A stretch of 64,000 nt of DNA from Stenotrophomonas maltophilia (GTDB taxonomy: Bacteria > Pseudomonadota > Gammaproteobacteria > Xanthomonadales > Xanthomonadaceae): positions 2,121,001 to 2,185,000 of the forward strand of contig NZ_CP154630.1 of assembly GCF_039555535.1 (NCBI RefSeq), written 5' to 3'. Below, in pieces: positions 1-64,000 of the stretch. Under the pieces are notes generated by a model. It did no database searches and had not been told where the DNA came from. It saw nothing but the letters and a program-made list of their open reading frames with translations. Every line of letters begins with the position of its first letter. Position 1 is the stretch's first letter. The translations under genes and the position numbers were made by a program.

Positions 1-839
1 ACGCGGGTGTTGATGCGACCGGCCGCGTTGCCCTGCGCGCTGTCCTGCAGGGTCGCGCTCTGCAGGGCCACGAACAGGCGGCTGCCGTCAGGCGACAGTC
101 CCATGCCTTCCACGCCCTGGTTGTTGCGGCGGCCAGTCTGCGGTGGCGCCAGCGAACCGAATGCCGGCCGGCCTTCGCGCTGAGGACGGATGGCAGGCGG
201 TGCCACGATCACGCCCTGCAGCTGGCCCTCTGCATCGAAGTAATAGACGTTGGCGGTGTACTCATCGCCGATGTAGAAGTGGCCATCGGCGGTGAACTGC
301 AGTGATTCCGCATCCAGCGAGACCTTGCCTGCACCGGCGCCGCTGGTAGGCGAGGGCAGCACCACCTCGCGCTGGGTGATCGTATGGTCGCCCGGGTCGG
401 CGCCGGTGAACGGCTGGCCGTTGAAGTCCTTCAGTACCACGCCCTTGTCGGGCGCCATCGTCAGCGTGCCAAGCTCGGGCTTGCCCGGGGAAACGTCGAT
501 GCGCAGCTGCATGCGCTCGACGCGGCCGGTGTAGTCGTAGAACAGGCCAGCCCCGGGATCGTTGCGGCCGCGGTCGGGCAGGGTCCACAACACGCCTTCG
601 TAGCCGTTGGCAGTGCGCTTCCAGGTGCCGGGCTGCACCGCCAGCGACGAGAACGATCCCAGCGTGTCACCCAGGAAGTCCACCGTGCCCGCCGACAGCC
701 GCCCGGCGGCGACCAGGCCTTTGTCCACATAGCTGCGACCGCCCAGCTGCAGGGTACGCGGCGCTGCACCCGTTGCCTCATGCGGAGCGGAGTATCCGCT
801 GGCGGAGAGAGTGGCCATCAGCAGGGCGGTCGTGAGCAT
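1..839 (-). CDS. Phytase-like esterase domain protein (partial, runs off the left edge)
   Basis: An open frame of 279 codons reads leftwards from an ATG at 839 and is cut by the window edge, so the C-terminus is missing. The start follows a short secretion signal (MLTTALLMATLSASGYSA). Recognisable stretches are 'GVLWTLPDRGRND', 'SLDAESLQFTADGHFYIGDEY' split around the DAES/GDEY acidic motifs, and 'NNQGVEGMGLSPDGSRLFV', all typical of the 'esterase-like activity of phytase' beta-propeller family. The protein should be exported to the periplasm or outside and may act on phosphoesters. It lies 21 bp downstream of the TonB receptor stop and probably forms an operon with it. The family call is good, the substrate is not known. 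Confidence 0.75.
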   Translation of the reverse strand, partial: MLTTALLMATLSASGYSAPHEATGAAPRTLQLGGRSYVDKGLVAAGRLSAGTVDFLGDTLGSFSSLAVQPGTWKRTANGYEGVLWTLPDRGRNDPGAGLFYDYTGRVERMQLRIDVSPGKPELGTLTMAPDKGVVLKDFNGQPFTGADPGDHTITQREVVLPSPTSGAGAGKVSLDAESLQFTADGHFYIGDEYTANVYYFDAEGQLQGVIVAPPAIRPQREGRPAFGSLAPPQTGRRNNQGVEGMGLSPDGSRLFVALQSATLQDSAQGNAAGRINTR

Positions 840-860
840 CAGTGGACTCCGTGCGGTCAA

Positions 861-3179
861 TCAGAAGCGAAGGTCGATCGTACCGAACACCTGGCGTGGT
901 GCCGAGGCATGGAACACGTACAGCTTGCCGGCCGGGTCGCTCGGGGCGAACACGCTCGAATCCAGGTTGCTGGCATAGCGCTTGTTGGTCAGGTTGGTCA
1001 CGTTGAACGACACGCGCATGCCCTTGGCGAAGCCGACCTGGCCGAAGTCATAGCCACCGGCCAGATCGAACACGGTAAAGCCACCGAAGCCCTGGTCGTT
1101 GGTGTAGGTGTAGAAGCGCTCGCCGGTGTACTTGCCGCGCAGGCTGACGAACCAGCCGTTGTCGCGCCAGGTGATTTCGGTGGCCAGCAGCTGCTTGGGT
1201 GTATCGGTCTGGATCTTGCCCTTGATCTGCTGCTCGACGCCGGCCTGCACGTAGTTCGACGCATAGGTCGAGCGGTTCAGCGAGGCCGAGGTGTACCAGC
1301 TGAAGTGCTCGTTCGGGGTCCACAGCACGGTCAGCTCGGCACCACGGCTGTCGACGCCGCCCACGTTGTAGAAGCGGTTGCCGCAGGTCGGGCCGACCGG
1401 CTGCCGCGAGTCGCAGGGGTTGTACTGCAGCAGGCGGTTGTCGAAGCGCACGCTGTAGGCCGCGACCGAGGCCTGCAGGGTATCGGTGACGAAGCGGTAG
1501 CCGGCCTCCAGCGAGCGGGATTCTTCCGGCTTCAGGTTGCCCTGCGCGTTCCAGGTGGCCTGGCTGACTGCCTGCGGGCCCAGCTTGAAGCCGCCCTGGA
1601 ACATGGCGATGTTCTCGGCGTAGCTGGCGAATACTTCGTGATGCTCGGCCAGGCGGAAGTTGGCGCCGATGCTGGGCAGGAAGTTCTTGCTGGCCTTCAG
1701 TGAGCCGGTGGCGAACTGGTTGTTGGAGGTCGGCGAGATCGGCGCCTTCGCGTCGCCGGGCAGGGCCTGCGCATCGGAGGTGGCATGCGGGCTCTTTGCG
1801 CCGAACTCCAGGGTCAGGCGATCATCGAGCAGGCGCCAGGTGTCCTTCAGGAAGAACTGGTGGGTCTTCCAGCGCGTGCGCTGGGCGAACACGCCAACGT
1901 CGGAGGGCAGGGTGTTCATGCCGCTCAGGTCGCGCGGGCCGTCCACGGCGGTCTGGTAGCGCTCGGCGCTGCTGGTGTTGCGCTCGTACCAGACGCCGCC
2001 TTCGATGCGGTGCGCGCCCAGTTCCCAGTCGAACGACAGCGTGCCGCCATCGCGGTCGATGGTGTAGATGGTGTTGCGGAAGATGATCGGAATCTCCTGC
2101 GCCGTGCCCTTGTTCGACCAGGCGCCGCTGTTCCAGTTGTGGCCTTCGCCGCGGTCATCGTGGTGGTAGGCCAGGGCCCGCAGGCTGAAGCCATCGGCCA
2201 GGAAGAAATCACCGGCCAGGTAGTACAGGTTGTCATCGCGCAGGATCTGCCCGGCAGTAAAGGCACCGTCGGCATCCTTGTCCGGACCGCTGCTGTCGCA
2301 CTTCTTCGCATTGAAGCTGGCGGTATTGCAGTAGGCCTTGGCCACGGCCTTGTTCCAGTCCGGCGCGTAACCGCCCCAGTCCCAGCCCAGCCCGCGCGAC
2401 ATCTCGTCCTTGGACAGGTAGAAGTAGTCCGCCTGGGTAGTGCGCGAGGTATCGACGAAGCCGGTGATCTGGCCGCGGCCAAAGTTCCACACGCCCTTGG
2501 CGTTGAACTGCTTGGTGGTGGATTTGTTGTAGGCGGTCTGGTCGTTCCACAGATCGGAGACGGCATTCATGCCGGAGATATAGCCGGAGAAACCGTTGTA
2601 CCCGCCGCTGTCCACACGCACGAAGGTGCGGCGGTTGGCATCGCTGCCGAAGGTCTGCACCACGCGGCCGCCGAGTTCCTGGGCCGGGCGGTCGGAGGTG
2701 TACGAGATGGTGCCACCGAGGTTGCTGGTGGATGGCGTACCGAGGCTGCCGATGCCCACCGCCAGCTCGGCGCCGGCCATGTTCTCGCTGATCAGCGCAC
2801 GGTTGATGGTCAGGCCGTTGTAGTTGTTGTACGCGCCATCGCCCAGCGGCACGCCGTCCAACGTGTAACCGAGACGGGTGGAGTTGAAGCCGCGCAGGCC
2901 GAGCGTCATCGACTGCTCGTTGGTGCCCAGCGCATCGGCCGACTGCGCGTTTACGCCCGGCAGCAGGTTCAGGGTCTTCTGCAGGCTGGTACCCGGCGGC
3001 AGGATGTCGAGGTTCTCGCGGGTGATGCGCTGCACCTGGCGGGCTTCACCGCTGCCGATCACCGAGACCGCATCAAGGGTGGTGGCGGACGTGCCATGGG
3101 AGGTCGGGGCAGCATCCTGCGCCCAGGCCGCGGGAGCAAGCGCGATCGACAGCGCGGCGGCCAACAAAGTCTTCGTCAT
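861..3179 (-). CDS. TonB-dependent outer-membrane receptor
   Basis: A 772-residue receptor. I place the start at the ATG at 3179 because it gives a clean signal peptide (MTKTLLAAALSIALAPAAWA); an upstream in-frame ATG at 3209 would spoil it. A TonB box (TLDAVSVIG) is followed by the plug domain ('GVNAQSADALGTNEQSM', 'LRGFNSTRLGYTLDGVPLG') and a long beta-barrel ending in the aromatic C-terminal strand 'FGTIDLRF'. A small Cys pair (PCDSRQPVGPTCG) lies in an extracellular loop. The family mediates TonB-energised uptake across the outer membrane. The partner downstream is a phytase-like protein, so an organophosphate or metal-chelate ligand is conceivable, but this is inference. Confidence 0.9.
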   Translation of the reverse strand: MTKTLLAAALSIALAPAAWAQDAAPTSHGTSATTLDAVSVIGSGEARQVQRITRENLDILPPGTSLQKTLNLLPGVNAQSADALGTNEQSMTLGLRGFNSTRLGYTLDGVPLGDGAYNNYNGLTINRALISENMAGAELAVGIGSLGTPSTSNLGGTISYTSDRPAQELGGRVVQTFGSDANRRTFVRVDSGGYNGFSGYISGMNAVSDLWNDQTAYNKSTTKQFNAKGVWNFGRGQITGFVDTSRTTQADYFYLSKDEMSRGLGWDWGGYAPDWNKAVAKAYCNTASFNAKKCDSSGPDKDADGAFTAGQILRDDNLYYLAGDFFLADGFSLRALAYHHDDRGEGHNWNSGAWSNKGTAQEIPIIFRNTIYTIDRDGGTLSFDWELGAHRIEGGVWYERNTSSAERYQTAVDGPRDLSGMNTLPSDVGVFAQRTRWKTHQFFLKDTWRLLDDRLTLEFGAKSPHATSDAQALPGDAKAPISPTSNNQFATGSLKASKNFLPSIGANFRLAEHHEVFASYAENIAMFQGGFKLGPQAVSQATWNAQGNLKPEESRSLEAGYRFVTDTLQASVAAYSVRFDNRLLQYNPCDSRQPVGPTCGNRFYNVGGVDSRGAELTVLWTPNEHFSWYTSASLNRSTYASNYVQAGVEQQIKGKIQTDTPKQLLATEITWRDNGWFVSLRGKYTGERFYTYTNDQGFGGFTVFDLAGGYDFGQVGFAKGMRVSFNVTNLTNKRYASNLDSSVFAPSDPAGKLYVFHASAPRQVFGTIDLRF

Positions 3180-3305
3180 GTTGCAGACACTCAGGCAGGC
3201 ACGAGCCACCGCGCTGGCGCGGAGCTCATGGAATTGAAAAGGGGAGACAAGCGATGCGACTGCAGGCGCTGCGGGCGCCGTGGGTCAACGTGAAAATGGT
3301 GCGCT

Positions 3306-3321
3306 AGACAGATGACTGTCT
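3306..3321. promoter_or_regulatory. Perfect 6-bp inverted repeat upstream of the TonB receptor gene
   Basis: AGACAG-ATGA-CTGTCT lies about 127 bp upstream of the receptor start. It could be an operator half-site pair or the end of a terminator. I see no convincing -35/-10 pair close to it. Confidence 0.3.
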
Positions 3322-3362
3322 GGTGACACCGCTACACGCGTGGCATGCCGACGCATGCACTG

Positions 3363-3387
3363 GTAGATGCCAACCTTGGTTGGCATG
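3363..3387 (+). repeat. SMAG (GTAG) palindrome
   Basis: GTAG is followed by an 18-bp palindrome (TGCCAACC-TT-GGTTGGCA). A near-identical element lies in opposite orientation at 4076-4100, so the pair brackets the SUKH-like gene. Confidence 0.7.
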
Positions 3388-3445
3388 CGCGACGCCGAAT
3401 GAATGCTGCGCCACCCTGTTGGAAGAGCTCTCGCCCAGATTGCCG

Positions 3446-3910
3446 TCAGCAGTGTTGTTCGACCAGATCGAGTATGTGGGAGAGAAGCCCGTCGAAGGAC
3501 ACGAATTCGTGATACACGTTGTCGAACGCCACTTTGTCGCGAACCTGGTACAGGCTGGTTCTGAACTCGAAGACATAGCAGTCCATGTCACTCTCTCCGA
3601 GCTCTACATAGCCGTCCATGAATCCCTGGTCGCGTGCAAGGAGATTCATTTCCACCAGCGCATGGGCTGTCCCGCCACCGGGATAGGGGCGTGGAATGCT
3701 CGAGTAAAGGAAGACTCCCTCTGTTACCAGACCGTCGTGGCTTGAAAGGAAGTCCAGATAAGACTCTGGCAGGGCGGTGCCTAGCGTAGAAAGCGCCAAG
3801 CTCTGAAGTGATTCGATGCCAGAACGTCCGAGTGGAGGGCCAAGGTACATCTCGGCCTCATCGAGGTTCGCGCGGAGTTTAAGAAGTCTGGTTCCAGCTG
3901 AAGGCTGCAT
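3446..3910 (-). CDS. SUKH (SMI1/KNR4-like) family protein, possible orphan immunity protein
   Basis: A 154-residue protein without signal peptide or membrane segment. The segment 'LGTALPESYLDFLSSHDGL' matches the hallmark of SMI1/KNR4/YrhA-like SUKH proteins (LP..Y..FL...NG), and the rest is rich in acidic residues. Many SUKH proteins neutralise contact-dependent or polymorphic toxins. No toxin gene is adjacent. The gene stands alone between two inverted SMAG repeats and its local GC is lower than that of its neighbours, which fits an acquired immunity gene. The family call is moderate, the immunity role is inferred. Confidence 0.6.
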   Translation of the reverse strand: MQPSAGTRLLKLRANLDEAEMYLGPPLGRSGIESLQSLALSTLGTALPESYLDFLSSHDGLVTEGVFLYSSIPRPYPGGGTAHALVEMNLLARDQGFMDGYVELGESDMDCYVFEFRTSLYQVRDKVAFDNVYHEFVSFDGLLSHILDLVEQHC

Positions 3911-4075
3911 CTACAGAGGTTGGAGCTCGCGGGTGAGGGAGTCAGGCAGCCAGACATTGGCTGGATTCACCATCCGACGTCAATGCAAGGTGGTCCATAC
4001 AGGCCAAGGTAGCCAATCAATGACGTGGTTGGCACTCGGCGTCGATTGGACAGCAGTGCGGCTGGGAACCGAAAA

Positions 4076-4100
4076 GCGCCAACCAAGGTTGGCGTCTACC
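4076..4100 (-). repeat. SMAG (GTAG) palindrome, inverted relative to the copy at 3363
   Basis: GCCAACC-AA-GGTTGGC followed by GTCTACC; its reverse complement begins GGTAGACGCC and matches the 3363 copy apart from a few bases. Immediately after it there is an imperfect 18-bp direct repeat (4122-4139 and 4150-4167, beginning CGTATACAGG and CGTATCCAGG). Confidence 0.65.
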
Positions 4101-4190
4101 AGGCGCGCGCATCAGGAGCATCGTATACAGGAGCGCGGAACAGGAGTGTCGTATCCAGGGGCGCCGAACGAAGGCGGCGTCAACGCGCGA

Positions 4191-4568
4191 TCAACCCGTA
4201 TTACGCGGTTTGCGCGTGCGCTTCGGCTTTGCGGTGTCACTGCCGCTGGCGGCGCCATCCTGCAGTGCCTGCAGCCATGACAACGTGTCCACGTAGTCGA
4301 TGAAGTGGCGCAGGTAGCCAGGGCTGGTCGCCTGCATCGTGTCCAGCATCCGTTGCACCAGCACCGCCGAGTTCAGCGGGCCGCCGTCGGCGGGGGCTTC
4401 AGTGCGCAGCGAGCGGCGCACCTGCAGTTCGCTGCGCAGCTCCGACCATTCGCGCTGCACCTGCTGCAGCATCGGCACCTGCGGGTAATGCGGCAGCGAG
4501 CGCGACCCCGCATCGAGGTCGCGCACCAGGGCGCGCAGGCCATCCAGCGCTGGCGGCTTACTTGGCAT
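4191..4568 (-). CDS. DUF2894 family protein
   Basis: A 125-residue soluble protein starting MPSKPPALDG. The start is fixed by the ATG at 4568, which lies inside the last codons of the OmpA-like gene (stop at 4558), so translation is probably coupled. The central part ('MLQQVQREWSELRSELQVRR', 'LNSAVLVQRMLDTMQ', 'SPGYLRHFIDYVDTLSWLQ') is typical of DUF2894, a family of unknown function that occurs as the last gene of this conserved operon. The C-terminal tail is basic (KPKRTRKPR). No catalytic motif is visible. Confidence 0.7.
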   Translation of the reverse strand: MPSKPPALDGLRALVRDLDAGSRSLPHYPQVPMLQQVQREWSELRSELQVRRSLRTEAPADGGPLNSAVLVQRMLDTMQATSPGYLRHFIDYVDTLSWLQALQDGAASGSDTAKPKRTRKPRNTG

Positions 4569-5196
4569 CCGGGGCCTTGGGCTTGGGAATCGGCGCGATC
4601 TCCACGCGACGGTTGCGTGCGCGGCCTTCCTCATTGGCATTGGAACTGACCGGCTGCTCGCTGCCGAAGGCGGCGGCGAACACGGCGTCCGCGGGCACGC
4701 CGTCGGCAATCAGGGTGCGGGTCACGGTCAGCGAGCGCTGCGCGGAAAGCTCCCAGTTGTCGGCGAAGCGGCGGTTGCCTTCGCGCACCGGCGCGTCATC
4801 GGTGAAGCCGCTGACCATCAGGATCTCTTCGCGGCTGCCCAGGTAAGCGGCCAGCGGTGCGGCCAGGCTGCGCAGCAGCTCCTGGCCTTCCGGCTGCAAC
4901 TGGTCGGAGTTCAGTGCGAACAGCACGCTGCCGCTGATGCCGATGCGGCCATCGACCAGCGTCACCCGGCCAGCAGCCAACGGGCCGGCCAGTGCCTGTT
5001 CCAGGGTCTGCAGGCGCTTGGCTTCGGCCTGGCGCTGCTTCACTTCCTGGTCCAGCCGCTGCGACAGCTCCAGCTGCACGGCGACCACCCCGACCAGGAT
5101 CAGCACGAACGCGCCCAGCAGCACCGACATCAGGTCGCCGAAGGCGGCCCAGATCGGGGCGTGTGAGCCGCCATCGACCTCCAGCTCGTCGCTCAT
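4558..5196 (-). CDS. OmpA/MotB-like peptidoglycan-binding stator partner
   Basis: A 212-residue protein with one N-terminal membrane segment (about residues 20-44) preceded by 'WAAFGDLMSVLL'. The Asp at residue 21, just at the start of the membrane segment, is where MotB, ExbD/TolR and ZorB carry the proton-conducting Asp. A short coiled coil follows, then an OmpA-like domain ('GSVLFALNSDQLQPEG', 'VSGFTDDAPVREGNRRF', 'NWELSAQRSLTVTRTL', 'RARNRRVEI'). Its start overlaps the stop of the DUF802 gene (ATGA). The probable role is the peptidoglycan-anchored half of an ion-driven complex with the DUF802 protein. Confidence 0.8.
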   Translation of the reverse strand: MSDELEVDGGSHAPIWAAFGDLMSVLLGAFVLILVGVVAVQLELSQRLDQEVKQRQAEAKRLQTLEQALAGPLAAGRVTLVDGRIGISGSVLFALNSDQLQPEGQELLRSLAAPLAAYLGSREEILMVSGFTDDAPVREGNRRFADNWELSAQRSLTVTRTLIADGVPADAVFAAAFGSEQPVSSNANEEGRARNRRVEIAPIPKPKAPDAK

Positions 5197-7457
5197 GCGC
5201 TGCCGGCCTTGCCGCGGCGCGTGGCCAGCTGCTGCAGTTCTTCCATCACCTGCTTCTGCGACAGCAGGCTGAGGTCGACCACCTCGCGCGCCTGCGCCAC
5301 GTAGTAAGCCAGCTGCTCATCGCTGCGGGCCAGCGAGGCATCCAGTGCACCACCGATCTGTTCCAGGCGGCCGGAAAGCTCGGTGGCGGCACTGCCGAAC
5401 TGCGCGACCGCTTCACCGAAGGCGCCGGCGAGCTGGCCGACGTCACCGGCGCTGCCGTTGAGCGCTGCGGCGATGCCGTCCAGCTTCCCGGTCTCGGCGG
5501 CGATATGGTCGGTGAAGCGGTTGCCGACGCGTTCCAGCAGCTCGGCCGAGCCGCCGACCAGCGCGTCCACCGCCGTGCGCTGCTCGTGCGAAGCATGGTT
5601 GATCGCATCGAGCAGGGTCTGCACGGTGGCCAGCAGGCGGCCGCGTTCTTCCAGCATCGCGTTGTCGCGCACCAGGCTTTCAGAGAGCGTGCTGCGCAGC
5701 TCGTTGATGACGTCGGCTGCGGCCTTCGGTGCGGCGGCAGCGGTCTGCAGCAGGGTGGAGACTTCGGCCAGCGTGGCGCTGGCCTGTGCACGACCGTTCT
5801 CGCCGATCTGCTGTGCGGTCGCCGCCAGCGTGTCGCAGACCTGCTGCTGCTGCGCAGCCAGGCGTTCGCCGTTGGCCTGCAGGCGCTCGGCCAGGTCGGA
5901 GGAAACGTGCTGCAAGGCATCGCTCCAGCGCTGCAGGCGCTGTTCGTCGCCGGCCTGCAGCTGCGCATGCAGCGCGGCGTGGGCTTGCTGCAGTTCGGCG
6001 CCGACCGCGTCCCAGCGCGCCTGGCGCTGCTGTTCGCGAGTGTCCAGGCAGGCCTGCAGTTCGGCGTGTGCGGTTGCGGCGGCAGCCTGGGCGGCCTGCC
6101 ACTGCTGCGAGCGCTGCTGTTCGTGGTCCTGCAGCAACGACTGGTTGGCGTCGTGACGCTGCTCAAGTGCCCGCAGCAACGCCTGCGCATGCTCGTCCAG
6201 CTGCTGGCCGGCCGCCAGCAGCGCCTGCTGCTGGCGCTCGACCAGCGCGCTGTTCAGAGCCTGCTGCTGCTCGATGGCGGCGCGCCAGGCCTCGGCGTTG
6301 CCGTTGGCATCGACCTGCAGGCGCTCGCCGATGCGCGCGACCAGCGCTTCGGCCTGCGTGCCCTGGCCATCGCTGAAAGCCTGCAGGTGCTGGCGCAGAT
6401 CGTCCACCAGGGCCTGCTGTGCCTGGCTCTGTTCACTCACCACCTTGGCCCAGCTGGCTTCGGTCGCAACGCGGCTGCGCTCGAAACCGTCGCTCAGGCC
6501 AGCCAGCTGCTGCTGCACGGCCTGCTCGACGCGGGCGTGCAGTGCTTCGCTGTGATGGGCCAGGCCAGCCAGCGTGGTCTCGGCCATCGGCTGCAGCGCA
6601 CCGCCGATGGCGGCGGCGCTGGATTCGGCGCCTTCGCGCAGCGACTGCTGCAGCGAGACCGCCAAGCGCTCCTGAAGCGCCTGGCTCTGGGTCAGGAACT
6701 CGGCCTGGCCGGCCAGCAGGCGCTCGTTGGCGGCCGTGCTGTGCTGTTCAAAGGTCTGTGTCATCGCCTGCAGGCGGTCGACCAGGGCAGGCAGGGCGGC
6801 AGACTGTGCCTGCAGCAGGCGCAGCGACTCGGCACGCTGCCAGGCCTGCGAGTACGGATGCAGGTCGCCTGCAATGGCCCGGTCCAGCTGCTGCACGGCC
6901 TGCAGGCGGTCGCGGCGCAGCAGGGCGGCCAACAGGCCGAGCATGGCCGAGCTGGCCACACCGGCGATCGAGGTACCGAATGCCACCGCCAGGCCCTGCA
7001 CCGGCGAGGCCAGCGAGCCGCGGATGGCGGCCATGTCGGTCGCGCTCTGCAGGGCTAGTCCGGTGCCACGCAGCGTGTCCATCATGCCCAGCAGGGTACC
7101 GAGCATGCCCAGCAGCACCAGCAGGCCGACCAGATAAGGGGTCAGCACCGGTGCGGGCAGGGCGATGCGCTCGCCTTCCACGCGCAGGCGCACGGCGTTG
7201 CGCAGGCCTGCCGGCACGCGCTCCAGCCAGGGGGCGAGGCTTTCCTTCGCGCTGGACAGGTCGTTCAGTGCGGCGCGCAGGCCGTTGCTGGCCTGGCGGT
7301 AGCGGTACAGCTCCACGCCACCGGCGATGTAGCAGGCCGCGATGATCGCCGCCACCGCTGCACCCAGCGGATGCACCGAAACGTAGCCAATGCCGATCCA
7401 GCACACGGCCAGCAGGCCGACAAGGAAGACAACGACATGGAAAGCAGTTCTGGACAT
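5193..7457 (-). CDS. DUF802 protein: MotA/TolQ/ExbB-like channel with a very long coiled-coil tail
   Basis: A 754-residue protein starting MSRTAFHVVV at the ATG at 7457. Four membrane segments lie at about residues 6-27, 31-47, 113-130 and 160-185. The last two contain the MotA/ExbB-type signature 'LGMLGTLLGMMDTLRGTG' and 'GLAVAFGTSIAGVASSAML'. The remaining 560 residues are Gln/Ala/Glu-rich coiled coil with hundreds of heptad-like repeats, predicted to be cytoplasmic. Channel plus long cytoplasmic tail plus an OmpA partner is the layout of ZorA/ZorB. The gene lies between DUF3348 (10 bp upstream) and the OmpA gene (4-bp overlap). Function is unknown; no nuclease or helicase gene is nearby. 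Confidence 0.8.
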   Translation of the reverse strand: MSRTAFHVVVFLVGLLAVCWIGIGYVSVHPLGAAVAAIIAACYIAGGVELYRYRQASNGLRAALNDLSSAKESLAPWLERVPAGLRNAVRLRVEGERIALPAPVLTPYLVGLLVLLGMLGTLLGMMDTLRGTGLALQSATDMAAIRGSLASPVQGLAVAFGTSIAGVASSAMLGLLAALLRRDRLQAVQQLDRAIAGDLHPYSQAWQRAESLRLLQAQSAALPALVDRLQAMTQTFEQHSTAANERLLAGQAEFLTQSQALQERLAVSLQQSLREGAESSAAAIGGALQPMAETTLAGLAHHSEALHARVEQAVQQQLAGLSDGFERSRVATEASWAKVVSEQSQAQQALVDDLRQHLQAFSDGQGTQAEALVARIGERLQVDANGNAEAWRAAIEQQQALNSALVERQQQALLAAGQQLDEHAQALLRALEQRHDANQSLLQDHEQQRSQQWQAAQAAAATAHAELQACLDTREQQRQARWDAVGAELQQAHAALHAQLQAGDEQRLQRWSDALQHVSSDLAERLQANGERLAAQQQQVCDTLAATAQQIGENGRAQASATLAEVSTLLQTAAAAPKAAADVINELRSTLSESLVRDNAMLEERGRLLATVQTLLDAINHASHEQRTAVDALVGGSAELLERVGNRFTDHIAAETGKLDGIAAALNGSAGDVGQLAGAFGEAVAQFGSAATELSGRLEQIGGALDASLARSDEQLAYYVAQAREVVDLSLLSQKQVMEELQQLATRRGKAGSA

Positions 7458-7467
7458 GGTGTTCCGG

Positions 7468-8121
7468 TCAGTGGGAGCGCAGGGCGTCTTGCAGCCCTTC
7501 GATCGGGTGGAAGCGCAGCTGCAGCTCGGCGAGCAGCAGCGTGCGCATGTCATGGCGGAAGGCCGTGCGCCAGCCGGGCTGGCCGTGCACGCGTTCAAAT
7601 CGGGCGCCGAGCACGGCCGGCGCAGTGGCCAGCAGGCTGTGTTCGCGCGGGGTGAGGGTCTGTTCCATTACCGCGTCGACCTCGGCCAGTCGTGCCAGCT
7701 CGGGTGAAACCTGCACCAGCTGGTCGCGCAGGCGGCCGCGCAGGCGCCCGGTGGCAGTCTGGATGGCCTGCTGCAGCACCCGGTAGCGCTGGCGCAGCGA
7801 GGCGAAATTGGGGGCGGCGGCGGCTTCGGCCAGGTCCAGCAGGCGCTCGGCCTCGGCATCCTCACTGATCGAGGCGAGCAGGCTGGCGTGCGCCTGGGTG
7901 CAGTCGGCCAGTACATCCTCGACCGCTTCGGCGGCTTCACCGGGTTCGGGCAGGCGTCCGCCGAGCGCCCCGGACAGGGCCACGGCACGGCTCCAGTCCA
8001 CCCACTGGCCGAGGCGATCGGTCAGGGCGGGACTGCTGGCCGGCATCGCGCCGTCGCTGAGACGGGCGAGCAGGCGGAGGAACTCCGGTCCACCCAGGAC
8101 CGGCTGCGCTGCGTTCGCCAT
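7468..8121 (-). CDS. DUF3348 family protein
   Basis: A 217-residue, mostly helical, soluble protein that begins MANAAQPVLGGPEFLRLLAR at the ATG at 8121; an upstream TTG at 8139 is a weaker alternative. Motifs such as 'LGQWVDWSRAVALSGAL', 'RLRGRLRDQL', 'REHSLLATAPAVLGARF' and 'MRTLLLAELQLRFHPIEGL' match DUF3348. It is the first gene of the operon with DUF802, the OmpA-like gene and DUF2894. The function is unknown; a cytoplasmic role with the motor's coiled-coil tail is a guess based only on position. Confidence 0.7.
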   Translation of the reverse strand: MANAAQPVLGGPEFLRLLARLSDGAMPASSPALTDRLGQWVDWSRAVALSGALGGRLPEPGEAAEAVEDVLADCTQAHASLLASISEDAEAERLLDLAEAAAAPNFASLRQRYRVLQQAIQTATGRLRGRLRDQLVQVSPELARLAEVDAVMEQTLTPREHSLLATAPAVLGARFERVHGQPGWRTAFRHDMRTLLLAELQLRFHPIEGLQDALRSH

Positions 8122-8267
8122 CAAGGGGTGAGGGGCCAAAAACCGTTGATTTTACAACCAGATGACCCGGCCTGGATGAAGGCGGGTCCGGGGGGAGGGC
8201 ACCCGCAGGCGCGACAGGGCTTAGAATGTCCGGCTGCACCCATCCGTTCGACCCCTGGAGTTCCCCA

Positions 8268-9188
8268 ATGACTGTTGCGCAGTTCTACCCGATCGGCACC
8301 CCCGGCCAGCCCTGGGGCGACGCGGAACGCGCACAGTGGCGGGCCCGCCAGCAGCGCCAGCGCAGCTACCACGACGACGTGGTGGCCGCGCTCGAGCGCC
8401 TGGACGACAGCTTCGATGTGATCCAGTACGGCCAGCTGGACTATGCGCCGGACCATTACCCGCTGTTCGCCGTGGTCAACCACGACTGGAACCCGGCGCT
8501 GCCGACCGCGCTGATCACCGGCGGCGTGCATGGCTACGAGACCAGCGGCGTGCACGGCGCCCTGCAGTTCCTGGAACAGCAGGCCGAGCGTTACCTGGGC
8601 CGGCTGAACCTGATCGTGGCGCCGTGCGTCAGCCCGTGGGGCTACGAGCGCATCCAGCGCTGGAACCCGGACGCCATCGACCCCAACCGCAGCTTCCGTG
8701 ACGGCGGCCAGATCGTGGAAGCCGCCGCCCTGATGGCCTGGGTGGCCGAGCGCAAGCCGAACCTGCTGGTGCACCTGGACCTGCACGAGACCACCGACAG
8801 CGACCTGCACGAGTTCGATCCGGCGCGTTGTGCCCGCGACGGCAAGCCGTTCGAGCGCGACACCATCCCGGATGGCTTCTACGTGATCGGCAACAGTGAA
8901 GATCCGCAGGCCGAGTTCCAGAAGGCATTGATCACCGCCGTCGCCCCGGTCACCCATATCGCCCCGGCAGACGCCGAGGGCAACCTGGTCGGCCTCCCGC
9001 TGCAGTCGCCGGGCGTGGTCTGGGGTGAGTCGCGTTCGATCGGCGCCTGCGCCGGCTTCACCGACGCACGCTTTGCCACCACCACTGAGGTCTACCCGGA
9101 CAGCCCGCGCACCAGCCCGCAGGAATGCAACGACGCCCAGGTGGCGGCGGTGTGCGCGGGCCTGGATTTCGCCCTGGCGGCGCAGTAA
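8268..9188 (+). CDS. M14 family metallocarboxypeptidase
   Basis: A 306-residue protein. The ATG at 8268 is preceded by GGAG at good distance. Zinc-binding signatures are visible: 'GGVHGYETSG' (HxxE motif), a later His in 'HLDLHETTD', and substrate-binding 'DPNRSF'. The catalytic Glu is probably in 'TTTEVYPD'. No signal peptide is present, so it should be cytoplasmic, like the DUF2817/AspA-type M14 proteins. The gene is convergent with eptA and their 3' ends overlap by 97 bp, which is unusual and traced to an extended eptA C-terminus. Confidence 0.85.
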   Translation: MTVAQFYPIGTPGQPWGDAERAQWRARQQRQRSYHDDVVAALERLDDSFDVIQYGQLDYAPDHYPLFAVVNHDWNPALPTALITGGVHGYETSGVHGALQFLEQQAERYLGRLNLIVAPCVSPWGYERIQRWNPDAIDPNRSFRDGGQIVEAAALMAWVAERKPNLLVHLDLHETTDSDLHEFDPARCARDGKPFERDTIPDGFYVIGNSEDPQAEFQKALITAVAPVTHIAPADAEGNLVGLPLQSPGVVWGESRSIGACAGFTDARFATTTEVYPDSPRTSPQECNDAQVAAVCAGLDFALAAQ

Positions 9189-10903
9189 CGCGCCACGTTC
9201 CGGGCAGCGACCGGCATCAGCCGGCGCCGTTCTTTGGCCGGCGAGGTGGCCATCGATGGCGAAGGCGAGGCGCGGCATCCGGCGAACACATCCAGATCGC
9301 GCCGGTACACCGTGCTGTTGACTCCGAACAGGCCCAGCAGCGAGTGGAAGAGGTTGTCGTGGCTGTGCGCCCGGTGCAGGGCATTCTGGTGCAGGCAGGC
9401 CAGGTCCAGGCCTGCGTTGCGGCCGAAGTCCGGTGAAAACCACATCACCATCGGCACCTGGGTCTGCTCGCGCGGGGCGATGAAGTAGGGCGTGCCGTGC
9501 AGGTACATCCCGCGTTCGCCCAGCGACTCGCCATGGTCGGACACATAGATCAGTGCGACATCACGCTGGTCCGCATAGCCCTGCAGCAGGTCGATGGCCT
9601 TGCCCAGCAGGTGGTCGGTGTGGACCAGGGTGTTGTCATAGGTGTTGACCAGCGCCTCGTTGCTGCAATGCTGGATCTGGTTGCTGTCGCAGGTCGGGCT
9701 GAAAGCCCGCGACGCTGCGGGATACCGTTCAAAGTAGGTCGGCCCATGACTGCCGAGCTGGTGCAGCACGACCAGGGCGTCACCGTTCATGGCGCCAATG
9801 CGTGTTCCGAGCTGATGCAGCAGCACCTCGTCGTAGCAGGTGCCGTCGGCGTTGACGCATTGGCCGGCCACCTTCAGCACGGGCATGTCTTCAGTTGGCA
9901 CGCGTTCGCACACGCCCTTGCAGCCGCCATTGTTGTTGTTGCGCCAGAGCACGCTGACGCCGGTGCGCTGCAGGATGTCGAGCACGTTTTCCTCGGTTGC
10001 TGCGCGTACATCGTCGTACTGGCTGCGGGTCATCTGCGAGAACATGCACGGCACCGAGATCGCCGTTGCGGTTCCGCATGAGGAGACATCATTGAAGCTG
10101 ATGACGCCTTCCTTGCGCGAGAGCCGGGGATTGGTCGCGCGTGGGTAGCCGTTGAGCTGGAAGTTCTGTGAGCGCGCGGTCTCGCCGACGACCAGGATCA
10201 CCAGCTTCGGGCGCGGGCCTGGTATTCGCCGTGCGTCCATGCCGATCGCGCGCAGCGGTTGCTGGCGTGTGCTGTAGAGGCTCTTCAGATAACCGTGGGT
10301 ATGCCGCACCACGTTCAACGGCAGCACCTGGTCGCGGATGTAGCGGTTGTTGCGAAGCAATGACGAATAGTCCTTGTAGAACGCAAAGCCGATCGCCAGC
10401 AGCACCATCATGGATACCAGGACGTTGACTGGCCACACCAGCAGCGAACGTATCGAGCCCACCCCGCTGGCGGTGCCCATCAGGACCAGCCCGGTCGCGG
10501 GCAGCACGCCCAGCGCCAGCAGGGTCAACAGCAGTGGCAGCGACAGATAGGCGTTCAGCTCGGCCTGGTTGGTCTCGAACAGGTTCTGCACCATGCTGCG
10601 GTCGATCAGCACGTTGTAGTGAAGCATGAAGTAGCTGCAGGCGGCGCTGATGACAAGGAGCAGCACCAGCAGCGGCCTGCGCACGAACGGCAGCGCCAGC
10701 AGCGGCGTCAGCATCAGGTTGAACAGGCAGAACAGCACCAGCGGCAGGCTGGCCAGGAACAACGCACTGCGCAGGCTGTTGAGGTCGATCAGTCCCCACA
10801 GCGACTTCCAGAGGGCGATGTTCCCGATCGTGGTGAAGAACAGTGCGGCAGCCCAGACCAGAATGATCGGATGGGGCCGTGGAAAACGGAGGCATTGGCG
10901 CAC
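9092..10903 (-). CDS. eptA: Phosphoethanolamine--lipid A transferase (EptA/MCR family)
   Basis: A 603-residue inner-membrane enzyme with five N-terminal membrane segments and a periplasmic alkaline-phosphatase-like domain. Catalytic features are complete: metal ligand Glu241 in 'VVGETARSQN', nucleophile Thr280 in 'SCGTATAISVPCMFS', and the metal site 'VSDHGESLGERG', plus paired cysteines. The family adds phosphoethanolamine to lipid A and lowers polymyxin binding. It is the distal gene of a regulator-kinase-dgkA-eptA set; dgkA recycles the diacylglycerol by-product. After the usual terminus ('DLDVFAGCR') the frame continues for about 57 basic residues antisense to the M14 gene, which suggests a lost stop codon or a frameshift. 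Confidence 0.9.
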   Translation of the reverse strand: MRQCLRFPRPHPIILVWAAALFFTTIGNIALWKSLWGLIDLNSLRSALFLASLPLVLFCLFNLMLTPLLALPFVRRPLLVLLLVISAACSYFMLHYNVLIDRSMVQNLFETNQAELNAYLSLPLLLTLLALGVLPATGLVLMGTASGVGSIRSLLVWPVNVLVSMMVLLAIGFAFYKDYSSLLRNNRYIRDQVLPLNVVRHTHGYLKSLYSTRQQPLRAIGMDARRIPGPRPKLVILVVGETARSQNFQLNGYPRATNPRLSRKEGVISFNDVSSCGTATAISVPCMFSQMTRSQYDDVRAATEENVLDILQRTGVSVLWRNNNNGGCKGVCERVPTEDMPVLKVAGQCVNADGTCYDEVLLHQLGTRIGAMNGDALVVLHQLGSHGPTYFERYPAASRAFSPTCDSNQIQHCSNEALVNTYDNTLVHTDHLLGKAIDLLQGYADQRDVALIYVSDHGESLGERGMYLHGTPYFIAPREQTQVPMVMWFSPDFGRNAGLDLACLHQNALHRAHSHDNLFHSLLGLFGVNSTVYRRDLDVFAGCRASPSPSMATSPAKERRRLMPVAARNVARYCAARAKSRPAHTAATWASLHSCGLVRGLSG

Positions 10904-10976
10904 GAGCAGGTTCCGCGGAACAGGAGTGCGCGCAGTATCGAAACGGCCCTATCAGGAAGTTGTCAGGTTGGGCGGG

Positions 10977-11363
10977 CTAGCCCAGCAGGATGACGCCCCA
11001 CACCGCGCCCACCATCAACAGTGCGGTGGTCTGCGCGGCGCTGCCCATGTCCTTGGCGTTCTTGGACAGCGGATGCTGTTCCAGCGAGATGCGATCGACC
11101 ACCGCTTCGATCGCCGAGTTGAGCAGTTCCACCAGCAGGCTGATGAAGCAGACCGCCAGCACCAGCGCCCGTTCGAGCTTGCTGATGTCCAGCGCGAACG
11201 CTGCAATGATCAACAGCGCGTGCAGAAGCAGCAGCTGACGAAAGGCAGCTTCGCCGCGGAAGGTGGCGATGAAACCATCGCGCGAATGGATGAGGGTATG
11301 GAAGATGCGGCTCAGGCCGGTCTTGCCGTGCGGGTACTTGCCGCTGTCCTTGGGGTGCTGCAT
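10977..11363 (-). CDS. dgkA: Diacylglycerol kinase
   Basis: A 128-residue integral membrane enzyme with three hydrophobic helices. The signatures 'GEAAFRQ' and 'ELLNSAIEAVVDR' are the DgkA active-site motifs. It phosphorylates diacylglycerol to phosphatidic acid. Between the sensor kinase and eptA it most likely recycles the diacylglycerol released when phosphatidylethanolamine donates its head group to lipid A. The gap to eptA is 73 bp and to the kinase 59 bp. Confidence 0.92.
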   Translation of the reverse strand: MQHPKDSGKYPHGKTGLSRIFHTLIHSRDGFIATFRGEAAFRQLLLLHALLIIAAFALDISKLERALVLAVCFISLLVELLNSAIEAVVDRISLEQHPLSKNAKDMGSAAQTTALLMVGAVWGVILLG

Positions 11364-11422
11364 GCCGTTTCCGCCGTGAAGTGAGCAATCCCCAGCATGT
11401 GCACGCGCGCGTCAGGAAACCG

Positions 11423-12655
11423 TCAGATGGGCCACTCCAGGCTGAACCGGCAGCCCTGCTGCGAGGAACACACCGTCATCCTCCAACCGAGGTGCTCGAC
11501 GATGCGCTGCACGATGGACAGCCCCAGTCCCTCGCCACTGTGCGGGCTGCCGGGCACGAAGCGCTGGAACTGCCGTGGATCGATGCTGGAGGGCAGCCCG
11601 GGTCCGGTGTCAGCGACGATGAGTGCAGTGTCGTGGAGGGTGATCCGCACTTCGCCGTTTTCGGTGTACTGGCAGGCGTTGCGCAGCAGGTTCCAGATCA
11701 CGCTGTGCGCCAGATCCGCGTTGGTGTCCAGCTCGGCGTCATGCCGGGCATCAAGCGCAACGATTACCGGCTTTCCGGAAATCCAGGGCCGGCAGCGCTC
11801 CATGCAGGATTCGATCAGCGGACGCAGGGCCACCTTGTTGCGCGGCACGGTACTGGGCGCGCGTGAGAGCAGCAGCAGGCAGGTCAGCTGGCGCTGCATC
11901 TCCTGGGTGGTGCGCAGGATGCGCTGCGCGCTGGGAACCAGGTGGCTGTCGGCCGGAAGCTGGCAGGCGAGCGTCTCCGCAGCACCGCCGATGATCGCCA
12001 GCGGCGTGCGCAGCTCGTGGCTGGCATCGCCGCTGAAGCACTGTTCGCGATGCAGGAACCGTTCGAGCTCGTCACTGTGTCGGGCGAAGGCGCGGGCGAG
12101 TACACCGATCTCGTCGCGCGCGTTCTGGTAGGGAAAGGGCTTCTGGCCGTCCTGCACCGCGTCCGCCAATCGCGTGATGGGCGCGATGACGTGCGTCGCT
12201 ACCTTCCGGCCGATCAGGAGGGCGCCGAGCACGCAGATCGAAATGACCAGTGCCGCAAAGGCATTGATCAGATGTTCCAGATAGGCATAGTGCGCTGCGT
12301 CCTGCAGCAGGTAGTAGCGCTGGCCGCCGCTGTCGAAGACGCTCAGGTGCCACTCGTTGGGCGCCTCTTCGCCGTGATGGCCCGGGCCGTACTGGCGCAG
12401 CACGACAGGCGCGTCCTGGGCATCGAACAGCTGGGTCCCCGGTGGCAGGGCTGGGCGTTGGCCACGATCCAGCAAGGCCTGCAGCCTTTGCACTTCGCTG
12501 GCCTGGGTGCGCGCGACGACAGCGGCCCGGACCTGGTCGTAGTCGACCTGATCGGCCAGTACGATGAAACCCATGGCACCGGCCATCAACAGCACGAACG
12601 AGATCGTGATGCGGGTGCGCAGGCTCAGGCGGCGGTAGAGGCCTGCCGGGGTCAC
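11423..12655 (-). CDS. Sensor histidine kinase, partner of the adjacent response regulator
   Basis: A 410-residue kinase. The frame is open far upstream, but the GTG at 12655 overlaps the regulator's TGA and directly precedes the first membrane segment ('ISFVLLMAGAMGFIVLAD'), so I use it. A periplasmic loop, a second membrane segment ('FAALVISICVLGALLIG'), a HAMP region, the H-box 'SGDASHELRTPLAIIGG', the N-box 'NLLRNACQYT' and the G-box 'VADTGPGLP' follow in order. The pair controls dgkA and eptA by position, so a membrane-stress or cationic-peptide signal is likely. It resembles ColS/PhoQ-class kinases; the exact orthologue is unclear. Confidence 0.88.
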   Translation of the reverse strand: MTPAGLYRRLSLRTRITISFVLLMAGAMGFIVLADQVDYDQVRAAVVARTQASEVQRLQALLDRGQRPALPPGTQLFDAQDAPVVLRQYGPGHHGEEAPNEWHLSVFDSGGQRYYLLQDAAHYAYLEHLINAFAALVISICVLGALLIGRKVATHVIAPITRLADAVQDGQKPFPYQNARDEIGVLARAFARHSDELERFLHREQCFSGDASHELRTPLAIIGGAAETLACQLPADSHLVPSAQRILRTTQEMQRQLTCLLLLSRAPSTVPRNKVALRPLIESCMERCRPWISGKPVIVALDARHDAELDTNADLAHSVIWNLLRNACQYTENGEVRITLHDTALIVADTGPGLPSSIDPRQFQRFVPGSPHSGEGLGLSIVQRIVEHLGWRMTVCSSQQGCRFSLEWPI

Positions 12656-13326
12656 GCCTGCATGCGCCAGCCGACGCTGTGCACCGTAGTGATCAGCGCG
12701 CTGTCGAAGCTGCGGTCCACCTGCAGGCGGAGTTCGTGGATGTGGGTCCGCAATGCTCCGCTGTCCGGTGGCTCGTCGCCCCAGACCAGGTATTCCATCT
12801 CCTGCTTGCGGACCACGGCGGGCGCCGCCCGCACCAGGCACATCAGCAGCTTGTGCGAAGTGGGCGTCAGCGCAATGCAGCGGCCTTGCCGCCAGGCCTG
12901 GGGCGAGCGCGTGTCCACCTGCAGGTCCTTCCACGCCAGAACGCTCTGGACCTGGCGACCCTGTGCCCGTCGTATCAGTGCCTTGATCCGCGCATCCAGT
13001 TCTGTCAGCGAGAACGGTTTGACCAGGTAGTCGTCCGCACCCATTTCCAGGCCCTGAACGCGGTCTTCGACCGGGTCGCGCGCGGTCAGCATCAGGATCG
13101 GAACCGGATTCTGGAACTCCTGGCGCAGCTTCCTGCACAGGGCCATGCCATCCAGACGCGGCAGCATCAGGTCCAGCAGGATGGCGTCGTAATCATTCTG
13201 CGTGGCCCGGCGCAGGCCGCTGACACCGTCGCGGGCATCGTCCAGCACGTAGCCCAGCGGCTCGAAGAAGGCGTACAGATTGGCAACCAGCTCGGGGTTG
13301 TCTTCGATGATCAGCAGGCGGGTCAT
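12652..13326 (-). CDS. OmpR/PhoB-type response regulator
   Basis: A 224-residue regulator with start MTRLLIIEDN at 13326. The receiver domain shows the acidic pair in 'IIEDN', the phospho-acceptor Asp in 'ILLDLMLPRLDG', and Lys in 'YLVKPF'. The C-terminal winged helix ('LRTHIHELRLQVDR', 'TVHSVGWRM') binds DNA. Its last codon overlaps the kinase start by four bases. It is the first gene of a probable four-gene operon ending in eptA. Confidence 0.92.
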   Translation of the reverse strand: MTRLLIIEDNPELVANLYAFFEPLGYVLDDARDGVSGLRRATQNDYDAILLDLMLPRLDGMALCRKLRQEFQNPVPILMLTARDPVEDRVQGLEMGADDYLVKPFSLTELDARIKALIRRAQGRQVQSVLAWKDLQVDTRSPQAWRQGRCIALTPTSHKLLMCLVRAAPAVVRKQEMEYLVWGDEPPDSGALRTHIHELRLQVDRSFDSALITTVHSVGWRMQA

Positions 13327-13444
13327 GGCGTGCGTCCTTGCGCGTGGCCGAACTCTGCCCGATCTCTTGCCGGATGCCAATGCCCTGGCTGAATGGATCG
13401 CAATCGGCAATCGGCAATCGGCACTCACCGCCCTCAAGCGACGT

Positions 13445-13975
13445 TCAATCGGCCGGGCTGCGTGAGTCGCGGATCGAATAGATCACCGAAAAGATCTTCC
13501 AGCCCTGTTCGGTGCGGATCAGCTGCCACATTTCCTTGCCCCAGTTGGTCTTCACCCCATCGTCGTTGAAGCTGTAGTCGAACGACACCGAGGCCACGTC
13601 GCCATCCGTCTCGATCTTGGTGTTGGAGAATGTCTCTTCTTTTGGCTTGGGCGAAGCCACCGCTCCGTCGATCAGCGCGATGAAGTTGTTGGTGGGAATC
13701 TGCCGAGCCTTGATCGCATCGGGCTTGGTCTTGCGGATGTCCTGCAGGCGCGCGTCCTCGGAAACATACTGCCAGCCGATGTCTTCCGGCTTGTCCGAGA
13801 AGAACAGGCCCATGTAGGTCGGCTTGTCCTTGTTGATCAGCGAGGTGCGGAACGATTCGACCACCTGTTCGATGGCCTTGACGTCGGCGGTGGCGTTCTG
13901 TGCGGCATAGGCCGACAGGCACGCCGGAAGCAACAGGGCGAGGGCAGTGAAGCGTGCGCGTGCGTTGGGCATCAT
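13445..13975 (-). CDS. Exported NTF2/SnoaL-like protein of unknown function
   Basis: A 176-residue protein with a signal peptide (MMPNARARFTALALLLPACL, cleavage near AYAA). The mature part has the NTF2-like rhythm: an N-terminal helix 'AIEQVVESFRTSLINKDKP', a middle 'ATVEV-like' strand region 'DVASVSFDYSFNDDG', and 'MWQLIRTEQGWKIFSVIYS' near the end, which is the classic 'W.l....gW.I....' SnoaL signature. It should be periplasmic. Many members are non-catalytic binding proteins. Nothing nearby suggests a substrate. Confidence 0.65.
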   Translation of the reverse strand: MMPNARARFTALALLLPACLSAYAAQNATADVKAIEQVVESFRTSLINKDKPTYMGLFFSDKPEDIGWQYVSEDARLQDIRKTKPDAIKARQIPTNNFIALIDGAVASPKPKEETFSNTKIETDGDVASVSFDYSFNDDGVKTNWGKEMWQLIRTEQGWKIFSVIYSIRDSRSPAD

Positions 13976-14011
13976 GGGGTCCTGAGGGGGGAGTAGGGTG
14001 GCGCTGGCGCA

Positions 14012-14437
14012 TCACCGCGCGTAGGTTCGCCAGAAGAGCACGCGGCCTTCGGTCCTGTTGATGGCGACGAAGACTGACTTTCTGGATTCGGGCGCGCAGC
14101 GAAAGACGCGGTACGACGCACTGAGCGTCGCGTTGCTAGGCCACCAGTGTCGATTGAATGCAACAGGATTACTGTTGTTGAATGTGGTCGCCTGGCAATC
14201 CGCAGGAAGCTGCAGTGGTATCGCAGGGGGCTTGGCGAAGGCCAGCGCGCTGGTGTTTGAGTCGAGGTCGTGCACTTCGCGCAGGTCGGTCGCTTCGTGG
14301 GGCACCCAATCGGGAATCCATCCCTTGTTCACCATGTCGGCGTCGATGGCCTGCTGCTGGGTGTCGAACGAACTGTCCATCACCAGGCTGCAGGCGCTGA
14401 GCATCGAGCAGACTGCCAGTGCAAGAGTGCTTCTCAT
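14012..14437 (-). CDS. Small lipoprotein, paralogue of the one at 22960
   Basis: A 141-residue protein starting MRSTLALAVCSMLSAC with a lipobox (LSAC) and an AGGA ribosome site 5 bases before the ATG at 14437; upstream ATGs at 14473 and 14491 have no such site. The core 'GWIPDWVPHEATDLREVHDL' followed by 'DSNTSALAF' matches 'KWLPSWLPEDAVNIRESHDI' and 'DTNESWLVF' of the gene at 22960-23418. Both end in a short basic strand. The second copy sits beside an RHS remnant, so an immunity-type role is possible but unproven. The family is not one I can name. Confidence 0.6.
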   Translation of the reverse strand: MRSTLALAVCSMLSACSLVMDSSFDTQQQAIDADMVNKGWIPDWVPHEATDLREVHDLDSNTSALAFAKPPAIPLQLPADCQATTFNNSNPVAFNRHWWPSNATLSASYRVFRCAPESRKSVFVAINRTEGRVLFWRTYAR

Positions 14438-14495
14438 CCCGTTCCTGGCAACGGCTGTAACGCTCGTGTTCATGCTGGCATGGGCTGCCATTGAG

Positions 14496-15116
14496 CTATC
14501 GGGTCAGCGCGTCGAACAGGCGATTGCGGTCCGCATCGCTCATCGACCAGCCCTGTCCGAGCGGGGCCATGCGAACGGATTCGGTCCGGCCGCAGGCGCG
14601 GTACTGCCAGGTCTCCGAGCCATCGGGCTGGGCTTCCACGTCGATGCCCTCCAGGCGCGCGCACTGCAGCCGGGCCAGCGCCATCGGCGCGAAGTGCAGC
14701 ATGTAGTGCTGTACCCGGTCGGCCGGCATTGCCGTGCCGGCAGGCAGCGGGTGGGCCGGGCCGTACTCGGCGAGCAGGCCAACGCAGGTCGCTGCGGCGG
14801 ACAGGGGATTGCGACCGAAGGCGCGGGAGGCATCCCGCTCCACACTCTTTCCCAGAGTCTTGCCTTCCTTGCTGCTGGCATAGACCTCGGCGGCCTGCAG
14901 TTGCGCGGCGTCGAGTGTCGATAGCCAGTGCTGACGGCCCTCCTGCAACTGCAGTTTCAGGCCGGGTAGAGTCTTCTGGCAGCGCACTGCGATCGCCTGT
15001 GTCTGCACGAAATCCTGCCCACGATCGCCCGGCGTTGCGGTCGCTGTTGCCGCCGCTGGGGCAACAGCGAGGGCCATGCAGGCGATCACCAGATTCCGTC
15101 CCATTCCATTGCGCAT
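14496..15116 (-). CDS. Exported protein of unknown function
   Basis: About 206 residues. I start at the ATG at 15116 because a GAGG lies upstream at good distance; the frame is open to 15173. A signal peptide (GRNLVIACMALAVAPAAA) is followed by a mostly helical domain with six cysteines ('VRCQKTLPG', 'ATCVGLLAEYG', 'LQCARLEGI', 'YRACGRTE'), consistent with disulphides in the periplasm. I do not recognise the family. It is 4 bp from the following lipoprotein region in the same direction and may be co-transcribed with it. Confidence 0.55.
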   Translation of the reverse strand: MRNGMGRNLVIACMALAVAPAAATATATPGDRGQDFVQTQAIAVRCQKTLPGLKLQLQEGRQHWLSTLDAAQLQAAEVYASSKEGKTLGKSVERDASRAFGRNPLSAAATCVGLLAEYGPAHPLPAGTAMPADRVQHYMLHFAPMALARLQCARLEGIDVEAQPDGSETWQYRACGRTESVRMAPLGQGWSMSDADRNRLFDALTR

Positions 15117-15245
15117 CCTGCACCTCATGGCGAGTTTGACGGCGCACGCTAGCACGGATGACGGGCGCCGCAACAGGCCGGTTTGACGTTGAGGAAGGTC
15201 TGCGAGGATGATGCGCGGGCGCGCGGCGCAGGAGGGGATCTGTCA

Positions 15246-15569
15246 ATGAGGACACTGATGTGGGGGCTTGCCGGCCTGTTCTTGGCGTAGGTGGCCGGTT
15301 GCTCGGCGATCTCGGCGTGGCATTCCCACGCGCTTGCCTCGGTCCCGGTCGGGGCGAGCAGGGCCGAGGTACTGCGGGCGCTGGGGCAACCTGACGTGGT
15401 GGAGCAGGCCGGTGTTCCCTTTGCGCGCTATGCGAGCAGTGGATGCAGTGGTCGCTGTGCGCAGCGATGGTGGTATGAGAACCGGCTGGGCCTGGATACC
15501 GAAGCCTGGTCGGTAGAGCTGGATGCTTCCGATCGCGTGCTCGCAGCGTCGCGCTGGACATCACCGTAG
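15246..15569 (+). pseudogene. Lipoprotein gene with an amber codon inside its signal peptide
   Basis: The frame starts with ATG at 15246 (MRTLMWGLAGLFLA), meets an in-frame TAG at 15288-15290, and continues with VAGCSAISAWHSH, a clear lipobox (VAGC). Beyond it the frame is open for 93 more codons and reads 'VPVGASRAEVLRALGQPD', which resembles the start of SmpA/OmlA(BamE)-fold lipoproteins, then a Cys pair and 'WSVELDASDRVLAASRW'. A single base change would restore a normal lipoprotein. Either the gene is freshly inactivated, the stop is read through, or the base is a sequencing error. Confidence 0.6.
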
Positions 15570-15586
15570 AAGACCGCGACGAGCGC

Positions 15587-15904
15587 ATGCGCATCCACCG
15601 TCCTTTCATATTTATCGCAAGCCTGGCCCTGATGGCGTGGTGCACGTTGATGGGCATACTGGTGCTCATCTATGGCTTCGACGGGCAGGGCCTGCGCTGC
15701 GGCAGGCTGTGCTCACTGGAGGTCTCCATCCGCCTGCTCTTTGGTGATCGGGGATTCGAAATACTGGTGGCGATGGGGTTATTTGCCACAGCGCTGATGT
15801 GCGGGCGTACCGCACTGCGGGAGGGCATGCATGCCGGGCGGCCACGGAGGCAGGCGGGGCGCCGTGGGCGCAAACACCGCCGACCGGGGCGACCCCTGTC
15901 GTAA
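15587..15904 (+). CDS. Small membrane protein of unknown function
   Basis: 105 residues with two hydrophobic segments (about 7-28 'FIFIASLALMAWCTLMGILV' and 58-72 'FEILVAMGLFATALM') and a very basic C-terminal tail (RRQAGRRGRKHRRPGR). It begins 17 bp after the broken lipoprotein frame in the same direction. I do not recognise the family. The coding call rests on the plausible membrane topology and codon use only. Confidence 0.45.
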   Translation: MRIHRPFIFIASLALMAWCTLMGILVLIYGFDGQGLRCGRLCSLEVSIRLLFGDRGFEILVAMGLFATALMCGRTALREGMHAGRPRRQAGRRGRKHRRPGRPLS

Positions 15905-15953
15905 GGTGTCTGCACCGAGGTAAATAGCTCAGTGTGGGACGCTGCAGGTCGCT

Positions 15954-16301
15954 TCAGCGATGCAGCGCGTCAATGATCAACCCGGTGGCGATCTCCACCA
16001 GCAGGTACTCGCTATCGGACTGGCGCACCCAGCGCCGGTCGCGGCCCGGCTCGCGCAGGTCATAGCGCGCGTAGTCGTCCACCCAGTAGCGGCGGTCCAC
16101 TTCGGCCCAAGGCAGGCGGTCCCCACGACGCCAGGCCTTCTTCTGCCAGCCCGGCGGCGGCGCATCGCGGTTGTGCGGGCCGCCTGCATGCGGCGGCGGG
16201 CCGTTGCCGCGGGCGTGGTGCGGCGGATCGGCGAAGGCGGGGGCCGCAGCCAACGCGGTAGCGGTGGTCAAGGCGATGGCAAACAAACGTGTGGTCTTCA
16301 T
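15954..16301 (-). CDS. RcnB family periplasmic protein
   Basis: 115 residues starting MKTTRLFAIALTTATALAAA at 16301, with cleavage near FADPP. The mature part is His/Pro/Gly-rich and then contains 'PPPGWQKKAWRRGDRLP', 'RRYWVDDYARYDL' and 'QSDSEYLLVEIATGLII', the RcnB arrangement. RcnB proteins act in the periplasm and are linked to nickel/cobalt homeostasis in enterics; most relatives are uncharacterised. The gene stands alone, convergent with the small membrane protein. Confidence 0.75.
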   Translation of the reverse strand: MKTTRLFAIALTTATALAAAPAFADPPHHARGNGPPPHAGGPHNRDAPPPGWQKKAWRRGDRLPWAEVDRRYWVDDYARYDLREPGRDRRWVRQSDSEYLLVEIATGLIIDALHR

Positions 16302-16435
16302 GGATGTGCCTCCGTCATGGCCGCAGCATGCGGCGCTGTGGTGGGAATATAGGGCGGAGAGCGTGAATGAATACGGGTGTGCGCGGCACTTTCCTGAACA
16401 CACGGCGTGACGTGCAGTCGCCGCCCCGGAACGGA

Positions 16436-17872
16436 TCAACGGGCTCCGTCCGGGGCCGGACCCAATGCGCCCCAACCGCCGCCCAGTGACAGGAACAGAT
16501 CCATCTGGCGATCGACCCGGTCCGCGCGCGATGCGGCCAATGCGGACTCCGCATCTGCCAGTGCGGCCTGAGCCGAAAGCACATCGAGAAAATCGATCCT
16601 GCCGAAACGGTAGAGCTGCTGCGCCTGCCCCGCGGCCCGCGCTGCGTCCCCACGCGCCTGCGCCAGGCTGCGCTCGCGTTCAAGCTCCTGCGTGCAGGCA
16701 GAAAGCGCAGTCTCGGTCTGGCGCAGTGCCTGCAGCACCGCGCCGTCAAAGGAAGCAAGAGCGGCATCTGCATTGGCACCGGCCGCTGCGATGCGGGCCT
16801 TGGCCATGCGGCGGTTGGGCCAGTGCCATGACAGCACGGGACCGATGTTCGCACCAAAGCTGTTGGCCGACAGTAGATGCGCCGGCGTGCCAGCCACGCC
16901 CGAAGAGGCGCCCAGGGTGACCCGCGGATAAAGTTCCGCGGTCTCTACGCCGATCATCGCTGTGGCCGCGGCAAGGCTCCGCTCGGCGGCACGTATGTCA
17001 GGGCGCCGCTGGAGCAGCTGCCAGCCGTCACCGACCGGCAATGCTTGCTCCAGCTCAGGGGGCTGTGGGCACCCTTCTGCTTCCCTGGGATAATCTGCCG
17101 GGACTTTGCCCATCAGTGCGGCCAGTTCGAACAGTGAGGCCTGCTGTTCCGCCAGCAGGTGCGGTATCGCCGCCGCGCTGCGATTGACGGCTGCACCGGC
17201 ACGGCTGACATCGAAGTCCGTTCCGCGCCCGCCTGCAGCCAGGCGTCGGGTTGCCTCCAGCGTGGCGCGCTGTATCGCCAGCACCTGCCGGGTCGCAGCG
17301 AGCGTGTGATTGCTTGTGCAGATCTGGAGATAGGCACGGGTGACGGCAGCAGCGACGACCACGCGGACCTGGTCCCGTGCCGCAGCGACAGCCTCCGCGT
17401 CCGCGTTGGCGGCTTCGATGCCGCGGCGGATGCCGCCTGCAAGATCCAGTGGATAGGAGAGGTGGAGACCCAGCGCATACGACTGCGGCGCGGCCGGCGC
17501 CTGGGTGTAACCACCGGCATGGGTGAGCGTGCCCGATGCATCCACGTCGGCCTGCAACTCACCGCGTGCGTGATACTCCAGCATGGTTGCGCTGGCGCGC
17601 CGAAGGTTGGCATCGGCGGCGCGCAGGTCGGTATTGGCCGCCAGTGCTTCGCGGACGTAGGCGTCAAGCTGGGGGTCGCCATACAGTTGCCACCATCGAT
17701 CCGGTGGCGCGTGCTGGCTGAACGATGCCTCCTGGCCCGATACGAACGCCCGTGCCGCCCGGGGGGAGGCTGCGACGGCATTCGCAGGGAGGTGATAGTC
17801 GGGGCCGGACACGCAGGCGGTCAACGGCAGCAGCAGGGCAAGCAGCCCACCACGTACTGTTCGCAAACTCAC
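16436..17872 (-). CDS. Outer-membrane efflux lipoprotein (NodT/OprM family)
   Basis: A 478-residue outer-membrane factor with a lipobox (LLPLTAC at residues 14-20). Typical landmarks are 'CVSGPDYHLP', 'WWQLYGDPQLDAYVREAL', 'ANTDLRAADANLRRA', 'LLQRRPDIRAAERSLAAA' and 'YPRVTLGAS'. It should form a trimeric channel together with the periplasmic adaptor encoded directly upstream; the two genes overlap by 4 bp. It is the last gene of the FUSC-DUF1656-HlyD-OMF operon. Confidence 0.9.
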   Translation of the reverse strand: MSLRTVRGGLLALLLPLTACVSGPDYHLPANAVAASPRAARAFVSGQEASFSQHAPPDRWWQLYGDPQLDAYVREALAANTDLRAADANLRRASATMLEYHARGELQADVDASGTLTHAGGYTQAPAAPQSYALGLHLSYPLDLAGGIRRGIEAANADAEAVAAARDQVRVVVAAAVTRAYLQICTSNHTLAATRQVLAIQRATLEATRRLAAGGRGTDFDVSRAGAAVNRSAAAIPHLLAEQQASLFELAALMGKVPADYPREAEGCPQPPELEQALPVGDGWQLLQRRPDIRAAERSLAAATAMIGVETAELYPRVTLGASSGVAGTPAHLLSANSFGANIGPVLSWHWPNRRMAKARIAAAGANADAALASFDGAVLQALRQTETALSACTQELERERSLAQARGDAARAAGQAQQLYRFGRIDFLDVLSAQAALADAESALAASRADRVDRQMDLFLSLGGGWGALGPAPDGAR

Positions 17873-18753
17873 TTGCAGGCTCCCTGTGCCGAGGGTGTTA
17901 TGGTCACATTTGCAGTGCGACCCACGATCAGACGCGTATCCGGCGGAGCATCATCGATATGGATGCGTACCGGGATGCGCTGTGCCAGCCTGACCCAGGT
18001 ATAGGTCGGCGCCACGGCCGGCAGCAGGTTGTGTGTGCTTGAGCGCTGATCGTCGGCAATGCCGGCGGCGATGGTATCCACGTGTCCGCGGACGTCGTGG
18101 TCGTCGCCCATCAGCCGGGCCACGGCGGCATCGCCCTCGGTGATGCAGCCCAGTTTGGTTTCCTCGAAGTAGCCTTCGATACGCAGGCTGCCGGTGTCGA
18201 TCAGCGCCAGCGCCTGCGCGCCCGGTTGCAGGTAGTCGCCCGCATGCAGGTCCAGGTTGGTGACGATGCCATCGGTGGTCGCGCGCACCTCGGTGCGTTG
18301 CACGTTGAGCTGGGCGACGCGCTGTTCGGCCCGTGCCTGCGCCAGGGTGGCCAGCTCGGTATCGACCTTGGCGGCATTGCGTTCGCGCGTTTCCGACGCG
18401 ACCAGGTTGCCCAGTGCGTTGTCCCGCGTCGATTCGCGACGGGCCAGCGCCAGCGTGGCATGTGCGCTGCTGACCGCTGCGTCGGCCTTCTCAAGCGCGG
18501 CAGCGAAGCGCGGTTGATCGAGCACCAGCAGCAGTTGTCCGGCGCTGACCCGCTGGTTGTCGTGCACCAGCACCTGGGTGACCAGTCCCCCCATGTCCGA
18601 CGCAACGCGCACCACATCGGCGCGCACCCGCCCATCCCGCGTCCATGGGCGTATTTCGTAACGATTCCAGAGGGAGAGCGCGGCAATGGCGGCAAGCGCA
18701 CACACGGCCAGTGTTGCGCTCCAGCGCCCGATGACAGCAAGCAGGTGTTTCAT
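17869..18753 (-). CDS. HlyD-type periplasmic adaptor (AaeA-like)
   Basis: 294 residues: one N-terminal membrane segment, a biotinyl-lipoyl-like region ('VRVASDMGGLVTQVLVHDNQRV', split here at VASDMGG), a short coiled-coil hairpin, then a beta-barrel domain ('VRATTDGIVTNLDLHAGDYL'). This size and the neighbours (DUF1656 and FUSC proteins) match AaeA, the adaptor for aromatic-acid efflux. It bridges the inner-membrane FUSC pump and the outer-membrane factor. Confidence 0.88.
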   Translation of the reverse strand: MKHLLAVIGRWSATLAVCALAAIAALSLWNRYEIRPWTRDGRVRADVVRVASDMGGLVTQVLVHDNQRVSAGQLLLVLDQPRFAAALEKADAAVSSAHATLALARRESTRDNALGNLVASETRERNAAKVDTELATLAQARAEQRVAQLNVQRTEVRATTDGIVTNLDLHAGDYLQPGAQALALIDTGSLRIEGYFEETKLGCITEGDAAVARLMGDDHDVRGHVDTIAAGIADDQRSSTHNLLPAVAPTYTWVRLAQRIPVRIHIDDAPPDTRLIVGRTANVTITPSAQGACK

Positions 18754-18754
18754 T

Positions 18755-18964
18755 TCATTTCTCGAGCAGGGGCGAGAGCCGGGCCATCAGCTCCACCAGG
18801 ATCACGAACGGGGACAGGACCACCAGGGGCCGCGCGGCGAACAACCGGTACAGACCGAGGCTGGCGAGCAGGCGTGAAGTCAGTATCGACAGCGCCAAGG
18901 CGGCAGCGGCCACGGCGAGCAGGCCGGGAATGAGCACGCCATCAATGGAAAGATCAGAAGGCAT
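18755..18964 (-). CDS. DUF1656 (AaeX-like) small membrane protein
   Basis: 69 residues starting MPSDLSIDGVLIPGLLAVAA. Two membrane segments and the motif 'LYRLFAARPLVVLSPFVIL' match DUF1656. It lies 1 bp before the adaptor gene and 4 bp after the FUSC gene, the usual aaeX context. Its role in the pump is not established. Confidence 0.85.
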   Translation of the reverse strand: MPSDLSIDGVLIPGLLAVAAAALALSILTSRLLASLGLYRLFAARPLVVLSPFVILVELMARLSPLLEK

Positions 18965-18968
18965 GAGG

Positions 18969-20930
18969 TCAGTGCCGATGGGTAAGCGGGGAAACGAGCA
19001 GATCGCGGCGCAATCCACAGAGCAGGTGCGACAGATGCTCCTGCTCAGCCCCGCTGCTGGCCGCCGCTGTCTCGCGCATGCGGTCCAGCAGTTCCAGAAG
19101 ATGGGTGTCGACACTGCGTGCCGCGTGGGCGCGGATCCTGAAATGTGCGGCGACGTGTTCGATCAGCGCCGCATGAAACGCTTGCGTGCGTGGATCGTGC
19201 AGACGCGTGTCCAGTGCGCGGAGCTGGTTGGATGCATGTGCCGCGCGAACGTCCGCAAACAACGCCCGCAGGTCGTGTGCTGCGCTGGCACGGCCCTGCA
19301 ACCTGGGAGCGAGCAGCCCGATTCGATCCAGCATCCGGCTGAGCCAGGCGCGGGTCACATCACCTTGTCCGGCGGCGTGTCGTGCGATGTCCCGGCGGAT
19401 CGAGCGCTCCAGCCGTGCGCGGTTGCGGCCCGCATCGGCGGTCTGGAAAAGCTGCATGCTGCACAGTGCTACCGTCGTACCCACGAACAACGCAACGCTG
19501 TTGTTGAGCGCGCCGACGATGTTAACCGTGCTGGTCGCACCGAGGCCCGCGATGAGCGGGAAGGTCAGTACCACGCCCAGGGCGGCCATGATGAACGGTG
19601 GCCGGGCAAGGAACGATCCGCACAGCAGCAGCACCGGCGCGAGCGCGGCAATCAGGCCGGTGATATCGGACAACGCGGGGAAGATCAGCAGACCGTAGAG
19701 CAGGCCGACGGCCACGCCGATGCACGATCCCACCAGGTAGCGCATGACATGCGGTGCCGGCGCTTCGATCGTGCCGAACAGCACGCACGCCGTGCCGATG
19801 ATGGACACCGCCGTGGCGCCCTCCGACCAGCCGGTAGCGATCCATAGAACGCAGCTCAGCAGGATGCCGACGAACGCGCCCAGCGCGCTACGCAGGGCAA
19901 GCCGATGATCCCGGTGAAGTACCGCACCCTGCGCATGTCGCACAAGGCGAGCAGGTACATGCCGGCGCCAGTCGGAGCGGGCAGTGCGCAGTTGTGCCTG
20001 CAGCACGCGGCAGTCGGCGTGGGCGAGGTCGAGCTCGGTCTGTTGCGCGGCGAGGCCGGCCTGCAGGAGATTGCGCCACCCGGTTGAATCCATCTGCGGT
20101 GAACGCAGCCGGTCGATGGAATCTTCCACCGCGCTGGACAGCATCAGGACGTCCAGCATCCGGTCATGCAGGGCACGCAGGATCTGCACCTGCGCCACGC
20201 CGTGGGCGCTGTCGAAGGGCAGGTGGATCGACAGCACATGCAGCTCGAGCAGGTCGGCGGCCACTTTCGAGCGGTCCGTCGCCAGCACCGTGTCCGATGC
20301 ACCGGCCCGCATGTCGCGTGTCCATCGTTCCGTATCATCCAGCACAGCGGCAACCCGCGCGTGCACGCGCATCGAGACCCGGCGCGGCAGCACCAACCCG
20401 TGGACCAGCGTTGCGGCCAGGATGCCGATGGCGATTTCCTGCACCCGCGTGATGGCGATGGTGAACACGTCTCCCGGCACCATCACCGCAGGAAACCCAA
20501 TCAGGCTGGTGGTATAGCCGGCCAGCAGGAACGCATACGCACGCGGCGTGCGGTCGAGCATCGCCAGGTACAGGCACAGCGCCATCCACGCCGCGAGCGC
20601 GGCGCTCAGCACCAGGGGGGCATTGGCAAATCGTGGCACCAGTGCGACGGTGGCGAAGGCCCCGCCCACGGTGCCGAGCAGACGGAACAGGCCGCGGCTG
20701 AGTGTCGCCCCGGAAAGGGGCTGCGACACCAGATAGACCGTGCCGATCACCCAGAACGGGCGATTCAGGCCGATCCTTAGAGAGACATACAGCCCCAGCG
20801 ACGCGGCGAGCAGGCATTTGAGCGAGAACAGCACTGCTTCCTGGTCGGTCCTGAGGGCAGGGCTTTTCAACCGGGCAAATGCCTGGCGCATGTAGGGGTG
20901 GAACGGGGTGGGGGAGTGCATGCGGCTCAT
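18969..20930 (-). CDS. FUSC family (AaeB-like) efflux transporter
   Basis: About 653 residues with two blocks of membrane helices (residues about 25-170 and 340-500), each followed by a cytoplasmic helical domain, as in AaeB/FUSC proteins. 'RPFWVIGTVYLVSQPLSG' and 'GRNRARLERSIRRD' are characteristic. The start could be 20930 or 20921; neither has a strong ribosome site. It is the first gene of the efflux operon and divergent from an AraC regulator 70 bp away. A weak-acid or aromatic substrate is likely by family, not shown. Confidence 0.88.
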   Translation of the reverse strand: MSRMHSPTPFHPYMRQAFARLKSPALRTDQEAVLFSLKCLLAASLGLYVSLRIGLNRPFWVIGTVYLVSQPLSGATLSRGLFRLLGTVGGAFATVALVPRFANAPLVLSAALAAWMALCLYLAMLDRTPRAYAFLLAGYTTSLIGFPAVMVPGDVFTIAITRVQEIAIGILAATLVHGLVLPRRVSMRVHARVAAVLDDTERWTRDMRAGASDTVLATDRSKVAADLLELHVLSIHLPFDSAHGVAQVQILRALHDRMLDVLMLSSAVEDSIDRLRSPQMDSTGWRNLLQAGLAAQQTELDLAHADCRVLQAQLRTARSDWRRHVPARLVRHAQGAVLHRDHRLALRSALGAFVGILLSCVLWIATGWSEGATAVSIIGTACVLFGTIEAPAPHVMRYLVGSCIGVAVGLLYGLLIFPALSDITGLIAALAPVLLLCGSFLARPPFIMAALGVVLTFPLIAGLGATSTVNIVGALNNSVALFVGTTVALCSMQLFQTADAGRNRARLERSIRRDIARHAAGQGDVTRAWLSRMLDRIGLLAPRLQGRASAAHDLRALFADVRAAHASNQLRALDTRLHDPRTQAFHAALIEHVAAHFRIRAHAARSVDTHLLELLDRMRETAAASSGAEQEHLSHLLCGLRRDLLVSPLTHRH

Positions 20931-20950
20931 GCTAGTGATCGGCCGCACTG

Positions 20951-20967
20951 GCGAATTTCGCTACAAT
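20951..20967. promoter_or_regulatory. Palindrome and -10-like box between the efflux operon and araC-type gene
   Basis: GCGAA-T-TTCGC at 20951-20961 is a perfect inverted repeat in the 70-bp divergent region, followed directly by TACAAT (20962-20967), a good -10 for the rightward AraC gene 34 bp downstream. It may be the operator through which the regulator controls both directions. No good -35 is visible. Confidence 0.35.
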
Positions 20968-21000
20968 GACAACCAATCGCTAAAACCGGTCAATGTGAGA

Positions 21001-21795
21001 ATGGCTCGCATTTCGCTCCCCGGCTTTGACCTGGACCCGGACGAGACCGATCGCCCGGCGGTCGCCAGCCGCCTGCAGGTGGCCGAGCACGACGCCGAGA
21101 TTCCCGTGCATGAGCACCGCAAGGGTCAGCTCATTCTTGCGCTGCATGGGGCGGTGACCTGCGAAGTGGCCAATGCGTTGTGGATCGTGCCGCCCCAGTG
21201 TGGCGTCTGGATTCCGGGTGGCATGCCGCACAGCAACCGCGCCACCGCCAACGCGCGCCTGTGCTACCTGTTCGTCGAGCCCGGCATCGTCGATCTGCCC
21301 ATGCAATGCGTGACGCTGGCGATCTCCCCGATGCTGCGCGAGATGATCCTGCACCTGGCCGACGCGCCGCTGGACTACCCGCATGGCAGCCACACCGACC
21401 GGCTGGCGCGCGTGTTGCTGGACGAGCTGGTACAGATGCCGGCCGAGCACCTGTCGTTGCCGGTCAGCCATCACCCGAAGGTGCGTGCATTGGCTGCGGC
21501 ATTGTCGGCTGATCCGGCAGACCGCAGCACCATCAGCCAGTGGGCCGTGCGCCTGGCCCTGGGCGAGCGCACGTTGACCCGGCTCATCGAACGGGAAACG
21601 GGATTGTCCTTCGGGCGCTGGCGGCAGCAGCTGCACCTGCTCATCGCCATTCGGGAACTTGCCGCGGGTGCACCGGTACAACGCGTTTCCGAGACGCTGG
21701 GCTATGAGTCGGTGACGGCCTTCATCACGATGTTCAAGAAAGCGCTTGGCCTTTCCCCGGCGCGGTACTTTGCCGTGCGGCTGCGCGGGCAGTAG
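21001..21795 (+). CDS. AraC family transcriptional regulator
   Basis: 264 residues starting MARISLPGFDLDPDETDRP. The N-terminal cupin part ('VHEHRKGQLILALHGAVTC', 'WIPGGMPHSNR') binds effector; the C-terminal double helix-turn-helix ('SQWAVRLALGERTLTRLIER', 'RVSETLGYESVTAFITMFKK', 'LGLSPARYF') binds DNA. It is divergent from the FUSC efflux operon and most likely controls it in response to the pump's substrate. Just 20 bp after its stop the RHS remnant begins. Confidence 0.9.
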   Translation: MARISLPGFDLDPDETDRPAVASRLQVAEHDAEIPVHEHRKGQLILALHGAVTCEVANALWIVPPQCGVWIPGGMPHSNRATANARLCYLFVEPGIVDLPMQCVTLAISPMLREMILHLADAPLDYPHGSHTDRLARVLLDELVQMPAEHLSLPVSHHPKVRALAAALSADPADRSTISQWAVRLALGERTLTRLIERETGLSFGRWRQQLHLLIAIRELAAGAPVQRVSETLGYESVTAFITMFKKALGLSPARYFAVRLRGQ

Positions 21796-21810
21796 CGGGG
21801 AACAACGGGG

Positions 21811-22895
21811 GAAGCCGTTGCCTGGAACGTGCGCGATATCCAGGGCCGCATCAGCCAGATCGGCCTGACCCGGCCCGGCCAAGCCCGCCAGATCGTCGTG
21901 AACAACGTGACCTATGCGGCCTTCGGACCGGCGACCGGTTGGACTTATGGCAACGGCCGCCAGTTGCAGCGCCCGCTGGACCTCGACTATTGCCCGCAGG
22001 CGGTGCACGACCCGGCGGCAGGCGGCCTGTCGCTGGGCTACGGCTATGACCCGGTCGGCTCGGTCACCGAGCTGAAGAACGGCACGGGCTCGACGGTGCT
22101 GGCCAAGTACGCCTACGACACGCTGGGTCGCCTGACCCAGACTCAGGACGGCGCGACCGGCACGCCGATCGAAACCTATGCCTACGACGCCACGGGCAAT
22201 CGGACCGCGCTGACCACCTCGGCAGGCACCGCCAGCTACACCTATCCCGCAACCAGCCACCGGCTGACCGCCGTGGATGGCGAAGCGCGCACCCAGGACG
22301 CGGTGGGCAACACCACCAGCATCGGCAGCAAGACGTTCATCTACAACGATGCGAACCGCATGAACGCGGTGAGGCAGGGTGTGCCGTGCTGGAAAGCTAC
22401 GGTTACAACCATCGCGGCGAGCGCGTGCTGCGTACTCCAGCCGGTGGCGCAGCTCAGATCACGCTGTACGATGAGGCCGGACAGTGGCTGGGCAGTTATT
22501 CCGCCACGGGCGAGGCCCAGCAGCAGGCCATCTGGCTGGACAACTACCCGGTGGCACTGATCAATGTGCCAAGCACTGGTGTGCCGGAGCTGGCCTACGT
22601 CCAGTCGGATCACCTAGGTACGCCGCGCGTGGTGTTCGATCGGGTACGGAATGTCTCGATCTGGGAGTGGAGCAACAAGAGCGAGGTATTCGGCACCCAG
22701 ATTCCGAGTGCCGATCCGGATGGCGATGGTGTGGCGTTCGAACTGGCGTTGCGCTTCCCGGGCCAGCAGGCCACGGATGCGAGCGGGTTGTTCTACAACC
22801 ATAGTGGTTCGATCAAAACATCAAGGGCGACTCCAGCGCTGACTCCGCTGCGGATCAGCTGGCAAACCGCCTCGGACGATCATCTGGACAAATGA
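21811..22895 (+). pseudogene. RHS-repeat protein remnant, frameshifted and truncated at both ends
   Basis: The sequence codes for YD/RHS repeats ('YGYDPVGSVTELKNGTGST', 'YAYDTLGRLTQTQDG', 'YAYDATGNRTALT') without a proper start; homology begins about 15-20 bp after the AraC stop. Near 22373-22386 the reading frame changes: '...NRMNAVRQG' is in one frame and '...AVLESYGYNHRGERVLR' in another, fitting loss of one base. The second part holds the core-end motif 'SDHLGTPRVVFD' and then departs from RHS sequence around 22800, ending at a stop at 22893. The variable toxin tip is gone. Confidence 0.75.
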
Positions 22896-22959
22896 GCCGT
22901 ACGCGAAGTTGCTCGCAGATGTGCGGGAGCTATCGACCCGGTGGAAACTTCCCTTACTG

Positions 22960-23418
22960 ATGACTCGGATGCCTCAGATGTACGCTCCCCAGCTGCTCCC
23001 AATCGTGACGCTGTCAATCGCACTTTCTGGTTGCATGGAAGTTGCCAGCACCGAGTATGCAGACCGCAATCAAGCCGTCTCAAGGCAAGCAATCGGTGAA
23101 TCCAAATGGTTGCCTTCATGGTTGCCAGAGGATGCAGTCAATATACGCGAGTCGCACGACATTGACACAAATGAATCGTGGCTGGTTTTCCGCCTGACCA
23201 GCGGGGCTCTTACTTTGCCCGAAGAATGTAGGCTGGTGAGCAGGCCGGAGGTGTCCGGCGCGCGAGTCATGCGGAGATTTCCACAGTTTGCTCGCAGCGC
23301 GTGGTCACGAGAATCAAGCTACTCCGGGATGTTCTATCTGTGCCCGGAGGGTGATGCTGGTCGCTGGGTCATGCGCGATGAAGAACAGGGCCTTGTTTAC
23401 AGCCGAATAGCGCTATAA
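22960..23418 (+). CDS. Lipoprotein, paralogue of the one at 14012; possible immunity protein
   Basis: About 152 residues. Possible starts are 22960, 22969 and 22978; each precedes a signal with lipobox LSGC ('PIVTLSIALSGC'). The core 'KWLPSWLPEDAVNIRESHDI' plus 'DTNESWLVF' matches the lipoprotein at 14012-14437. It follows the RHS remnant directly, the usual place for an immunity gene. Base composition is lower in GC than the core genome. Function is inferred from position only. Confidence 0.6.
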   Translation: MTRMPQMYAPQLLPIVTLSIALSGCMEVASTEYADRNQAVSRQAIGESKWLPSWLPEDAVNIRESHDIDTNESWLVFRLTSGALTLPEECRLVSRPEVSGARVMRRFPQFARSAWSRESSYSGMFYLCPEGDAGRWVMRDEEQGLVYSRIAL

Positions 23419-24094
23419 GTGGCCGGGCGGTCTCGCCTGGGAAGCGAAATGCGTGGCTGGCACTTGGCGATCTCCTTTCCCGGTGCCTGGTTCGCTACTT
23501 TCCGGCCGAGCGTCGAGGTCCGGCATGGGTCACATCGACCTCGTCACTGGCCATGTTCGCGAATGGGAAGGCGCTGTCTGAGCATTGCAGGTTCCGGCAG
23601 GTCCTGGGGCGCGTGGCCGTGGTGACGACTGTATGGGAGGGGTTCTGTGATATCGGCTCCATGGCCTATTGTGGCTGCAGCGCAGGCGGCGGGTGGAGGC
23701 GAATGGAAATGAAAGACAAAATGAGAGAAAGAGAGGCGCTGTCGCCAACTGGCTTCTATGACCAATACTATGCGGACAGTGGCCTGGATCAGGAAGTACA
23801 GCTCATACAACCGGAACGAAGTGGAACGGATGATTGAGCTGTTTTGCACGCAGCAGGAGCGGCTGGGTGTGTACGAAATCCTCAGGCAAGGAACCAATCG
23901 CCTGATCCATGAAGTGCTTAAACTCATCTAAAGATGCGCGAACGAACACCACCACAATACAGACACCAGGGTGCACAATCATTCCACTGAGACTTGTGAG
24001 CTAGGTCGCGGTGTCGGAGGGTAGACAGTGCTAGGCTCGCGCATCGAGGCATGTGAAAGCCTCGATGATTTGTTACAAGCTCTGGAGATGTCGC
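23419..24094 (+). other. Lower-GC stretch without a convincing gene
   Basis: About 675 bp between the lipoprotein and the protease. Two overlapping frames are open in part: 23553-23837 and 23758-23931. Neither has a good ribosome site or a recognisable family. It looks like decayed accessory DNA. Confidence 0.4.
23758..23931 (+). CDS. Small ORF, possible fragment
   Basis: A 57-residue frame starting MTNTMRTVAWIRKYSSYNRN and ending 'EILRQGTNRLIHEVLKLI'. The amphipathic pattern looks protein-like, but the start lacks a ribosome site and the frame overlaps another open frame. I do not recognise it. It may be the tail of an old accessory gene. Confidence 0.25.
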   Translation: MTNTMRTVAWIRKYSSYNRNEVERMIELFCTQQERLGVYEILRQGTNRLIHEVLKLI

Positions 24095-25312
24095 ATGAAA
24101 TGGAAGGTTCTAGGATGCTCCGCAGCACTTCTTGTATCCACCTGTGCTTTGGCGCAGGTGCCTGACGCTGACACGCAAGAAGGCAAGGAGATGCAGATTC
24201 AGATTCACAGCTATATGAGTGAACACCCCACGGTCTCGATAGACGAAGCAATCACGCGCCTAGCGGTACAAGGTGAGGTGATGTCGGATATTGAAGCGTT
24301 GCGTATCGAGTTCGCAGATCGTCTAACGGAGCTGTCGATAAAAGACGCGCCAGATCAACACATCTTGGTTCAACTCAAGGGGCCAGATCCAGTCGCGGAT
24401 CGAACGATTACCACCGAGAGCGGGACGACCCGTGTGGTGTTCGAGGTTGGTCACAAGTACACCCAGGACGAATTTTACGCGCTCCTTGCTCAGCACAGAC
24501 CTCTTCTTCACAGCGCCATACCAGGCATCACGGGGACGACTGGGTTCCCAGGCGAAGAACGGGTGCTGATTGACATAAACGGCGACAGCCGCCAAGCAGA
24601 AGAGTTGAAGGATACAATCAAGAAGCTTGAAAGAGTCACCGGTCTCAAGATTGAAGTCCGCCCCAACATGCCGAAGTCGGTCAACGCGGAGTATGTTGTT
24701 GGCGGCGCCCCCCTCCAATCCAACAATAGCTACTGCACCTCAGGATTTCCGGTTATTCATAAGGCCACTGGACGAAGGGGTATCACCACTGCGGCGCATT
24801 GCCCCGACAATCTAATCTATGGCAACTACGCAACCGGCGCAGGGAAGTACACCGTGCCGCTGACGTTCGTGGACCAGATCAATGATGCGAGCCACGACGT
24901 TCAGTGGCATACGGTGGGGTCACACACACCGCTACGGGAGGTGTATGCCACCTCCACTTCGGATTACAGTAGGCGCCGCATCATGTACATGTGGACCAAC
25001 GCTACTCAAGGCCAGAGCATGTGCTTCAGAGGCGTCACCAGCCAATACACCTGCGGAACAGTCGTGAGCATCAAGCACAGGCCCGAGCTCGCATGCGGTC
25101 CAACCGGAAACCTTCCCTGCGCGGACGCGTGGATACGCATCGAAGGATCGTCGTTGGCGTGCGGATTTGGAGATAGCGGTGCCGCTATCTTCTTCGGAGA
25201 CAATGGATACGGCATTGTCGCTAAAGCAAGCCTGAAAGACGGAAGTTGCAAGGGAGTCTCCGCAATGCCTTGGGGCGCAGTCAGCGCATTAGGGCTGGAG
25301 GCAGGCGGTTAG
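24095..25312 (+). CDS. Secreted trypsin-fold serine protease with propeptide (streptogrisin/alpha-lytic-like)
   Basis: 405 residues starting MKWKVLGCSAALLVSTCALA, with GGAG nine bases before the ATG at 24095. A propeptide of about 190 residues ends with 'LKIEVRPNMPKSVNAEYVVG', after which the protease domain starts. The triad is visible: His235 in 'GITTAAHC', a probable Asp268 in 'ASHDVQW', and Ser361 in 'CGFGDSGAAIF'. Paired cysteines (YCTSG/AAHC, MCFRG/YTCG, ACGPTG/PCAD) fit an extracellular enzyme. The large propeptide resembles S1E proteases. GC is clearly lower than in the flanks, so it was probably acquired. Export would use Sec and probably a type II system. Confidence 0.85.
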   Translation: MKWKVLGCSAALLVSTCALAQVPDADTQEGKEMQIQIHSYMSEHPTVSIDEAITRLAVQGEVMSDIEALRIEFADRLTELSIKDAPDQHILVQLKGPDPVADRTITTESGTTRVVFEVGHKYTQDEFYALLAQHRPLLHSAIPGITGTTGFPGEERVLIDINGDSRQAEELKDTIKKLERVTGLKIEVRPNMPKSVNAEYVVGGAPLQSNNSYCTSGFPVIHKATGRRGITTAAHCPDNLIYGNYATGAGKYTVPLTFVDQINDASHDVQWHTVGSHTPLREVYATSTSDYSRRRIMYMWTNATQGQSMCFRGVTSQYTCGTVVSIKHRPELACGPTGNLPCADAWIRIEGSSLACGFGDSGAAIFFGDNGYGIVAKASLKDGSCKGVSAMPWGAVSALGLEAGG

Positions 25313-26009
25313 TCGCTACAACGAAACGTCCGGCTGAGGATGCTGGCTTTGCATCCTCAACCGGATATCCGCGATCGACTCTTTTTAATTGATTAAGTGA
25401 GCACGCCCGGTCCCTCTGGAGTTGAGGCGGTCAAATCGATGCTGGACGTGGTGAAGGAGAAGAATGTTAAGAAGCTGGGCGGGGTCTGATTCAAAGGTTA
25501 ATCGTCCAGTGCTTCCTGGGTAGCCATCAGCCGCCAAGTGCATGCCGCGTGTCGAACTTTATTGGGGCGGCTCGTCGCTGGCGCGGTGGCGCTGTCTTGG
25601 GTTCTAGAATATCTCGATGTGCAGGGCGACGTTTGCGCGTGTCTCGTCGTGATTGCTTTAGATCCTCGGCTTTGTATGTTTCCCGCTACTGTCGCTGGAA
25701 GACGTTCTCCATCGATGCGTTGTCATGGCTGTTTCCTATCCGGCTCATGCTGCACAGGATGTCTGCTCGCGCAGAACGCTCTGCCAGTTTTACTGGGGGG
25801 AGAGCGAATTGAGTTCGCCAAGGTTGACGATAACGAGCCGAGACTCGCTGATCTTCTTGATCGTTGGAAGGCGGTCGGCTATCCGCTGTCCGGTCTGAAG
25901 TGTTTTCGTATCGAGACCAGCTCGACCGGAAGCGTCATTCTGATCTACGCCAGGACATGGCGGATCGAGCATCTGTCGATGGCGGATGCGGTGCCCTGAA
26001 GGACATTCC
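25313..26009 (+). other. Accessory DNA with gene remnants
   Basis: About 700 bp without a whole gene. At 25398-25489 a frame ends in 'VKSMLDVVKEKNVKKLGGV' followed by TGA and has no start, so it looks like the tail of a lost gene. From about 25794 to 25999 another frame ('ERIEFAKVDDNEPRLADLLD...') looks protein-coding but lacks a clear start; the upstream part of that frame is Cys-rich and not protein-like. These fit eroded polymorphic-toxin or immunity genes. Confidence 0.4.
25794..25999 (+). pseudogene. Gene remnant upstream of the DUF6984-like gene
   Basis: The last 68 codons of an open frame read 'RIEFAKVDDNEPRLADLLDR', 'GYPLSGLKCFRIETSSTGSV' and 'YARTWRIEHLSM', with normal-looking composition, while the part before is not protein-like. 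No start with a ribosome site is visible. It ends 10 bp before the next gene. I do not recognise it. Confidence 0.3.
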
Positions 26010-26345
26010 GTGCCCAGATTGCTCACCCCCGACGAGGTCTCCCTCATCCATAGGCTGCTGCCGGAGACGACCGAGCTGTCCGAACGGTTGTTGAAGGATC
26101 TGGCGCTCGCCCAGGTGGAGGACGTGGAGGTCGTCGGATTCGGGGGCGTGGTGTTCCTGTCCAGCACGACCCAACGCTTCGGAAGTGACATTGCCACGGC
26201 CATGCTCGCCGATGCCGACGGTGTGCCGGTGAGAGTCACCCTGTGCCTGGACAATCACGATCAGCTCTTCGAGCTGGAGCTGTGCAAAGTGGACTTCTCA
26301 CCGATCATCGGGGTCGATCTGAGGAGCGCTTTCAGCGAGCACTGA
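26010..26345 (+). CDS. Small soluble protein, possibly DUF6984-type
   Basis: About 111 residues. I choose the GTG at 26010 because AAGGA lies six bases upstream; an in-frame ATG at 25986 is an alternative. The sequence 'LLTPDEVSLIHRLLPE', 'VEVVGFGGVVFLSS', 'AMLADADGVPVRVTLCLDN' and 'LFELELCKVDFSPI' looks like the DUF6984 family, which I associate with polymorphic-toxin neighbourhoods; this assignment is tentative. No signal peptide. It ends the accessory island. Confidence 0.5.
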   Translation: MPRLLTPDEVSLIHRLLPETTELSERLLKDLALAQVEDVEVVGFGGVVFLSSTTQRFGSDIATAMLADADGVPVRVTLCLDNHDQLFELELCKVDFSPIIGVDLRSAFSEH

Positions 26346-26390
26346 CACCTGCTGAAAGCGGTCCTCGCCGAAGGGCGCGGCGCATCGCGT

Positions 26391-26765
26391 TCACCCTTCG
26401 GGCTGCAAGCGCCCCACCGCCTGCGCGCACAACGACTGGCAGGCCATGACCAACCCTTCCATGACCCGGTCGCCCACGTACTGCCCGGGTTCGCCGTTCT
26501 GCCGGGTGCGTTCGGCCGCCAGCAGCATTTCCAGCACCACCCGCAACCCGGTCAACGCGCAATCGGCGTCGGCCAGGGCCAGGCAGCGCCCGGGCAGCTG
26601 ATGCCGCTCCGGCCAGGGGTGACCGTCGGCCGCCGCACCGGAGCCGATGCGGTGGAGGTTGGCGATGAAGGTGTTCCTGTCCATGGCAGGCGCAGCCTGT
26701 GGCGAACCGTCGTCGCCGGCGGCGCTGCGGTAGGCGTGCAGATGCGGGAAGTCCGATTCGTTCAT
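26391..26765 (-). CDS. Small protein of unknown function with a structured upstream region
   Basis: 124 residues starting MNESDFPHLHAYRSA at 26765. The C-terminal half is helical ('LALADADCALTGLRVVLEML', 'VMEGLVMACQSLCAQAVGRL'). No signal peptide or membrane segment. Upstream (26797-26997) lie two related hairpin/TTCGAATCC units in inverted orientation, so the gene may carry an elaborate leader. The layout is reminiscent of small repeat-associated proteins such as DUF6124, but I cannot support a family name. Confidence 0.5.
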   Translation of the reverse strand: MNESDFPHLHAYRSAAGDDGSPQAAPAMDRNTFIANLHRIGSGAAADGHPWPERHQLPGRCLALADADCALTGLRVVLEMLLAAERTRQNGEPGQYVGDRVMEGLVMACQSLCAQAVGRLQPEG

Positions 26766-26796
26766 GGCGAGGCTCCGTGCAGGGCAATCGGTAGCC

Positions 26797-26997
26797 GCCA
26801 CCCGAAAGGTGGCGGGCGGTACGTGGTTCGAATCCGGGTTGGCCTCAAGCCGGCGGGCGCGAACGCCCCCAACGCACCGCCCGCCATAGCCGGCAGACGG
26901 ATTGCCAGCCGGCGCCACGCATGGTGACGCCGGCTGGCAAGCGCACTTACTCAAGGCCAACACGGGATTCGAAGCCCGGCCACCCTTTTCCGGTGGC
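26797..26997. repeat. Large imperfect inverted repeat with hairpins and T-arm-like motifs
   Basis: Left arm: a 6-bp hairpin GCCACC-CGAAA-GGTGGC (26797-26813), then TTCGAATCC and GTTGGCCT (26827-26845). Right arm, read on the other strand: GCCACC hairpin (26979-26997), then TTCGAATCC (26965-26973) and GTTGGCCT (26954-26961). The two arms are therefore diverged copies of one about 50-base unit facing each other. The TTCGAAT heptamer recalls a tRNA T-loop, but no cloverleaf can be folded around it. Confidence 0.6.
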
Positions 26998-27329
26998 ACG
27001 CCATCTGAGCCCCTGGCGCTGTGCAATGCCAATCAGAAGAGTTGTAAACATCACTCGATTGGAGACGCTTTTGACATTGTCCTACGCTGTTAAGCCCCGC
27101 CAGTGCTGGCTGGCGTAGTGATCCGCCCGCAACGTGCAATCTGCGACATGTGTCCAGGTTGTCACGGCGAACGGGACGGGCGGGGCGGGCCTTTCACGAC
27201 AGTCGGCGCCAATTCAGGCTGCGTGCCTCCCGGGTTGACGCTTTCAACGCCCCAGCGCACTCTGCGGGTTGGGGTCGACAACCCGTTCAGGGGCAGGGCT
27301 GCAGGGTGGTACCAGGAGGCGGAACAGCC
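26998..27329 (+). promoter_or_regulatory. Leader region of the molybdenum cofactor operon
   Basis: About 330 bp without a gene. It holds TTGACA at 27071-27076 and a 7-bp hairpin CGGGTTG-GGGTCGA-CAACCCG at 27265-27285, about 45 bases before moaA. A second small stem (GTTGA...TCAAC) lies near 27235-27247. I see no recognisable Moco riboswitch and no clear FNR box. Confidence 0.3.
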
Positions 27330-28310
27330 ATGAGCCAACTCACCGACAGTTTCGGACGCAGCTTTCCGTACCTGCGCTTGTCGCTCACCGAAGCCTGCAA
27401 CTTCCGGTGCAGCTACTGCCTGCCCGACGGGTACCAGGCGGATGGCCACCCGCGTTTCCTGCAGGTGGAGGAGATCGGCCGCCTGGTGCGGGCCTTTGCG
27501 GCGTTGGGGATGAGCAAGATCCGCCTGACCGGTGGCGAGCCCAGCCTGCGCAAGGATCTGGACGAGATCATCGCCACCGTGGCGGCGGTGCCGGGCATCC
27601 GCAAGGTGGCCATCACCACCAATGGCACGCTGCTGCCGCGGCGCCTGCCGGGTTGGCACCGGGCAGGCCTGACTGCGCTGAACGTGAGCATGGACAGCCT
27701 GCAGCGCGAGCGTTTCCACACCATCACCGGCCACGACCGTCTGCCAGAGATCCAGCAGGGTCTTGCGCTGGCGCAGGCGCTGGGCCTTTCGGCAATCAAG
27801 CTCAACGCAGTGCTGCTGCGCGGCCTGAACGACGACGAGCTCCCGCAGTGGATGGAGTACCTGCGCGATCGCCCCTTCAGCGTGCGCTTCATCGAACTGA
27901 TGCGTACCGGCGACAACGAAGCCTATTTCCAGCGCCACCACCTGCGCGCCGACGTGGTGATCGAGCAGCTGCTGGCCGCCGGATGGCGCGAACGCCCGCG
28001 CGTGGCCGATGCGGGCCCGGCGCGCGAGTTCAGCCACCCTGACCATCGCGGCAGCATTGGCATCATCGCCCCGTATTCGCGTGACTTCTGCAAGGGCTGC
28101 AACCGTTTGCGGGTGACCGCCAAGGGTGACCTGCGGCTGTGCCTGTTCGGCGAGTTCGGCGTGCCGCTGCGCCCGCTTCTGCAACGCGACGATGACCATG
28201 ACGCGCTGCTGGCACGCATCACCACCCAGCTTGGCCTGAAAGCGGCCGGGCATGGACTGCACCAGGGCCAGACCGGGCTGACCCCGCACCTGGCCTCGAT
28301 CGGAGGATGA
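27330..28310 (+). CDS. moaA: GTP 3',8-cyclase (radical SAM), molybdenum cofactor step 1
   Basis: 326 residues starting MSQLTDSFGRSFPYLRLSLT, with AGGAGG upstream. The N-terminal radical-SAM cluster motif 'CNFRCSYC', the SAM-binding 'RLTGGEPSLRKD', the C-terminal second cluster ligands 'CKGCNRLRVTAKGDLRLC' and the terminal GG are all present. It converts GTP to 3',8-cyclo-GTP. First gene of a tight moa/moe operon; its stop overlaps the moaCB start (ATGA). Confidence 0.95.
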   Translation: MSQLTDSFGRSFPYLRLSLTEACNFRCSYCLPDGYQADGHPRFLQVEEIGRLVRAFAALGMSKIRLTGGEPSLRKDLDEIIATVAAVPGIRKVAITTNGTLLPRRLPGWHRAGLTALNVSMDSLQRERFHTITGHDRLPEIQQGLALAQALGLSAIKLNAVLLRGLNDDELPQWMEYLRDRPFSVRFIELMRTGDNEAYFQRHHLRADVVIEQLLAAGWRERPRVADAGPAREFSHPDHRGSIGIIAPYSRDFCKGCNRLRVTAKGDLRLCLFGEFGVPLRPLLQRDDDHDALLARITTQLGLKAAGHGLHQGQTGLTPHLASIGG

Positions 28311-29314
28311 GCAACACGATGAGTGGGGAATTGAATGCGGCCTTCCACATGGCCGATGTCCGTAACAAGCGCATCAGCCGCCGCCGTGCGGTGGCGGTGG
28401 GCGAGCTGCATGCCGGTCCAGTGGCCTATCCGCTGATCGTCGAGCGCCGCCTGCCCAAGGGCGATGCGCTGGTGATGGCCGAGATTGCCGGCCTGCAGGG
28501 CGCCAAGATGGCGTCGATGCTGATGCCGCTGTGCCATCCGTTGCCGCTGGAGCTGGTGCAGGTGTTCTGTGCGCCGGTGCCGGAACGGCAGGCGATCCGC
28601 GTGTGGTGCGAGTGCGCGAGCGAGGCGCGCACCGGCGTGGAGATGGAGGCACTGGCCGGCGTCAACGCGGCGCTGCTGACCCTGTACGACCTGAGCAAGC
28701 CGGTGGAGCCGGCCCTGCGCATCGAAGGCATCCGCCTGCTGTTCAAGGAAGGCGGCAAGCGCGGGGTCTGGCTGCACCCGGACGGCATGGACGAGGCCGA
28801 GCGTGCGCGTTTCAAGCCGCGTGCACCGAAGGGGTTGGAGGGTGCGGCCTGCGCGGTGATCACACTGAGTGATCGCGCCAGCGAGGGCAGTTATGAGGAT
28901 GTGTCCGGCCCGACCCTGGTGACCGGCCTGAAAAAGCTGGGGGGCGAGGTGGTGGCCGCCGAGGTACTGCCCGATGGCATCGAGCCATTGGCGGGCCGCC
29001 TGCAGGCCTTGGCCGCCGAGGGCGTGCGCCTGTGCCTGTGTACCGGAGGTACCGGGCTGGGCCCGCGTGACCTGACCCCGGAGGCGCTGCGTTCCTTGAA
29101 CGCGCGGCCGGTGCATGGCCTGGCGCAGATGGTGCGGGCACTCAGTGCACAGCACACGCCGATGGCCTGGCTGAGCCGCGCCGAGGTGGTGCAGCTGGGC
29201 AACATGCTGGTGTTCGCATTGCCCGGCAGCCCGAAGGCGGCGGCGCAGTGCCTGGACATCCTGGCGCCGGTACTGGGCCACGCCCTGGCGATGGTCGAGG
29301 GTGGTGGCCACTGA
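28307..29314 (+). CDS. moaCB: Bifunctional MoaC-MoaB fusion
   Basis: 335 residues. Residues 1-160 are MoaC (cyclic pyranopterin monophosphate synthase: 'HMADVRNKRISRRRAVAVG', 'MLMPLCHPLPLELV', 'GVEMEALAGVNAALLTLYDL'). Residues 180-335 are MoaB/MogA-like ('AVITLSDRASEGSYEDVSGP', 'CTGGTGLGPRDLTPEAL', 'FALPGSPKAAAQC'). The fusion couples pterin formation and adenylation. A fused moaCB is known in several Gammaproteobacteria. One base overlaps the moeA start. Confidence 0.92.
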   Translation: MSNTMSGELNAAFHMADVRNKRISRRRAVAVGELHAGPVAYPLIVERRLPKGDALVMAEIAGLQGAKMASMLMPLCHPLPLELVQVFCAPVPERQAIRVWCECASEARTGVEMEALAGVNAALLTLYDLSKPVEPALRIEGIRLLFKEGGKRGVWLHPDGMDEAERARFKPRAPKGLEGAACAVITLSDRASEGSYEDVSGPTLVTGLKKLGGEVVAAEVLPDGIEPLAGRLQALAAEGVRLCLCTGGTGLGPRDLTPEALRSLNARPVHGLAQMVRALSAQHTPMAWLSRAEVVQLGNMLVFALPGSPKAAAQCLDILAPVLGHALAMVEGGGH

Positions 29315-30567
29315 TGATTGCCTACAGCGAAGCCTTGCAGCACCTGCTGGACGCGGCCACGCAGCTGCCGGCCGAGCGCCTGCCGCTGCATGAGGCCGGC
29401 GGCCGTACCCTGGCCAGTGACATCCACAGCGGGCAGTCGTTGCCGCCGTTCGACAATTCGGCGATGGACGGCTTCGCGCTGCGCGCCAACGGCGCGACGT
29501 TCGAAGCTGGTACCGAGTTCGCTGTGCAGGGCTGGCAGGCAGCCGGTGATGCCGGCGCCGAAGGCGGCGAGGGTGCCTGGGAAATCATGACCGGTGCGCG
29601 CATGCCGGCCGGGCTGGATACGGTGGTACCGGTCGAGAACGTGGAGATCCTCGCCAGCGAGGATGGCCGCCCGACCCGCATTGCCCTGAAGGCATTGGTG
29701 AAGCCGGGCCAGAACGTGCGCCTGCGTGGCGAGGATGTAAGCGACGGCGAGCGCGTGCTGCAGGCCGGGCAGGTGCTGGACATCAACGCGCGCACCCTGC
29801 TGCATGCCATCGGCGTGGGCGAGGTGGCGGTGATGACGCGGCCAAAGGCGGCGGTGATTGCTACCGGCAAGGAGCTGGTGACCGAGGCGGCGCAGACGCT
29901 GGCATCCGGGCAGATTCGTGACAGCAACCGGCCGTATCTGGTCGGCCGCCTGCAGGCCGCCGGTGCCGAGGTGGTCTGGCAGGGCACGGTGGGCGATGAG
30001 GTGGCGGCGTTCAACGCGGTGCTGGATGAAGCGCTGGACGCGGGTGCTCAGCTGTTGATCAGCACCGGCGCGGTGTCGGCCGGCCGCTACGATTTCATTC
30101 CCGACGCGCTTCGCGGCCGGGGTGCGCGCATCGTGTTCCACAAGGTGGCAATCCGCCCGGGCAAGCCGTTGCTGTTTGCGGTGCTGCCCAATGGCGCGCT
30201 GTATTTCGGCCTGCCCGGCAACCCGGTGTCGGCTGCGGTGGGCCAGCGCTTCTTCGTCGAGCCGGTGCTGCGCCGCCTGCTGGGGCTGGCACCGGAGCCG
30301 GTGCTGACGTTGCCGCTGCAGGCCGACGTGCGCACGCCGCCGGGCCTGCGCTTCCACGCGCGGGCGCGGGTGGAAGTGGACGCGCAGGGCCGCCTGAGTG
30401 CGCGCGTGCTGGCCGGGCAGGAGTCGTTCCGTTTGATGTCCATGCTGCAGGCCAACGCCTGGGTGGTTCTGGAAGGCGAGGGCGGTCTGGCCCCTGCCGG
30501 CACGCCGGTGCGTGTGCAGGGCTGGGGTCATCAGGACCCGGTGCAGCTGGCGAGCCAGGAGCCGTAA
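29314..30567 (+). CDS. moeA: Molybdopterin molybdenumtransferase
   Basis: 417 residues starting MIAYSEALQHLLDAATQLPA. MoeA landmarks: 'PPFDNSAMDGFAL', 'IMTGARMPAGLDTVVPVENV', 'VIATGKELV', 'SGQIRDSNRPYLVG', 'STGAVSAGRYDFIP', 'GLPGNPVSA'. It inserts molybdate into adenylated molybdopterin. Its TAA overlaps the moaD start by one base. Confidence 0.93.
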   Translation: MIAYSEALQHLLDAATQLPAERLPLHEAGGRTLASDIHSGQSLPPFDNSAMDGFALRANGATFEAGTEFAVQGWQAAGDAGAEGGEGAWEIMTGARMPAGLDTVVPVENVEILASEDGRPTRIALKALVKPGQNVRLRGEDVSDGERVLQAGQVLDINARTLLHAIGVGEVAVMTRPKAAVIATGKELVTEAAQTLASGQIRDSNRPYLVGRLQAAGAEVVWQGTVGDEVAAFNAVLDEALDAGAQLLISTGAVSAGRYDFIPDALRGRGARIVFHKVAIRPGKPLLFAVLPNGALYFGLPGNPVSAAVGQRFFVEPVLRRLLGLAPEPVLTLPLQADVRTPPGLRFHARARVEVDAQGRLSARVLAGQESFRLMSMLQANAWVVLEGEGGLAPAGTPVRVQGWGHQDPVQLASQEP

Positions 30568-30827
30568 TGAGACAGGTAAATCTGCAGTTGTTCGGCGCGT
30601 TCTCCGATCTGGATGCCAGCCGCGAGATTGCCGTGGAGGTGGCCGGCGGCACCGTGGCCGATCTGCGCCAGGCGCTGCGCGAGCTGCTGCCGCTGCGTTG
30701 GCCGGGTTTCCGTGCCGGGCTGCTGGATTACTCGGCGTTCGCCGACCAGCAACGCGTGCTGCGCGACCACGAGGCGTTGCCCGACGATGGCCGGGTCGCG
30801 ATCCTGCCGCCGGTGAGCGGGGGCTGA
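30567..30827 (+). CDS. moaD: Molybdopterin synthase small subunit
   Basis: 86 residues, a ubiquitin-like sulphur carrier ending in the required GG ('AILPPVSGG'). It carries the thiocarboxylate used by MoaE. It lies between moeA and moaE with almost no gap. Confidence 0.9.
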   Translation: MRQVNLQLFGAFSDLDASREIAVEVAGGTVADLRQALRELLPLRWPGFRAGLLDYSAFADQQRVLRDHEALPDDGRVAILPPVSGG

Positions 30828-30830
30828 GCG

Positions 30831-31319
30831 ATGAGCGAGAAGATCATCGCGAAGGTGGTGGACCGCGCGCAGGCGGCGATCGATCCGGCCGAGGGCATCT
30901 CGGCAGTGTCCGATCCCGGCTTCGGCGGCATCGACGTGTTCATCGGCAAGGTGCGCGATGTCAATGCGGGCCGGCGGGTGACCGGGATCACCTACGATCT
31001 GTTTGAACCGTTGGTGCTGAACGAGTTCAAGCGCCTGGCCGCCGAGGTCGAGGCCACGTTTGGTCCGAAGCTGAAGCTGTATGTGGCACACGCCAAGGGC
31101 CGGTTGGGCATCGGCGATGTGGCGGTGGTGGTGGCCGCCGGCAGCCCGCACCGTGACGAGGCGTTCCGCGCCTGCCGGCAGTTGATCGAGGTGGTGAAAC
31201 ACCAGTGCCCGATCTGGAAGCAGGAGCATTACGAGGACGGCGACAGCCAGTGGAGCGAAGGTTGCAGCCTGTGCCATGCGGACGATGAGCCTGCGCATGC
31301 GCACAGCCACAGCCCGTGA
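30831..31319 (+). CDS. moaE: Molybdopterin synthase catalytic subunit
   Basis: 162 residues with 'GGIDVFIGKVRDVNAGRRVT', 'AHAKGRLGIGDVAVVVAAGS', 'RDEAFRACRQLIEVVKHQCP' and the Lys-containing 'IWKQEHYEDGDSQW', all MoaE signatures. It converts cPMP to molybdopterin with MoaD. The extra tail (CSLCHADDEPAHAHSHSP) is His-rich and may bind metal. A SMAG palindrome follows 5 bp after the stop. Confidence 0.92.
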   Translation: MSEKIIAKVVDRAQAAIDPAEGISAVSDPGFGGIDVFIGKVRDVNAGRRVTGITYDLFEPLVLNEFKRLAAEVEATFGPKLKLYVAHAKGRLGIGDVAVVVAAGSPHRDEAFRACRQLIEVVKHQCPIWKQEHYEDGDSQWSEGCSLCHADDEPAHAHSHSP

Positions 31320-31324
31320 CGCCA

Positions 31325-31399
31325 GTAGATCCACGCCATGCGTGGATAGCGCTCTCCCGGCGCACCCGGCCGACGCAGCCACGCATGGCGTGGCTCTAC
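31325..31399 (+). repeat. SMAG palindrome dimer directly before mobA
   Basis: Starts GTAGATCCACGCC and ends GGCGTGGCTCTAC, arms inverted over about 20 bp. It fills the whole gap between moaE and mobA and ends one base before the mobA ATG at 31401, so mobA has no normal ribosome site. Confidence 0.75.
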
Positions 31400-31400
31400 C

Positions 31401-31949
31401 ATGAATGGAACCATCAACGGCATCGTGTTGGCCGGTGGCCTGTCCAGCAGGATGGGCCGCGACAAGGCAACGCTGCCGTGGCAGGGCCGCACCCTGCTGG
31501 AGCACATGCGGGGCCTGTTGACGCAGGCCGGCGCGCGCGAGGTCTGGATCAGCGGCAACTACCCGGCCTTCGGCGGCATCCCCGATCGTGTGCCCCGATG
31601 CGGGCCACTGGGCGGGCTCTACAGCGTGGCAATGCAGATGCCTGACGAGCCTGCATGGGTGGTGCCGGTGGACACGCCGCGGTTGAGCGCGGTACTGCTG
31701 CAGCGACTGTGCCTGGCAGGAGACACTCCCTGCGTGGTGTTTGCCGACGAACCATTGCCGATGCGGTTGCAGATCGATGATCATTGCCGCCGCGTGCTGC
31801 AGGAATTGATTGAAGATCCGAGGGCACGCCGTTCGCTGCGTGCCCTGCAGGAACGCTTGGGCGTGACCCGGTTGCCACTGGCGCCAGGGGATCAGGCGTT
31901 GCTGCTCAACTGCAATACCCCATCGGAATGGGAGTCCACCGCACCATGA
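31401..31949 (+). CDS. mobA: Molybdenum cofactor guanylyltransferase
   Basis: 182 residues. The nucleotide-binding motif 'IVLAGGLSSRMGRDKATLPW' with Lys, the 'GPLGGLYSV' loop and 'VVPVDTPRL' (Asp for Mg) identify MobA. It makes the Mo-bis-guanylyl dinucleotide cofactor for DMSO-reductase-family enzymes such as nitrate reductase. The start is the only one that retains the motif, but it touches a SMAG element. It overlaps the next gene by 4 bp. Confidence 0.9.
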   Translation: MNGTINGIVLAGGLSSRMGRDKATLPWQGRTLLEHMRGLLTQAGAREVWISGNYPAFGGIPDRVPRCGPLGGLYSVAMQMPDEPAWVVPVDTPRLSAVLLQRLCLAGDTPCVVFADEPLPMRLQIDDHCRRVLQELIEDPRARRSLRALQERLGVTRLPLAPGDQALLLNCNTPSEWESTAP

Positions 31950-32311
31950 AAGTCCAGCTGCAACAGCAATCGATGCGCCTGCGCGTGGATGAAGAGGAAC
32001 TGGCGCGCCTGCTGGTCGGTGAGTCGGTGGAGAACCTGACCCGCTTTGGCGGCAGCGGTGGCTGGGGTGTGGCACTGTCGTTGCATGCCGGCGATCAGGC
32101 GGTGCTGCTCGATGGCGGTACGTTCTGCCGGCTGGTGCTGCCGCGCGAAGCCGTGGAGGCACTGGCGGCGCGCCTGCCGTGCCGTGAGGGTCTTGGCTTC
32201 GGCATCGCATTGGATGACGACAGCATGCTGCAACTCCAGTTCGACGTGGATGTGCGCGACAGCGTGCGGCAGCGCGGTGCGCAACGGCGTTCGAAGCCTG
32301 CGTCGGAGTAG
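31946..32311 (+). CDS. Small protein of the Moco cluster, function unknown
   Basis: 121 residues starting MKVQLQQQSMRLRVDEEELA, translationally coupled to mobA (ATGA). Strand-rich, acidic, with 'LLVGESVENLTRFGGSGGWG' and 'CREGLGFGIALDDDSMLQLQ'. No membrane segment. It resembles small proteins of the DUF7009 type that accompany molybdenum genes, but that name is tentative. Likely an accessory factor by context. Confidence 0.6.
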   Translation: MKVQLQQQSMRLRVDEEELARLLVGESVENLTRFGGSGGWGVALSLHAGDQAVLLDGGTFCRLVLPREAVEALAARLPCREGLGFGIALDDDSMLQLQFDVDVRDSVRQRGAQRRSKPASE

Positions 32312-32377
32312 GTGCATTGCGCAGGGGCGGGCGGCATGCTGTCGTATGATGGGGGCCTTCGTTCCTGCGTCGCTGCA

Positions 32378-33154
32378 ATGCCCCTGAACCCCTCTGCTCC
32401 TTCTCCGCTGCGACCGGCCACGCCCAATCCTGCGGCGGCCGATGACGGTGATGCGCTGCATTTCTGCAGCACCTGCGCGTTCTCCGATGCCTGCACGTCG
32501 CAGGGCTATGACAAGACCGCGCTGGGCGAGCTGCATGTGCTGGTTGACCACATGGGGCCGTTCCAGGCCGGTGACTACCTGTTCCGTGCCGGTGATCCGT
32601 TCGATTCGATCGCCGCCGTGCGTGCCGGCATGGTCAAGACCTTTGTCGATGACAGCCAGGGCAACGAGCAGGTGCTGGGCTTCAACCTGCCCGGTGAAGT
32701 GATCGGGCTCAATGCCATCCACGGTGCGCGCTTTCCCTGCAATGCCGTGGCGCTGGACACGGTCTATCTGTGTCGCATCTCCTTCCCGCGATTGAGCCTG
32801 CTGGCCACCCGCATGCCGGGGTTGCAGGCACGGCTGTTCAGCCTGCTCAGTGCCGAGATCGGCAAGGTCGCTACGTTGGCCGCCAACCATCGCACCGAGG
32901 AGCGCATGGCGGCGTTTCTGCTGGATCTTTCCGAGCGCTATGCCCGGCGCGGATTCTCGGCCACCCGCTTCAACCTGAGCATGGCCCGTACCGAGATTGC
33001 CAACTACCTGCGGATGGCGCCGGAGACGGTGAGCCGGGTGCTGCGCCGGTTGAGCGACGAGGGTGTGATTGCGGTGAACCAACGTGAGATGCTGTTGCTG
33101 CAACCCGAGCGGCTGGCGGAACTGGCCGTGACCCGGGAACCCGGACTGGACTGA
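32378..33154 (+). CDS. FNR-type oxygen-sensing regulator (Crp/Fnr family)
   Basis: 258 residues starting MPLNPSAPSPLRPATPNPAA. The iron-sulphur ligands Cys30, Cys33, Cys39 ('FCSTCAFSDAC') and Cys121 ('GARFPCN') are spaced as in E. coli FNR (20, 23, 29, 122). A cAMP-type barrel is followed by a DNA-binding helix 'TRTEIANYLRMAPETVSRVLR' (shown in parts: TEIANYL, ETVSRVL). It should activate anaerobic genes such as nitrate respiration that need molybdenum enzymes. Possible upstream starts (32312, 32336) are less likely. Confidence 0.9.
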   Translation: MPLNPSAPSPLRPATPNPAAADDGDALHFCSTCAFSDACTSQGYDKTALGELHVLVDHMGPFQAGDYLFRAGDPFDSIAAVRAGMVKTFVDDSQGNEQVLGFNLPGEVIGLNAIHGARFPCNAVALDTVYLCRISFPRLSLLATRMPGLQARLFSLLSAEIGKVATLAANHRTEERMAAFLLDLSERYARRGFSATRFNLSMARTEIANYLRMAPETVSRVLRRLSDEGVIAVNQREMLLLQPERLAELAVTREPGLD

Positions 33155-33176
33155 TCAGACAACCAAAGGGCCGACC

Positions 33177-33920
33177 ATGAAGCGAGTGGGGCTGTTGTTG
33201 CTCGGAATGCTGGCTGCAGTTCCGGCCTGGGCGGCCGACCTGACGGTGTCGGCGGCGTCGAGCCTGACCGAGAGCTTCCGTGAACTGGGCGCGGCCTACG
33301 AGAAGGCGCACCCGGGCACCAAGGTCGACTTCAACTTTGCCGCGTCTGGCGTACTGCTGCAGCAGATCAGCCGCGGTGCACCGGTGGATGTATTCGCCTC
33401 GGCCGACGAAACCACGATGGACCAGGCGCAGCAGCAGGATCTGCTGGCCGCCGGTAGCCGCGAGGTGTTCGCGGTGAATGCGCTGTGGGTGGTGGTGCCG
33501 CCGCAGGCCAAGGCGGCGCCGCGTACCTTGAAGGACCTGGCCGGTGCTGGTGTGCAGCGCATCGCACTGGGCAACCCGGACAGCGTGCCGGTGGGCCGCT
33601 ATGCCAAGGGTGCACTGGAAGTGGCGGGCCTGTGGCCGTCGGTGCAGGGCAAGGCCATCACCACGCAGAACGTGCGCCAGTCGTTGGACTACGTGGCACG
33701 CGGTGAAGTGGATGCCGGCTTCGTCTATGCCACCGATGCGCAGGCGATGCCCAACCGCGTGCGCCGTGCCTTCGCGGTGCCGGTGGCAGGGCGCATTGCC
33801 TATCCGCTGGCCGTGATCAAGGCCAGCCCACAGCAAGCGGAAGCCAGGCGCTTCACCGCCTTCTTGCGTTCGGCACAGGGCCAGGCGATCCTGGCCAAAC
33901 ACGGGTTCGGCAAGCCCTGA
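33177..33920 (+). CDS. modA: Molybdate-binding periplasmic protein
   Basis: 247 residues with signal peptide MKRVGLLLLGMLAAVPAWAA. Binding residues are in 'SAASSLTESF' and 'NFAASGVLLQQI', and 'ALGNPDSVPVGRYAKGALE' and 'DAGFVYATDA' fit ModA. It captures molybdate and tungstate for the ModBC transporter. The start is 22 bp after the fnr stop. Confidence 0.93.
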   Translation: MKRVGLLLLGMLAAVPAWAADLTVSAASSLTESFRELGAAYEKAHPGTKVDFNFAASGVLLQQISRGAPVDVFASADETTMDQAQQQDLLAAGSREVFAVNALWVVVPPQAKAAPRTLKDLAGAGVQRIALGNPDSVPVGRYAKGALEVAGLWPSVQGKAITTQNVRQSLDYVARGEVDAGFVYATDAQAMPNRVRRAFAVPVAGRIAYPLAVIKASPQQAEARRFTAFLRSAQGQAILAKHGFGKP

Positions 33921-33923
33921 GGC

Positions 33924-34607
33924 ATGGATCTGGACTGGAGCGCATTGGGGTTGTCGCTGAAGGTGGCTGGCTGGGCCACCGCGATCAACCTGGTGCTGGG
34001 CGTAGCACTGGGCGCATTGCTGGCGCGGCGGCGATTTCCCGGCCGTGAGCTGCTGGATTCGCTGCTGACCTTGCCGATGGTGCTGCCGCCGACGGTGCTG
34101 GGCTACTACCTGCTGGTACTGATCGGTCGCAACGGCCCAGTCGGCGCATGGCTGCAATCGTGGTTCGGCATCAACCTGGTGTTCACCTGGCAGGCCGCGG
34201 TGATCGCGGCGGCGGTGGCCTCGTTGCCGCTGGTGTTCAAGCCGGCGCGCGCGGCGTTCGAGGAAGTGGACGGGCAGCTGGAACAAGCCGCACGCACGCT
34301 CGGTGTGTCCGAAGCCGCGGTGTTCTTCCGCATCACGTTGCCGCTGGCCTGGCGTGGCATTCTTGCCGGGTTGCTGCTGGCATTCGCACGCGCCATGGGC
34401 GAGTTCGGTGCCACGCTGATGGTGGCGGGCAGCATTCCGGGTCGCACGCAGACGCTGTCGATCGCCATCTACGAGGCGGTGCAGGCCGGTCAGGATGGCA
34501 AGGCCAATGCGCTGGTGATCCTGACCTCGGTGGTCTGCATCGTGATCCTGTTGCTGGCTGCGCGGCTGGTGGGCGGACGTCGCCGGGAGCTGCGTGATGT
34601 GGCTTGA
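33924..34607 (+). CDS. modB: Molybdate ABC transporter permease
   Basis: 227 residues with five to six membrane helices. 'LDSLLTLPMVLPPTVLGYYLL', read as separate motifs LTLPMVLPPTV and GYYLL, and the EAA-type loop 'EQAARTLGVSEAAVFFRITLP' (EQAARTLG) are typical of ModB. Four bp after modA; overlaps modC. Confidence 0.93.
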   Translation: MDLDWSALGLSLKVAGWATAINLVLGVALGALLARRRFPGRELLDSLLTLPMVLPPTVLGYYLLVLIGRNGPVGAWLQSWFGINLVFTWQAAVIAAAVASLPLVFKPARAAFEEVDGQLEQAARTLGVSEAAVFFRITLPLAWRGILAGLLLAFARAMGEFGATLMVAGSIPGRTQTLSIAIYEAVQAGQDGKANALVILTSVVCIVILLLAARLVGGRRRELRDVA

Positions 34608-35265
34608 CCTGCAGGTGCAGCGCCGCCTGCGGGCGGCCGGCCAGGATTTCGTGTTGGACGTATCGCTGCAGTGCACGCAGCGGCAGGTGGTGCTGTTCGG
34701 ACCCTCGGGTGCCGGCAAGAGCCTGACGCTGAAGGCGGTGGCCGGGCTGCTGCGGCCCGGGCAGGGACATGTGCGCGTGCAGGGGCAGACCCTGTTCGAT
34801 GCGGCCAACGGCGTGGATCTGCCGCCGCAGCGCCGCCGGCTGGGCTACGTGTTCCAGGATTACGCGTTGTTCCCGCACCTTAGCGTGCGCCAGAACGTGG
34901 CGTTCGGGCTGGAGCGCGGGTGGTTGAATCCGCGCGCGCGCCAGCGCTTGGATGCGGTGGAGCAGTGGCTGCACGCATTCCGCATCGACACGGTGGGCGA
35001 TCTGCTGCCCGCGCAGGTCTCCGGTGGCCAGCGCCAGCGCACTGCATTGGCGCGCGCCCTGGTGACGCAGCCGCAGGCGCTGCTGCTGGATGAGCCGTTC
35101 TCCGCACTGGACCACGACCTGCGCCAGCACCTGCGCCAGGAGCTGGAAACCGTGTTGGACCGGACCGGCATCCCGTTGTTGTTGATCAGCCACGACCCGC
35201 AGGACGTGGCGATGTTCGGCCAGCAGGTGGCGCGCGTGGTGGACGGCCGTATCGTCGGGGGGTGA
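34594..35265 (+). CDS. modC: Molybdate ABC transporter ATPase, short form
   Basis: 223 residues. Walker A 'FGPSGAGKSLT', Q-loop 'YVFQDYALFPHLS', signature 'VSGGQRQRTALARAL', Walker B 'ALLLDEPFSALDH' and H-loop 'LLISHDPQDV' are complete. Start is the GTG at 34594 or the ATG at 34597. The usual C-terminal TOBE/MOP molybdate-binding domain (about 130 residues) is missing, so the protein may lack feedback inhibition by molybdate. No modE is in the window. Confidence 0.9.
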   Translation: MMWLDLQVQRRLRAAGQDFVLDVSLQCTQRQVVLFGPSGAGKSLTLKAVAGLLRPGQGHVRVQGQTLFDAANGVDLPPQRRRLGYVFQDYALFPHLSVRQNVAFGLERGWLNPRARQRLDAVEQWLHAFRIDTVGDLLPAQVSGGQRQRTALARALVTQPQALLLDEPFSALDHDLRQHLRQELETVLDRTGIPLLLISHDPQDVAMFGQQVARVVDGRIVGG

Positions 35266-35274
35266 CCCGGCACC

Positions 35275-35340
35275 TGTAGAGCCGAGCCCATGCTCGGCTG
35301 CTCTACCGCCAACAGCAGCCGAGCATGGGCTCGGCTCTAC
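35275..35340. repeat. SMAG palindrome dimer, probable bidirectional terminator
   Basis: Starts GTAGAGCCGAGCC and ends GGCTCGGCTCTAC, arms inverted. It fills the gap between the convergent modC and flavoprotein genes. The same subfamily is found again at 37448-37519. Confidence 0.75.
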
Positions 35341-35352
35341 AGGATCAACGGA

Positions 35353-36882
35353 TCAATACAGTTCACAGTGCGTGCGGCCTTCGCTCCGCAGCGCGTCCCA
35401 ATGCCCTTCGCCACCGATGGCATCGATGGCCTCGCGCACCGCGCTTTCCAGGTGGCTCTTGTTGCCGCACAGGTACAGATGCCCACCGCGGGCCAGGACG
35501 CCGCGCACTTCGCTGGCACGCTGCTGCAGCACATGCTGCACATAGACCTTGTCGGCACCATCGCGCGAGAACGCGGTATGCAGGCCGGCCAGCACGCCAC
35601 GCGCGTGCCAGTCCTGCAACTGGTCGCGATACAGGTAATCGTGCTGGCGGTGCTTCTCGCCGAACACCAGGTGCACTTCACGTTCGCAGGCGTTGGCCTG
35701 CAGTTCCTGCATCAGGCCCATCAAGGGCGCGATGCCGGTGCCGGTGCCGACCAGCAGCAGCGGTACCTGGCCGGTGTCGGGCAGGTGGAAGCCAGGGTTG
35801 GAGCGGCAGTACACATGGGCATGGTCGCCGCCATGCAGCAGGCTGCCGGTGGCAGTGCCGAAGCGCGCGCGGCCGCGCAGGGTGTAGCGCACTTCGCGCA
35901 CGCACAGGCTCAGCTGGTCCTCGCGCGGGTGCGAGGCAATGGAATAGGCGCGCGGCAGCCGCGGCGACAGCAGTTCACGCAGTCGGGCCAGCGGCACGCT
36001 GTCCGGAGTAGCGTGGTCCTGCAGCACGTCCAGCAGGTCCAGGCCGTGCAGGTAGGCGTCCAGCTCGCGCTTCTGGCTGACCCTCAACAGGCCCTTCAGT
36101 ATATCGCTGCCACCCAGCTTGGCCAGTTCGCGCAGCACACCCTTGCTCAGCAGGCGCAGCTCGCGGTCATGCAGCAGGACCATGGTTTCATCGTCGCCGT
36201 ACCAGCAGGCCAGCGCCTGCAGCAGCATCGGATCGTTCTCCGGCACCACGTGCAGGGTGTCGCCCGCGCGGTAGGCCATGCCACTGCCGGCAATATCCAG
36301 CTGCAGGTGCCACGCCGCCGGGTCGCTGCTGTTCAAACGGCGACGTTCGAGAATGGGGGCGGCAAACGCATTGTCCTCGCCATAGGCGGTGACCTGCAGG
36401 CGCAAGTCCTGGCCGGCGCTGAGGTCGCCGTCCAGCACCTGGCCGAGCACCGGCTGCCATTGCTGGAAGAACTGCTCGTAGCCCAGGTCAGCGTCCACGC
36501 GCTGCAGCAGCGGCTGCGCCTGGCGCTCACTCAGCGCAGCATCCAGCGCCTTGGTGAAGCCACAGAAGCTGGGGTAGGCGGTGTCACCAAGGCCAAACAC
36601 CGCATAGCGCAGGCCGCTCAGCGTCGGGGTCTGGCGCAGTGTTTCGAAGAACTGCTCGCCGTTGGCCGGCGGCTCGCCATCGCCGAACGAGCTGGAGATC
36701 GCCAGCAGCACATCGCCGTGGCCGAGACTGGCCACGTCGATGTCGTTGAACGGGAGCACCTGCGGCGCGTGCGGCTGCAGGTCCGCGCCCAGGCGCTGGG
36801 CCAGAGCGCGGGCATTGCCCGACTCGGACGCGAAACCCACCAGCAGGCGGCTGAAGGGCGCACTGGTCGGGAGGGCGTTCAC
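35353..36882 (-). CDS. Diflavin NADPH reductase (CysJ/CPR-like)
   Basis: 509 residues. The GTG at 36882 overlaps the PAS gene stop (GTGA). A flavodoxin domain ('LLVGFASESGNARALAQRLG', 'ISSSFGDGEPPANG', 'FGLGDTAYPSFCG') is joined to a ferredoxin-reductase part with FAD sites 'PRAYSIAS' and 'GSLLHGG', and NADPH sites 'LLVGTGTGIAPLMGL', 'VFGEKHRQHDYLY' and 'LYLCGNKSHLESAV'. It ends in Tyr after 'HCEL', like NADPH-specific reductases. It hands electrons from NADPH to an unknown partner. The adjacent PAS protein is the obvious candidate partner. No haemoprotein subunit (CysI) is nearby. Confidence 0.85.
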   Translation of the reverse strand: MNALPTSAPFSRLLVGFASESGNARALAQRLGADLQPHAPQVLPFNDIDVASLGHGDVLLAISSSFGDGEPPANGEQFFETLRQTPTLSGLRYAVFGLGDTAYPSFCGFTKALDAALSERQAQPLLQRVDADLGYEQFFQQWQPVLGQVLDGDLSAGQDLRLQVTAYGEDNAFAAPILERRRLNSSDPAAWHLQLDIAGSGMAYRAGDTLHVVPENDPMLLQALACWYGDDETMVLLHDRELRLLSKGVLRELAKLGGSDILKGLLRVSQKRELDAYLHGLDLLDVLQDHATPDSVPLARLRELLSPRLPRAYSIASHPREDQLSLCVREVRYTLRGRARFGTATGSLLHGGDHAHVYCRSNPGFHLPDTGQVPLLLVGTGTGIAPLMGLMQELQANACEREVHLVFGEKHRQHDYLYRDQLQDWHARGVLAGLHTAFSRDGADKVYVQHVLQQRASEVRGVLARGGHLYLCGNKSHLESAVREAIDAIGGEGHWDALRSEGRTHCELY

Positions 36883-37307
36883 GCGGCCTCGTAGAAGTCG
36901 TCGAACTTTTCCTTGCTGAACTCGACCAGGTCGTAGTTCTGCATCAGGTCGTTCACCACGCGGCGGATGCTGATATAGGAGGTGATGTTGCCGTCGGCGT
37001 CGAACAGCGGCTGCACCGTGGTGTCGACCACGTAGAGCACGCCGCCCTTGCCGAGGTTGGGCACGATGCCGGTCCAGGTCTTGCCGGCCTTGATGGTGTC
37101 CCACATGTCCTTGTAGACCGCCTTGGGCACATCCGGGTGGCGCACGATGCTGTGCGGCTGGCCGATCAGCTCCTCGCGGGCGAAGCCGGTGAGCGTGCAG
37201 AACAGGTCGTTGGCGTAGGTGATGTTGCCCTGCAGGTCGGTGGTGGAGATCACCATGACGTTCTGCATGGCGTTCAGCAGCTGGGCGTTGTCGGGGGTGT
37301 AGCTCAT
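36879..37307 (-). CDS. Stand-alone PAS domain protein (Aer-like)
   Basis: 142 residues starting MSYTPDNAQLLNAMQNVMVI. A single PAS domain with 'GNITYANDLFCTLTGFAREEL', seen as ITYAND and FTGF-like LTGF, and then 'QPHSIVRHPDVPKAVYKDMW', 'KAGKTWTGIVPNLGKGG' (the Aer-type FAD-binding motifs). There is no output domain. It is co-transcribed with and overlaps the diflavin reductase, suggesting a redox sensor whose flavin is reduced by that enzyme. This pairing is inferred. Confidence 0.8.
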   Translation of the reverse strand: MSYTPDNAQLLNAMQNVMVISTTDLQGNITYANDLFCTLTGFAREELIGQPHSIVRHPDVPKAVYKDMWDTIKAGKTWTGIVPNLGKGGVLYVVDTTVQPLFDADGNITSYISIRRVVNDLMQNYDLVEFSKEKFDDFYEAA

Positions 37308-37447
37308 CGCAGGGTCCTTATGGATGCCGGTAGCGCCGGCGTGTTCGGGTCCTGCATAGAGATACGCCCGCACGGCGGCGGGCGGTTTGACATTGGTCAA
37401 GCGGGGGGCGCGAAGGGCTGCGACGGGGTGTCGCAGGGAGGTTCTCT

Positions 37448-37519
37448 GTAGAGCCGAGCCCATGCTCGGCTTATGCGGCAAACGGGATTGCCAGTAGCCG
37501 AGCGTGGGCTCGGCTCTAC
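37448..37519. repeat. SMAG palindrome dimer
   Basis: Starts GTAGAGCCGAGCC and ends GGCTCGGCTCTAC. It lies between the PAS gene and azlD and is of the same subfamily as 35275-35340. Confidence 0.72.
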
Positions 37520-37534
37520 AGAAAGGGCAAGGTG

Positions 37535-37849
37535 TCAGCCCATCAGATAGCGCAGCACACCCGCCGAGACTACGCCGATCAGCACCGTCGGCAGCATCGA
37601 CAGCCGCGTGGCGGCCAGCAGGGTGATCGCCAGTGCGGCCAGGTCGGCGGGCTTGTCAGCGACGAAGTCCGGGGCGATCACCGAGATCAGCACGCAGCCC
37701 GGCGCGGCTTCCATCACCGTCACGGCGCGTTTGCTCAATGTGCGGTTGCGCAGCGCGAGGAAACCGACGATGCGGGTCAGGTAGGTGGCGGCAGCCATCA
37801 GCACGATGGTCAGCACCGAGGTCCAGTGGATCAGTCCGTTGAAGATCAT
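37535..37849 (-). CDS. azlD: Branched-chain amino acid exporter small subunit
   Basis: 104 residues starting MIFNGLIHWTSVLTIVLMAA at 37849, four membrane helices, with the AzlD motif 'ATYLTRIVGFLAL'. It overlaps azlC by 4 bp. It forms the small half of the AzlCD exporter. Confidence 0.88.
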   Translation of the reverse strand: MIFNGLIHWTSVLTIVLMAAATYLTRIVGFLALRNRTLSKRAVTVMEAAPGCVLISVIAPDFVADKPADLAALAITLLAATRLSMLPTVLIGVVSAGVLRYLMG

Positions 37850-38577
37850 GCCGCGTCCTCCGCCAGCAGCCAGGCGGCCGCCAGGCCGGCCAATGCGCCG
37901 GTGGCTACGTACCAGGCGCCCGGAATCAGCAGATAGGTGGCAGCGGCCACCACCAGGCTCACCAGCCACGGCCGCGCGGCCTTCACGCCCTGCCACATGC
38001 CGCGCAGTAGCACCAGGAACACGGCGGGGAAGGCCATGTCGAAGCCATAGGCGTGGATGTCGCCCAGCATCGGTCCGACGATCGCGCCCAGCGCGGTACA
38101 GGCTACCCACACCGTATACAGGCCTGCCGATACGCCCAGGTAGTAGGCCAGGCTGAAGCCAAGTGCGCGGCGTCGCGCATCGGCCACGCCCATCGCCCAG
38201 CTTTCATCGCACATGAAGAACAGGGCCGGCAGCACGCGGCGTCGTGGCAGGTGCTGCAGCAGCGGGGCCAGGCTGGCGCCCATCAGCAGGTGGCGGCTGT
38301 TGACCAGTGCGGTGATGGCCACGATCAGTGCAATGTGCGGTGGCGAGGTCCACAGTTCGACGGCGGCGAACTCTGAGCCGCCAGCGAAGTTGAGGCCGGT
38401 CATCAGCGGCACTTCCAGTGCGCTCAGGCCTTTCTGGGCGGCCTGGGCGCCAAGTACCAGGGCGAAGGGAATGAAGCCGATCATCACCGGCACGGCGGCG
38501 CGCAGGCCGCGCAGGAATTCGGCACGCGGCGGGGTATCGCAGGTGTCGGGCAGGGGGAGGGTGGTACGGGCGTCCAT
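37846..38577 (-). CDS. azlC: Branched-chain amino acid exporter large subunit
   Basis: 243 residues starting MDARTTLPLPDTCDTPPRAE at 38577. AzlC motifs: 'GLRAAVPVMIGFIPFALVLG', 'LNFAGGSEFAAVELW', 'VNSRHLLMGASLAPLL', 'FFMCDESWAMG'. Multi-pass inner-membrane protein. Divergent from an Lrp-type regulator (128 bp gap), which probably controls it. Confidence 0.9.
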   Translation of the reverse strand: MDARTTLPLPDTCDTPPRAEFLRGLRAAVPVMIGFIPFALVLGAQAAQKGLSALEVPLMTGLNFAGGSEFAAVELWTSPPHIALIVAITALVNSRHLLMGASLAPLLQHLPRRRVLPALFFMCDESWAMGVADARRRALGFSLAYYLGVSAGLYTVWVACTALGAIVGPMLGDIHAYGFDMAFPAVFLVLLRGMWQGVKAARPWLVSLVVAAATYLLIPGAWYVATGALAGLAAAWLLAEDAA

Positions 38578-38704
38578 GGAACGGCACAACGAGGTGGGGG
38601 TGGCCCATGCTAGCGGTCCAATCGCGAAATCGGGTTGCGTTGATGCCACTTGATTCTTGATGATTGATATTTCATGCGGCCATAAGTCAAAGGGGTGAAA
38701 TCCC
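38578..38704. promoter_or_regulatory. Divergent promoter region of azlCD and the Lrp-type gene
   Basis: The gap is AT-richer than its surroundings around 38640-38690 ('TTGATTCTTGATGATTGATA'). This region should contain the binding sites of the regulator and promoters for both directions. I cannot fix individual boxes. Confidence 0.4.
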
Positions 38705-39169
38705 ATGCAGTACCAGCTCGACAATCTGGATCGTCGCATCCTCGACGCCCTGCAGCGCGACGGCCGCCTGCAGAACCTGGAACTGGCCCGCCAGGTCGGG
38801 CTGTCGCCGTCGGCCTGCCTGCGCCGGGTGCGGTTGCTGGAGGAGGGCGGCTACATCGACCGCTATGTGGCTTTGTTGAACGAGGCCAAGGTGGGCCGCG
38901 GCTTCACCGTGTTCGTGCGGGTGTGGCTGCGCGGGCAGGACGAGGACACCACCAATCACTTCATCAACAGCATCAAGTCTTTCCCGGAAGTGCTTGAATG
39001 CCATCTGATGGCTGGTGACTGCGATTTCCTGCTGCGGGTGGCGGTGGCCGACCTTGATGCCTACCGGCAGTTCCAGATGCAGCACCTGAACCGGATTGCC
39101 GGGGTGCAGAACACCAAGACCGAGATTCCGATGCAGCGGATCAAGCAGACGACCCAGCTGCCGCTTTGA
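38705..39169 (+). CDS. Lrp/AsnC family regulator
   Basis: 154 residues starting MQYQLDNLDRRILDALQRDG. N-terminal helix-turn-helix ('NLELARQVGLSPSACLRRVR') and C-terminal RAM ligand domain ('LECHLMAGDCDFLLRVAVAD', 'MQRIKQTTQLPL'). Divergent from azlC. Such pairs usually respond to leucine or a related amino acid and control export. Confidence 0.92.
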   Translation: MQYQLDNLDRRILDALQRDGRLQNLELARQVGLSPSACLRRVRLLEEGGYIDRYVALLNEAKVGRGFTVFVRVWLRGQDEDTTNHFINSIKSFPEVLECHLMAGDCDFLLRVAVADLDAYRQFQMQHLNRIAGVQNTKTEIPMQRIKQTTQLPL

Positions 39170-39629
39170 GAGGTACGGCCGGGTTGCACCCGGCACCCGC
39201 GGTAGTGCCGGCCGCTGGCCGGCAACCTCAGGAGCAACAGCCGAAGCAACAGCCGGCTTGGCGCGGGATGGCGTGGTGGGTCCGGCTGCAGGGGACGCCG
39301 TAAACCCGTCCATGGGGGCTTGGCCGCGGCATCCATGCCGCGGACACCCCTGCAACCGGCCCCACCCCGCCTTCGACAGATTTCCGCGATCTGCCGGAAC
39401 GGCATGGGGCGACACGCTCTGATCGGCACGGGGTCGGATCCCGTTGCTGCGCAACGGGCTCTGACCCCACGCCCGAATGACGTGGTCTGTTCGATCCATT
39501 GATTCCTGATTCGTGACCGGCTCCAGCGAACCTGACCCGTCCGTTGGCAGTGCGCGGCAGTCATCGCAATGACATGTGCTCCCGGTACGGTTTGATCCGC
39601 TTGCAGCTGCTGTCGCTGCCGAGGGTCAT
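39170..39629. other. Repeat-rich intergenic region before the signalling genes
   Basis: About 460 bp without a gene. It contains a stem GCCGGGT-TGC-ACCCGGC (39179-39195, possible terminator of the Lrp-type gene), a GTAG palindrome TGCCGGCC-GCT-GGCCGGCA (39202-39224), and a 39-bp imperfect palindrome (39430-39468) from GGGGTCGGATCCCGTTGC to its complement, a repeat type common in Xanthomonadaceae. Near its end lies GTCAT-CGCA-ATGAC (39560-39573). Confidence 0.6.
39560..39573. promoter_or_regulatory. Perfect palindrome before the STN gene
   Basis: GTCAT-CGCA-ATGAC, 57 bp upstream of the GTG I use as start (39630). The GTCAT half recalls a Pho-box half-site, but the second half is inverted, so I do not call a Pho box. 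It could be an operator for the whole downstream cluster. Confidence 0.35.
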
Positions 39630-40310
39630 GTGTTCGACGTCAGGGGGCTGAATGGACACCATGCGATCAGAAAGTGGAGGCTGGCCATCGCCGGATGGCT
39701 GCTGCTGGCCTTTGCCGCGGCAGCCCAGGACGGTGTCCATGCCTACGACATCCCCGCGCAGCCGCTGGAACAGGCGGTCGAGCGCTTCAGCGTCATCAGC
39801 GGCTGGTCGGTGATGTACCCGGGCGAGCTTGCCGCGGGCCGCAACAGTCACGCGCTTCGCGAAAGCCTTGCGCCGCTGCCGGCCTTGCAGGTTCTGTTGC
39901 AAGATTCCGGCATCAAGGCCGAGGTGATCGGCGAACAGCGGGTGGTGCTGCGTCGGAGCACGTCCTCGACGGCCGAACCCGGCGTTGGCGCGGAACTTCC
40001 CGATACCGAGCGGCGCCGTCGCTACGCTGGCCTGCAGCAACGCCTGCGCGCTGCGTTCTGTGACGATCCCGACCTGGCTCCAGGTCGCTATGCCGCGACC
40101 CTGCGTTTCAGCGTTGCCAGTGACGGCCAGGTGCATTCCCCTGAACTGCTTTCCGGCAGTGGCAATGCCGGTCGCGATGCGCGCCTGCTGCAGGCGCTGC
40201 AGGCACTGACGGTGGCAGCCGATGCCGCCGCGCTGCCGCAGCCGGTGACGCTGCAGATCCGCCCTTCCGGCACCGACCACGACTGTGGCCGGCGCTCGCC
40301 CCTTCCATGA
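39630..40310 (+). CDS. Barrel-less STN receptor-like signalling protein (VreA type)
   Basis: About 226 residues from the GTG at 39630 (GAGG upstream); an upstream GTG at 39576 is possible. Signal peptide with 'LAIAGWLLLAFAAAA', then an STN domain ('YDIPAQPLEQAVERFSVISG', 'AALPALQVLLQDSGIKAEV'-like 'PALQVLLQDSGI'). No plug or barrel follows. Instead there is a TonB C-terminal-like fold ('GRYAATLRFSVASDGQVHSP', 'LPQPVTLQIRP'). It should act in the periplasm, passing a signal to the FecR protein. P. aeruginosa VreA is the closest layout I know. First gene of the cluster, 16 bp before the sigma factor. Confidence 0.78.
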   Translation: MFDVRGLNGHHAIRKWRLAIAGWLLLAFAAAAQDGVHAYDIPAQPLEQAVERFSVISGWSVMYPGELAAGRNSHALRESLAPLPALQVLLQDSGIKAEVIGEQRVVLRRSTSSTAEPGVGAELPDTERRRRYAGLQQRLRAAFCDDPDLAPGRYAATLRFSVASDGQVHSPELLSGSGNAGRDARLLQALQALTVAADAAALPQPVTLQIRPSGTDHDCGRRSPLP

Positions 40311-40326
40311 TTTCAAGGATTCGAAC

Positions 40327-40857
40327 ATGAGCAACGGTACGGCTGGGGCAGTTGACCTGATGGACCACCTTCTGGGCGCCTATGACGAGCTGAAGCGCAG
40401 GCTGGTGCGCAAGCTGGGTTCGGAGGAGCTGGCCGGCGATGCGCTGCAGGACACCTGGATGCGCCTGAGTGCGCGCCGTGACCGCCTGGATGCGGTGCAG
40501 AATCCGGCGGCCTACCTGCTGCGCATGGCGATGAACACCGTGATTGATCGCCAACGTGCTGACCACCGGTTGCTCAGCCTGGAAGAAGTGGACACGCTGA
40601 TGGACATGGCCGATCCGTCACCGGGCCCAGCACAGGCGGCCGAGCTGGACTTCGCGCTGGAAGACATGGTCGGGCTGCTGCAGCGCATGCCCGAGCGCCG
40701 TCGCCGCATCCTGCTGGCAATCCGCGTCGACGGCCTGCAGCAGCGCGACGTGGCCGATCACCTCGGTGTATCGCTGCGGCTGGTGCAGCGCGAGCTGAAG
40801 GCGGCCCAGGACTACCTTGCCGAGCGCAGTGGGCAGGGGCGCCAGGTGCGGTTCTGA
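40327..40857 (+). CDS. ECF sigma factor (FecI/VreI type)
   Basis: 176 residues starting MSNGTAGAVDLMDHLLGAYD at 40327, with AAGGA upstream. Region 2 ('DALQDTWMRLSARRDRLDAV', 'YLLRMAMNTVIDRQRADHR') and region 4 ('MPERRRRILLAIRVDGLQQR', 'DVADHLGVSLRLVQRELKAA') are clear. It should redirect RNA polymerase to promoters in this cluster once released by the FecR protein. I could not identify a matching promoter motif by eye. Confidence 0.9.
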   Translation: MSNGTAGAVDLMDHLLGAYDELKRRLVRKLGSEELAGDALQDTWMRLSARRDRLDAVQNPAAYLLRMAMNTVIDRQRADHRLLSLEEVDTLMDMADPSPGPAQAAELDFALEDMVGLLQRMPERRRRILLAIRVDGLQQRDVADHLGVSLRLVQRELKAAQDYLAERSGQGRQVRF

Positions 40858-40926
40858 GCGGCGGCATCCGTCTACACTTTGACGCCGAGCAGAACCCCGC
40901 AGCGTGCGGGTCCGGCATGAGTCCCC

Positions 40927-41907
40927 ATGGATCCTGACGATCGCCCGCAACGCCCGCTGGATGCCGTCGAGCGGCAGGCCCACGCGTGGGTGGTGCGGTT
41001 GACCTCGGGCGAGGCCACCGCCGCCGATGGGGACAGGTTCCGCGCGTGGTGTGAGGCCGACCCGCGCCATCGTGAGGCGTTCGGCCGTGCGCGCCGACAA
41101 TGGGAGCAGGTACGCCTGGCGGGCGAGCAGTTGCCTGCAGAGGCACGGCAGCCTGTCGCGCCGACGCCGACCCAGCGCTGGAGCCGCCGTGCCTTCCTCG
41201 GTGCTGCCATCGCGGCGCCGGTCAGCCTGGTGGTGGTGGCGGCGATCCGCCCGCCGCTGGGGTTGTGGCCATCGGTGACGGCGATGGCGGCCGATTTCCA
41301 TACCGGAACCGGTGAACGGCTGCAGATCGCGCCTTCGCCGCAGTTGAAGATCGAACTGGATACGCAGAGCAGCCTGCGCCGGCGGGCGGATGCAAAGGGC
41401 GCAGGCTTCGAGCTGGTGCAGGGCCAGGCCGCGATCGAAACCGGGTCTGGCCTGCGCCTGGCGCTGTTCGCCGGGGCGGGCTGCGTGATTGCCGATGAAG
41501 GTGCGGTGCGCCTGGACGTACGCAACACCCTGGGCCAGGTGCGGGTGACCTGCCTGCACGGTAGTGCGCGCATCGAGCACCCGCAGGGCCGGCTGCAGCT
41601 GCAGGCCGGCCAGCAGACCCGGTACGACGAGCGCCTCAGTGGCGTGGTGGCCGAGGCCGTGGCCTCGGACGTGAGTGCCTGGACCGAAGGCATGCTGGTG
41701 TTCCGCCGCGCACCGCTGCGCGAGGTGGTCGACGAGATCAATCGTTACCGCCGCGGAAAAGTGTTGCTGGGCGAATCGGCGCTGGCACGTGCCCCGGTGA
41801 GCGGCCGCTTCCGCATCGATGATCCGGATGCGGCGCTGGAGCAGCTGCGACTGACGATGTCGCTGGATCTGCGTCGCTTTCCGGGTGGCATCGCCGTCCT
41901 TGGGTAG
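40927..41907 (+). CDS. FecR-type anti-sigma factor (VreR type)
   Basis: 326 residues. N-terminal cytoplasmic sigma-binding part ('WVVRLTSGEATAADGDRFRA', 'CEADPRHREAFGRARRQWEQ'), then a twin-Arg-like membrane segment 'RRAFLGAAIAAPVSLVVVAA', then the periplasmic FecR domain ('FHTGTGERLQIAPSP', 'LDTQSSLRRRADAKG', 'VTCLHGSARIEHP') and a C-terminal STN-like part ('PLREVVDEINRYRRGKVLLG'). It holds the sigma factor and receives the signal of the STN protein. Confidence 0.92.
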   Translation: MDPDDRPQRPLDAVERQAHAWVVRLTSGEATAADGDRFRAWCEADPRHREAFGRARRQWEQVRLAGEQLPAEARQPVAPTPTQRWSRRAFLGAAIAAPVSLVVVAAIRPPLGLWPSVTAMAADFHTGTGERLQIAPSPQLKIELDTQSSLRRRADAKGAGFELVQGQAAIETGSGLRLALFAGAGCVIADEGAVRLDVRNTLGQVRVTCLHGSARIEHPQGRLQLQAGQQTRYDERLSGVVAEAVASDVSAWTEGMLVFRRAPLREVVDEINRYRRGKVLLGESALARAPVSGRFRIDDPDAALEQLRLTMSLDLRRFPGGIAVLG

Positions 41908-41965
41908 ATGAAGACGCTGGCCGTGCGCACCGCGCAGGGCTGTTGCAAGCAAGGAGAGGCCAAGG

Positions 41966-42517
41966 ATGCGCAACGAGACCATCGGCGTGCTGGATCTGCG
42001 CCGCAATCTGTCGGCGCTGCTGGAAACCACGCAGCGACGCCCCTTGATGGTGCATCGCTATGGCTCGCCGTGGGTGTGCGTGGTGTCCGACGCGCAGTGG
42101 CAGCAACAGGCTGTGCTGCTGGACTTCGATCCGCAATCGCATCCGTTGGCGATGCTGCTGCGGCTGCAGCAGCAGCTGTTGCCGTTGTCTGAAAGCGGGG
42201 CACTGCCACCTGCGGCGCTTGCGCGCGCGTTGCTGCTGATGGACATGCATGGCGTTGACGATCTCGTGCAGCTGCACGAGCAGGTGCTGCACCACCGGCT
42301 GTGGCACTGGTTCGTGGCAGGCAGCCACGGCGTGATGGAGGGCTGGCAGCTGCCGGCGCTGCGCGTCGCGGTGGCATCATGGTGCGATGACGTGGACATG
42401 ACCGATGCATGGGTTGCATTCGCCGCGCGCAGCGACGTGGCGATGTTGGCCCGCCGCTGCGGCGGTGACGCGCCACGCCTGCAGCGTGAAGCCTGCAAGC
42501 GGATGGCGCTGCGATGA
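41966..42517 (+). CDS. Phd/YefM-like protein with a long C-terminal extension (first copy)
   Basis: 183 residues. The first 45 residues ('IGVLDLRRNLSALLETTQRR', 'PLMVHRYGSPWVCVVSDAQW') match the Phd/YefM antitoxin fold. The rest (about 130 residues) is helical and not a known toxin-binding tail. No toxin gene is next to it. A second copy follows at 42638. P. aeruginosa PhdA, also in the Vre regulon, is the best analogue. It sits where minor pseudopilin genes would be expected in Hxc-type loci. Possibly a DNA-binding regulator of this cluster. Confidence 0.7.
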   Translation: MRNETIGVLDLRRNLSALLETTQRRPLMVHRYGSPWVCVVSDAQWQQQAVLLDFDPQSHPLAMLLRLQQQLLPLSESGALPPAALARALLLMDMHGVDDLVQLHEQVLHHRLWHWFVAGSHGVMEGWQLPALRVAVASWCDDVDMTDAWVAFAARSDVAMLARRCGGDAPRLQREACKRMALR

Positions 42518-42637
42518 CGTTGCCGATGAAGCACTAACCAGCGCACAGAGTCACGTTCCCGGTGTCGCTTCACCTGCCTTGCTGACGTCTTCTCCAGAGT
42601 ACGACGCACTACGCGTCGCGGAGCGTGGGCGACGCAG

Positions 42638-43219
42638 ATGGCAGAAAGTCGCAGGATCAGCATGCTGGAGCTGGATCGCCACCTGAGCCAGTCGCTGGAG
42701 CAGGCGCGGCACGCCCCCCTGAACGTGCAGCGCTATGGACGTTCATGGGTCTGGGTGCTGTCCAGTGATGCGTGGGCGGACGCGGCGCGCTGGGCTGCGC
42801 TGGACAGCAGTGCGCACCCGCTGCTGGCGCTGCGCAGGGCGCTCGACCTGCAGTTGCGGCCGTGGCCCGAAGCGGCCATGGGCGCGCTGCCGCTTGACGC
42901 GGGCGATGCGCGGCTGCTGCAACGTGCGGCCCTGCTGGTGGTCGTGCGTGATCTCAGCGGCGCGCAGCGCGTGTACGACGACCTGCGCTACCACCAGGCA
43001 TACAGGATGTTCATTGGCCTCGACCACGGTACCGCGTGGTCGCCGATGCAGTGCGTGCGCCTGCTGCAGGCGTGCGTGCATCCGCTGCTGCGGGCGTGCA
43101 TCGACGAAACGCTGGCCAGTGTGCCGCCGCAACTGATCGAGGCGGCACGGGTGCGGGCTGCACGTGCGTCTCCTCTGGCGCCAGCGCAGCGAATTGCAGG
43201 CGGATGTTTATCGTACTGA
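42638..43219 (+). CDS. Phd/YefM-like protein with a long C-terminal extension (second copy)
   Basis: 193 residues. N-terminal 'RISMLELDRHLSQSLEQARH' and 'PLNVQRYGRSWVWVLSSDAW' align with the first copy ('VLDLRRNLSALLETTQRRPL', 'VHRYGSPWVCVVSDAQW'), and the tail has the same layout ('HPLLALRRALDLQLRPWP'; 'HPLAMLLRLQQQLLPLS'). The two genes are therefore a tandem duplication that has diverged. 58 bp before gspG. Confidence 0.68.
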   Translation: MAESRRISMLELDRHLSQSLEQARHAPLNVQRYGRSWVWVLSSDAWADAARWAALDSSAHPLLALRRALDLQLRPWPEAAMGALPLDAGDARLLQRAALLVVVRDLSGAQRVYDDLRYHQAYRMFIGLDHGTAWSPMQCVRLLQACVHPLLRACIDETLASVPPQLIEAARVRAARASPLAPAQRIAGGCLSY

Positions 43220-43276
43220 CACATGCACCGCTGACCATGGCGCAGCGGTCTCTTCCAGGATGACGAGGGCGGAACA

Positions 43277-43714
43277 ATGGCAAGGCAGGTTCGCGGTCGC
43301 AGGGCTCGGCAGCAGGGCTTCAGCCTGATCGAGATCATGGTGGTGGTGGTGATCATCGGCATCCTCGCCGCGTTGATCGTACCGCGGTTGATGGATCGCC
43401 CTGACCAGGCACGCGTGGTCGCGGCGCGACAGGACATCGCGGCGCTGATGCAGGCGTTGAAGTTGTTCAAGCTCGACAATGGGCGCTATCCCAGCGCCGA
43501 GCAAGGGCTGCAGGCACTGGTGAAGCCCCCGCAGGGCAGTGGTGCGATGCCGGTCACGCCCTATCTGGACCGCCTCCCGAATGATCCGTGGGGCCATCCT
43601 TACCAATACCAGATTCCCGGCACCCACGGCGACATCGATGTGTTCTCGCTGGGTGCGGACGGCAAGCCCGGGGGCGACGCCGGGAACGCGGACATCGGCT
43701 CCTGGCAGTTGTGA
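43277..43714 (+). CDS. gspG: Major pseudopilin of the type II secretion system
   Basis: 145 residues. Prepilin cleavage site 'RQQG/FSLIEIMVVVVIIG', then a hydrophobic helix, 'DNGRYPSAEQGLQALV' and 'YLDRLPNDPWGHPYQY' with the Asp-rich 'LGADGKPGGDAGNADIGSW' that binds calcium in GspG. Polymerises into the pseudopilus. A prepilin peptidase is not in the window and must be supplied from elsewhere. Confidence 0.93.
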   Translation: MARQVRGRRARQQGFSLIEIMVVVVIIGILAALIVPRLMDRPDQARVVAARQDIAALMQALKLFKLDNGRYPSAEQGLQALVKPPQGSGAMPVTPYLDRLPNDPWGHPYQYQIPGTHGDIDVFSLGADGKPGGDAGNADIGSWQL

Positions 43715-43723
43715 GGCAGGCCG

Positions 43724-44629
43724 ATGTCAGCCCGGATGCGTTCTGTTTCAAGTGTCCGTCAACGTGGCATGGCGGTGATCGTCGCCCTGCTGGTGGTGGC
43801 GCTGGTGGCGGTAATTGCCACGGCACTGCTGACCCGGCAGTCGGCCCAACTGCGCGCGCTGCGGGGCGACCAGCTGCGCGCGCAGGTGCGCATGGCGGTG
43901 GACGCAACGCTGGAGCGTGCGGCGCAGCAGCTGCGTGAGGATGTAAAGGAACAGCTGACCACGGTGCGCAGCGGGCGCTGGGCGCGTCCCTTGCAGCTTC
44001 AGGCACCGCTGCCGGTGCAGCTGCAACTGGTCGATGCCCAGTCGATGTTCAACCTGCGCAATCTGCTGGCCCATGGCCAGCCGGATCCCGAGGCGCGGCG
44101 CGCGTTCATCGCGTTGTGCGTCGGGCAGGGGTTGGGACAGGGTGCCTGTGCCTCGGCGGCGGACCATATCCAGGCACGCCTGCGCGATGGCGACATCCAG
44201 GCGCAGGCGCCGCTGCCGCGTGAATCACTGATCGAACAGGCGCTGCCGGGTGCCGATCCGGTGGCGTTGCAGGCGCTGGCGCTTCGCACCGTGGTGTTGC
44301 CGGCGCAGACCCTGGTCAACGCCAACACCAGCGACCTGCGCGTTCTGCAGGCGGTGACGCCTGCGGTCGATCCGGCGCGGCTGCAGGCGCTGCTCGGTGA
44401 GCGCGACGCTGGCCATTGGCTGCTCAATCGCGGCGACATCGCCAACCGACTTCAACTGAGCAACGAACAGATGGTCGTGCTTCCCCTGGGTATCCATAGC
44501 GAGTGGTTCCTGGCCATCGGTCAGGTGCAGGCTGACGGCAGCGCGGTTGATTTTCGCGCGCTGCTCTGGCGCGAGTACCGCGACGATGGCGTGCGTGTGC
44601 AACGCGTGTGGACGAGGATCGGCGCATGA
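43724..44629 (+). CDS. gspK: Type II secretion tip pseudopilin
   Basis: 301 residues. N-terminus 'RQRGMAVIVALLVVALVAVI' is the GspK type (Met after the cleaved Gly, no Glu5). The middle part ('VQLQLVDAQSMFNLRNLLA', 'LLNRGDIANRLQLS') and two Cys (ALCVGQ and GACAS) fit GspK. GspK normally caps the pilus with GspI and GspJ, which are missing here. It overlaps gspL by 4 bp. Confidence 0.88.
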   Translation: MSARMRSVSSVRQRGMAVIVALLVVALVAVIATALLTRQSAQLRALRGDQLRAQVRMAVDATLERAAQQLREDVKEQLTTVRSGRWARPLQLQAPLPVQLQLVDAQSMFNLRNLLAHGQPDPEARRAFIALCVGQGLGQGACASAADHIQARLRDGDIQAQAPLPRESLIEQALPGADPVALQALALRTVVLPAQTLVNANTSDLRVLQAVTPAVDPARLQALLGERDAGHWLLNRGDIANRLQLSNEQMVVLPLGIHSEWFLAIGQVQADGSAVDFRALLWREYRDDGVRVQRVWTRIGA

Positions 44630-45789
44630 CCGTGCAGATTCGGGTGCGCCTGCCGGCGCTTGAGCGTCTGCGCGCCGACAGCGCGGTGGACTGGGCGCAG
44701 CTGCACAAGGGCGAGGTGCTGGCGCACGGGCGCGACACGCTGGCGGCGCTGGGCCTGCGGCATCCGCAGGCCGCGGTGCATGCCTGCCTCGATCCGAATG
44801 ACCTGATCCTGCTGGAACTGCAGCTGCCACCGTTGTCCGGGCGCCGCCTGCAGTCGGCGCTGCAGGGTGAGGTGGAGGCGATGCTGCTGGATGACCTGCA
44901 GGAGGTGGCGCTGGCCCACGGTGCGCAGGCGGCGGACGGCACGGTTCCTGTGGCCTGGCTGGGCCAGCAGGCGGTCCTGCAGGCCCAGCAGTTGCTGGCT
45001 TCGTGTGCACTGCGGTTGCAGGCGCTGTATCCGACGCCGCTGCTGCTGCCCTGGCAGGACGGCCATGCCACGCTGCAGGTCAGCGGCGAGCACCTGCTGG
45101 TACGCAGCGGGCGCGATCGGGGTTTCGTTCAATGGTATGGCGGACGGGATGCCTGTGCGGTGATGCAGGCGCAGGCCGTGCGCCTGCAACAGGCCGGCAT
45201 GCAGGCCGTGCAGTGGATTGATGGTGTGCCGCCGACGTGGCCGGAACGTCTGCCCGCCACTGCCATCCCCCATGAACGGCAGGCCTCTGGCCCCTTGCCA
45301 GGCTGGTCATTGCCTCTGCCCGGGGCGGGCCAGAAAGCGCCGCGGCTTGCGATCGGGCTGGCATTGGCGGCGATGTTGCTGGCCGCGCTCGGTCTGCAAC
45401 TGCAGGTCTCGCGGTGGCGAAGTGAGGGCGAGGCCCTGCAACAGGACATGGCACGCCAGTTCAGCGCACGCTTCCCGGAGATCACCGACGTGGTGGACCC
45501 GGTGCTGCAGGCAAGGCGAGCACTGGCCGTGCCACTGCCGGCGCCGCCGTTGCCGCCGCTGCAGCGTCAGGTAGCCGGCATGCTGCAGGTGGTTCCCGAG
45601 CTGGCCGGGCAGGTGCGGAGCCTGCATTACCAGCCCGGGCAGCTGGACATGGAGCTGGATGCCGACGCCCAGGCATTGGCCGACGATCCGCAGCGGCTTG
45701 AGCATTGGCAGCAAGCGGTCCAGGCGCAGGGCCTGCAGTTGGCGCGCGAAGCCGGTGGACGCCTGCGGGTGAGCGGAGCTGGACAGTGA
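44626..45789 (+). CDS. gspL: Type II secretion inner-membrane platform protein L
   Basis: 387 residues starting MTVQIRVRLPALERLRADSA at 44626 (overlap with gspK stop). A cytoplasmic actin-like part ('LLELQLPPLSGRRLQSALQG' then 'EVEAMLLDDLQEVALAHG') is followed by one membrane segment ('IGLALAAMLLAALGLQL') and a periplasmic ferredoxin-like end. It links the ATPase GspE to the pseudopilus. Shorter than many GspL but intact. Confidence 0.88.
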   Translation: MTVQIRVRLPALERLRADSAVDWAQLHKGEVLAHGRDTLAALGLRHPQAAVHACLDPNDLILLELQLPPLSGRRLQSALQGEVEAMLLDDLQEVALAHGAQAADGTVPVAWLGQQAVLQAQQLLASCALRLQALYPTPLLLPWQDGHATLQVSGEHLLVRSGRDRGFVQWYGGRDACAVMQAQAVRLQQAGMQAVQWIDGVPPTWPERLPATAIPHERQASGPLPGWSLPLPGAGQKAPRLAIGLALAAMLLAALGLQLQVSRWRSEGEALQQDMARQFSARFPEITDVVDPVLQARRALAVPLPAPPLPPLQRQVAGMLQVVPELAGQVRSLHYQPGQLDMELDADAQALADDPQRLEHWQQAVQAQGLQLAREAGGRLRVSGAGQ

Positions 45790-46313
45790 CGACCCGGACC
45801 CTGCGGCTGGTCGCGGGAATGACGGGCCTGCAGCAGCGCTGGCAACGCCTGCCACCGCGCGACCGGCTGATGCTGTGGGTGATGGTGGTGGCGCTGCTGG
45901 CGGCGGGTCTGTGGATGTTGTGGCTGGAGCCGCTGCTGAAGCAGCGCACGCACTGGCAGGCCGAGCTGCCGCGGCTGCAGGCGCAGGCGCGTGTCCTGGC
46001 GCCACTGCTGCAGGCACGCGAGCGCCAGCAGCAGACGCAGGGGCAGCGCCCGACGATGGCCAGGTTGCGTGACGAAATCAAGTCGGCCGGACTCGCCGAC
46101 GGACTGCATATCGAAGCGCGCGACGGGCATTGGCACCTGCAGGTTCAGGCGGTGCCCGCTGACGCGCTGTGGAACTGGCTGCTGCCCGTGCTGGCCGATC
46201 CGGCCATCGAACTGCAGCAGCTGCAACTGACACGCACAGGGGATGCGAACATGCCGGCGGCACGGATTTCCGGAAACATCGTGATGGCGCTCAACGTGGG
46301 TGCCCATCCATGA
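45786..46313 (+). CDS. gspM: Type II secretion protein M
   Basis: 175 residues from the GTG at 45786, which overlaps the gspL stop (GTGA). One membrane segment 'LMLWVMVVALLAAGLWMLWL' after a cytoplasmic 'RWQRLPPRDR' is the usual GspM start. The rest is a small periplasmic alpha/beta domain. Overlaps gspD by 4 bp. Confidence 0.85.
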   Translation: MTTRTLRLVAGMTGLQQRWQRLPPRDRLMLWVMVVALLAAGLWMLWLEPLLKQRTHWQAELPRLQAQARVLAPLLQARERQQQTQGQRPTMARLRDEIKSAGLADGLHIEARDGHWHLQVQAVPADALWNWLLPVLADPAIELQQLQLTRTGDANMPAARISGNIVMALNVGAHP

Positions 46314-48691
46314 GGGTGATGCCCAGCCTTGCCTGCAGTACCGCACTGGCCCTGATCGTGTGCATGGCCCACGCACCGGCGCCGGTGCTGGCGCAGGACG
46401 CCCGCGATGAGCCGGTGCAGTTGAACCTGGTGGATACCGATATCGGTGGCGTGTTGCGCATGGCGGCACGCTTCACCGGACGCCAGTTCCTGGTCGACCC
46501 ACGGGTGACCGGCAAGATGACAGTGGTTTCCGACGGCCCGGTCAGCCGTACCCAGGCCTACCAGTTGCTGCTGGGCGCACTGCGCATGCGTGGCTTTGCG
46601 GTGGTCGAGAACAGCGGGGTCAGCCGGGTGGTGCCGCAGGCCGACGCCAAGCTGCTCGGTGGCCGCGTGGGCAGCGGCGGTGCAGGGGGCGAGATCGCCA
46701 CGCGCACCTTTGCGCTGCGCTACGAGAACGCGGCTGCGCTGGTGGCAGTGCTGCGGCCGATGATCAGCCCGGACAATCCGATCACTGCCAACCCGGGCAA
46801 CAACACCCTGGTGATCACCGACTATGCCGACAACCTGGAGCGCATCGCACGGGTGATCGCCAGCGTCGACACGCCGACCGGTATGGACACCGATGTGGTG
46901 AAGCTGCAGCAGGGCATTGCCGTTGACGTGGCGGCGATGGTCGCGCCGCTGCTGGATGCGCAGGGCGCCGAGCCTACCCAGAAGGTGGTGGTGATGGCTG
47001 ACCCGCGCAGCAACAGCGTGCTGCTGCGTTCCAGCAGTCCCGGTCGCACCCGCCTGGCGCGGCAGCTGGTGGAGAAGCTGGACCGCGCGCAGGACGAGTC
47101 CGGCAACCTGCATGTGGTCTACCTGCGCAATGCCCAGGCCAACCAGCTGGCCGGTGTGCTGCGGGGCGTGGTGGCCGGGCAGAGCGATGCACCGGCAATG
47201 GGGAGCAATGAAGGCATCACACCACTGCCGGGTGACGCCAACCGTTCCACGCCCGCGCAGCCGTCGCAGCCGCAGCAGGCCAAGACTGGAGGCAATGCGC
47301 TGGAATCGCAGCGGCTGGACCCTAGCCGGCGCGATCCGATAGATGCGGGAAGCACCGGCTTCAGCCAGAACGGGGTCTCGGTGCAGGCGGACGTGGCCAC
47401 CAATACGCTGCTGATTTCGGCGCCGGAGCCGGTGTACCGCAACCTGCGCCGGGTGATCGACCAGCTCGACCAGCGCCGGGCACAGGTGCTGGTCGAGAGC
47501 CTGATCGTGGAGGTCAACCAGACCGATGCGGCCGAGCTGGGCGTGCAGTGGATGCTGGGCAATGGCCGCACCTTTGGCGGCACCCACTTCGGTGGTGCCA
47601 CCGGCGGCAGCGGGCTGAGCACCACCGCGCGCACCACGCTGGACGTGCTGCCCAAGGATGGCCTGAAGATCGGCGTGATCGACGGCACCATCAACCTTCC
47701 TGGTGTCGGCCAGATCCTCAACATGAAAGCGCTGGCCAACGCGCTGCAGAGCAAGGGCGGCGCCAACATCCTGTCCACGCCGAACCTGATGACGCTGGAC
47801 AACGAGGCGGCCAGCATCATGGTCGGTCAGACCGTGCCGTTCGTCAGCGGCCGCTACGTGACCGACGGCGGTGGCGGCAGCAACAACCCGTTCCAGACCA
47901 TCGTGCGCGAGGACATCGGCCTGAAGCTGCGGGTGCGCCCGCAGATTTCCGAGGGCGGCACGGTGAAGCTGGACATCTACCAGGAAGTCAGCAGCATCGA
48001 CGCGCAGAGCGCGAACAGCACGGCCGGTATCATCACCAACAAGCGCGCCCTGGATACCAGCGTGTTGCTGGACGATGGCCAGATCATGGTGCTCGGAGGC
48101 CTGCTGGAAGACAGCGTCAGCCACGGGCGCGATGCGGTTCCAGGCCTGGGCAAGCTGCCGGTGCTGGGGGCATTGTTCCGCAGCGACACGCGCAAGCGCG
48201 CCAAGACCAACCTGATGGTGTTCCTGCGCCCGCACGTGGTGCGCGACCCCGCCGCCGGCCAGCGCCTGACCCGCGACCGCTACGACTACATGCGCAACGC
48301 GCAGGCCGGCGCGCAGCCGGTTCAGAGTTGGGCGTTGCCAGCGCTGTCCGCACCACAGCTGCCGCCGCAGGACCTGTCTGTCCTCGGCCAGGGCAATGCG
48401 CGCGATGGGCAGGGTCAGCCGCTGCAGAACACCAGCCTGGCGGCGTTGTATCCGGCCGGTAACGGCGATGCCCAGCTGGTGCAGTTCGCGCAGGGGCTGG
48501 ACCCGGCGCGTGCCAGCCAGGTCGTGGCACAGGTGCGGGCACTGGGCCTGCAGGCCTATGCCGAAGCGACGCCCGGCGAGAGCGGGCAACGCCTGCGCGT
48601 GCGATTGCCGCGCGATCCGTCAACGCTGGACCCGGCACTGCAGCAGCTGCGCGGGCTGGGCTACACGCCGGAACTGGTGATCGGGCCGTGA
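46310..48691 (+). CDS. gspD: Type II secretion secretin with a SPOR-like C-terminal tail
   Basis: 793 residues starting MRVMPSLACSTALALIVCMA at 46310. Signal peptide, N0 domain ('VQLNLVDTDIGGVLRMAARF'), N1-N3 ('TFALRYENAAALVAVLRPM', 'VYLRNAQANQLAGVLRGVV') and the secretin core ('VLVESLIVEVNQTDAAELGV', 'NILSTPNLMTLDNEAASIMV', 'VPFVSGRYV', 'LKLRVRPQISEGGTVKLDI', 'MVLGGLLEDS', 'TNLMVFLRPHVV'). The final about 75 residues ('LVQFAQGLDPARASQVVAQV', 'RLRVRLPRDPSTLDPALQQL') resemble a SPOR peptidoglycan-binding domain instead of the usual pilotin-binding S-domain. The Cys near residue 18 does not form a good lipobox, unlike HxcQ. Confidence 0.9.
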   Translation: MRVMPSLACSTALALIVCMAHAPAPVLAQDARDEPVQLNLVDTDIGGVLRMAARFTGRQFLVDPRVTGKMTVVSDGPVSRTQAYQLLLGALRMRGFAVVENSGVSRVVPQADAKLLGGRVGSGGAGGEIATRTFALRYENAAALVAVLRPMISPDNPITANPGNNTLVITDYADNLERIARVIASVDTPTGMDTDVVKLQQGIAVDVAAMVAPLLDAQGAEPTQKVVVMADPRSNSVLLRSSSPGRTRLARQLVEKLDRAQDESGNLHVVYLRNAQANQLAGVLRGVVAGQSDAPAMGSNEGITPLPGDANRSTPAQPSQPQQAKTGGNALESQRLDPSRRDPIDAGSTGFSQNGVSVQADVATNTLLISAPEPVYRNLRRVIDQLDQRRAQVLVESLIVEVNQTDAAELGVQWMLGNGRTFGGTHFGGATGGSGLSTTARTTLDVLPKDGLKIGVIDGTINLPGVGQILNMKALANALQSKGGANILSTPNLMTLDNEAASIMVGQTVPFVSGRYVTDGGGGSNNPFQTIVREDIGLKLRVRPQISEGGTVKLDIYQEVSSIDAQSANSTAGIITNKRALDTSVLLDDGQIMVLGGLLEDSVSHGRDAVPGLGKLPVLGALFRSDTRKRAKTNLMVFLRPHVVRDPAAGQRLTRDRYDYMRNAQAGAQPVQSWALPALSAPQLPPQDLSVLGQGNARDGQGQPLQNTSLAALYPAGNGDAQLVQFAQGLDPARASQVVAQVRALGLQAYAEATPGESGQRLRVRLPRDPSTLDPALQQLRGLGYTPELVIGP

Positions 48692-50121
48692 GCGCCGTTG
48701 TGCCGCTGCCGTACGCGTGGGTGCGCAGCCACGGGGTGATGCTGTCCGAAGCCGGTGGCGAGCCGGTGCTGCTGGGAACGGCCGATACCGCAGCGTGGGC
48801 CGTGGCCGAGCTGCGCCGGCGGCATGGCCCGCTACCGTTCCAGACGCTGGATGCGGCAGCCTGGCAGCAGCGCTTGGACGAACAGTATCGTGACGGCGGC
48901 GATGCCGCTGCCGTGGTCGGTGCCGCCGAAAGCGAAGTCGATCTGGACCGGCTGATGCAGGACATGCCGGAGGTCACCGATCTGCTGGATGCGCAGGACG
49001 ATGCGCCGGTGATCCGCATGATCAACGCATTGTTGGCACAGGCTGCGCGCGATGGCGCCAGCGATCTGCACATCGAGCCGTTCGAGACCCATTCGGTGGT
49101 GCGCTACCGCGTGGACGGCACCCTGCGCGACATGGTGCAGCCACGCCGCGCCCTGCACGCAGCGCTGGTGTCGCGTATCAAGATCATGGCCCATCTGGAC
49201 ATTGCCGAGAAGCGCCTCCCGCAGGACGGGCGCATCGCGATCCGCGTGGGTGGGCGTCCGTTGGACATTCGTGTCTCCACGGTGCCGACCGGGCATGGCG
49301 AGCGCGCCGTGCTGCGACTGCTGGAGAAGGATGCCGGCCGTCTGCAGCTGCAGCGCCTGGGCATGGCTGATGACACCCTGGCCACGTTCACCGGATTGAT
49401 CCGGCAGCCGCACGGCATCGTGCTGGTGACCGGCCCGACCGGCAGCGGCAAGACCACCTCGCTCTACGCCGCGTTGGGCCAGCTCGACAGCAGCACCAGC
49501 AACATCCTCACCGTGGAGGACCCGGTGGAGTACGACTTCGCTGGCATCGGCCAGATCCAGGTCAATGCGCGCATCGGCATGAGCTTCGGCACCGCGCTGC
49601 GCGCGATCCTGCGCCAGGATCCGGACACCATCATGATCGGCGAGATCCGCGACCTGGAAACTGCGCAGATTGCCGTGCAGTCGTCGCTGACCGGCCACGG
49701 CGTGCTGGCCTCGCTGCATACCAACGATGCGATCTCGGCGGTGACCCGCCTGGCCGACATGGGCGTGGAGCCGTTCCTGCTGGCCTCGTCGTTGCGCGGC
49801 GTACTGGCGCAGCGGCTGGTGCGGCGGCTGTGCATGCAGTGCCGGCGTGCCGAGGTGGACGGCGATGGCAGAACCGTGTGGCGCGCGGTGGGCTGCGCGG
49901 CCTGCGCCAACAGCGGCTATCGGGGGCGAACCGGCATCCACGAGCTGTTCGTGGTGGACGATCGCGTGCGTGCGCTGATCCATGAAGGGCAGGGTGAGCC
50001 CGCGCTTCGCGAGGCGGCGCGGCGTGCCGGCATGCGTACCCTGCGGCAGGACGGCCAGCGCTGCGTCGACTGCGGGGTGACCACGCTGGAAGAGATCCTG
50101 CGCGTCACCGGCGACGATTGA
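48688..50121 (+). CDS. gspE: Type II secretion ATPase
   Basis: 477 residues from the GTG at 48688 (overlaps gspD stop). Walker A 'GPTGSGKTTSLYAAL', Asp box 'LTVEDPVEY', Walker B 'DTIMIGEIRDLETA', His box 'LTGHGVLASLHTND', and the zinc-binding tetracysteine 'CMQC...CAAC' are all present. It powers pseudopilus assembly. Seven bp before gspF. Confidence 0.94.
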   Translation: MSAVVPLPYAWVRSHGVMLSEAGGEPVLLGTADTAAWAVAELRRRHGPLPFQTLDAAAWQQRLDEQYRDGGDAAAVVGAAESEVDLDRLMQDMPEVTDLLDAQDDAPVIRMINALLAQAARDGASDLHIEPFETHSVVRYRVDGTLRDMVQPRRALHAALVSRIKIMAHLDIAEKRLPQDGRIAIRVGGRPLDIRVSTVPTGHGERAVLRLLEKDAGRLQLQRLGMADDTLATFTGLIRQPHGIVLVTGPTGSGKTTSLYAALGQLDSSTSNILTVEDPVEYDFAGIGQIQVNARIGMSFGTALRAILRQDPDTIMIGEIRDLETAQIAVQSSLTGHGVLASLHTNDAISAVTRLADMGVEPFLLASSLRGVLAQRLVRRLCMQCRRAEVDGDGRTVWRAVGCAACANSGYRGRTGIHELFVVDDRVRALIHEGQGEPALREAARRAGMRTLRQDGQRCVDCGVTTLEEILRVTGDD

Positions 50122-50128
50122 GGCCTGC

Positions 50129-51328
50129 ATGGCACTGTTCGACTACCAGGCTGCCAACGCGCAGGGCCGCATCGAGAAAGGGCAGCTGGATGCCGACAGC
50201 CCACGCGGTGCTCGGCAGGTGCTGCGTGGGCGCGGGCTGACTCCTGTTCAGGTGAGTGCGGCGCGCAGTGCCGGCAGTGGGTGGGGCGCTCGGCGGCTGT
50301 CCGCCAGCGAGCTGGCTTGGGCCACCCGCCAGTTGGCCAGCCTGCTGGCCGCGAGCCTGCCGTTGGAAGGCGCATTGAGTGCGGTGATCGAACAGGCCGA
50401 GCGCCCGCATGTTGCGCAGTCGCTTACCGCAGTGCGCGCCGATGTGCGCGGCGGCCAGCGCCTGACCGTGGCGCTGGCCGCGCGACCACGCGATTTCCCG
50501 CCGATCTATCGGGCGCTGGTGGGCGCCGGTGAAGACTCCGGCGACCTGGCACGGGTGATGGAGCGCCTGGCCGACTACATCGAAGAGCGCAATGCGCTGC
50601 AGGCCAAGGTGCTGACCGCCTTCATCTACCCGGCTGCAATCAGCCTGGTATCGGTGGCGATCGTGATCTTCCTGCTCAGCTACGTGGTGCCACAGGTGGT
50701 GACCGCGTTCGTACAGGCGCGGCAGACGCTGCCGATGCTGACCCAGGTGATGTTGGCGGCCAGCGCGTTCGTGCGCAGTTGGGGCGTGTGGGCAGGGCTC
50801 GGCATCGCTGCGCTGGTGGTGGCATGGCGGTTGGCGTTGCGCCGGCCCGAGCTGCGCCTGCGCTGGGACGCGATGCTACTGCGGGTGCCGATGGTCGGAC
50901 GCTTCGTGCTGGGCGTGAACAGTGCGCGCTTCGCCTCTACGCTGGCGATTCTGCTGGATGCCGGTGTGCCGCTGCTGCGTGCACTGGAAGCTGCCCGGCA
51001 GACCTTGGGCAATGCGCTGCTGGCGCGCTGCGCCGATGACGTGTCCGCACGCGTGCGCGAAGGGGCTGCGTTGGGTGCGGCATTGAAGGTACAGAAGGTG
51101 TATCCGCCGATCCTGGTGCACCTGGTGGCCAGTGGCGAGAAAACCGGTTCGCTGGCACCGCTGCTGGATCGCGCCGCGCAGACGATCTCGCGTGAGATCG
51201 AACGTCGTGCGATGGCGCTGACCGCACTGCTGGAGCCGACCATGATCCTGGTGATGGGCGGCGTTGTGCTGACCATCGTGCTGGCCGTGCTGATGCCGAT
51301 CATGGAAATGAATCAGTTGGTGCAGTAG
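50129..51328 (+). CDS. gspF: Type II secretion inner-membrane platform protein F
   Basis: 399 residues starting MALFDYQAANAQGRIEKGQL. Two cytoplasmic GspF repeats ('ASLLAASLPLEGALSAVIEQ' and 'STLAILLDAGVPLLRALEAA') alternate with membrane helices. Its TAG stop lies inside the first bases of a SMAG repeat. It is the last recognisable secretion gene; no gspH, I, J, C or N follow. Confidence 0.93.
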   Translation: MALFDYQAANAQGRIEKGQLDADSPRGARQVLRGRGLTPVQVSAARSAGSGWGARRLSASELAWATRQLASLLAASLPLEGALSAVIEQAERPHVAQSLTAVRADVRGGQRLTVALAARPRDFPPIYRALVGAGEDSGDLARVMERLADYIEERNALQAKVLTAFIYPAAISLVSVAIVIFLLSYVVPQVVTAFVQARQTLPMLTQVMLAASAFVRSWGVWAGLGIAALVVAWRLALRRPELRLRWDAMLLRVPMVGRFVLGVNSARFASTLAILLDAGVPLLRALEAARQTLGNALLARCADDVSARVREGAALGAALKVQKVYPPILVHLVASGEKTGSLAPLLDRAAQTISREIERRAMALTALLEPTMILVMGGVVLTIVLAVLMPIMEMNQLVQ

Positions 51329-51400
51329 ATCCACGCCATGCGTGGATACGTCGTACGGCCCGCGTGGTGGGTGATCCATCCACGCATGGCGTGGATCTAC
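51325..51400. repeat. SMAG palindrome dimer including the gspF stop codon
   Basis: Starts GTAGATCCACGCCATGCG and ends with the inverted arm GGCGTGGATCTAC. The first GTAG supplies the TAG stop of gspF. Same subfamily as 31325-31399. Likely forms a stable hairpin that protects or ends the gsp mRNA. Confidence 0.75.
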
Positions 51401-51445
51401 TGACATCCTCAACCCCTTGGTGCAATGATGCGCAAAGCGCATCAC

Positions 51446-51540
51446 GGGTAGAGTCGACTGTTAGTCGACTAGCGCGCAGAGCGCGTGCTTCGTACTGCTA
51501 CTGCGGGTGAAGGGTAGTCGACTAACAGTCGACTCTACCC
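51446..51540. repeat. Perfect 26-bp inverted repeat (SMAG-like)
   Basis: Arms 51446-51471 and 51515-51540 are exact inverted copies, starting GGGTAGAGTCGACTG. The 43-bp spacer contains GCGCGCAGAGCGCG. The pair lies between gspF and the first DING-like gene. Confidence 0.8.
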
Positions 51541-51774
51541 AGTCGGCTCTAGCCGGCCGATTCCATCAGTCGATTCCATCCAGCCGATTCTCCACACAAT
51601 CCTCCACACCTTTTTTCGATCTTCCACAGGTTTCTTAAGCGGCCTGTCATCGGCGGCGACCAGCATAGCCACGTCGCCGCAGAGTGGGCTGGGAGGCCCT
51701 CGGCGGCAGCAGGCGTGTAGTGACCGTTCCTCCCTTGGTGTTTCCCTTCGCAGTAAACCCTTCAGGAGAAGATC
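51541..51774 (+). promoter_or_regulatory. Upstream region of the first DING-like gene
   Basis: 234 bp without a gene. It starts with direct repeats of a CGATTCCATC/CCGATTC type motif (51548-51590) and holds CTGTCAT at 51644-51650, one good Pho-box half-site; the expected second half 11 bp away on either side is poor. A strong ribosome site (AGGAGA) precedes the ATG at 51775. High expression is plausible. Confidence 0.35.
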
Positions 51775-52959
51775 ATGAACAAGTACAAGACCCTGGCCGC
51801 GCTGGTTGCCACCGCGCTGCTCGCCACTGCGGGTGCCGCTTCGGCCCAGCAGTCCCTCGTCAACGGCGGCGGCGCTTCGCTGCCGGCCGATCTGTACAAG
51901 GGCCAGGCCGACAGCATCCTGCCGTCGACCTTCAGCTACGCCGTGACCGGTTCGGGCACCGGCAAGAAGGCGTTCCTGGAAAACAAGATCGCGCTGTTCA
52001 TCCCGACCGGCACCGGCAACGTCCACTTCGCCGGCAGCGACTCGGTGCTGAGCCAGGCCGAAATCGACACCTACAACACCACCTACAACTCCGCGACCTC
52101 GACCACCAAGTTCGGCCCGCTGCTGCAGATGCCGTCGGTCGCCACCTCGGTCACCATTCCGTTCAACAAGGCTGGCTCGGCCGTTGACCTGACCGTGGCC
52201 CAGGCTTGCGGCATCTTCTCGGGCAAGATCACCGATTGGTCCGGCACCGGCACCGGCCGCACTGGCCCGATCCAGGTTGTCTACCGTGGCGAGAGCAGCG
52301 GCACCAGCGAGCTGCTGACCCGCTTCCTGGCCAGCGCCTGCCAGCCGGGCGACGTTGCCGGCACCAACCTGAAGCTGACCAACGGTGCGCCGGCCTTCTC
52401 GGTGCAGTCGACCTTCGCCAACCTGTTCACCACCGTGCCGTCGAACTTCGTCGCTGCGCCGGCCACCGGTGGCACCGCGCTGTACAACGCCGTGTACGCC
52501 GCTGACGGTCGCATCGGCTATGTGGGCCCGGACGTGATCCCGAACCTGCAGGACGCGACCAAGGTTGCCAAGCTGAAGGGCTATTCGCCGGATGAAGTGA
52601 GCGTTGCTGCCACCCTGAACACCATCGCTCCGCCGTCCTCGGCTGCCGACATCGCCAACCCGGCCAAGTGGGTGCCGGTGTTCACCAACCCGTCGGCGGG
52701 CTATCCGATCGCTGGCTACACCAACCTGGTGTTCGGCCAGTGCTACCGCGTCGCCCTGGCTCGCAATGCGATCCGCGACTTCCTGCAGAACCACTACAAC
52801 GTGGGCGCGACCGGCAACAACGATGCCGCGGTGCGTGCGCACGGTTTCATCCCGCTGACCCAGGACTGGCGTGAAGCGGTTGCTGCCAACCTGGTTTCCT
52901 CCTCGGCTGCTACCGGCCTGAGCAACCCCAGCACCTGCACCACCGGCGTCGGCCGCTGA
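51775..52959 (+). CDS. Exported DING/PstS-like phosphate-binding protein (LapA-type candidate substrate), copy 1
   Basis: 394 residues with signal peptide MNKYKTLAALVATALLATAG, cleavage at ASA/QQ. The mature start 'VNGGGASLPADLYKG' resembles the DINGGGATLP start of DING proteins. 'FSYAVTGSGTGKKAFLE', 'VYRGESSGTSELLTRFLA' (phosphate-binding SGT) and 'GRIGYVGPDVIP' fit the PBP fold. Four cysteines. No ABC permease or ATPase genes are near, so transport is unlikely. In P. aeruginosa the two proteins at this position (LapA/LapB region) are low-molecular-weight phosphatases or binding proteins tied to Hxc secretion. Codon use suggests high expression. Confidence 0.8.
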   Translation: MNKYKTLAALVATALLATAGAASAQQSLVNGGGASLPADLYKGQADSILPSTFSYAVTGSGTGKKAFLENKIALFIPTGTGNVHFAGSDSVLSQAEIDTYNTTYNSATSTTKFGPLLQMPSVATSVTIPFNKAGSAVDLTVAQACGIFSGKITDWSGTGTGRTGPIQVVYRGESSGTSELLTRFLASACQPGDVAGTNLKLTNGAPAFSVQSTFANLFTTVPSNFVAAPATGGTALYNAVYAADGRIGYVGPDVIPNLQDATKVAKLKGYSPDEVSVAATLNTIAPPSSAADIANPAKWVPVFTNPSAGYPIAGYTNLVFGQCYRVALARNAIRDFLQNHYNVGATGNNDAAVRAHGFIPLTQDWREAVAANLVSSSAATGLSNPSTCTTGVGR

Positions 52960-52980
52960 TCCAGCGGTACTGCTGAAAAG

Positions 52981-53009
52981 GGCGCCGGCCGCGAGGTCGG
53001 CGCCTTCTT
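52981..53009 (+). terminator. Rho-independent terminator-like hairpin
   Basis: GGCGCCGGCC-GCGA-GGTCGGCGCC followed by TTCTT. It lies 22 bp after the stop of DING copy 1 and may attenuate transcription into copy 2. Confidence 0.65.
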
Positions 53010-53058
53010 GCGTGTCGGCCCGGGCCGGCAAGGACGTGGGTACCCAAGGGAGAGGAAG

Positions 53059-54189
53059 ATGAAACGTACATTGGTTGTGGCAGCGCTGTGCATCGGTGCC
53101 TCGCTGTGTGGAACCGCAGCTGCGCAGGTCAAGGTCCTGCCCATCAAGGGCGCGGGATCGGGTGTGCCCGCCAAGCTCTATGCGGAATCGGCGGACAGGA
53201 TCCTGCCGGCCAACGTGACCTATCGCGCTGTGGGTGATGAACCTGCGCGGCGGGCGTTCCTTGAGAATGTGCCCGAGTCTGCCGGTGAGACCCGGCCGCC
53301 CCATTTCATCGCAACCGAATCGGTGCTGACCAGCGCCGAGATCCACGCATACAACACCGTTCATGCAAAGCAGATTGGTGCGCTCGTCCAGGTGCCCGTA
53401 GCCGGCCTGGCGATTGCGTTGCCGTTCAACGCGCCCGGCGGCACCCTGGATCTGAGCGTGCCGCAGCTGTGCCGCCTGTTTTCGGGCAAGGTCGAGTACT
53501 GGAATGACCTCGATCCTGGCCGTGCCGGCGTGGTCACGGTGGTCTACCGCGCCGAGAAAGGCGGAACCACTGAACTGCTGACCCGCTTCCTGTCCACGGC
53601 GTGCTCACGGATGGATACCGAGGGTTCCAGGCTGGTGGGAGGCACGTTCAGGACCACCCGCGATTTTGCTTCGCTGTTCTCTGCATTGCCCACCAACTTC
53701 GTGGCTGCAGCCAGCGAGCAGGCACAGTACGACCGGATACTGGCCACCGCCGGTGCCATTGGATACAGCGGTCCGGACATCGCCGCACCGCTGTCCGATC
53801 CAACCCGCGTTGCCAAGGTGCGCGGCTACTCGCCCGATGACGCCAGCGTGCGCGCGACCTTGAACTCGATCGCGCCTCCGACCGGCTCTGCGGCAGAGCG
53901 ACCGGAAAACTGGGTGCCGACGTACAGCTACCCGCCCGTGGGCTATCCCATCGTCGGCACCACCAACCTGATCTTCAGCCAGTGCTATGCCGAGGTCTGG
54001 GAAGCGATGTCGCTGCGGGTGTTTCTGATTCCGCATTACGCCAGGCGGAATGATGCGGCCGTCACCGCGCATCGGTTCATTCCGCTGCCCTCCGCCTGGG
54101 CCGAAGCCATCCGCAGCCGGTTCGCCGTGGCGGGCGTGCCGACGGGCTTGAACAACCCGAGCACCTGCGCGGGCATCGGTCGTCCGTGA
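53059..54189 (+). CDS. Exported DING/PstS-like protein, copy 2
   Basis: 376 residues starting MKRTLVVAALCIGASLCGTA with GAGAGGAAG before it. Signal peptide ends at AAA/QV. The mature part 'LPIKGAGSGVPAKLYAESAD' lines up with the start of copy 1, as do 'VYRAEKGGTTELLTRFLSTA' and the C-terminal 'LNNPSTCAGIGRP' ('LSNPSTCTTGVGR' in copy 1). The phosphate-binding loop SGTSE of copy 1 is GGTTE here, so ligand binding may differ. Tandem duplication with divergence. Confidence 0.78.
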   Translation: MKRTLVVAALCIGASLCGTAAAQVKVLPIKGAGSGVPAKLYAESADRILPANVTYRAVGDEPARRAFLENVPESAGETRPPHFIATESVLTSAEIHAYNTVHAKQIGALVQVPVAGLAIALPFNAPGGTLDLSVPQLCRLFSGKVEYWNDLDPGRAGVVTVVYRAEKGGTTELLTRFLSTACSRMDTEGSRLVGGTFRTTRDFASLFSALPTNFVAAASEQAQYDRILATAGAIGYSGPDIAAPLSDPTRVAKVRGYSPDDASVRATLNSIAPPTGSAAERPENWVPTYSYPPVGYPIVGTTNLIFSQCYAEVWEAMSLRVFLIPHYARRNDAAVTAHRFIPLPSAWAEAIRSRFAVAGVPTGLNNPSTCAGIGRP

Positions 54190-54219
54190 CGAGGCGGTGT
54201 TGGCGCGATGCCATGAACA

Positions 54220-54248
54220 GGCGCCGGCGCGATTGCCGGCGCCTTTTT
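54220..54248 (+). terminator. Rho-independent terminator
   Basis: GGCGCCGGC-GCGATT-GCCGGCGCC followed by five T. It separates the DING genes from the giant haemagglutinin gene, which must have its own promoter (54249-54379) or depend on readthrough. Confidence 0.85.
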
Positions 54249-54379
54249 CATTGTGGCGAATGCTTTCTTGATGTCGGCTTCACGCCCCCGGCCTCGTCTA
54301 ACAGGGGCAGGGCACCCATCGCCCCATCCATCAGACAGTGATGCGGCTGCGGCCGCCCAATCAGGTTGACGAGGTCCAG

Positions 54380-57300
54380 ATGTCGCATCCGCTCACGACC
54401 GTTTCCCGTCCGTCCATGCTGCGCCGCAGTCACCCCATGGCGTGGGCCGTCGCAGTCGCGCTGGGTACGGTGGTCGCTCCCGCCAGCCAGGCCCAGCAGG
54501 CTTTCAGTCCTGGCTGGTTCGCTGATCGCGGTGCGGCCCAGGGCGCGGCAGCGCAGAGCGGACGGATGCCCAACGGGGTACCGATCCAGTTCCAGCTGCC
54601 GGCGCAGCAGCAGGACGCCGCACGCCAGAAGCTGCAGCAATCCATCGACAACCTCGGCACCGCCGCACAGGCCATTGCATTGCAGCAGCGGCTGCAGGAG
54701 CAGGCCCGGCAGGCGCGTCGGGAGGCTGGCTTCATCGTGGCCGACGGGCTGGGCAAGGACGGCCTGAAGGTCGATGAAAACCCGCTCACCCGTGGCTGGT
54801 TGAATGCGCGCGAGGCGATCCATTCACAGGGCAGCGATGGCCGGGTCCAGGTGAGCGTGGAGCAGACGGCGGACAAGGCAATCCTGAACTGGGAAACCTT
54901 CAACATCGGCGGCAACACCACGCTGACCTTCCAGCAGAATGCGGACTGGGCGGTGTTGAACCGGGTCAACGACCCCACTGCCCGGCCCAGCCAGATCCTC
55001 GGCCAGCTGAAGGCCAATGGCACGGTGTTCGTGGCCAACCGCAATGGCGTGGTGTTCGGCAACAACAGCCAGGTCAACGTCCGCAACCTGGTTGCCGCTG
55101 CCGCACGGATCAGTGATGGGCAGTTCCGCGACAACGGCCTGTTCAGTGCCGACGGCACCACTGCCGCGCTGACCGAGGCCTTCGGCAAGGTGATGGTGGA
55201 GCAGGGCGCGCGCATCGCCACCCACGATCCTTCAAGCGCCACCCGTGGCGGCGGCTACGTGCTGCTGGCCGGCAGCAGCGTGGAGAACGCCGGCCAGATC
55301 GAGACGCGCAAGGGCCAGGCGCAGCTGGCGGCGGGTGACAGTTTCGTGATCCGTCGCGGCGTCGGCACCGCGCAGAACACCGCGTCGACCACGGCCGGCA
55401 ACGAGATCGCGCCGCGCTTCGTGCAGGGCAGCAGTGCCGGCGACGTGCGCAACAGTGGCCTGATCCAGGCGCGCGAGGGCGACATCACCCTGGCCGGGCG
55501 CAGGGTCGAGCAGGCCGGCGTTGCCGTCGCCACGACCACGCTGGGCCAGCGCGGCACCATCCATCTGCTCAACGCGATCAGCGACCGCCAGGGCCAGGTG
55601 ACCCTGCAATCCGGTGCAACCACCGCAGTGCTGATCGAAGACGACGGCAAGAGCGCGGTGCTGGACAGCCAGCGCGATGCGTTGATCAAGGCCTCGGCGG
55701 AGCAGGATGTGCTGCGTGCGGCAAGCAGCGCTGGCACGTTCGACAACCTCTCGCGGCTGCAGGACCGTCGTGACCAGTCGCGCGTGGAGATCGTCTCCGG
55801 TGGCGACATCAATTTCAAGGATGGCTCGTTGACCGTTGCGACCGGCGGCCAGGTGGTCGGCGATGCGGCACGCCGCAGCTACGTGGGCAACGCGGCGCAG
55901 GTCGATGTCTCCGGCGCAGTCGGTGTGCGCGTGGCGATGGAGAGCAACAACGTGCAGGTGAAGGTGCAGGGCAACGAACTGCGCGATTCGCCGGACAACC
56001 GCGACAATGGCACGTTGATCAGCAGCGAAGTCTGGATCGATCGTCGTGAACTGCAGCGCGTCGCAGCCGGTACCGGCGGTTATGCCGCCGAGCGCTGGTA
56101 TGCCGGTGGCGGGCTGCTGGAAGTGGGCGGCTATCTGGACAACCAGCGCCACTCGATCGGCGAATGGGCGGCCCAGGGCGGCACCGTGCAGTTGAACGGC
56201 AGCGAGGTGGTGACCCATGGCGGGTCGAAGATCAACCTGGCCGGTGGCAGCCTGGATGTGCAGTCCGGCGTGATCAAGCAGAGCTGGTTGCGCGGCACCG
56301 ATGGGCGGTTGTACCGCTTGGACGATGCGCCGGCGGAGATGCAGTACGCCGGCCTGTACAAGGGGTTCGAGGTTGATCACCAGCGCTGGGGCGTCAATGA
56401 GGCGTTCCGCAATCCGTTGGTGGCGCCGGGCGAGCGGGTCGACAACGGCTATACCGTGGGGCGCGATGCCGGCCGGTTGGTGATCTCCGCGCCGACCGCG
56501 GTGCTGCAGGGTGACATCAACACCCAGGTGTTCCAGGGCGCTCAGCAGGCCAAAGCACCGGACCAGGGCAAGGACGGCTACGCGCAGGCACAGACCGCGG
56601 TGGCCCGCAACGCCCAGCTGTGGCTGGGGCGCTATGACAACGCAGGGCGCAATGCGGTCTTCGACACCCAGGTGCGGATCGCTGATGGCGCGGTGCCCGT
56701 GGCTGACTGGACGCTGCAGGCGCCGATCCCGGTACCGCAGCGCAACACCCTGTGGCTGGATGCGGGCCGCCTGAGCGAGCAGCAATGGGGACGCCTGGAC
56801 CTGGCCACTGCCGGCAGCATCGGCATCGAGGGGAAACTGCGCCTGCAGGATGGCGGGCAGCTGGTATTGACCGCCAGTGACATCCGCCTCGGCGGTGATA
56901 TCGGTATTGCAGGCGGTCAGCTGCAGGCCGGCAATCTGCTGGCGGTAACCGGCAGCCCGGTGGTTCCGCTGCTGCAGGCCGGGCGTGGACGGGTGGAGAT
57001 CGCCGATGGCGCGCGCATCGACCTTGCCGGCCGCTGGAGCAATCTGCTGCTGGACCCCGGCGCGGCGCAGGGCCAGGCGTGGAGCGATGGCGGTCGCCTG
57101 CAGCTGGAGAACAGCCAGGATGTGGTGGTCGGGCGTGGCAGCGAGCTTAGCGTAGACGCCGGCGGCCGTGTCGACAGCGCCGGCAAGGCGCGCATCGGCA
57201 AGGGCGGCAGCGTCGGCCTGCAGGCCAACACGCTGGACACCGGCAGAGGGGTTGTCGGCCTGCTGTCGTTGGCCGACGATGCGCGCATCAGCGCGCTGGG

Positions 57301-60300
57301 CCAGGGCAGTGGCAGCCTGTCGCTGACCGATGGCGGGCATGTCCGCATCGGTGGCGAAGGCCAGGCCGCCGGCGTGCTGACGCTGCGCAGCGCACTGTTC
57401 GGCACTGGCTTCAGCCAGTACGACATCAACGCGCACCAGGGTCTTGAAGTGGCCGATGGTGCGCAGGTGGAAGTGGTCATGCCGGGCCTGCGCCTGGCCA
57501 GCGATGCGCTTAAGGCGGTCACCCGCGAGGACGCCGTGCAGGCGTGGCTGGCCCCGCTTTACAGCGCCGATCCGTTGAGCGGCCGCATCAGCCAGCGGGC
57601 CGGTGCGGGCCTGTTGCTGCGCTCGCAGTTCGGTAACCGCGGCGGTGATCTGCGCATCGGCAAGGGTGCCAGCGTGCAGGTTGATCCGGCACAGTCCATT
57701 GAACTGCGGGGCGCGGGCAACATCGCCGTGGAAGGGCGCCTGCACGCGGCCGGTGGCCGGATCCGGCTGGATGACGTGCGCACGGCCATTGATCTGTTTG
57801 ACGGGCAACCCAACAGCCGCACCTACCGCATCGCGGACGGGGCGGAACTGGATGTCAGTGGCGATGCCTTCAGCGTGAAGGATTCAGCCCAGCGGCTGCG
57901 CGGGGGGGTGCGCAAGGGCGGCAGCATCGAGATTGGCGGTGCCCTGGATTGGGAAGGCGCCGGCGACGTCACTGATCGCCCGGTGGATGCGTTCATCGTG
58001 GTCGAGCGGGGTGCGCGGCTGCGTGCCGATGGCAGTTCAACGGCGTTGCATATCGACGGCCAGGGCACCCAGCAGGTGGACAGCGATGGCGGCGAGATCG
58101 TGCTGCGCTCGGCCAATGCACTCTACCTGCAGGGCGATCTGCACGCCGCGGCCGGAGGTGCCGGTGCGCGCGGCGGTACCCTGGGCATCGCCTTCGGCGG
58201 GGGTGTCTACGCACCCAGCGCAAGTGAGGGCGTGCGTGCCCCCCGATTCCTCGCCCTCAGCCAGAAGCGGGAGGAAGCGTCGACGCCGGCGGCACCCACA
58301 TATGGCCACGCGACGCTGTCGGTGGAACAGATCCGCGACGGCGGGTTCGACAACCTGTCGTTGTTCACCGCGGTCCGCAGCCAAGGCGACATCGATCTGC
58401 GGATGGGGCAGAGCCTGCGCCTGGCAGGTTCCGTCGGCGTGTTGCCGGGCGCTGCGGCGGCCCGATCCATCACGCTGCAGGCGCCCTATCTGAAGCTGTC
58501 CGGCCCGAGCTGGGCCGTGATTCCCGGCGAGACCACCGTGGTCAGCGCGGACGTGCCGCTGGCATCCGGGCAGCAGCACCGGCTGCAGGCCGATGCGCAA
58601 CTGATCGATGTGCGCGACACGGTGCGGCTGGATGGTTTTGACGATGTCGCCCTGCGCAGCAGCGGTGACGTGCGGCTGCTGAAGGGCAATCCGCGCGCAG
58701 GTGCGCTCGATACCGAGCTGCTTGCAGCGCGACGCCTGGAGATTACCGCCGCTCAGGTGTATCCGGTGGCCGGCGCGTCCGGTCGGCTTGGCGCCGGGCT
58801 GGATCCTGTCGCCGTTTCAGCCGATCCGCGATGGAAGGATGCGGCCGGCCTGCTGCGCATCAATGGGCTGGGGGGCGTCGCACCGGCAACGCCATTGTCG
58901 GCACTGGGCAGCCTTATGCTCACCGCGGCGACCGTCGAGCAGGCGGGCGTGGTGCGCGCACCCATGGGCAGCATCGTGCTGGGCGGGACCGACAGCAACA
59001 GTGTGCTGGCCTCACGTGTCTCATTGCTGCCGGGGAGCCTGACCTCGACCAGCGGCGCAGGGCTCAGCCTGCCCTATGGTGGCACGCTGGATGGCATCCA
59101 ATGGCGCCTGGATGGTGCAGTCGTTGAGCCGAGGAATGTGGGCGGTGGCGCGCTGCCGATCGGCGTCCGTCTGGTCAGCAGCGAGACCGACGTGGCACCG
59201 GGCGCGGTGCTGGACATGTCGGGTGGCGGTGAGCTGACCGGCGCGGCCTTTGTCAGTGGCCGTGGCGGTTCGGTGGACATCCTGCGCCATGCATTGGCTG
59301 ATGCGAATCCACGCTATGGCTTCAGCCAGCCGGGCAATGAGGTCTACGCCATCGTGCCGGGCTATGCAGGCAGCGCCGCCCCGCTGGGCCTGTCCGATGG
59401 CTCGGCCGATCCGGCCGTGGGCCAGCAGGTCGTGGTGCCGGCAGGCGTGCCGGGCCTGGCAGCGGGCACCTACACGTTGCTGCCGGCCAGCTTTGCGCTG
59501 CAACCAGGGGCGTACCGGGTCGAGCTCGGCGCCAGTGGCGCGACCGGCGCCACGACCGCGTTGGCCACCGGGACCGGCTCATGGCGGGTGGCCGGCCATC
59601 GGGCCGACGCACTGGGCGGTGCGGTATCACCGTTGCTGACGGACCTGCTGCTGACCCCGGCGGCGACCGTGCGACGGCACTCCGGATACAACGAGACCAG
59701 TTACAACGCCTTCGTGACTGCCAGCGCGCAGCGACTGGGCCTGCCACGTGGGTGGCAGACGGTCGATGCGGGCACGCTGCGGCTTGAGCTGGGCGCAGGT
59801 GCCGGCCGCCAGGGGGCCTCTGCATTGCGCTTCCAGGGTGAGGCACGCTTCCAGCCCACCGCTGGCAGTGGCGGGATCGGCGGCAGCGTGGAGGTTGCAC
59901 GGGTCAGCTCGGTGGGCTCGCTGGAGATCATCGCGGCGGGTGGCAACACTGGCACAGACCCGCAGGGGGCGACCATCGAAGCCGATGCGCTCAATGCGCT
60001 GCAGCCTTCGCGGTTGGTCATCAATGCACGCCTGCGCTCGGTCGCACCATCCGTCATCGATGTCATGGGCATTGGCCAGGACGTGGTGGTGCGCAGTGGC
60101 GCCGTGCTGCGCGCGCCGGAAGTCCTGATTGGTGCGGTTGAAGGTGGGCGCGGCATCGTGGTCGAGGCCGGGGCAGGAATCGACACGATTGGGCTGGGCG
60201 CCGCCGGGCTGCCGTCAAGCCTGGGCTATGTCTACCAGGTGGGTGGTGGGCTGCTGGCCGTTTCCAATGACCACCCCGAAGTGCTGGCTGCGGCCACAGG

Positions 60301-63300
60301 AACGGCCGGAACACGCGTCGACATCGACATTGGCGCCTGTGATCCGGGCGCTACCTGCGCCGGCCAGGCCCGCCTGGTATCGGAGGGCAGCATCAATGTT
60401 GCATCCAGTGGGCAGCTGCAGCTGCGCGAGGGCGCCGTGTACGGCACGCGCGAGCTGGCGCTGGGCATGGGCAATATCAACCTGGGCACGGCCGAAGCCA
60501 TCGCGCGGGCGGCGGGTGCCTCGGCGCTGCCACCGGGCCTGATGCTGAACCAGCAGGTCCTGCGCGATCTCCTGCGTGGTAATACGGCTGTCGGCGCGCC
60601 TGCACTGGAGACCCTGCGCCTGAACGCTGCCGAGGCGATCAACGTGTTCGGCAGCGTGGATCTGGACACGCGGGATGCCGCAACGGGCAAGCCGAGCCTG
60701 CGCAGCCTGGTGCTGGGCGCGCCGGCGATCCATGGCTACGGCGACAGCAACGACCGCGCACGCATCTTCGCTGCGGAACTGACCTGGTCGGGCCAGCAGG
60801 GCGCCACGTCGGTACTGGGGGATGCGAAGACGCAGCCGGTGGGGCCAGCAATCGCCAGCCGGTTGGGAAGCGGGCAGCTGGACATCATCACCGACACGCT
60901 GCGGTTGGCACCGTCGACGCGCTCGCGCCCCTCATCGGAAGCCAATGCCGGGCGCCAGGTGCTGGGCTTTGCCGGAGTGAACCTGCAGGCCGCGCGCCAG
61001 CTGGTGTTTGCCGGCAGCGGTGACCTGACGGTCTACCAGCGCCAAGGCGATTACGTGGCGGGCAAGGGCTGGGTGTTCAGTGGGGGCAACCTGGATATCG
61101 AGGCGCCGCTGATCACCGGCGAGGCCGGGGCCAAGCTGGCGGTGAAGACAGGTGGCACATTGTCTGCGCGCAGTACCACGACCGGTGGCAGCGCAGACGC
61201 CCTCGGCGCCGAGCTCGATCTTCGCGCCGGCGACATCGTGCTCGATACACGGTTCGCGCTCGCCTCTGGCAGGTTGTCGGCCAACGCCGACCATTCACTG
61301 CGCCTGGGCAGCCGGGCCGATCTGGATCTCTCCGGGCGCAAGGTCAGCCTGTTCGACGTCGACAATTACAGTTGGGGCGGCGACGCGGAACTCACCGCGG
61401 GCGACGGCAGCGTGCAGACCGACGCGGCCTCGCGCATCGATCTGTCTGCCCGCAACAATCGTGCCGGCCGCCTGACCGTGACCGCACTCGGTGCCAGTGA
61501 TGGGCGTGTCGACCTTGCTGGCCGGATCCTTGGCCAGGCGTCGGGCCGTCAGGACGTGGGCGGCAGCGTGGTGCCCTACGACAGTGGCGAACTGCTGGTC
61601 CGTGCGCAGCAGTTGCACGATTTCAGCGGTCTGAACCAGCGCCTGACCGGCGATGGCGTGACCGGAGCACGCAGCTTCCAGCTCAAGCAGGGCGACCTGC
61701 TGATCGGCGACGAGGTGAAGGCGCGCAAGGTCGATATCAGTGTTGATGGTGGCGCGCTGCAGGTTCGCGGTCGGATCGACGCCAGTGGCGAGCAGGTGGG
61801 CAGCATCCGCCTGGCCGCGCGGGACGGCCTGCAGGTGGATGGCACTCTGGATGCACATGGCACCGCGCTGCGCGTGGACAGCTACGGCGGCATCATCGAC
61901 AGCCCCAACCGCGCCATCGTCGAGCTGGAGAGCCGATCGGGCACGCTGGTACTCGGCCCTGCTGCCAGGGTCGACCTGCGCAGCGGCACCGGGGTCGCGG
62001 TGGGCACGGCGCCTGGCCAGAACGATGGCCGGGCGCGCGGTACGCTCGCGTTGAACGTGCCGCGCAGTGGTGGCTCGGATGCAGCGATCCGTAGTGACGC
62101 AGGGCTGCAGGTGATGGGCGCACGCGATGTGTTCGTCACCGCGGTACGTCGCTATGAGGATGCGCCGCTGGCGACCACGCCGGATGTGAACGGCCATCGC
62201 TCGCAGATGGTCACCCAGGCCTGGCTGGACACCGTGGTGGATCCGGCCAGCACGGCCTGGATGAACGCGGCGCTGGGCAACGCCGATCTGTCGGCGCGCC
62301 TGGCGGCGCTGGGCAGCGTGCGCCTGCGGCCGGGCGTGGACATCATTGGTGTTGCGTCGGCCGCCAATCCCGAGGGCGACCTGACCGTCAGTGGTGACCT
62401 TGACCTGTCCGGCTATCGCTATGGCCCGCAATCCGACCGCCAGGATCCAGCACGCCGCGGTTTCGGTGAATCCGGTGCGATGCGCCTGCGTGCCGCCGGC
62501 GACCTGAATGTCTACGGCAGCATCAACGATGGTTTTGCGCCGCCCCCGGCCAGTCCGGACGACGCGGGCTGGCAACTGGTCGAGGGCGCCGTGTTCGGCC
62601 TCGGTGTCACCCCGTTCGGTGCAGACCTGGTGGCTCCCGGCGATGGCGTCGTGCTGGACATCGGCACGCGGTTCCCGGCCAGCGCGGTGCTGAACTACGC
62701 CATCCAGGTGCAGGCCGTGAAACTTCCGGCGGGCACGACGCTGCCGGTCGACATGACCCTGACCGGGCCTTTGGTATTGCCCGCAGGCACGGTGCTGGCG
62801 GCGGCGGTCAAGCTCGCTGACGGCCAGGTGCATCCGGCGGGCAGCGTACTGGCGCAGCCATTGTCGGTGCCGGCCGGAGCGAAGCTCTCTGCAGGCTTCC
62901 AGCTTCGTGGCGAGGCCAACGTGGCCGGCCACACCTGGCCGGCCGGCGTACCGCTGCCGATCGAACTGCGCCTGGCGGCGCGCACGCCGTTGGCGCGCGG
63001 TGCACTCATCCCCTCGATGGCCACGGTCAAACTACCGGGTGGCACGCCGATCAAGCTGCGGCCGACCGGCAGTGATGGACGCCAGGGACGCAACTGGGCG
63101 TTGGCGCAGATGCTGCCTGAAGGCTCCACTTCCTGGGACGTGTCACTCGTTGCCGGCGCCGACATCGACGCTGCGGACCCGCGTACGCGCCGCTTCGGTG
63201 CAAGCGGTGACCTGACCTTGTCCGATACGCACTACGGTGCGATCCGCGATGCCAGCAAGCAGATGAAGTTCATCCGCGACCGGTTGTTGACCGCAGACGG

Positions 63301-64000
63301 CGCGCAACGGCTGGGGGTTGACGGCTCCTGGGTGGGCCGGACGATCAAGGACCTGGCCGTGCACCTGGGCCGGGAGGAAGATGCACTGTGCAGCGTGGCC
63401 GCGAGCTGCATCACCTCGCCGTATATCTTCACCGAGCTGGGCGCGGAGGAACTCGCGGGCGATCCGTCCCTTGCGGGAACCAGCGTCAGGGAATTCGGCG
63501 AGATGATCGGCATGACCGAGGAGGCCATCTGTGGGCAGCTCAGCGATGGCTTCTGCCTGATGCCGGGCGAGACGCGCGAGGTCACCACGATGGACCCGCC
63601 GCGGCACGGCACACCGATGTGGAGTGTGCTGCGTACGGGCACCGGCGATCTGCAGCTGCTGGCGGCGCGCGATGTGCAGATGCGTTCGGTGTTCGGCGTG
63701 TATACGGCGGGCACCCCTGCATCGCTGGGCAACGGCCACGACGAACGCTTCCAGTCCGAGCGCAGTCCCTTGAACGGGCGCAGCACGTTGTTGGGCCTGC
63801 AGCAGGCCACCGGTGACTATGATGCGGCCCTGGCTGCCTATCGCGCGTGGTATCCCGACCACGGTGGCAATCTGAGCGTGATTGCCGGCCGGGACGTAAT
63901 CGGGGCCACCTGGGCGACCTTGTCGTCCGCAGGTACCGATCGTGACAAGGCCGACAGCGCCAGCAGTTCGGTCGGCGGCTGGTTGTGGCGGCAAGGCACG
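54380..64000 (+). CDS. Giant filamentous-haemagglutinin (TpsA-like) exoprotein, partial
   Basis: Open for 3207 codons from the ATG at 54380 (GAGG upstream) to the window edge; the C-terminus is missing. Long signal peptide 'MSHPLTTVSRPSMLRRSHP' plus 'MAWAVAVALGTVVAPASQAQ'. Residues 60-120 are Gln-rich helical. At about 130-240 lies the TPS/haemagglutination-activity domain ('NWETFNIGGNTTLTFQQN', 'ANGTVFVANRNGVVFGNNSQ', 'VNVRNLVAAA'). Beta-helix repeats fill the rest, and near residue 2780 there are repeats of a 'LPAGT.L...' type. Few cysteines, near residues 1980-2000 and 3010-3060. P. aeruginosa PdtA is the positional analogue. No TpsB transporter is in the window; it may follow on the right. 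Confidence 0.88.
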   Translation, partial: MSHPLTTVSRPSMLRRSHPMAWAVAVALGTVVAPASQAQQAFSPGWFADRGAAQGAAAQSGRMPNGVPIQFQLPAQQQDAARQKLQQSIDNLGTAAQAIALQQRLQEQARQARREAGFIVADGLGKDGLKVDENPLTRGWLNAREAIHSQGSDGRVQVSVEQTADKAILNWETFNIGGNTTLTFQQNADWAVLNRVNDPTARPSQILGQLKANGTVFVANRNGVVFGNNSQVNVRNLVAAAARISDGQFRDNGLFSADGTTAALTEAFGKVMVEQGARIATHDPSSATRGGGYVLLAGSSVENAGQIETRKGQAQLAAGDSFVIRRGVGTAQNTASTTAGNEIAPRFVQGSSAGDVRNSGLIQAREGDITLAGRRVEQAGVAVATTTLGQRGTIHLLNAISDRQGQVTLQSGATTAVLIEDDGKSAVLDSQRDALIKASAEQDVLRAASSAGTFDNLSRLQDRRDQSRVEIVSGGDINFKDGSLTVATGGQVVGDAARRSYVGNAAQVDVSGAVGVRVAMESNNVQVKVQGNELRDSPDNRDNGTLISSEVWIDRRELQRVAAGTGGYAAERWYAGGGLLEVGGYLDNQRHSIGEWAAQGGTVQLNGSEVVTHGGSKINLAGGSLDVQSGVIKQSWLRGTDGRLYRLDDAPAEMQYAGLYKGFEVDHQRWGVNEAFRNPLVAPGERVDNGYTVGRDAGRLVISAPTAVLQGDINTQVFQGAQQAKAPDQGKDGYAQAQTAVARNAQLWLGRYDNAGRNAVFDTQVRIADGAVPVADWTLQAPIPVPQRNTLWLDAGRLSEQQWGRLDLATAGSIGIEGKLRLQDGGQLVLTASDIRLGGDIGIAGGQLQAGNLLAVTGSPVVPLLQAGRGRVEIADGARIDLAGRWSNLLLDPGAAQGQAWSDGGRLQLENSQDVVVGRGSELSVDAGGRVDSAGKARIGKGGSVGLQANTLDTGRGVVGLLSLADDARISALGQGSGSLSLTDGGHVRIGGEGQAAGVLTLRSALFGTGFSQYDINAHQGLEVADGAQVEVVMPGLRLASDALKAVTREDAVQAWLAPLYSADPLSGRISQRAGAGLLLRSQFGNRGGDLRIGKGASVQVDPAQSIELRGAGNIAVEGRLHAAGGRIRLDDVRTAIDLFDGQPNSRTYRIADGAELDVSGDAFSVKDSAQRLRGGVRKGGSIEIGGALDWEGAGDVTDRPVDAFIVVERGARLRADGSSTALHIDGQGTQQVDSDGGEIVLRSANALYLQGDLHAAAGGAGARGGTLGIAFGGGVYAPSASEGVRAPRFLALSQKREEASTPAAPTYGHATLSVEQIRDGGFDNLSLFTAVRSQGDIDLRMGQSLRLAGSVGVLPGAAAARSITLQAPYLKLSGPSWAVIPGETTVVSADVPLASGQQHRLQADAQLIDVRDTVRLDGFDDVALRSSGDVRLLKGNPRAGALDTELLAARRLEITAAQVYPVAGASGRLGAGLDPVAVSADPRWKDAAGLLRINGLGGVAPATPLSALGSLMLTAATVEQAGVVRAPMGSIVLGGTDSNSVLASRVSLLPGSLTSTSGAGLSLPYGGTLDGIQWRLDGAVVEPRNVGGGALPIGVRLVSSETDVAPGAVLDMSGGGELTGAAFVSGRGGSVDILRHALADANPRYGFSQPGNEVYAIVPGYAGSAAPLGLSDGSADPAVGQQVVVPAGVPGLAAGTYTLLPASFALQPGAYRVELGASGATGATTALATGTGSWRVAGHRADALGGAVSPLLTDLLLTPAATVRRHSGYNETSYNAFVTASAQRLGLPRGWQTVDAGTLRLELGAGAGRQGASALRFQGEARFQPTAGSGGIGGSVEVARVSSVGSLEIIAAGGNTGTDPQGATIEADALNALQPSRLVINARLRSVAPSVIDVMGIGQDVVVRSGAVLRAPEVLIGAVEGGRGIVVEAGAGIDTIGLGAAGLPSSLGYVYQVGGGLLAVSNDHPEVLAAATGTAGTRVDIDIGACDPGATCAGQARLVSEGSINVASSGQLQLREGAVYGTRELALGMGNINLGTAEAIARAAGASALPPGLMLNQQVLRDLLRGNTAVGAPALETLRLNAAEAINVFGSVDLDTRDAATGKPSLRSLVLGAPAIHGYGDSNDRARIFAAELTWSGQQGATSVLGDAKTQPVGPAIASRLGSGQLDIITDTLRLAPSTRSRPSSEANAGRQVLGFAGVNLQAARQLVFAGSGDLTVYQRQGDYVAGKGWVFSGGNLDIEAPLITGEAGAKLAVKTGGTLSARSTTTGGSADALGAELDLRAGDIVLDTRFALASGRLSANADHSLRLGSRADLDLSGRKVSLFDVDNYSWGGDAELTAGDGSVQTDAASRIDLSARNNRAGRLTVTALGASDGRVDLAGRILGQASGRQDVGGSVVPYDSGELLVRAQQLHDFSGLNQRLTGDGVTGARSFQLKQGDLLIGDEVKARKVDISVDGGALQVRGRIDASGEQVGSIRLAARDGLQVDGTLDAHGTALRVDSYGGIIDSPNRAIVELESRSGTLVLGPAARVDLRSGTGVAVGTAPGQNDGRARGTLALNVPRSGGSDAAIRSDAGLQVMGARDVFVTAVRRYEDAPLATTPDVNGHRSQMVTQAWLDTVVDPASTAWMNAALGNADLSARLAALGSVRLRPGVDIIGVASAANPEGDLTVSGDLDLSGYRYGPQSDRQDPARRGFGESGAMRLRAAGDLNVYGSINDGFAPPPASPDDAGWQLVEGAVFGLGVTPFGADLVAPGDGVVLDIGTRFPASAVLNYAIQVQAVKLPAGTTLPVDMTLTGPLVLPAGTVLAAAVKLADGQVHPAGSVLAQPLSVPAGAKLSAGFQLRGEANVAGHTWPAGVPLPIELRLAARTPLARGALIPSMATVKLPGGTPIKLRPTGSDGRQGRNWALAQMLPEGSTSWDVSLVAGADIDAADPRTRRFGASGDLTLSDTHYGAIRDASKQMKFIRDRLLTADGAQRLGVDGSWVGRTIKDLAVHLGREEDALCSVAASCITSPYIFTELGAEELAGDPSLAGTSVREFGEMIGMTEEAICGQLSDGFCLMPGETREVTTMDPPRHGTPMWSVLRTGTGDLQLLAARDVQMRSVFGVYTAGTPASLGNGHDERFQSERSPLNGRSTLLGLQQATGDYDAALAAYRAWYPDHGGNLSVIAGRDVIGATWATLSSAGTDRDKADSASSSVGGWLWRQGT

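What the first reader, a model, noticed from the sequence alone, without database searches (positions are those of the whole stretch)
39560..64000. A complete cell-surface-signalling, secretion and adhesin supercluster resembling P. aeruginosa Vre-Hxc-Pdt
Seen: STN protein without barrel, ECF sigma factor, FecR, two Phd-like proteins, gspG-K-L-M-D-E-F, two DING/PstS-like exported proteins and a giant TpsA-like protein, all on one strand in this order. Known: in P. aeruginosa the PUMA3 system (VreA/VreI/VreR) lies beside the Hxc type II system, LapA/LapB-type phosphatases and the PdtA exoprotein, includes a Phd-like protein, and responds to phosphate starvation. Inference: this organism carries the same functional unit in a rearranged, reduced form. 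I know of no description of it as one system in Stenotrophomonas.
Basis: partly seen in the sequence, partly recalled or inferred. Interest (0 to 1): 0.85.

Follow-up and report, generated by a model that had tools for sequence, protein, structure and literature searches.

The report
Secretion gene cluster with exchangeable cargo
A 37-kilobase gene block in Stenotrophomonas carries the same set of genes as a phosphate-starvation signalling and secretion locus known from Pseudomonas, and its two secreted products appear to be swapped between strains as one piece while the secretion machinery stays the same.

Summary
Confirmed, with corrections. The unit runs past the window: about C1:2160170-2197515, 37.3 kb. 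It is not reduced: GspJ-I-H (minus strand), GspC, TpsB, ExbB, ExbD, TonB, a PA0696-type porin, a small exported protein and a third Phd-like protein lie just outside. Pseudomonas relatives carry the same genes in the same order, except that the Phd block and the J-I-H-C block have traded places. This is an orthologous Vre-Hxc-Pdt unit, probably the 'Gsp' type II system of S. maltophilia. Its VreR is in 40 of 91 genomes of the genus. An ECF-type motif lies before phd2, tpsA and tpsB (37 of 38, 35 of 35, 33 of 33 loci) and was not found before vreA, phd1, gspG or DING; vreA has a Pho-box-like site (33 of 33). The spacing fits the published P. aeruginosa pdtA promoter. New here: in 34 Stenotrophomonas loci the two cargo genes, DING and giant TpsA, fall into the same nine allele classes, scattered over the tree of the machine genes like shuffled labels. 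They behave as one exchangeable cassette in a conserved machine. Regulation and secretion in this organism are inferred, not measured.

The parts
39170..39200 (.). left boundary of the presence/absence block (right end at about C1:2197515, in the 3' end of osmC, outside the window)
   Evidence: DNA of non-carriers G308 and G301 matches the window to about 39169 and resumes 22-24 bases later at full coordinate 76514-76515
39560..39575 (.). Pho-box-like site GTCATC-N4-TGACAT, 55-70 bases before vreA
   Evidence: GTCATC-N4-TGA[CA]A in the upstream region of 33 of 33 loci for which it was fetched (alignment of 13); by a simple consensus score 7 sites reach this score in 94 kb, 2.7 expected in shuffles
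39630..40310 (+). VreA-like: STN domain + TonB/TolA-type C-terminal domain, no beta-barrel
   Evidence: Pfam TonB_2 E 2e-5; STN E 0.05 and NCBIfam FecA N-terminus 2e-8, both below cut-off; PDB signalling domains, best E 7e-5; alignment A3 with Pseudomonas VreA-type proteins, 28-33% identity
40327..40857 (+). VreI-like ECF sigma factor
   Evidence: TIGR02937 E 2e-19; 38% to the Pseudomonas unit (median of 3)
40927..41907 (+). VreR-like anti-sigma factor (DUF4880 + FecR)
   Evidence: Pfam
41966..42517 (+). PhdA-type protein 1: Phd/YefM-like N-terminus + degenerate DUF772 (transposase-derived) domain
   Evidence: DUF772 E 0.002, below cut-off; AlphaFold2 pLDDT 80.6 and Foldseek; three Pseudomonas counterparts DUF772 E 6e-14 to 3e-12
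42563..42590 (+). ECF-type promoter motif TGTCG..N..CGTCT before phd2
   Evidence: 37 of 38 loci (the miss is G318, where phd2 is deleted); 3 of 4 hits of the fitted pattern in the whole genome lie in this unit
42638..43219 (+). PhdA-type protein 2
   Evidence: alignments A1/A2, 26% to protein 1
43202..43225 (+). conserved element GGATGTTTATCGTACTGACACATG before gspG, resembling the element before Pseudomonas gspG
   Evidence: core kept in 37 of 37 loci; Pseudomonas sequences
43277..43714 (+). gspG, major pseudopilin
   Evidence: TIGR01710 above cut-off
43724..44629 (+). gspK
   Evidence: Pfam T2SSK
44626..45789 (+). gspL
   Evidence: Pfam T2SSL, GspL_C
45786..46313 (+). gspM
   Evidence: Pfam T2SSM
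46310..48691 (+). gspD secretin
   Evidence: TIGR02517 above cut-off
48688..50121 (+). gspE ATPase
   Evidence: TIGR02533 above cut-off; 71-73% to Pseudomonas and Achromobacter
50129..51328 (+). gspF
   Evidence: Pfam T2SSF
51590..51653 (+). TCCACA repeats and AGGTTTCTTAAGCGGCCTGTCATCGG element before the first DING gene, resembling Pseudomonas AGGTTTTTTCC...CTGTCATCGG
   Evidence: core AAGCG..CTGTCAT in 35 of 36 loci
51775..52959 (+). DING protein 1 (cargo; exchangeable cassette)
   Evidence: PDB 5jk4/5j1d E 5e-166, DING 2q9t; allele classes
53059..54189 (+). DING protein 2 (45% to the first)
   Evidence: PDB 5jk4 E 5e-98; a second copy in 8 of 34 loci
54272..54299 (+). ECF-type promoter motif before tpsA
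   Evidence: 35 of 35 loci; 23 of 23 Stenotrophomonas-type loci of the named scan
54380..64000 (+). tpsA, 4121-residue TPS exoprotein (runs on to C1:2187745)
   Evidence: Pfam TPS E 4.5e-26; L003; 43% to Pseudomonas over nearly the whole length

Best explanation
The locus is the Stenotrophomonas ortholog of the Pseudomonas Vre-Hxc-Pdt unit: one phosphate-starvation programme that builds a type II secretion system for DING phosphate-binding exoproteins and a two-partner system for a giant surface protein. Proposed working: (1) low phosphate activates PhoB, which turns on vreA-vreI-vreR at the Pho-box-like site (inferred from the conserved site and from P. aeruginosa); (2) VreA, a periplasmic STN-TonB hybrid, passes a second, unknown signal to VreR, which frees sigma VreI (inferred); (3) sigma VreI reads the promoters before phd2, tpsA and tpsB-exbB-exbD-tonB-porin (motif shown, activity inferred); (4) the 11-gene Gsp machine exports the DING protein(s), TpsB exports TpsA (inferred; DING export mainly by Hxc was shown in P. 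fluorescens SBW25, PMC2225411). Shown here by sequence: DING and TpsA have a history of their own, shared with each other and not with the genes on both sides; recombination that replaces the two together, between strains and species of the genus, is the simplest cause.
For: Full gene content and order against Pseudomonas loci: G881, G894, G902, G903 and named P. brassicacearum, P. parasichuanensis, P. viridiflava and others. TpsA 43%, gspE 71%, exbD 72%, tpsB 53% (medians of 4). PAO1 gene list, with tonB4 and the PA0696 porin, from PMC7035377 and PMC2729926 (passages). ECF motif: at the expected place before phd2, tpsA, tpsB in 37 of 38, 35 of 35, 33 of 33 loci and before none of four other genes; genome-wide 4 hits, 3 of them in the unit; the step from -34 to -11 fits the published mutational map of the pdtA promoter (PMC4971064, section 21), and 12 of 13 named Pseudomonas tpsA genes carry pho box + GTTC[AG]GT + C[CG]GCC. 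Cassette: distance correlations, identical nine-class partitions, AU tests and shuffle-like scatter on the machine tree.
Against: No expression, secretion or phosphate data for this organism. No pho box is evident before tpsA or phd2 in Stenotrophomonas, unlike Pseudomonas. The motif pattern was fitted to the three window sites; with one mismatch allowed it gives 3 hits in the window where shuffles give 1.15 (10 of 100 shuffles reach 3). With the strict Stenotrophomonas-like pattern only 3 of 13 Pseudomonas and 2 of 8 Alcaligenaceae tpsA upstream regions match (12.8% of shuffles do); the composite Pseudomonas pattern was written after seeing such sequences. The pho box CTGTCACAAAACTGT before tpsB is kept in only 20 of 33 loci. 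Regulator proteins are weakly conserved (VreA 28-33%, VreR 34%, VreI 38%). In SBW25 hxcR itself is not phosphate-induced (PMC2225411). Linkage alone, DING lying next to TpsA, is enough to explain why the two travel together.
Confidence: 0.82

Rival explanations
1. The neighbours are separate systems (an ECF signalling set, a general T2SS, a phosphate-binding gene pair, an adhesin) that happen to lie together, with no common function.
For: The modules do occur apart: G896 and G905 have only phd-tpsB-exbB-exbD-tonB-porin in the stretch fetched; G836 has vre, tpsA and tpsB without T2SS on a 48-kb contig; Achromobacter 'A' systems lack DING and tpsA. In SBW25 psp and hxcR are under different promoters. 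Within the unit the ECF motif is not before gspG or DING.
Against: The same set in the same order in two families, present or absent as one 37-kb block at the azlC/osmC site, and a motif rare in the genome before three of its transcription units.
Confidence: 0.08
2. The T2SS exports the TpsA protein or helps to anchor it, so that type II and two-partner secretion form one joint export route for one surface structure made of DING and TpsA.
For: DING and TpsA form one exchange unit with identical allele classes; the T2SS core, DING and TpsA are adjacent also in Achromobacter and Bordetella ansorpii.
Against: A dedicated TpsB lies in the unit; the TPS domain of TpsA is among its conserved parts (residues 1-400, identity 0.79-0.86 between classes); G836 has tpsA and tpsB without a T2SS on its contig.
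Confidence: 0.12
3. The apparent cassette exchange is only fast divergence of secreted proteins on one common history.
For: Secreted proteins often diverge fast; the middle of TpsA is most variable.
Against: Same-class TpsA is 87.6% identical between different machine clusters (50 pairs), but 66.5% between classes inside one machine cluster (233 pairs); class labels on the machine tree need 14 changes against 14.8 for shuffled labels; AU p 1e-45 and 8e-91 against one clade for the two big classes.
Confidence: 0.03

Closest known systems
P. aeruginosa PUMA3 (VreA-VreI-VreR) with Hxc T2SS, LapA/LapB, PdtA-PhdA-PdtB, ExbB2-ExbD2-TonB4, PA0696 (PMC2729926, PMC4971064, PMC7035377: passages read, one section of PMC4971064)
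   Same: Same gene set and domain architectures, including the barrel-less STN + TonB/TolA-type VreA; same core order G-K-L-M-D-E-F, DING, TpsA, TpsB, ExbB, ExbD, TonB, porin (order checked on other Pseudomonas species, not on P. aeruginosa DNA); same spacing of the ECF motif.
   Different: Phd genes between vreR and gspG instead of between tpsA and tpsB; J-I-H-C between tpsA and tpsB instead of before gspG; three Phd-like genes; after the porin come phd3 and osmC instead of PA0697-PA0699; no evident pho box before tpsA.
P. fluorescens SBW25 hxc-psp locus (PMC2225411: abstract and passages read)
   Same: 11-gene Hxc system, then a DING gene, then a 4083-residue haemagglutinin; DING export mainly by Hxc and induction of psp by low phosphate were shown there.
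   Different: Second DING copies in some Stenotrophomonas; allele exchange not mentioned in the passages I saw.
S. maltophilia Gsp T2SS (Karaba et al. 2013, not looked up; named in reviews PMC11089167 and PMC5003817, passages read)
   Same: Second T2SS besides Xps, 11 genes; this genome has four secretin matches: this one, a second T2SS cluster, PilQ and a short secretin.
   Different: Identity of that Gsp locus with this one is inferred; strain K279a was not examined.
DING systems of Achromobacter and Bordetella ansorpii (loci L149, L169, L172, L175, L178, L180, L191)
   Same: T2SS core followed by DING and TpsA.
   Different: No ECF motif before tpsA above chance (2 of 8 by the strict pattern, 0 of 8 by the composite one; the 8 include Paenalcaligenes L187); vre genes not seen in the stretches.

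Membership tests
Vre-Hxc-Pdt unit | barrel-less VreA with STN and TolA/TonB-type CTD | tested here: met
   (STN matches weak); architecture as in PMC2729926
Vre-Hxc-Pdt unit | vreA-vreI-vreR order, ECF sigma and FecR-type anti-sigma | tested here: met
Vre-Hxc-Pdt unit | complete T2SS of the Hxc clade beside it | tested here: met
   11 genes (GspI from position and N-terminus only); GspE groups with Pseudomonas and DING-linked Alcaligenaceae, support 89/92, below the 95/80 star; Lysobacteraceae systems of G199 and G234 elsewhere
Vre-Hxc-Pdt unit | TpsA/TpsB pair with ExbB-ExbD-TonB and PA0696-type porin | tested here: met
Vre-Hxc-Pdt unit | DING/Lap-type cargo next to gspF | tested here: met
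Vre-Hxc-Pdt unit | pho box and sigma VreI promoter before pdtA and phdA homologues | tested here: inconclusive
   ECF-type motif present with the right spacing; pho box not evident at these two promoters, present before vreA
Vre-Hxc-Pdt unit | induction by phosphate starvation | not testable with these tools
   needs transcription data
Hxc T2SS | liposecretin HxcQ with lipid anchor (recalled from memory) | tested here: inconclusive
   N-terminus of window GspD has ...ALIVCMAHAP..., not a standard lipobox by inspection
Phd/YefM antitoxins | Phd/YefM DNA-binding fold | tested here: met
   for protein 1 only: Foldseek ranks 1-26, TM-score to target up to 0.85, but E-values 0.16 and worse
Phd/YefM antitoxins | partner toxin next door | tested here: not met
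   neighbours are fecR, gspG, porin and osmC; C-terminus is DUF772-like instead

The most novel reading that the evidence does not exclude
DING and TpsA form a matched pair that defines an unrecognised 'surface type' of the S. maltophilia complex: nine classes in 34 loci, exchanged between species as one cassette through the conserved ends (DING start; TpsA secretion domain and last 300 residues), displayed only in phosphate starvation, with the DING protein held by or working on the TpsA fibre.
Probability: 0.3. Interest if true: 0.78.

Novelty: new variant of a known kind. Interest (0 to 1): 0.6.

Why it matters
It gives the Gsp type II system of Stenotrophomonas a probable cargo (DING), a probable trigger (phosphate starvation plus a cell-surface signal) and a concrete promoter motif, all testable with deletions and reporter fusions. 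It also shows that the cargo genes of a T2SS/TPS locus can be exchanged as one block inside an otherwise stable machine, which points to strong selection on what is displayed or released, and suggests that DING and TpsA may work together.

Tried and rejected
A search of VreA in 274 genomes of the class at E 1e-6 found only the window's genome and one weak partial hit, so ExbB was used instead. A proteomics paper that names a phosphate-binding protein of S. maltophilia (PMC9960084, passages) was dropped as evidence: the spot is listed with 16 kDa. The gspG pattern was mistyped and matched 0 of 38; some patterns there ran over the whole locus, so the counts by place replace them. The second regular expression had a gap one base too long and is not used. 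Searching for P. aeruginosa itself failed.

Rows dropped before counts: of 40 carriers 38 were fetched (not G273, G297); of 38, four were left out of the cassette analysis (G271 contig end, G277 broken frames, G318 internal deletion, G298 half fetched), leaving 34. vreA, orfX, exbB, exbD, tonB and porin have fewer than 34 sequences. The machine mean there includes gspD, gspE, gspF, vreR and tpsB themselves. In one search, regions not fetched are left out of each n.
Full report
What is there. The window is C1:2121001-2185000 of a 4.83-Mb genome, close to Stenotrophomonas hibiscicola, S. sepilia and S. maltophilia by its GspE (97-99%). From 39630 on it encodes, all on the plus strand: a VreA-like protein, an ECF sigma factor, a FecR protein, two Phd-like proteins, gspG-K-L-M-D-E-F, two DING proteins and the start of a giant TPS protein. 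Sequence beyond the window adds the end of TpsA (4121 residues in all), gspJ-I-H on the minus strand, gspC, a small exported protein (orfX, minus strand), TpsB (POTRA + ShlB), an ExbB with DUF2341 and laminin-G-like domains, ExbD, TonB, a Porin_5 protein and a third Phd-like protein. The T2SS thus has 11 genes, the number given for each of the two T2SS loci of S. maltophilia K279a in a review (PMC11089167, passage). The genome has four secretin matches: this one, one in a second T2SS cluster (L050), PilQ and a short 451-residue secretin.

Extent and distribution. A search with VreR finds it in 40 of 91 genomes of the genus at E 1e-60 (39 of 86 of high quality). 38 of these loci, the window's included, were mapped: in 37 the genes found are in the same order and on the same strands; G318 has a large internal deletion; G277, a metagenome-assembled genome, has gspK, gspD and tpsA in broken frames, which may be sequence error; G271 is cut by its contig and G298 was half fetched. 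The left neighbour is azlC in 9 of the 12 loci for which it was fetched. The other three are the most divergent (VreR 64-66%): in G312 and G271 a tRNA-Ser gene ends about 200 bases before vreA, in G323 the neighbour was not worked out. So the unit sits in at least two places of the chromosome. Of 19 non-carriers searched with azlC, 3 have it at E 1e-40; in two of these (G308, G301) the match to the window's flanks jumps from 39169 to 76514-76515 (3' end of osmC) over 22-24 bases, so there the unit is absent as one block of about 37.3 kb; the third (G300) has no osmC there. Elsewhere in the family, 19 genomes outside the genus with good GspE matches were looked at in stretches of mostly 20 kb and none shows vre, DING or tpsA; one more (G016) has a short contig with exbB-exbD-tonB-porin. 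ExbB of this type is found in 16 of 274 genomes of the class and 9 of 299 of the phylum at E 1e-60.

Comparison with Pseudomonas. In an unnamed genus that includes P. parasichuanensis (G902 and L181 share contig length and gene content), 18 of 59 genomes have the TpsB. Of the 11 of these fetched, four (G881, G894, G902, G903) show the order J H (C) I, G K L M D E F, DING, tpsA, phd, tpsB, exbB, exbD, tonB, porin; before it, vreI-vreR was detected in G881, G902 and G903, vreA in G902 and orfX in G881 and G902. G920 has DING and tpsA but no T2SS in the 15 kb beyond; G896 and G905 have only the phd-to-porin part. Named Pseudomonas loci (L173, L181, L183, L184, L193, L194, L198) repeat the first half, five of the seven up to DING and tpsA with vreI and vreR, L184 and L173 likewise (L198 ends the match at gspF). 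PAO1's own list (PMC2729926, PMC7035377, passages) reads the same way. In Stenotrophomonas the phd block and the J-I-H-C block have changed places; the rest is collinear. Median identity to the four Pseudomonas: exbD 72, gspE 71, gspG 66, gspF 66, gspD 58, tpsB 53, exbB 52, porin 47, tpsA 43, DING 42, and over three VreI 38, VreR 34%. The GspE tree puts window, Pseudomonas and 7 of 8 DING-linked Alcaligenaceae systems together (89/92), apart from the systems of G199 and G234 of the window's own family, which suggests lateral spread; it does not tell direction. G+C is 0.68 in the unit's window part against 0.66 before it, no island signal.

Regulatory sequences. Alignments and a recount by place in up to 38 loci show three kinds. 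(a) Before vreA, GTCATC-N4-TGA[CA]A in 33 of 33: Pho-box-like, 11-base repeat. (b) Before phd2 (37 of 38; the miss is the deleted G318), tpsA (35 of 35) and tpsB (33 of 33): TG[TG]CG, with CGTC starting 23 bases after the first T. The same pattern is absent before vreA (0 of 33), phd1 (0 of 38), gspG (0 of 37) and DING (0 of 36). The pattern fitted to the three window sites hits the whole genome four times, three of them these; read backwards it hits 11 times. With one mismatch it gives 3 hits in the window against 1.15 in shuffles, 10 of 100 shuffles reaching 3. It was fitted after the fact, so the weight lies on conservation and on the match with Pseudomonas. There, 12 of 13 named tpsA genes have TGAA..TGACA (pho box), GTTC[AG]GT and, 23 bases after its G, CGCC (9) or GGCC (3); 0 of 8 Alcaligenaceae do (a pattern written after seeing Pseudomonas sequences). 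By the strict pattern it is 23 of 23 Stenotrophomonas-type loci, 3 of 13 Pseudomonas and 2 of 8 Alcaligenaceae, with 12.8% of shuffles. The published map of the pdtA promoter puts the needed bases at -34 to -30, -11 to -5, and the pho box halves at -40 to -45 and -50 to -56 (PMC4971064, section 21); counted from CGTC/CGCC at -11, the motif and pho box of these Pseudomonas fall on or within a base of those places. (c) Before gspG (37 of 37) and before DING (35 of 36), two elements ending in CTGACA or CTGTCAT that resemble those before the same genes in Pseudomonas.

Cargo cassette. In 34 Stenotrophomonas loci I compared protein distances of 24 genes. Nineteen of the 22 non-cargo genes follow the mean of five machine genes (gspD, gspE, gspF, vreR, tpsB, themselves among the 19) with rho 0.84-0.97; exbD, tonB and porin, with 30 sequences each, with 0.54-0.66. 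DING1 and TpsA follow each other (0.86) and not the machine (0.13, 0.21). Single linkage at 17% gives nine classes for TpsA (13, 9, 3, 3, 2, 1, 1, 1, 1) and the identical nine for DING1. Between classes, inside one machine cluster (233 pairs), TpsA is 66.5% and DING1 71.6% identical, while the genes next to them, gspF and gspJ, are 97.7% and 92.1%; within a class, across machine clusters (50 pairs), TpsA is 87.6%. On a tree of 12 machine proteins the five classes with more than one member need 14 changes, shuffled labels 14.8 (as low in 79 of 200); the two large classes as one clade are rejected (AU p 1e-45 and 8e-91). The tree is a quick one and 11 of its 31 inner branches are weak. TpsA keeps its first 400 residues (0.79-0.86) and last 300 (0.85-0.90) between classes, the middle falls to 0.41. 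A second DING copy is present in 8 of 34 loci, of four kinds. Physical linkage is enough to explain joint travel; a functional pair is my bolder reading.

Parts. DING1 matches solved DING structures, best 5jk4 and 5j1d at E 5e-166; that these come from S. maltophilia is recalled and fits the paper title cited. In SBW25 the DING protein Psp is exported mainly by Hxc and induced by low phosphate, while hxcR is not (PMC2225411, abstract and passages). The Phd-like proteins have a Phd/YefM-type N-terminus and, in Pseudomonas clearly (DUF772 E 6e-14), in Stenotrophomonas faintly, a transposase-derived domain; they lack a toxin partner, so a DNA-binding regulator is more likely than an antitoxin (inference).

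Verdict. The unit is a known kind; the rearranged order and above all the exchangeable DING-TpsA cassette are what I did not find described in the listings.

Noticed in passing
L080:8424-8516 (G312) and L079:11062-11154 (G271): In the two loci of the most divergent lineage a tRNA-Ser (gct) gene ends about 200 bases before vreA, unlike the azlC neighbour elsewhere: the block may have entered the genus more than once, or moved.
   Followed up: partly
L003:14882-15217 (minus strand); relatives: orfX, a small exported protein of about 110 residues without Pfam hit, is in 33 of 34 Stenotrophomonas loci, in Pseudomonas G881 and G902 and in G836, which has no T2SS on its contig; it ends in a conserved RMG[ND]..FG.S..PQRP-like motif: an unnamed component of the TpsA/TpsB part.
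   Followed up: partly
L004:2970-7949: What looks like a second cell-surface signalling set (ECF sigma, FecR, large TonB-receptor-like protein; read by eye) lies just beyond osmC, next to the block.
   Followed up: no
window 41966-43219, L004:1879-2208, L106:10387-10989: PhdA-type proteins join a Phd/YefM-like domain to a DUF772 transposase-derived domain, a likely domesticated transposase piece; the third Stenotrophomonas copy is short and lacks it.
   Followed up: partly
window 39630-40310: VreA-type proteins share two invariant cysteines (C144, C219 of the window protein) in 8 of 8 aligned, a possible disulfide.
   Followed up: no
window 51590-51630: Three TCCACA repeats before DING1, where Pseudomonas has CCCGAG repeats at a similar place; binding factor unknown.
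   Followed up: no
L095/L094 (G318) and L082 (G277): G318 has lost everything between phd1 and the porin; G277 (a metagenome-assembled genome) has broken frames in gspK, gspD and tpsA, perhaps sequence error. The unit seems dispensable.
   Followed up: partly
L149/L199, L172/L176, L175/L179, L180/L148: Achromobacter and Bordetella ansorpii genomes carry two Hxc-like T2SS, one with DING and TpsA, one without in the stretch held.
   Followed up: no
L131; P0047: A contig filed under a Rickettsia endosymbiont and a protein filed under Nocardiopsis are close to Stenotrophomonas (GspE 97%, VreA 82%): probable contamination of those records.
   Followed up: no
G000:C1:783460-783487 (minus), L120: The only hit of the fitted ECF motif outside the unit; its gene context was not worked out.
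   Followed up: no
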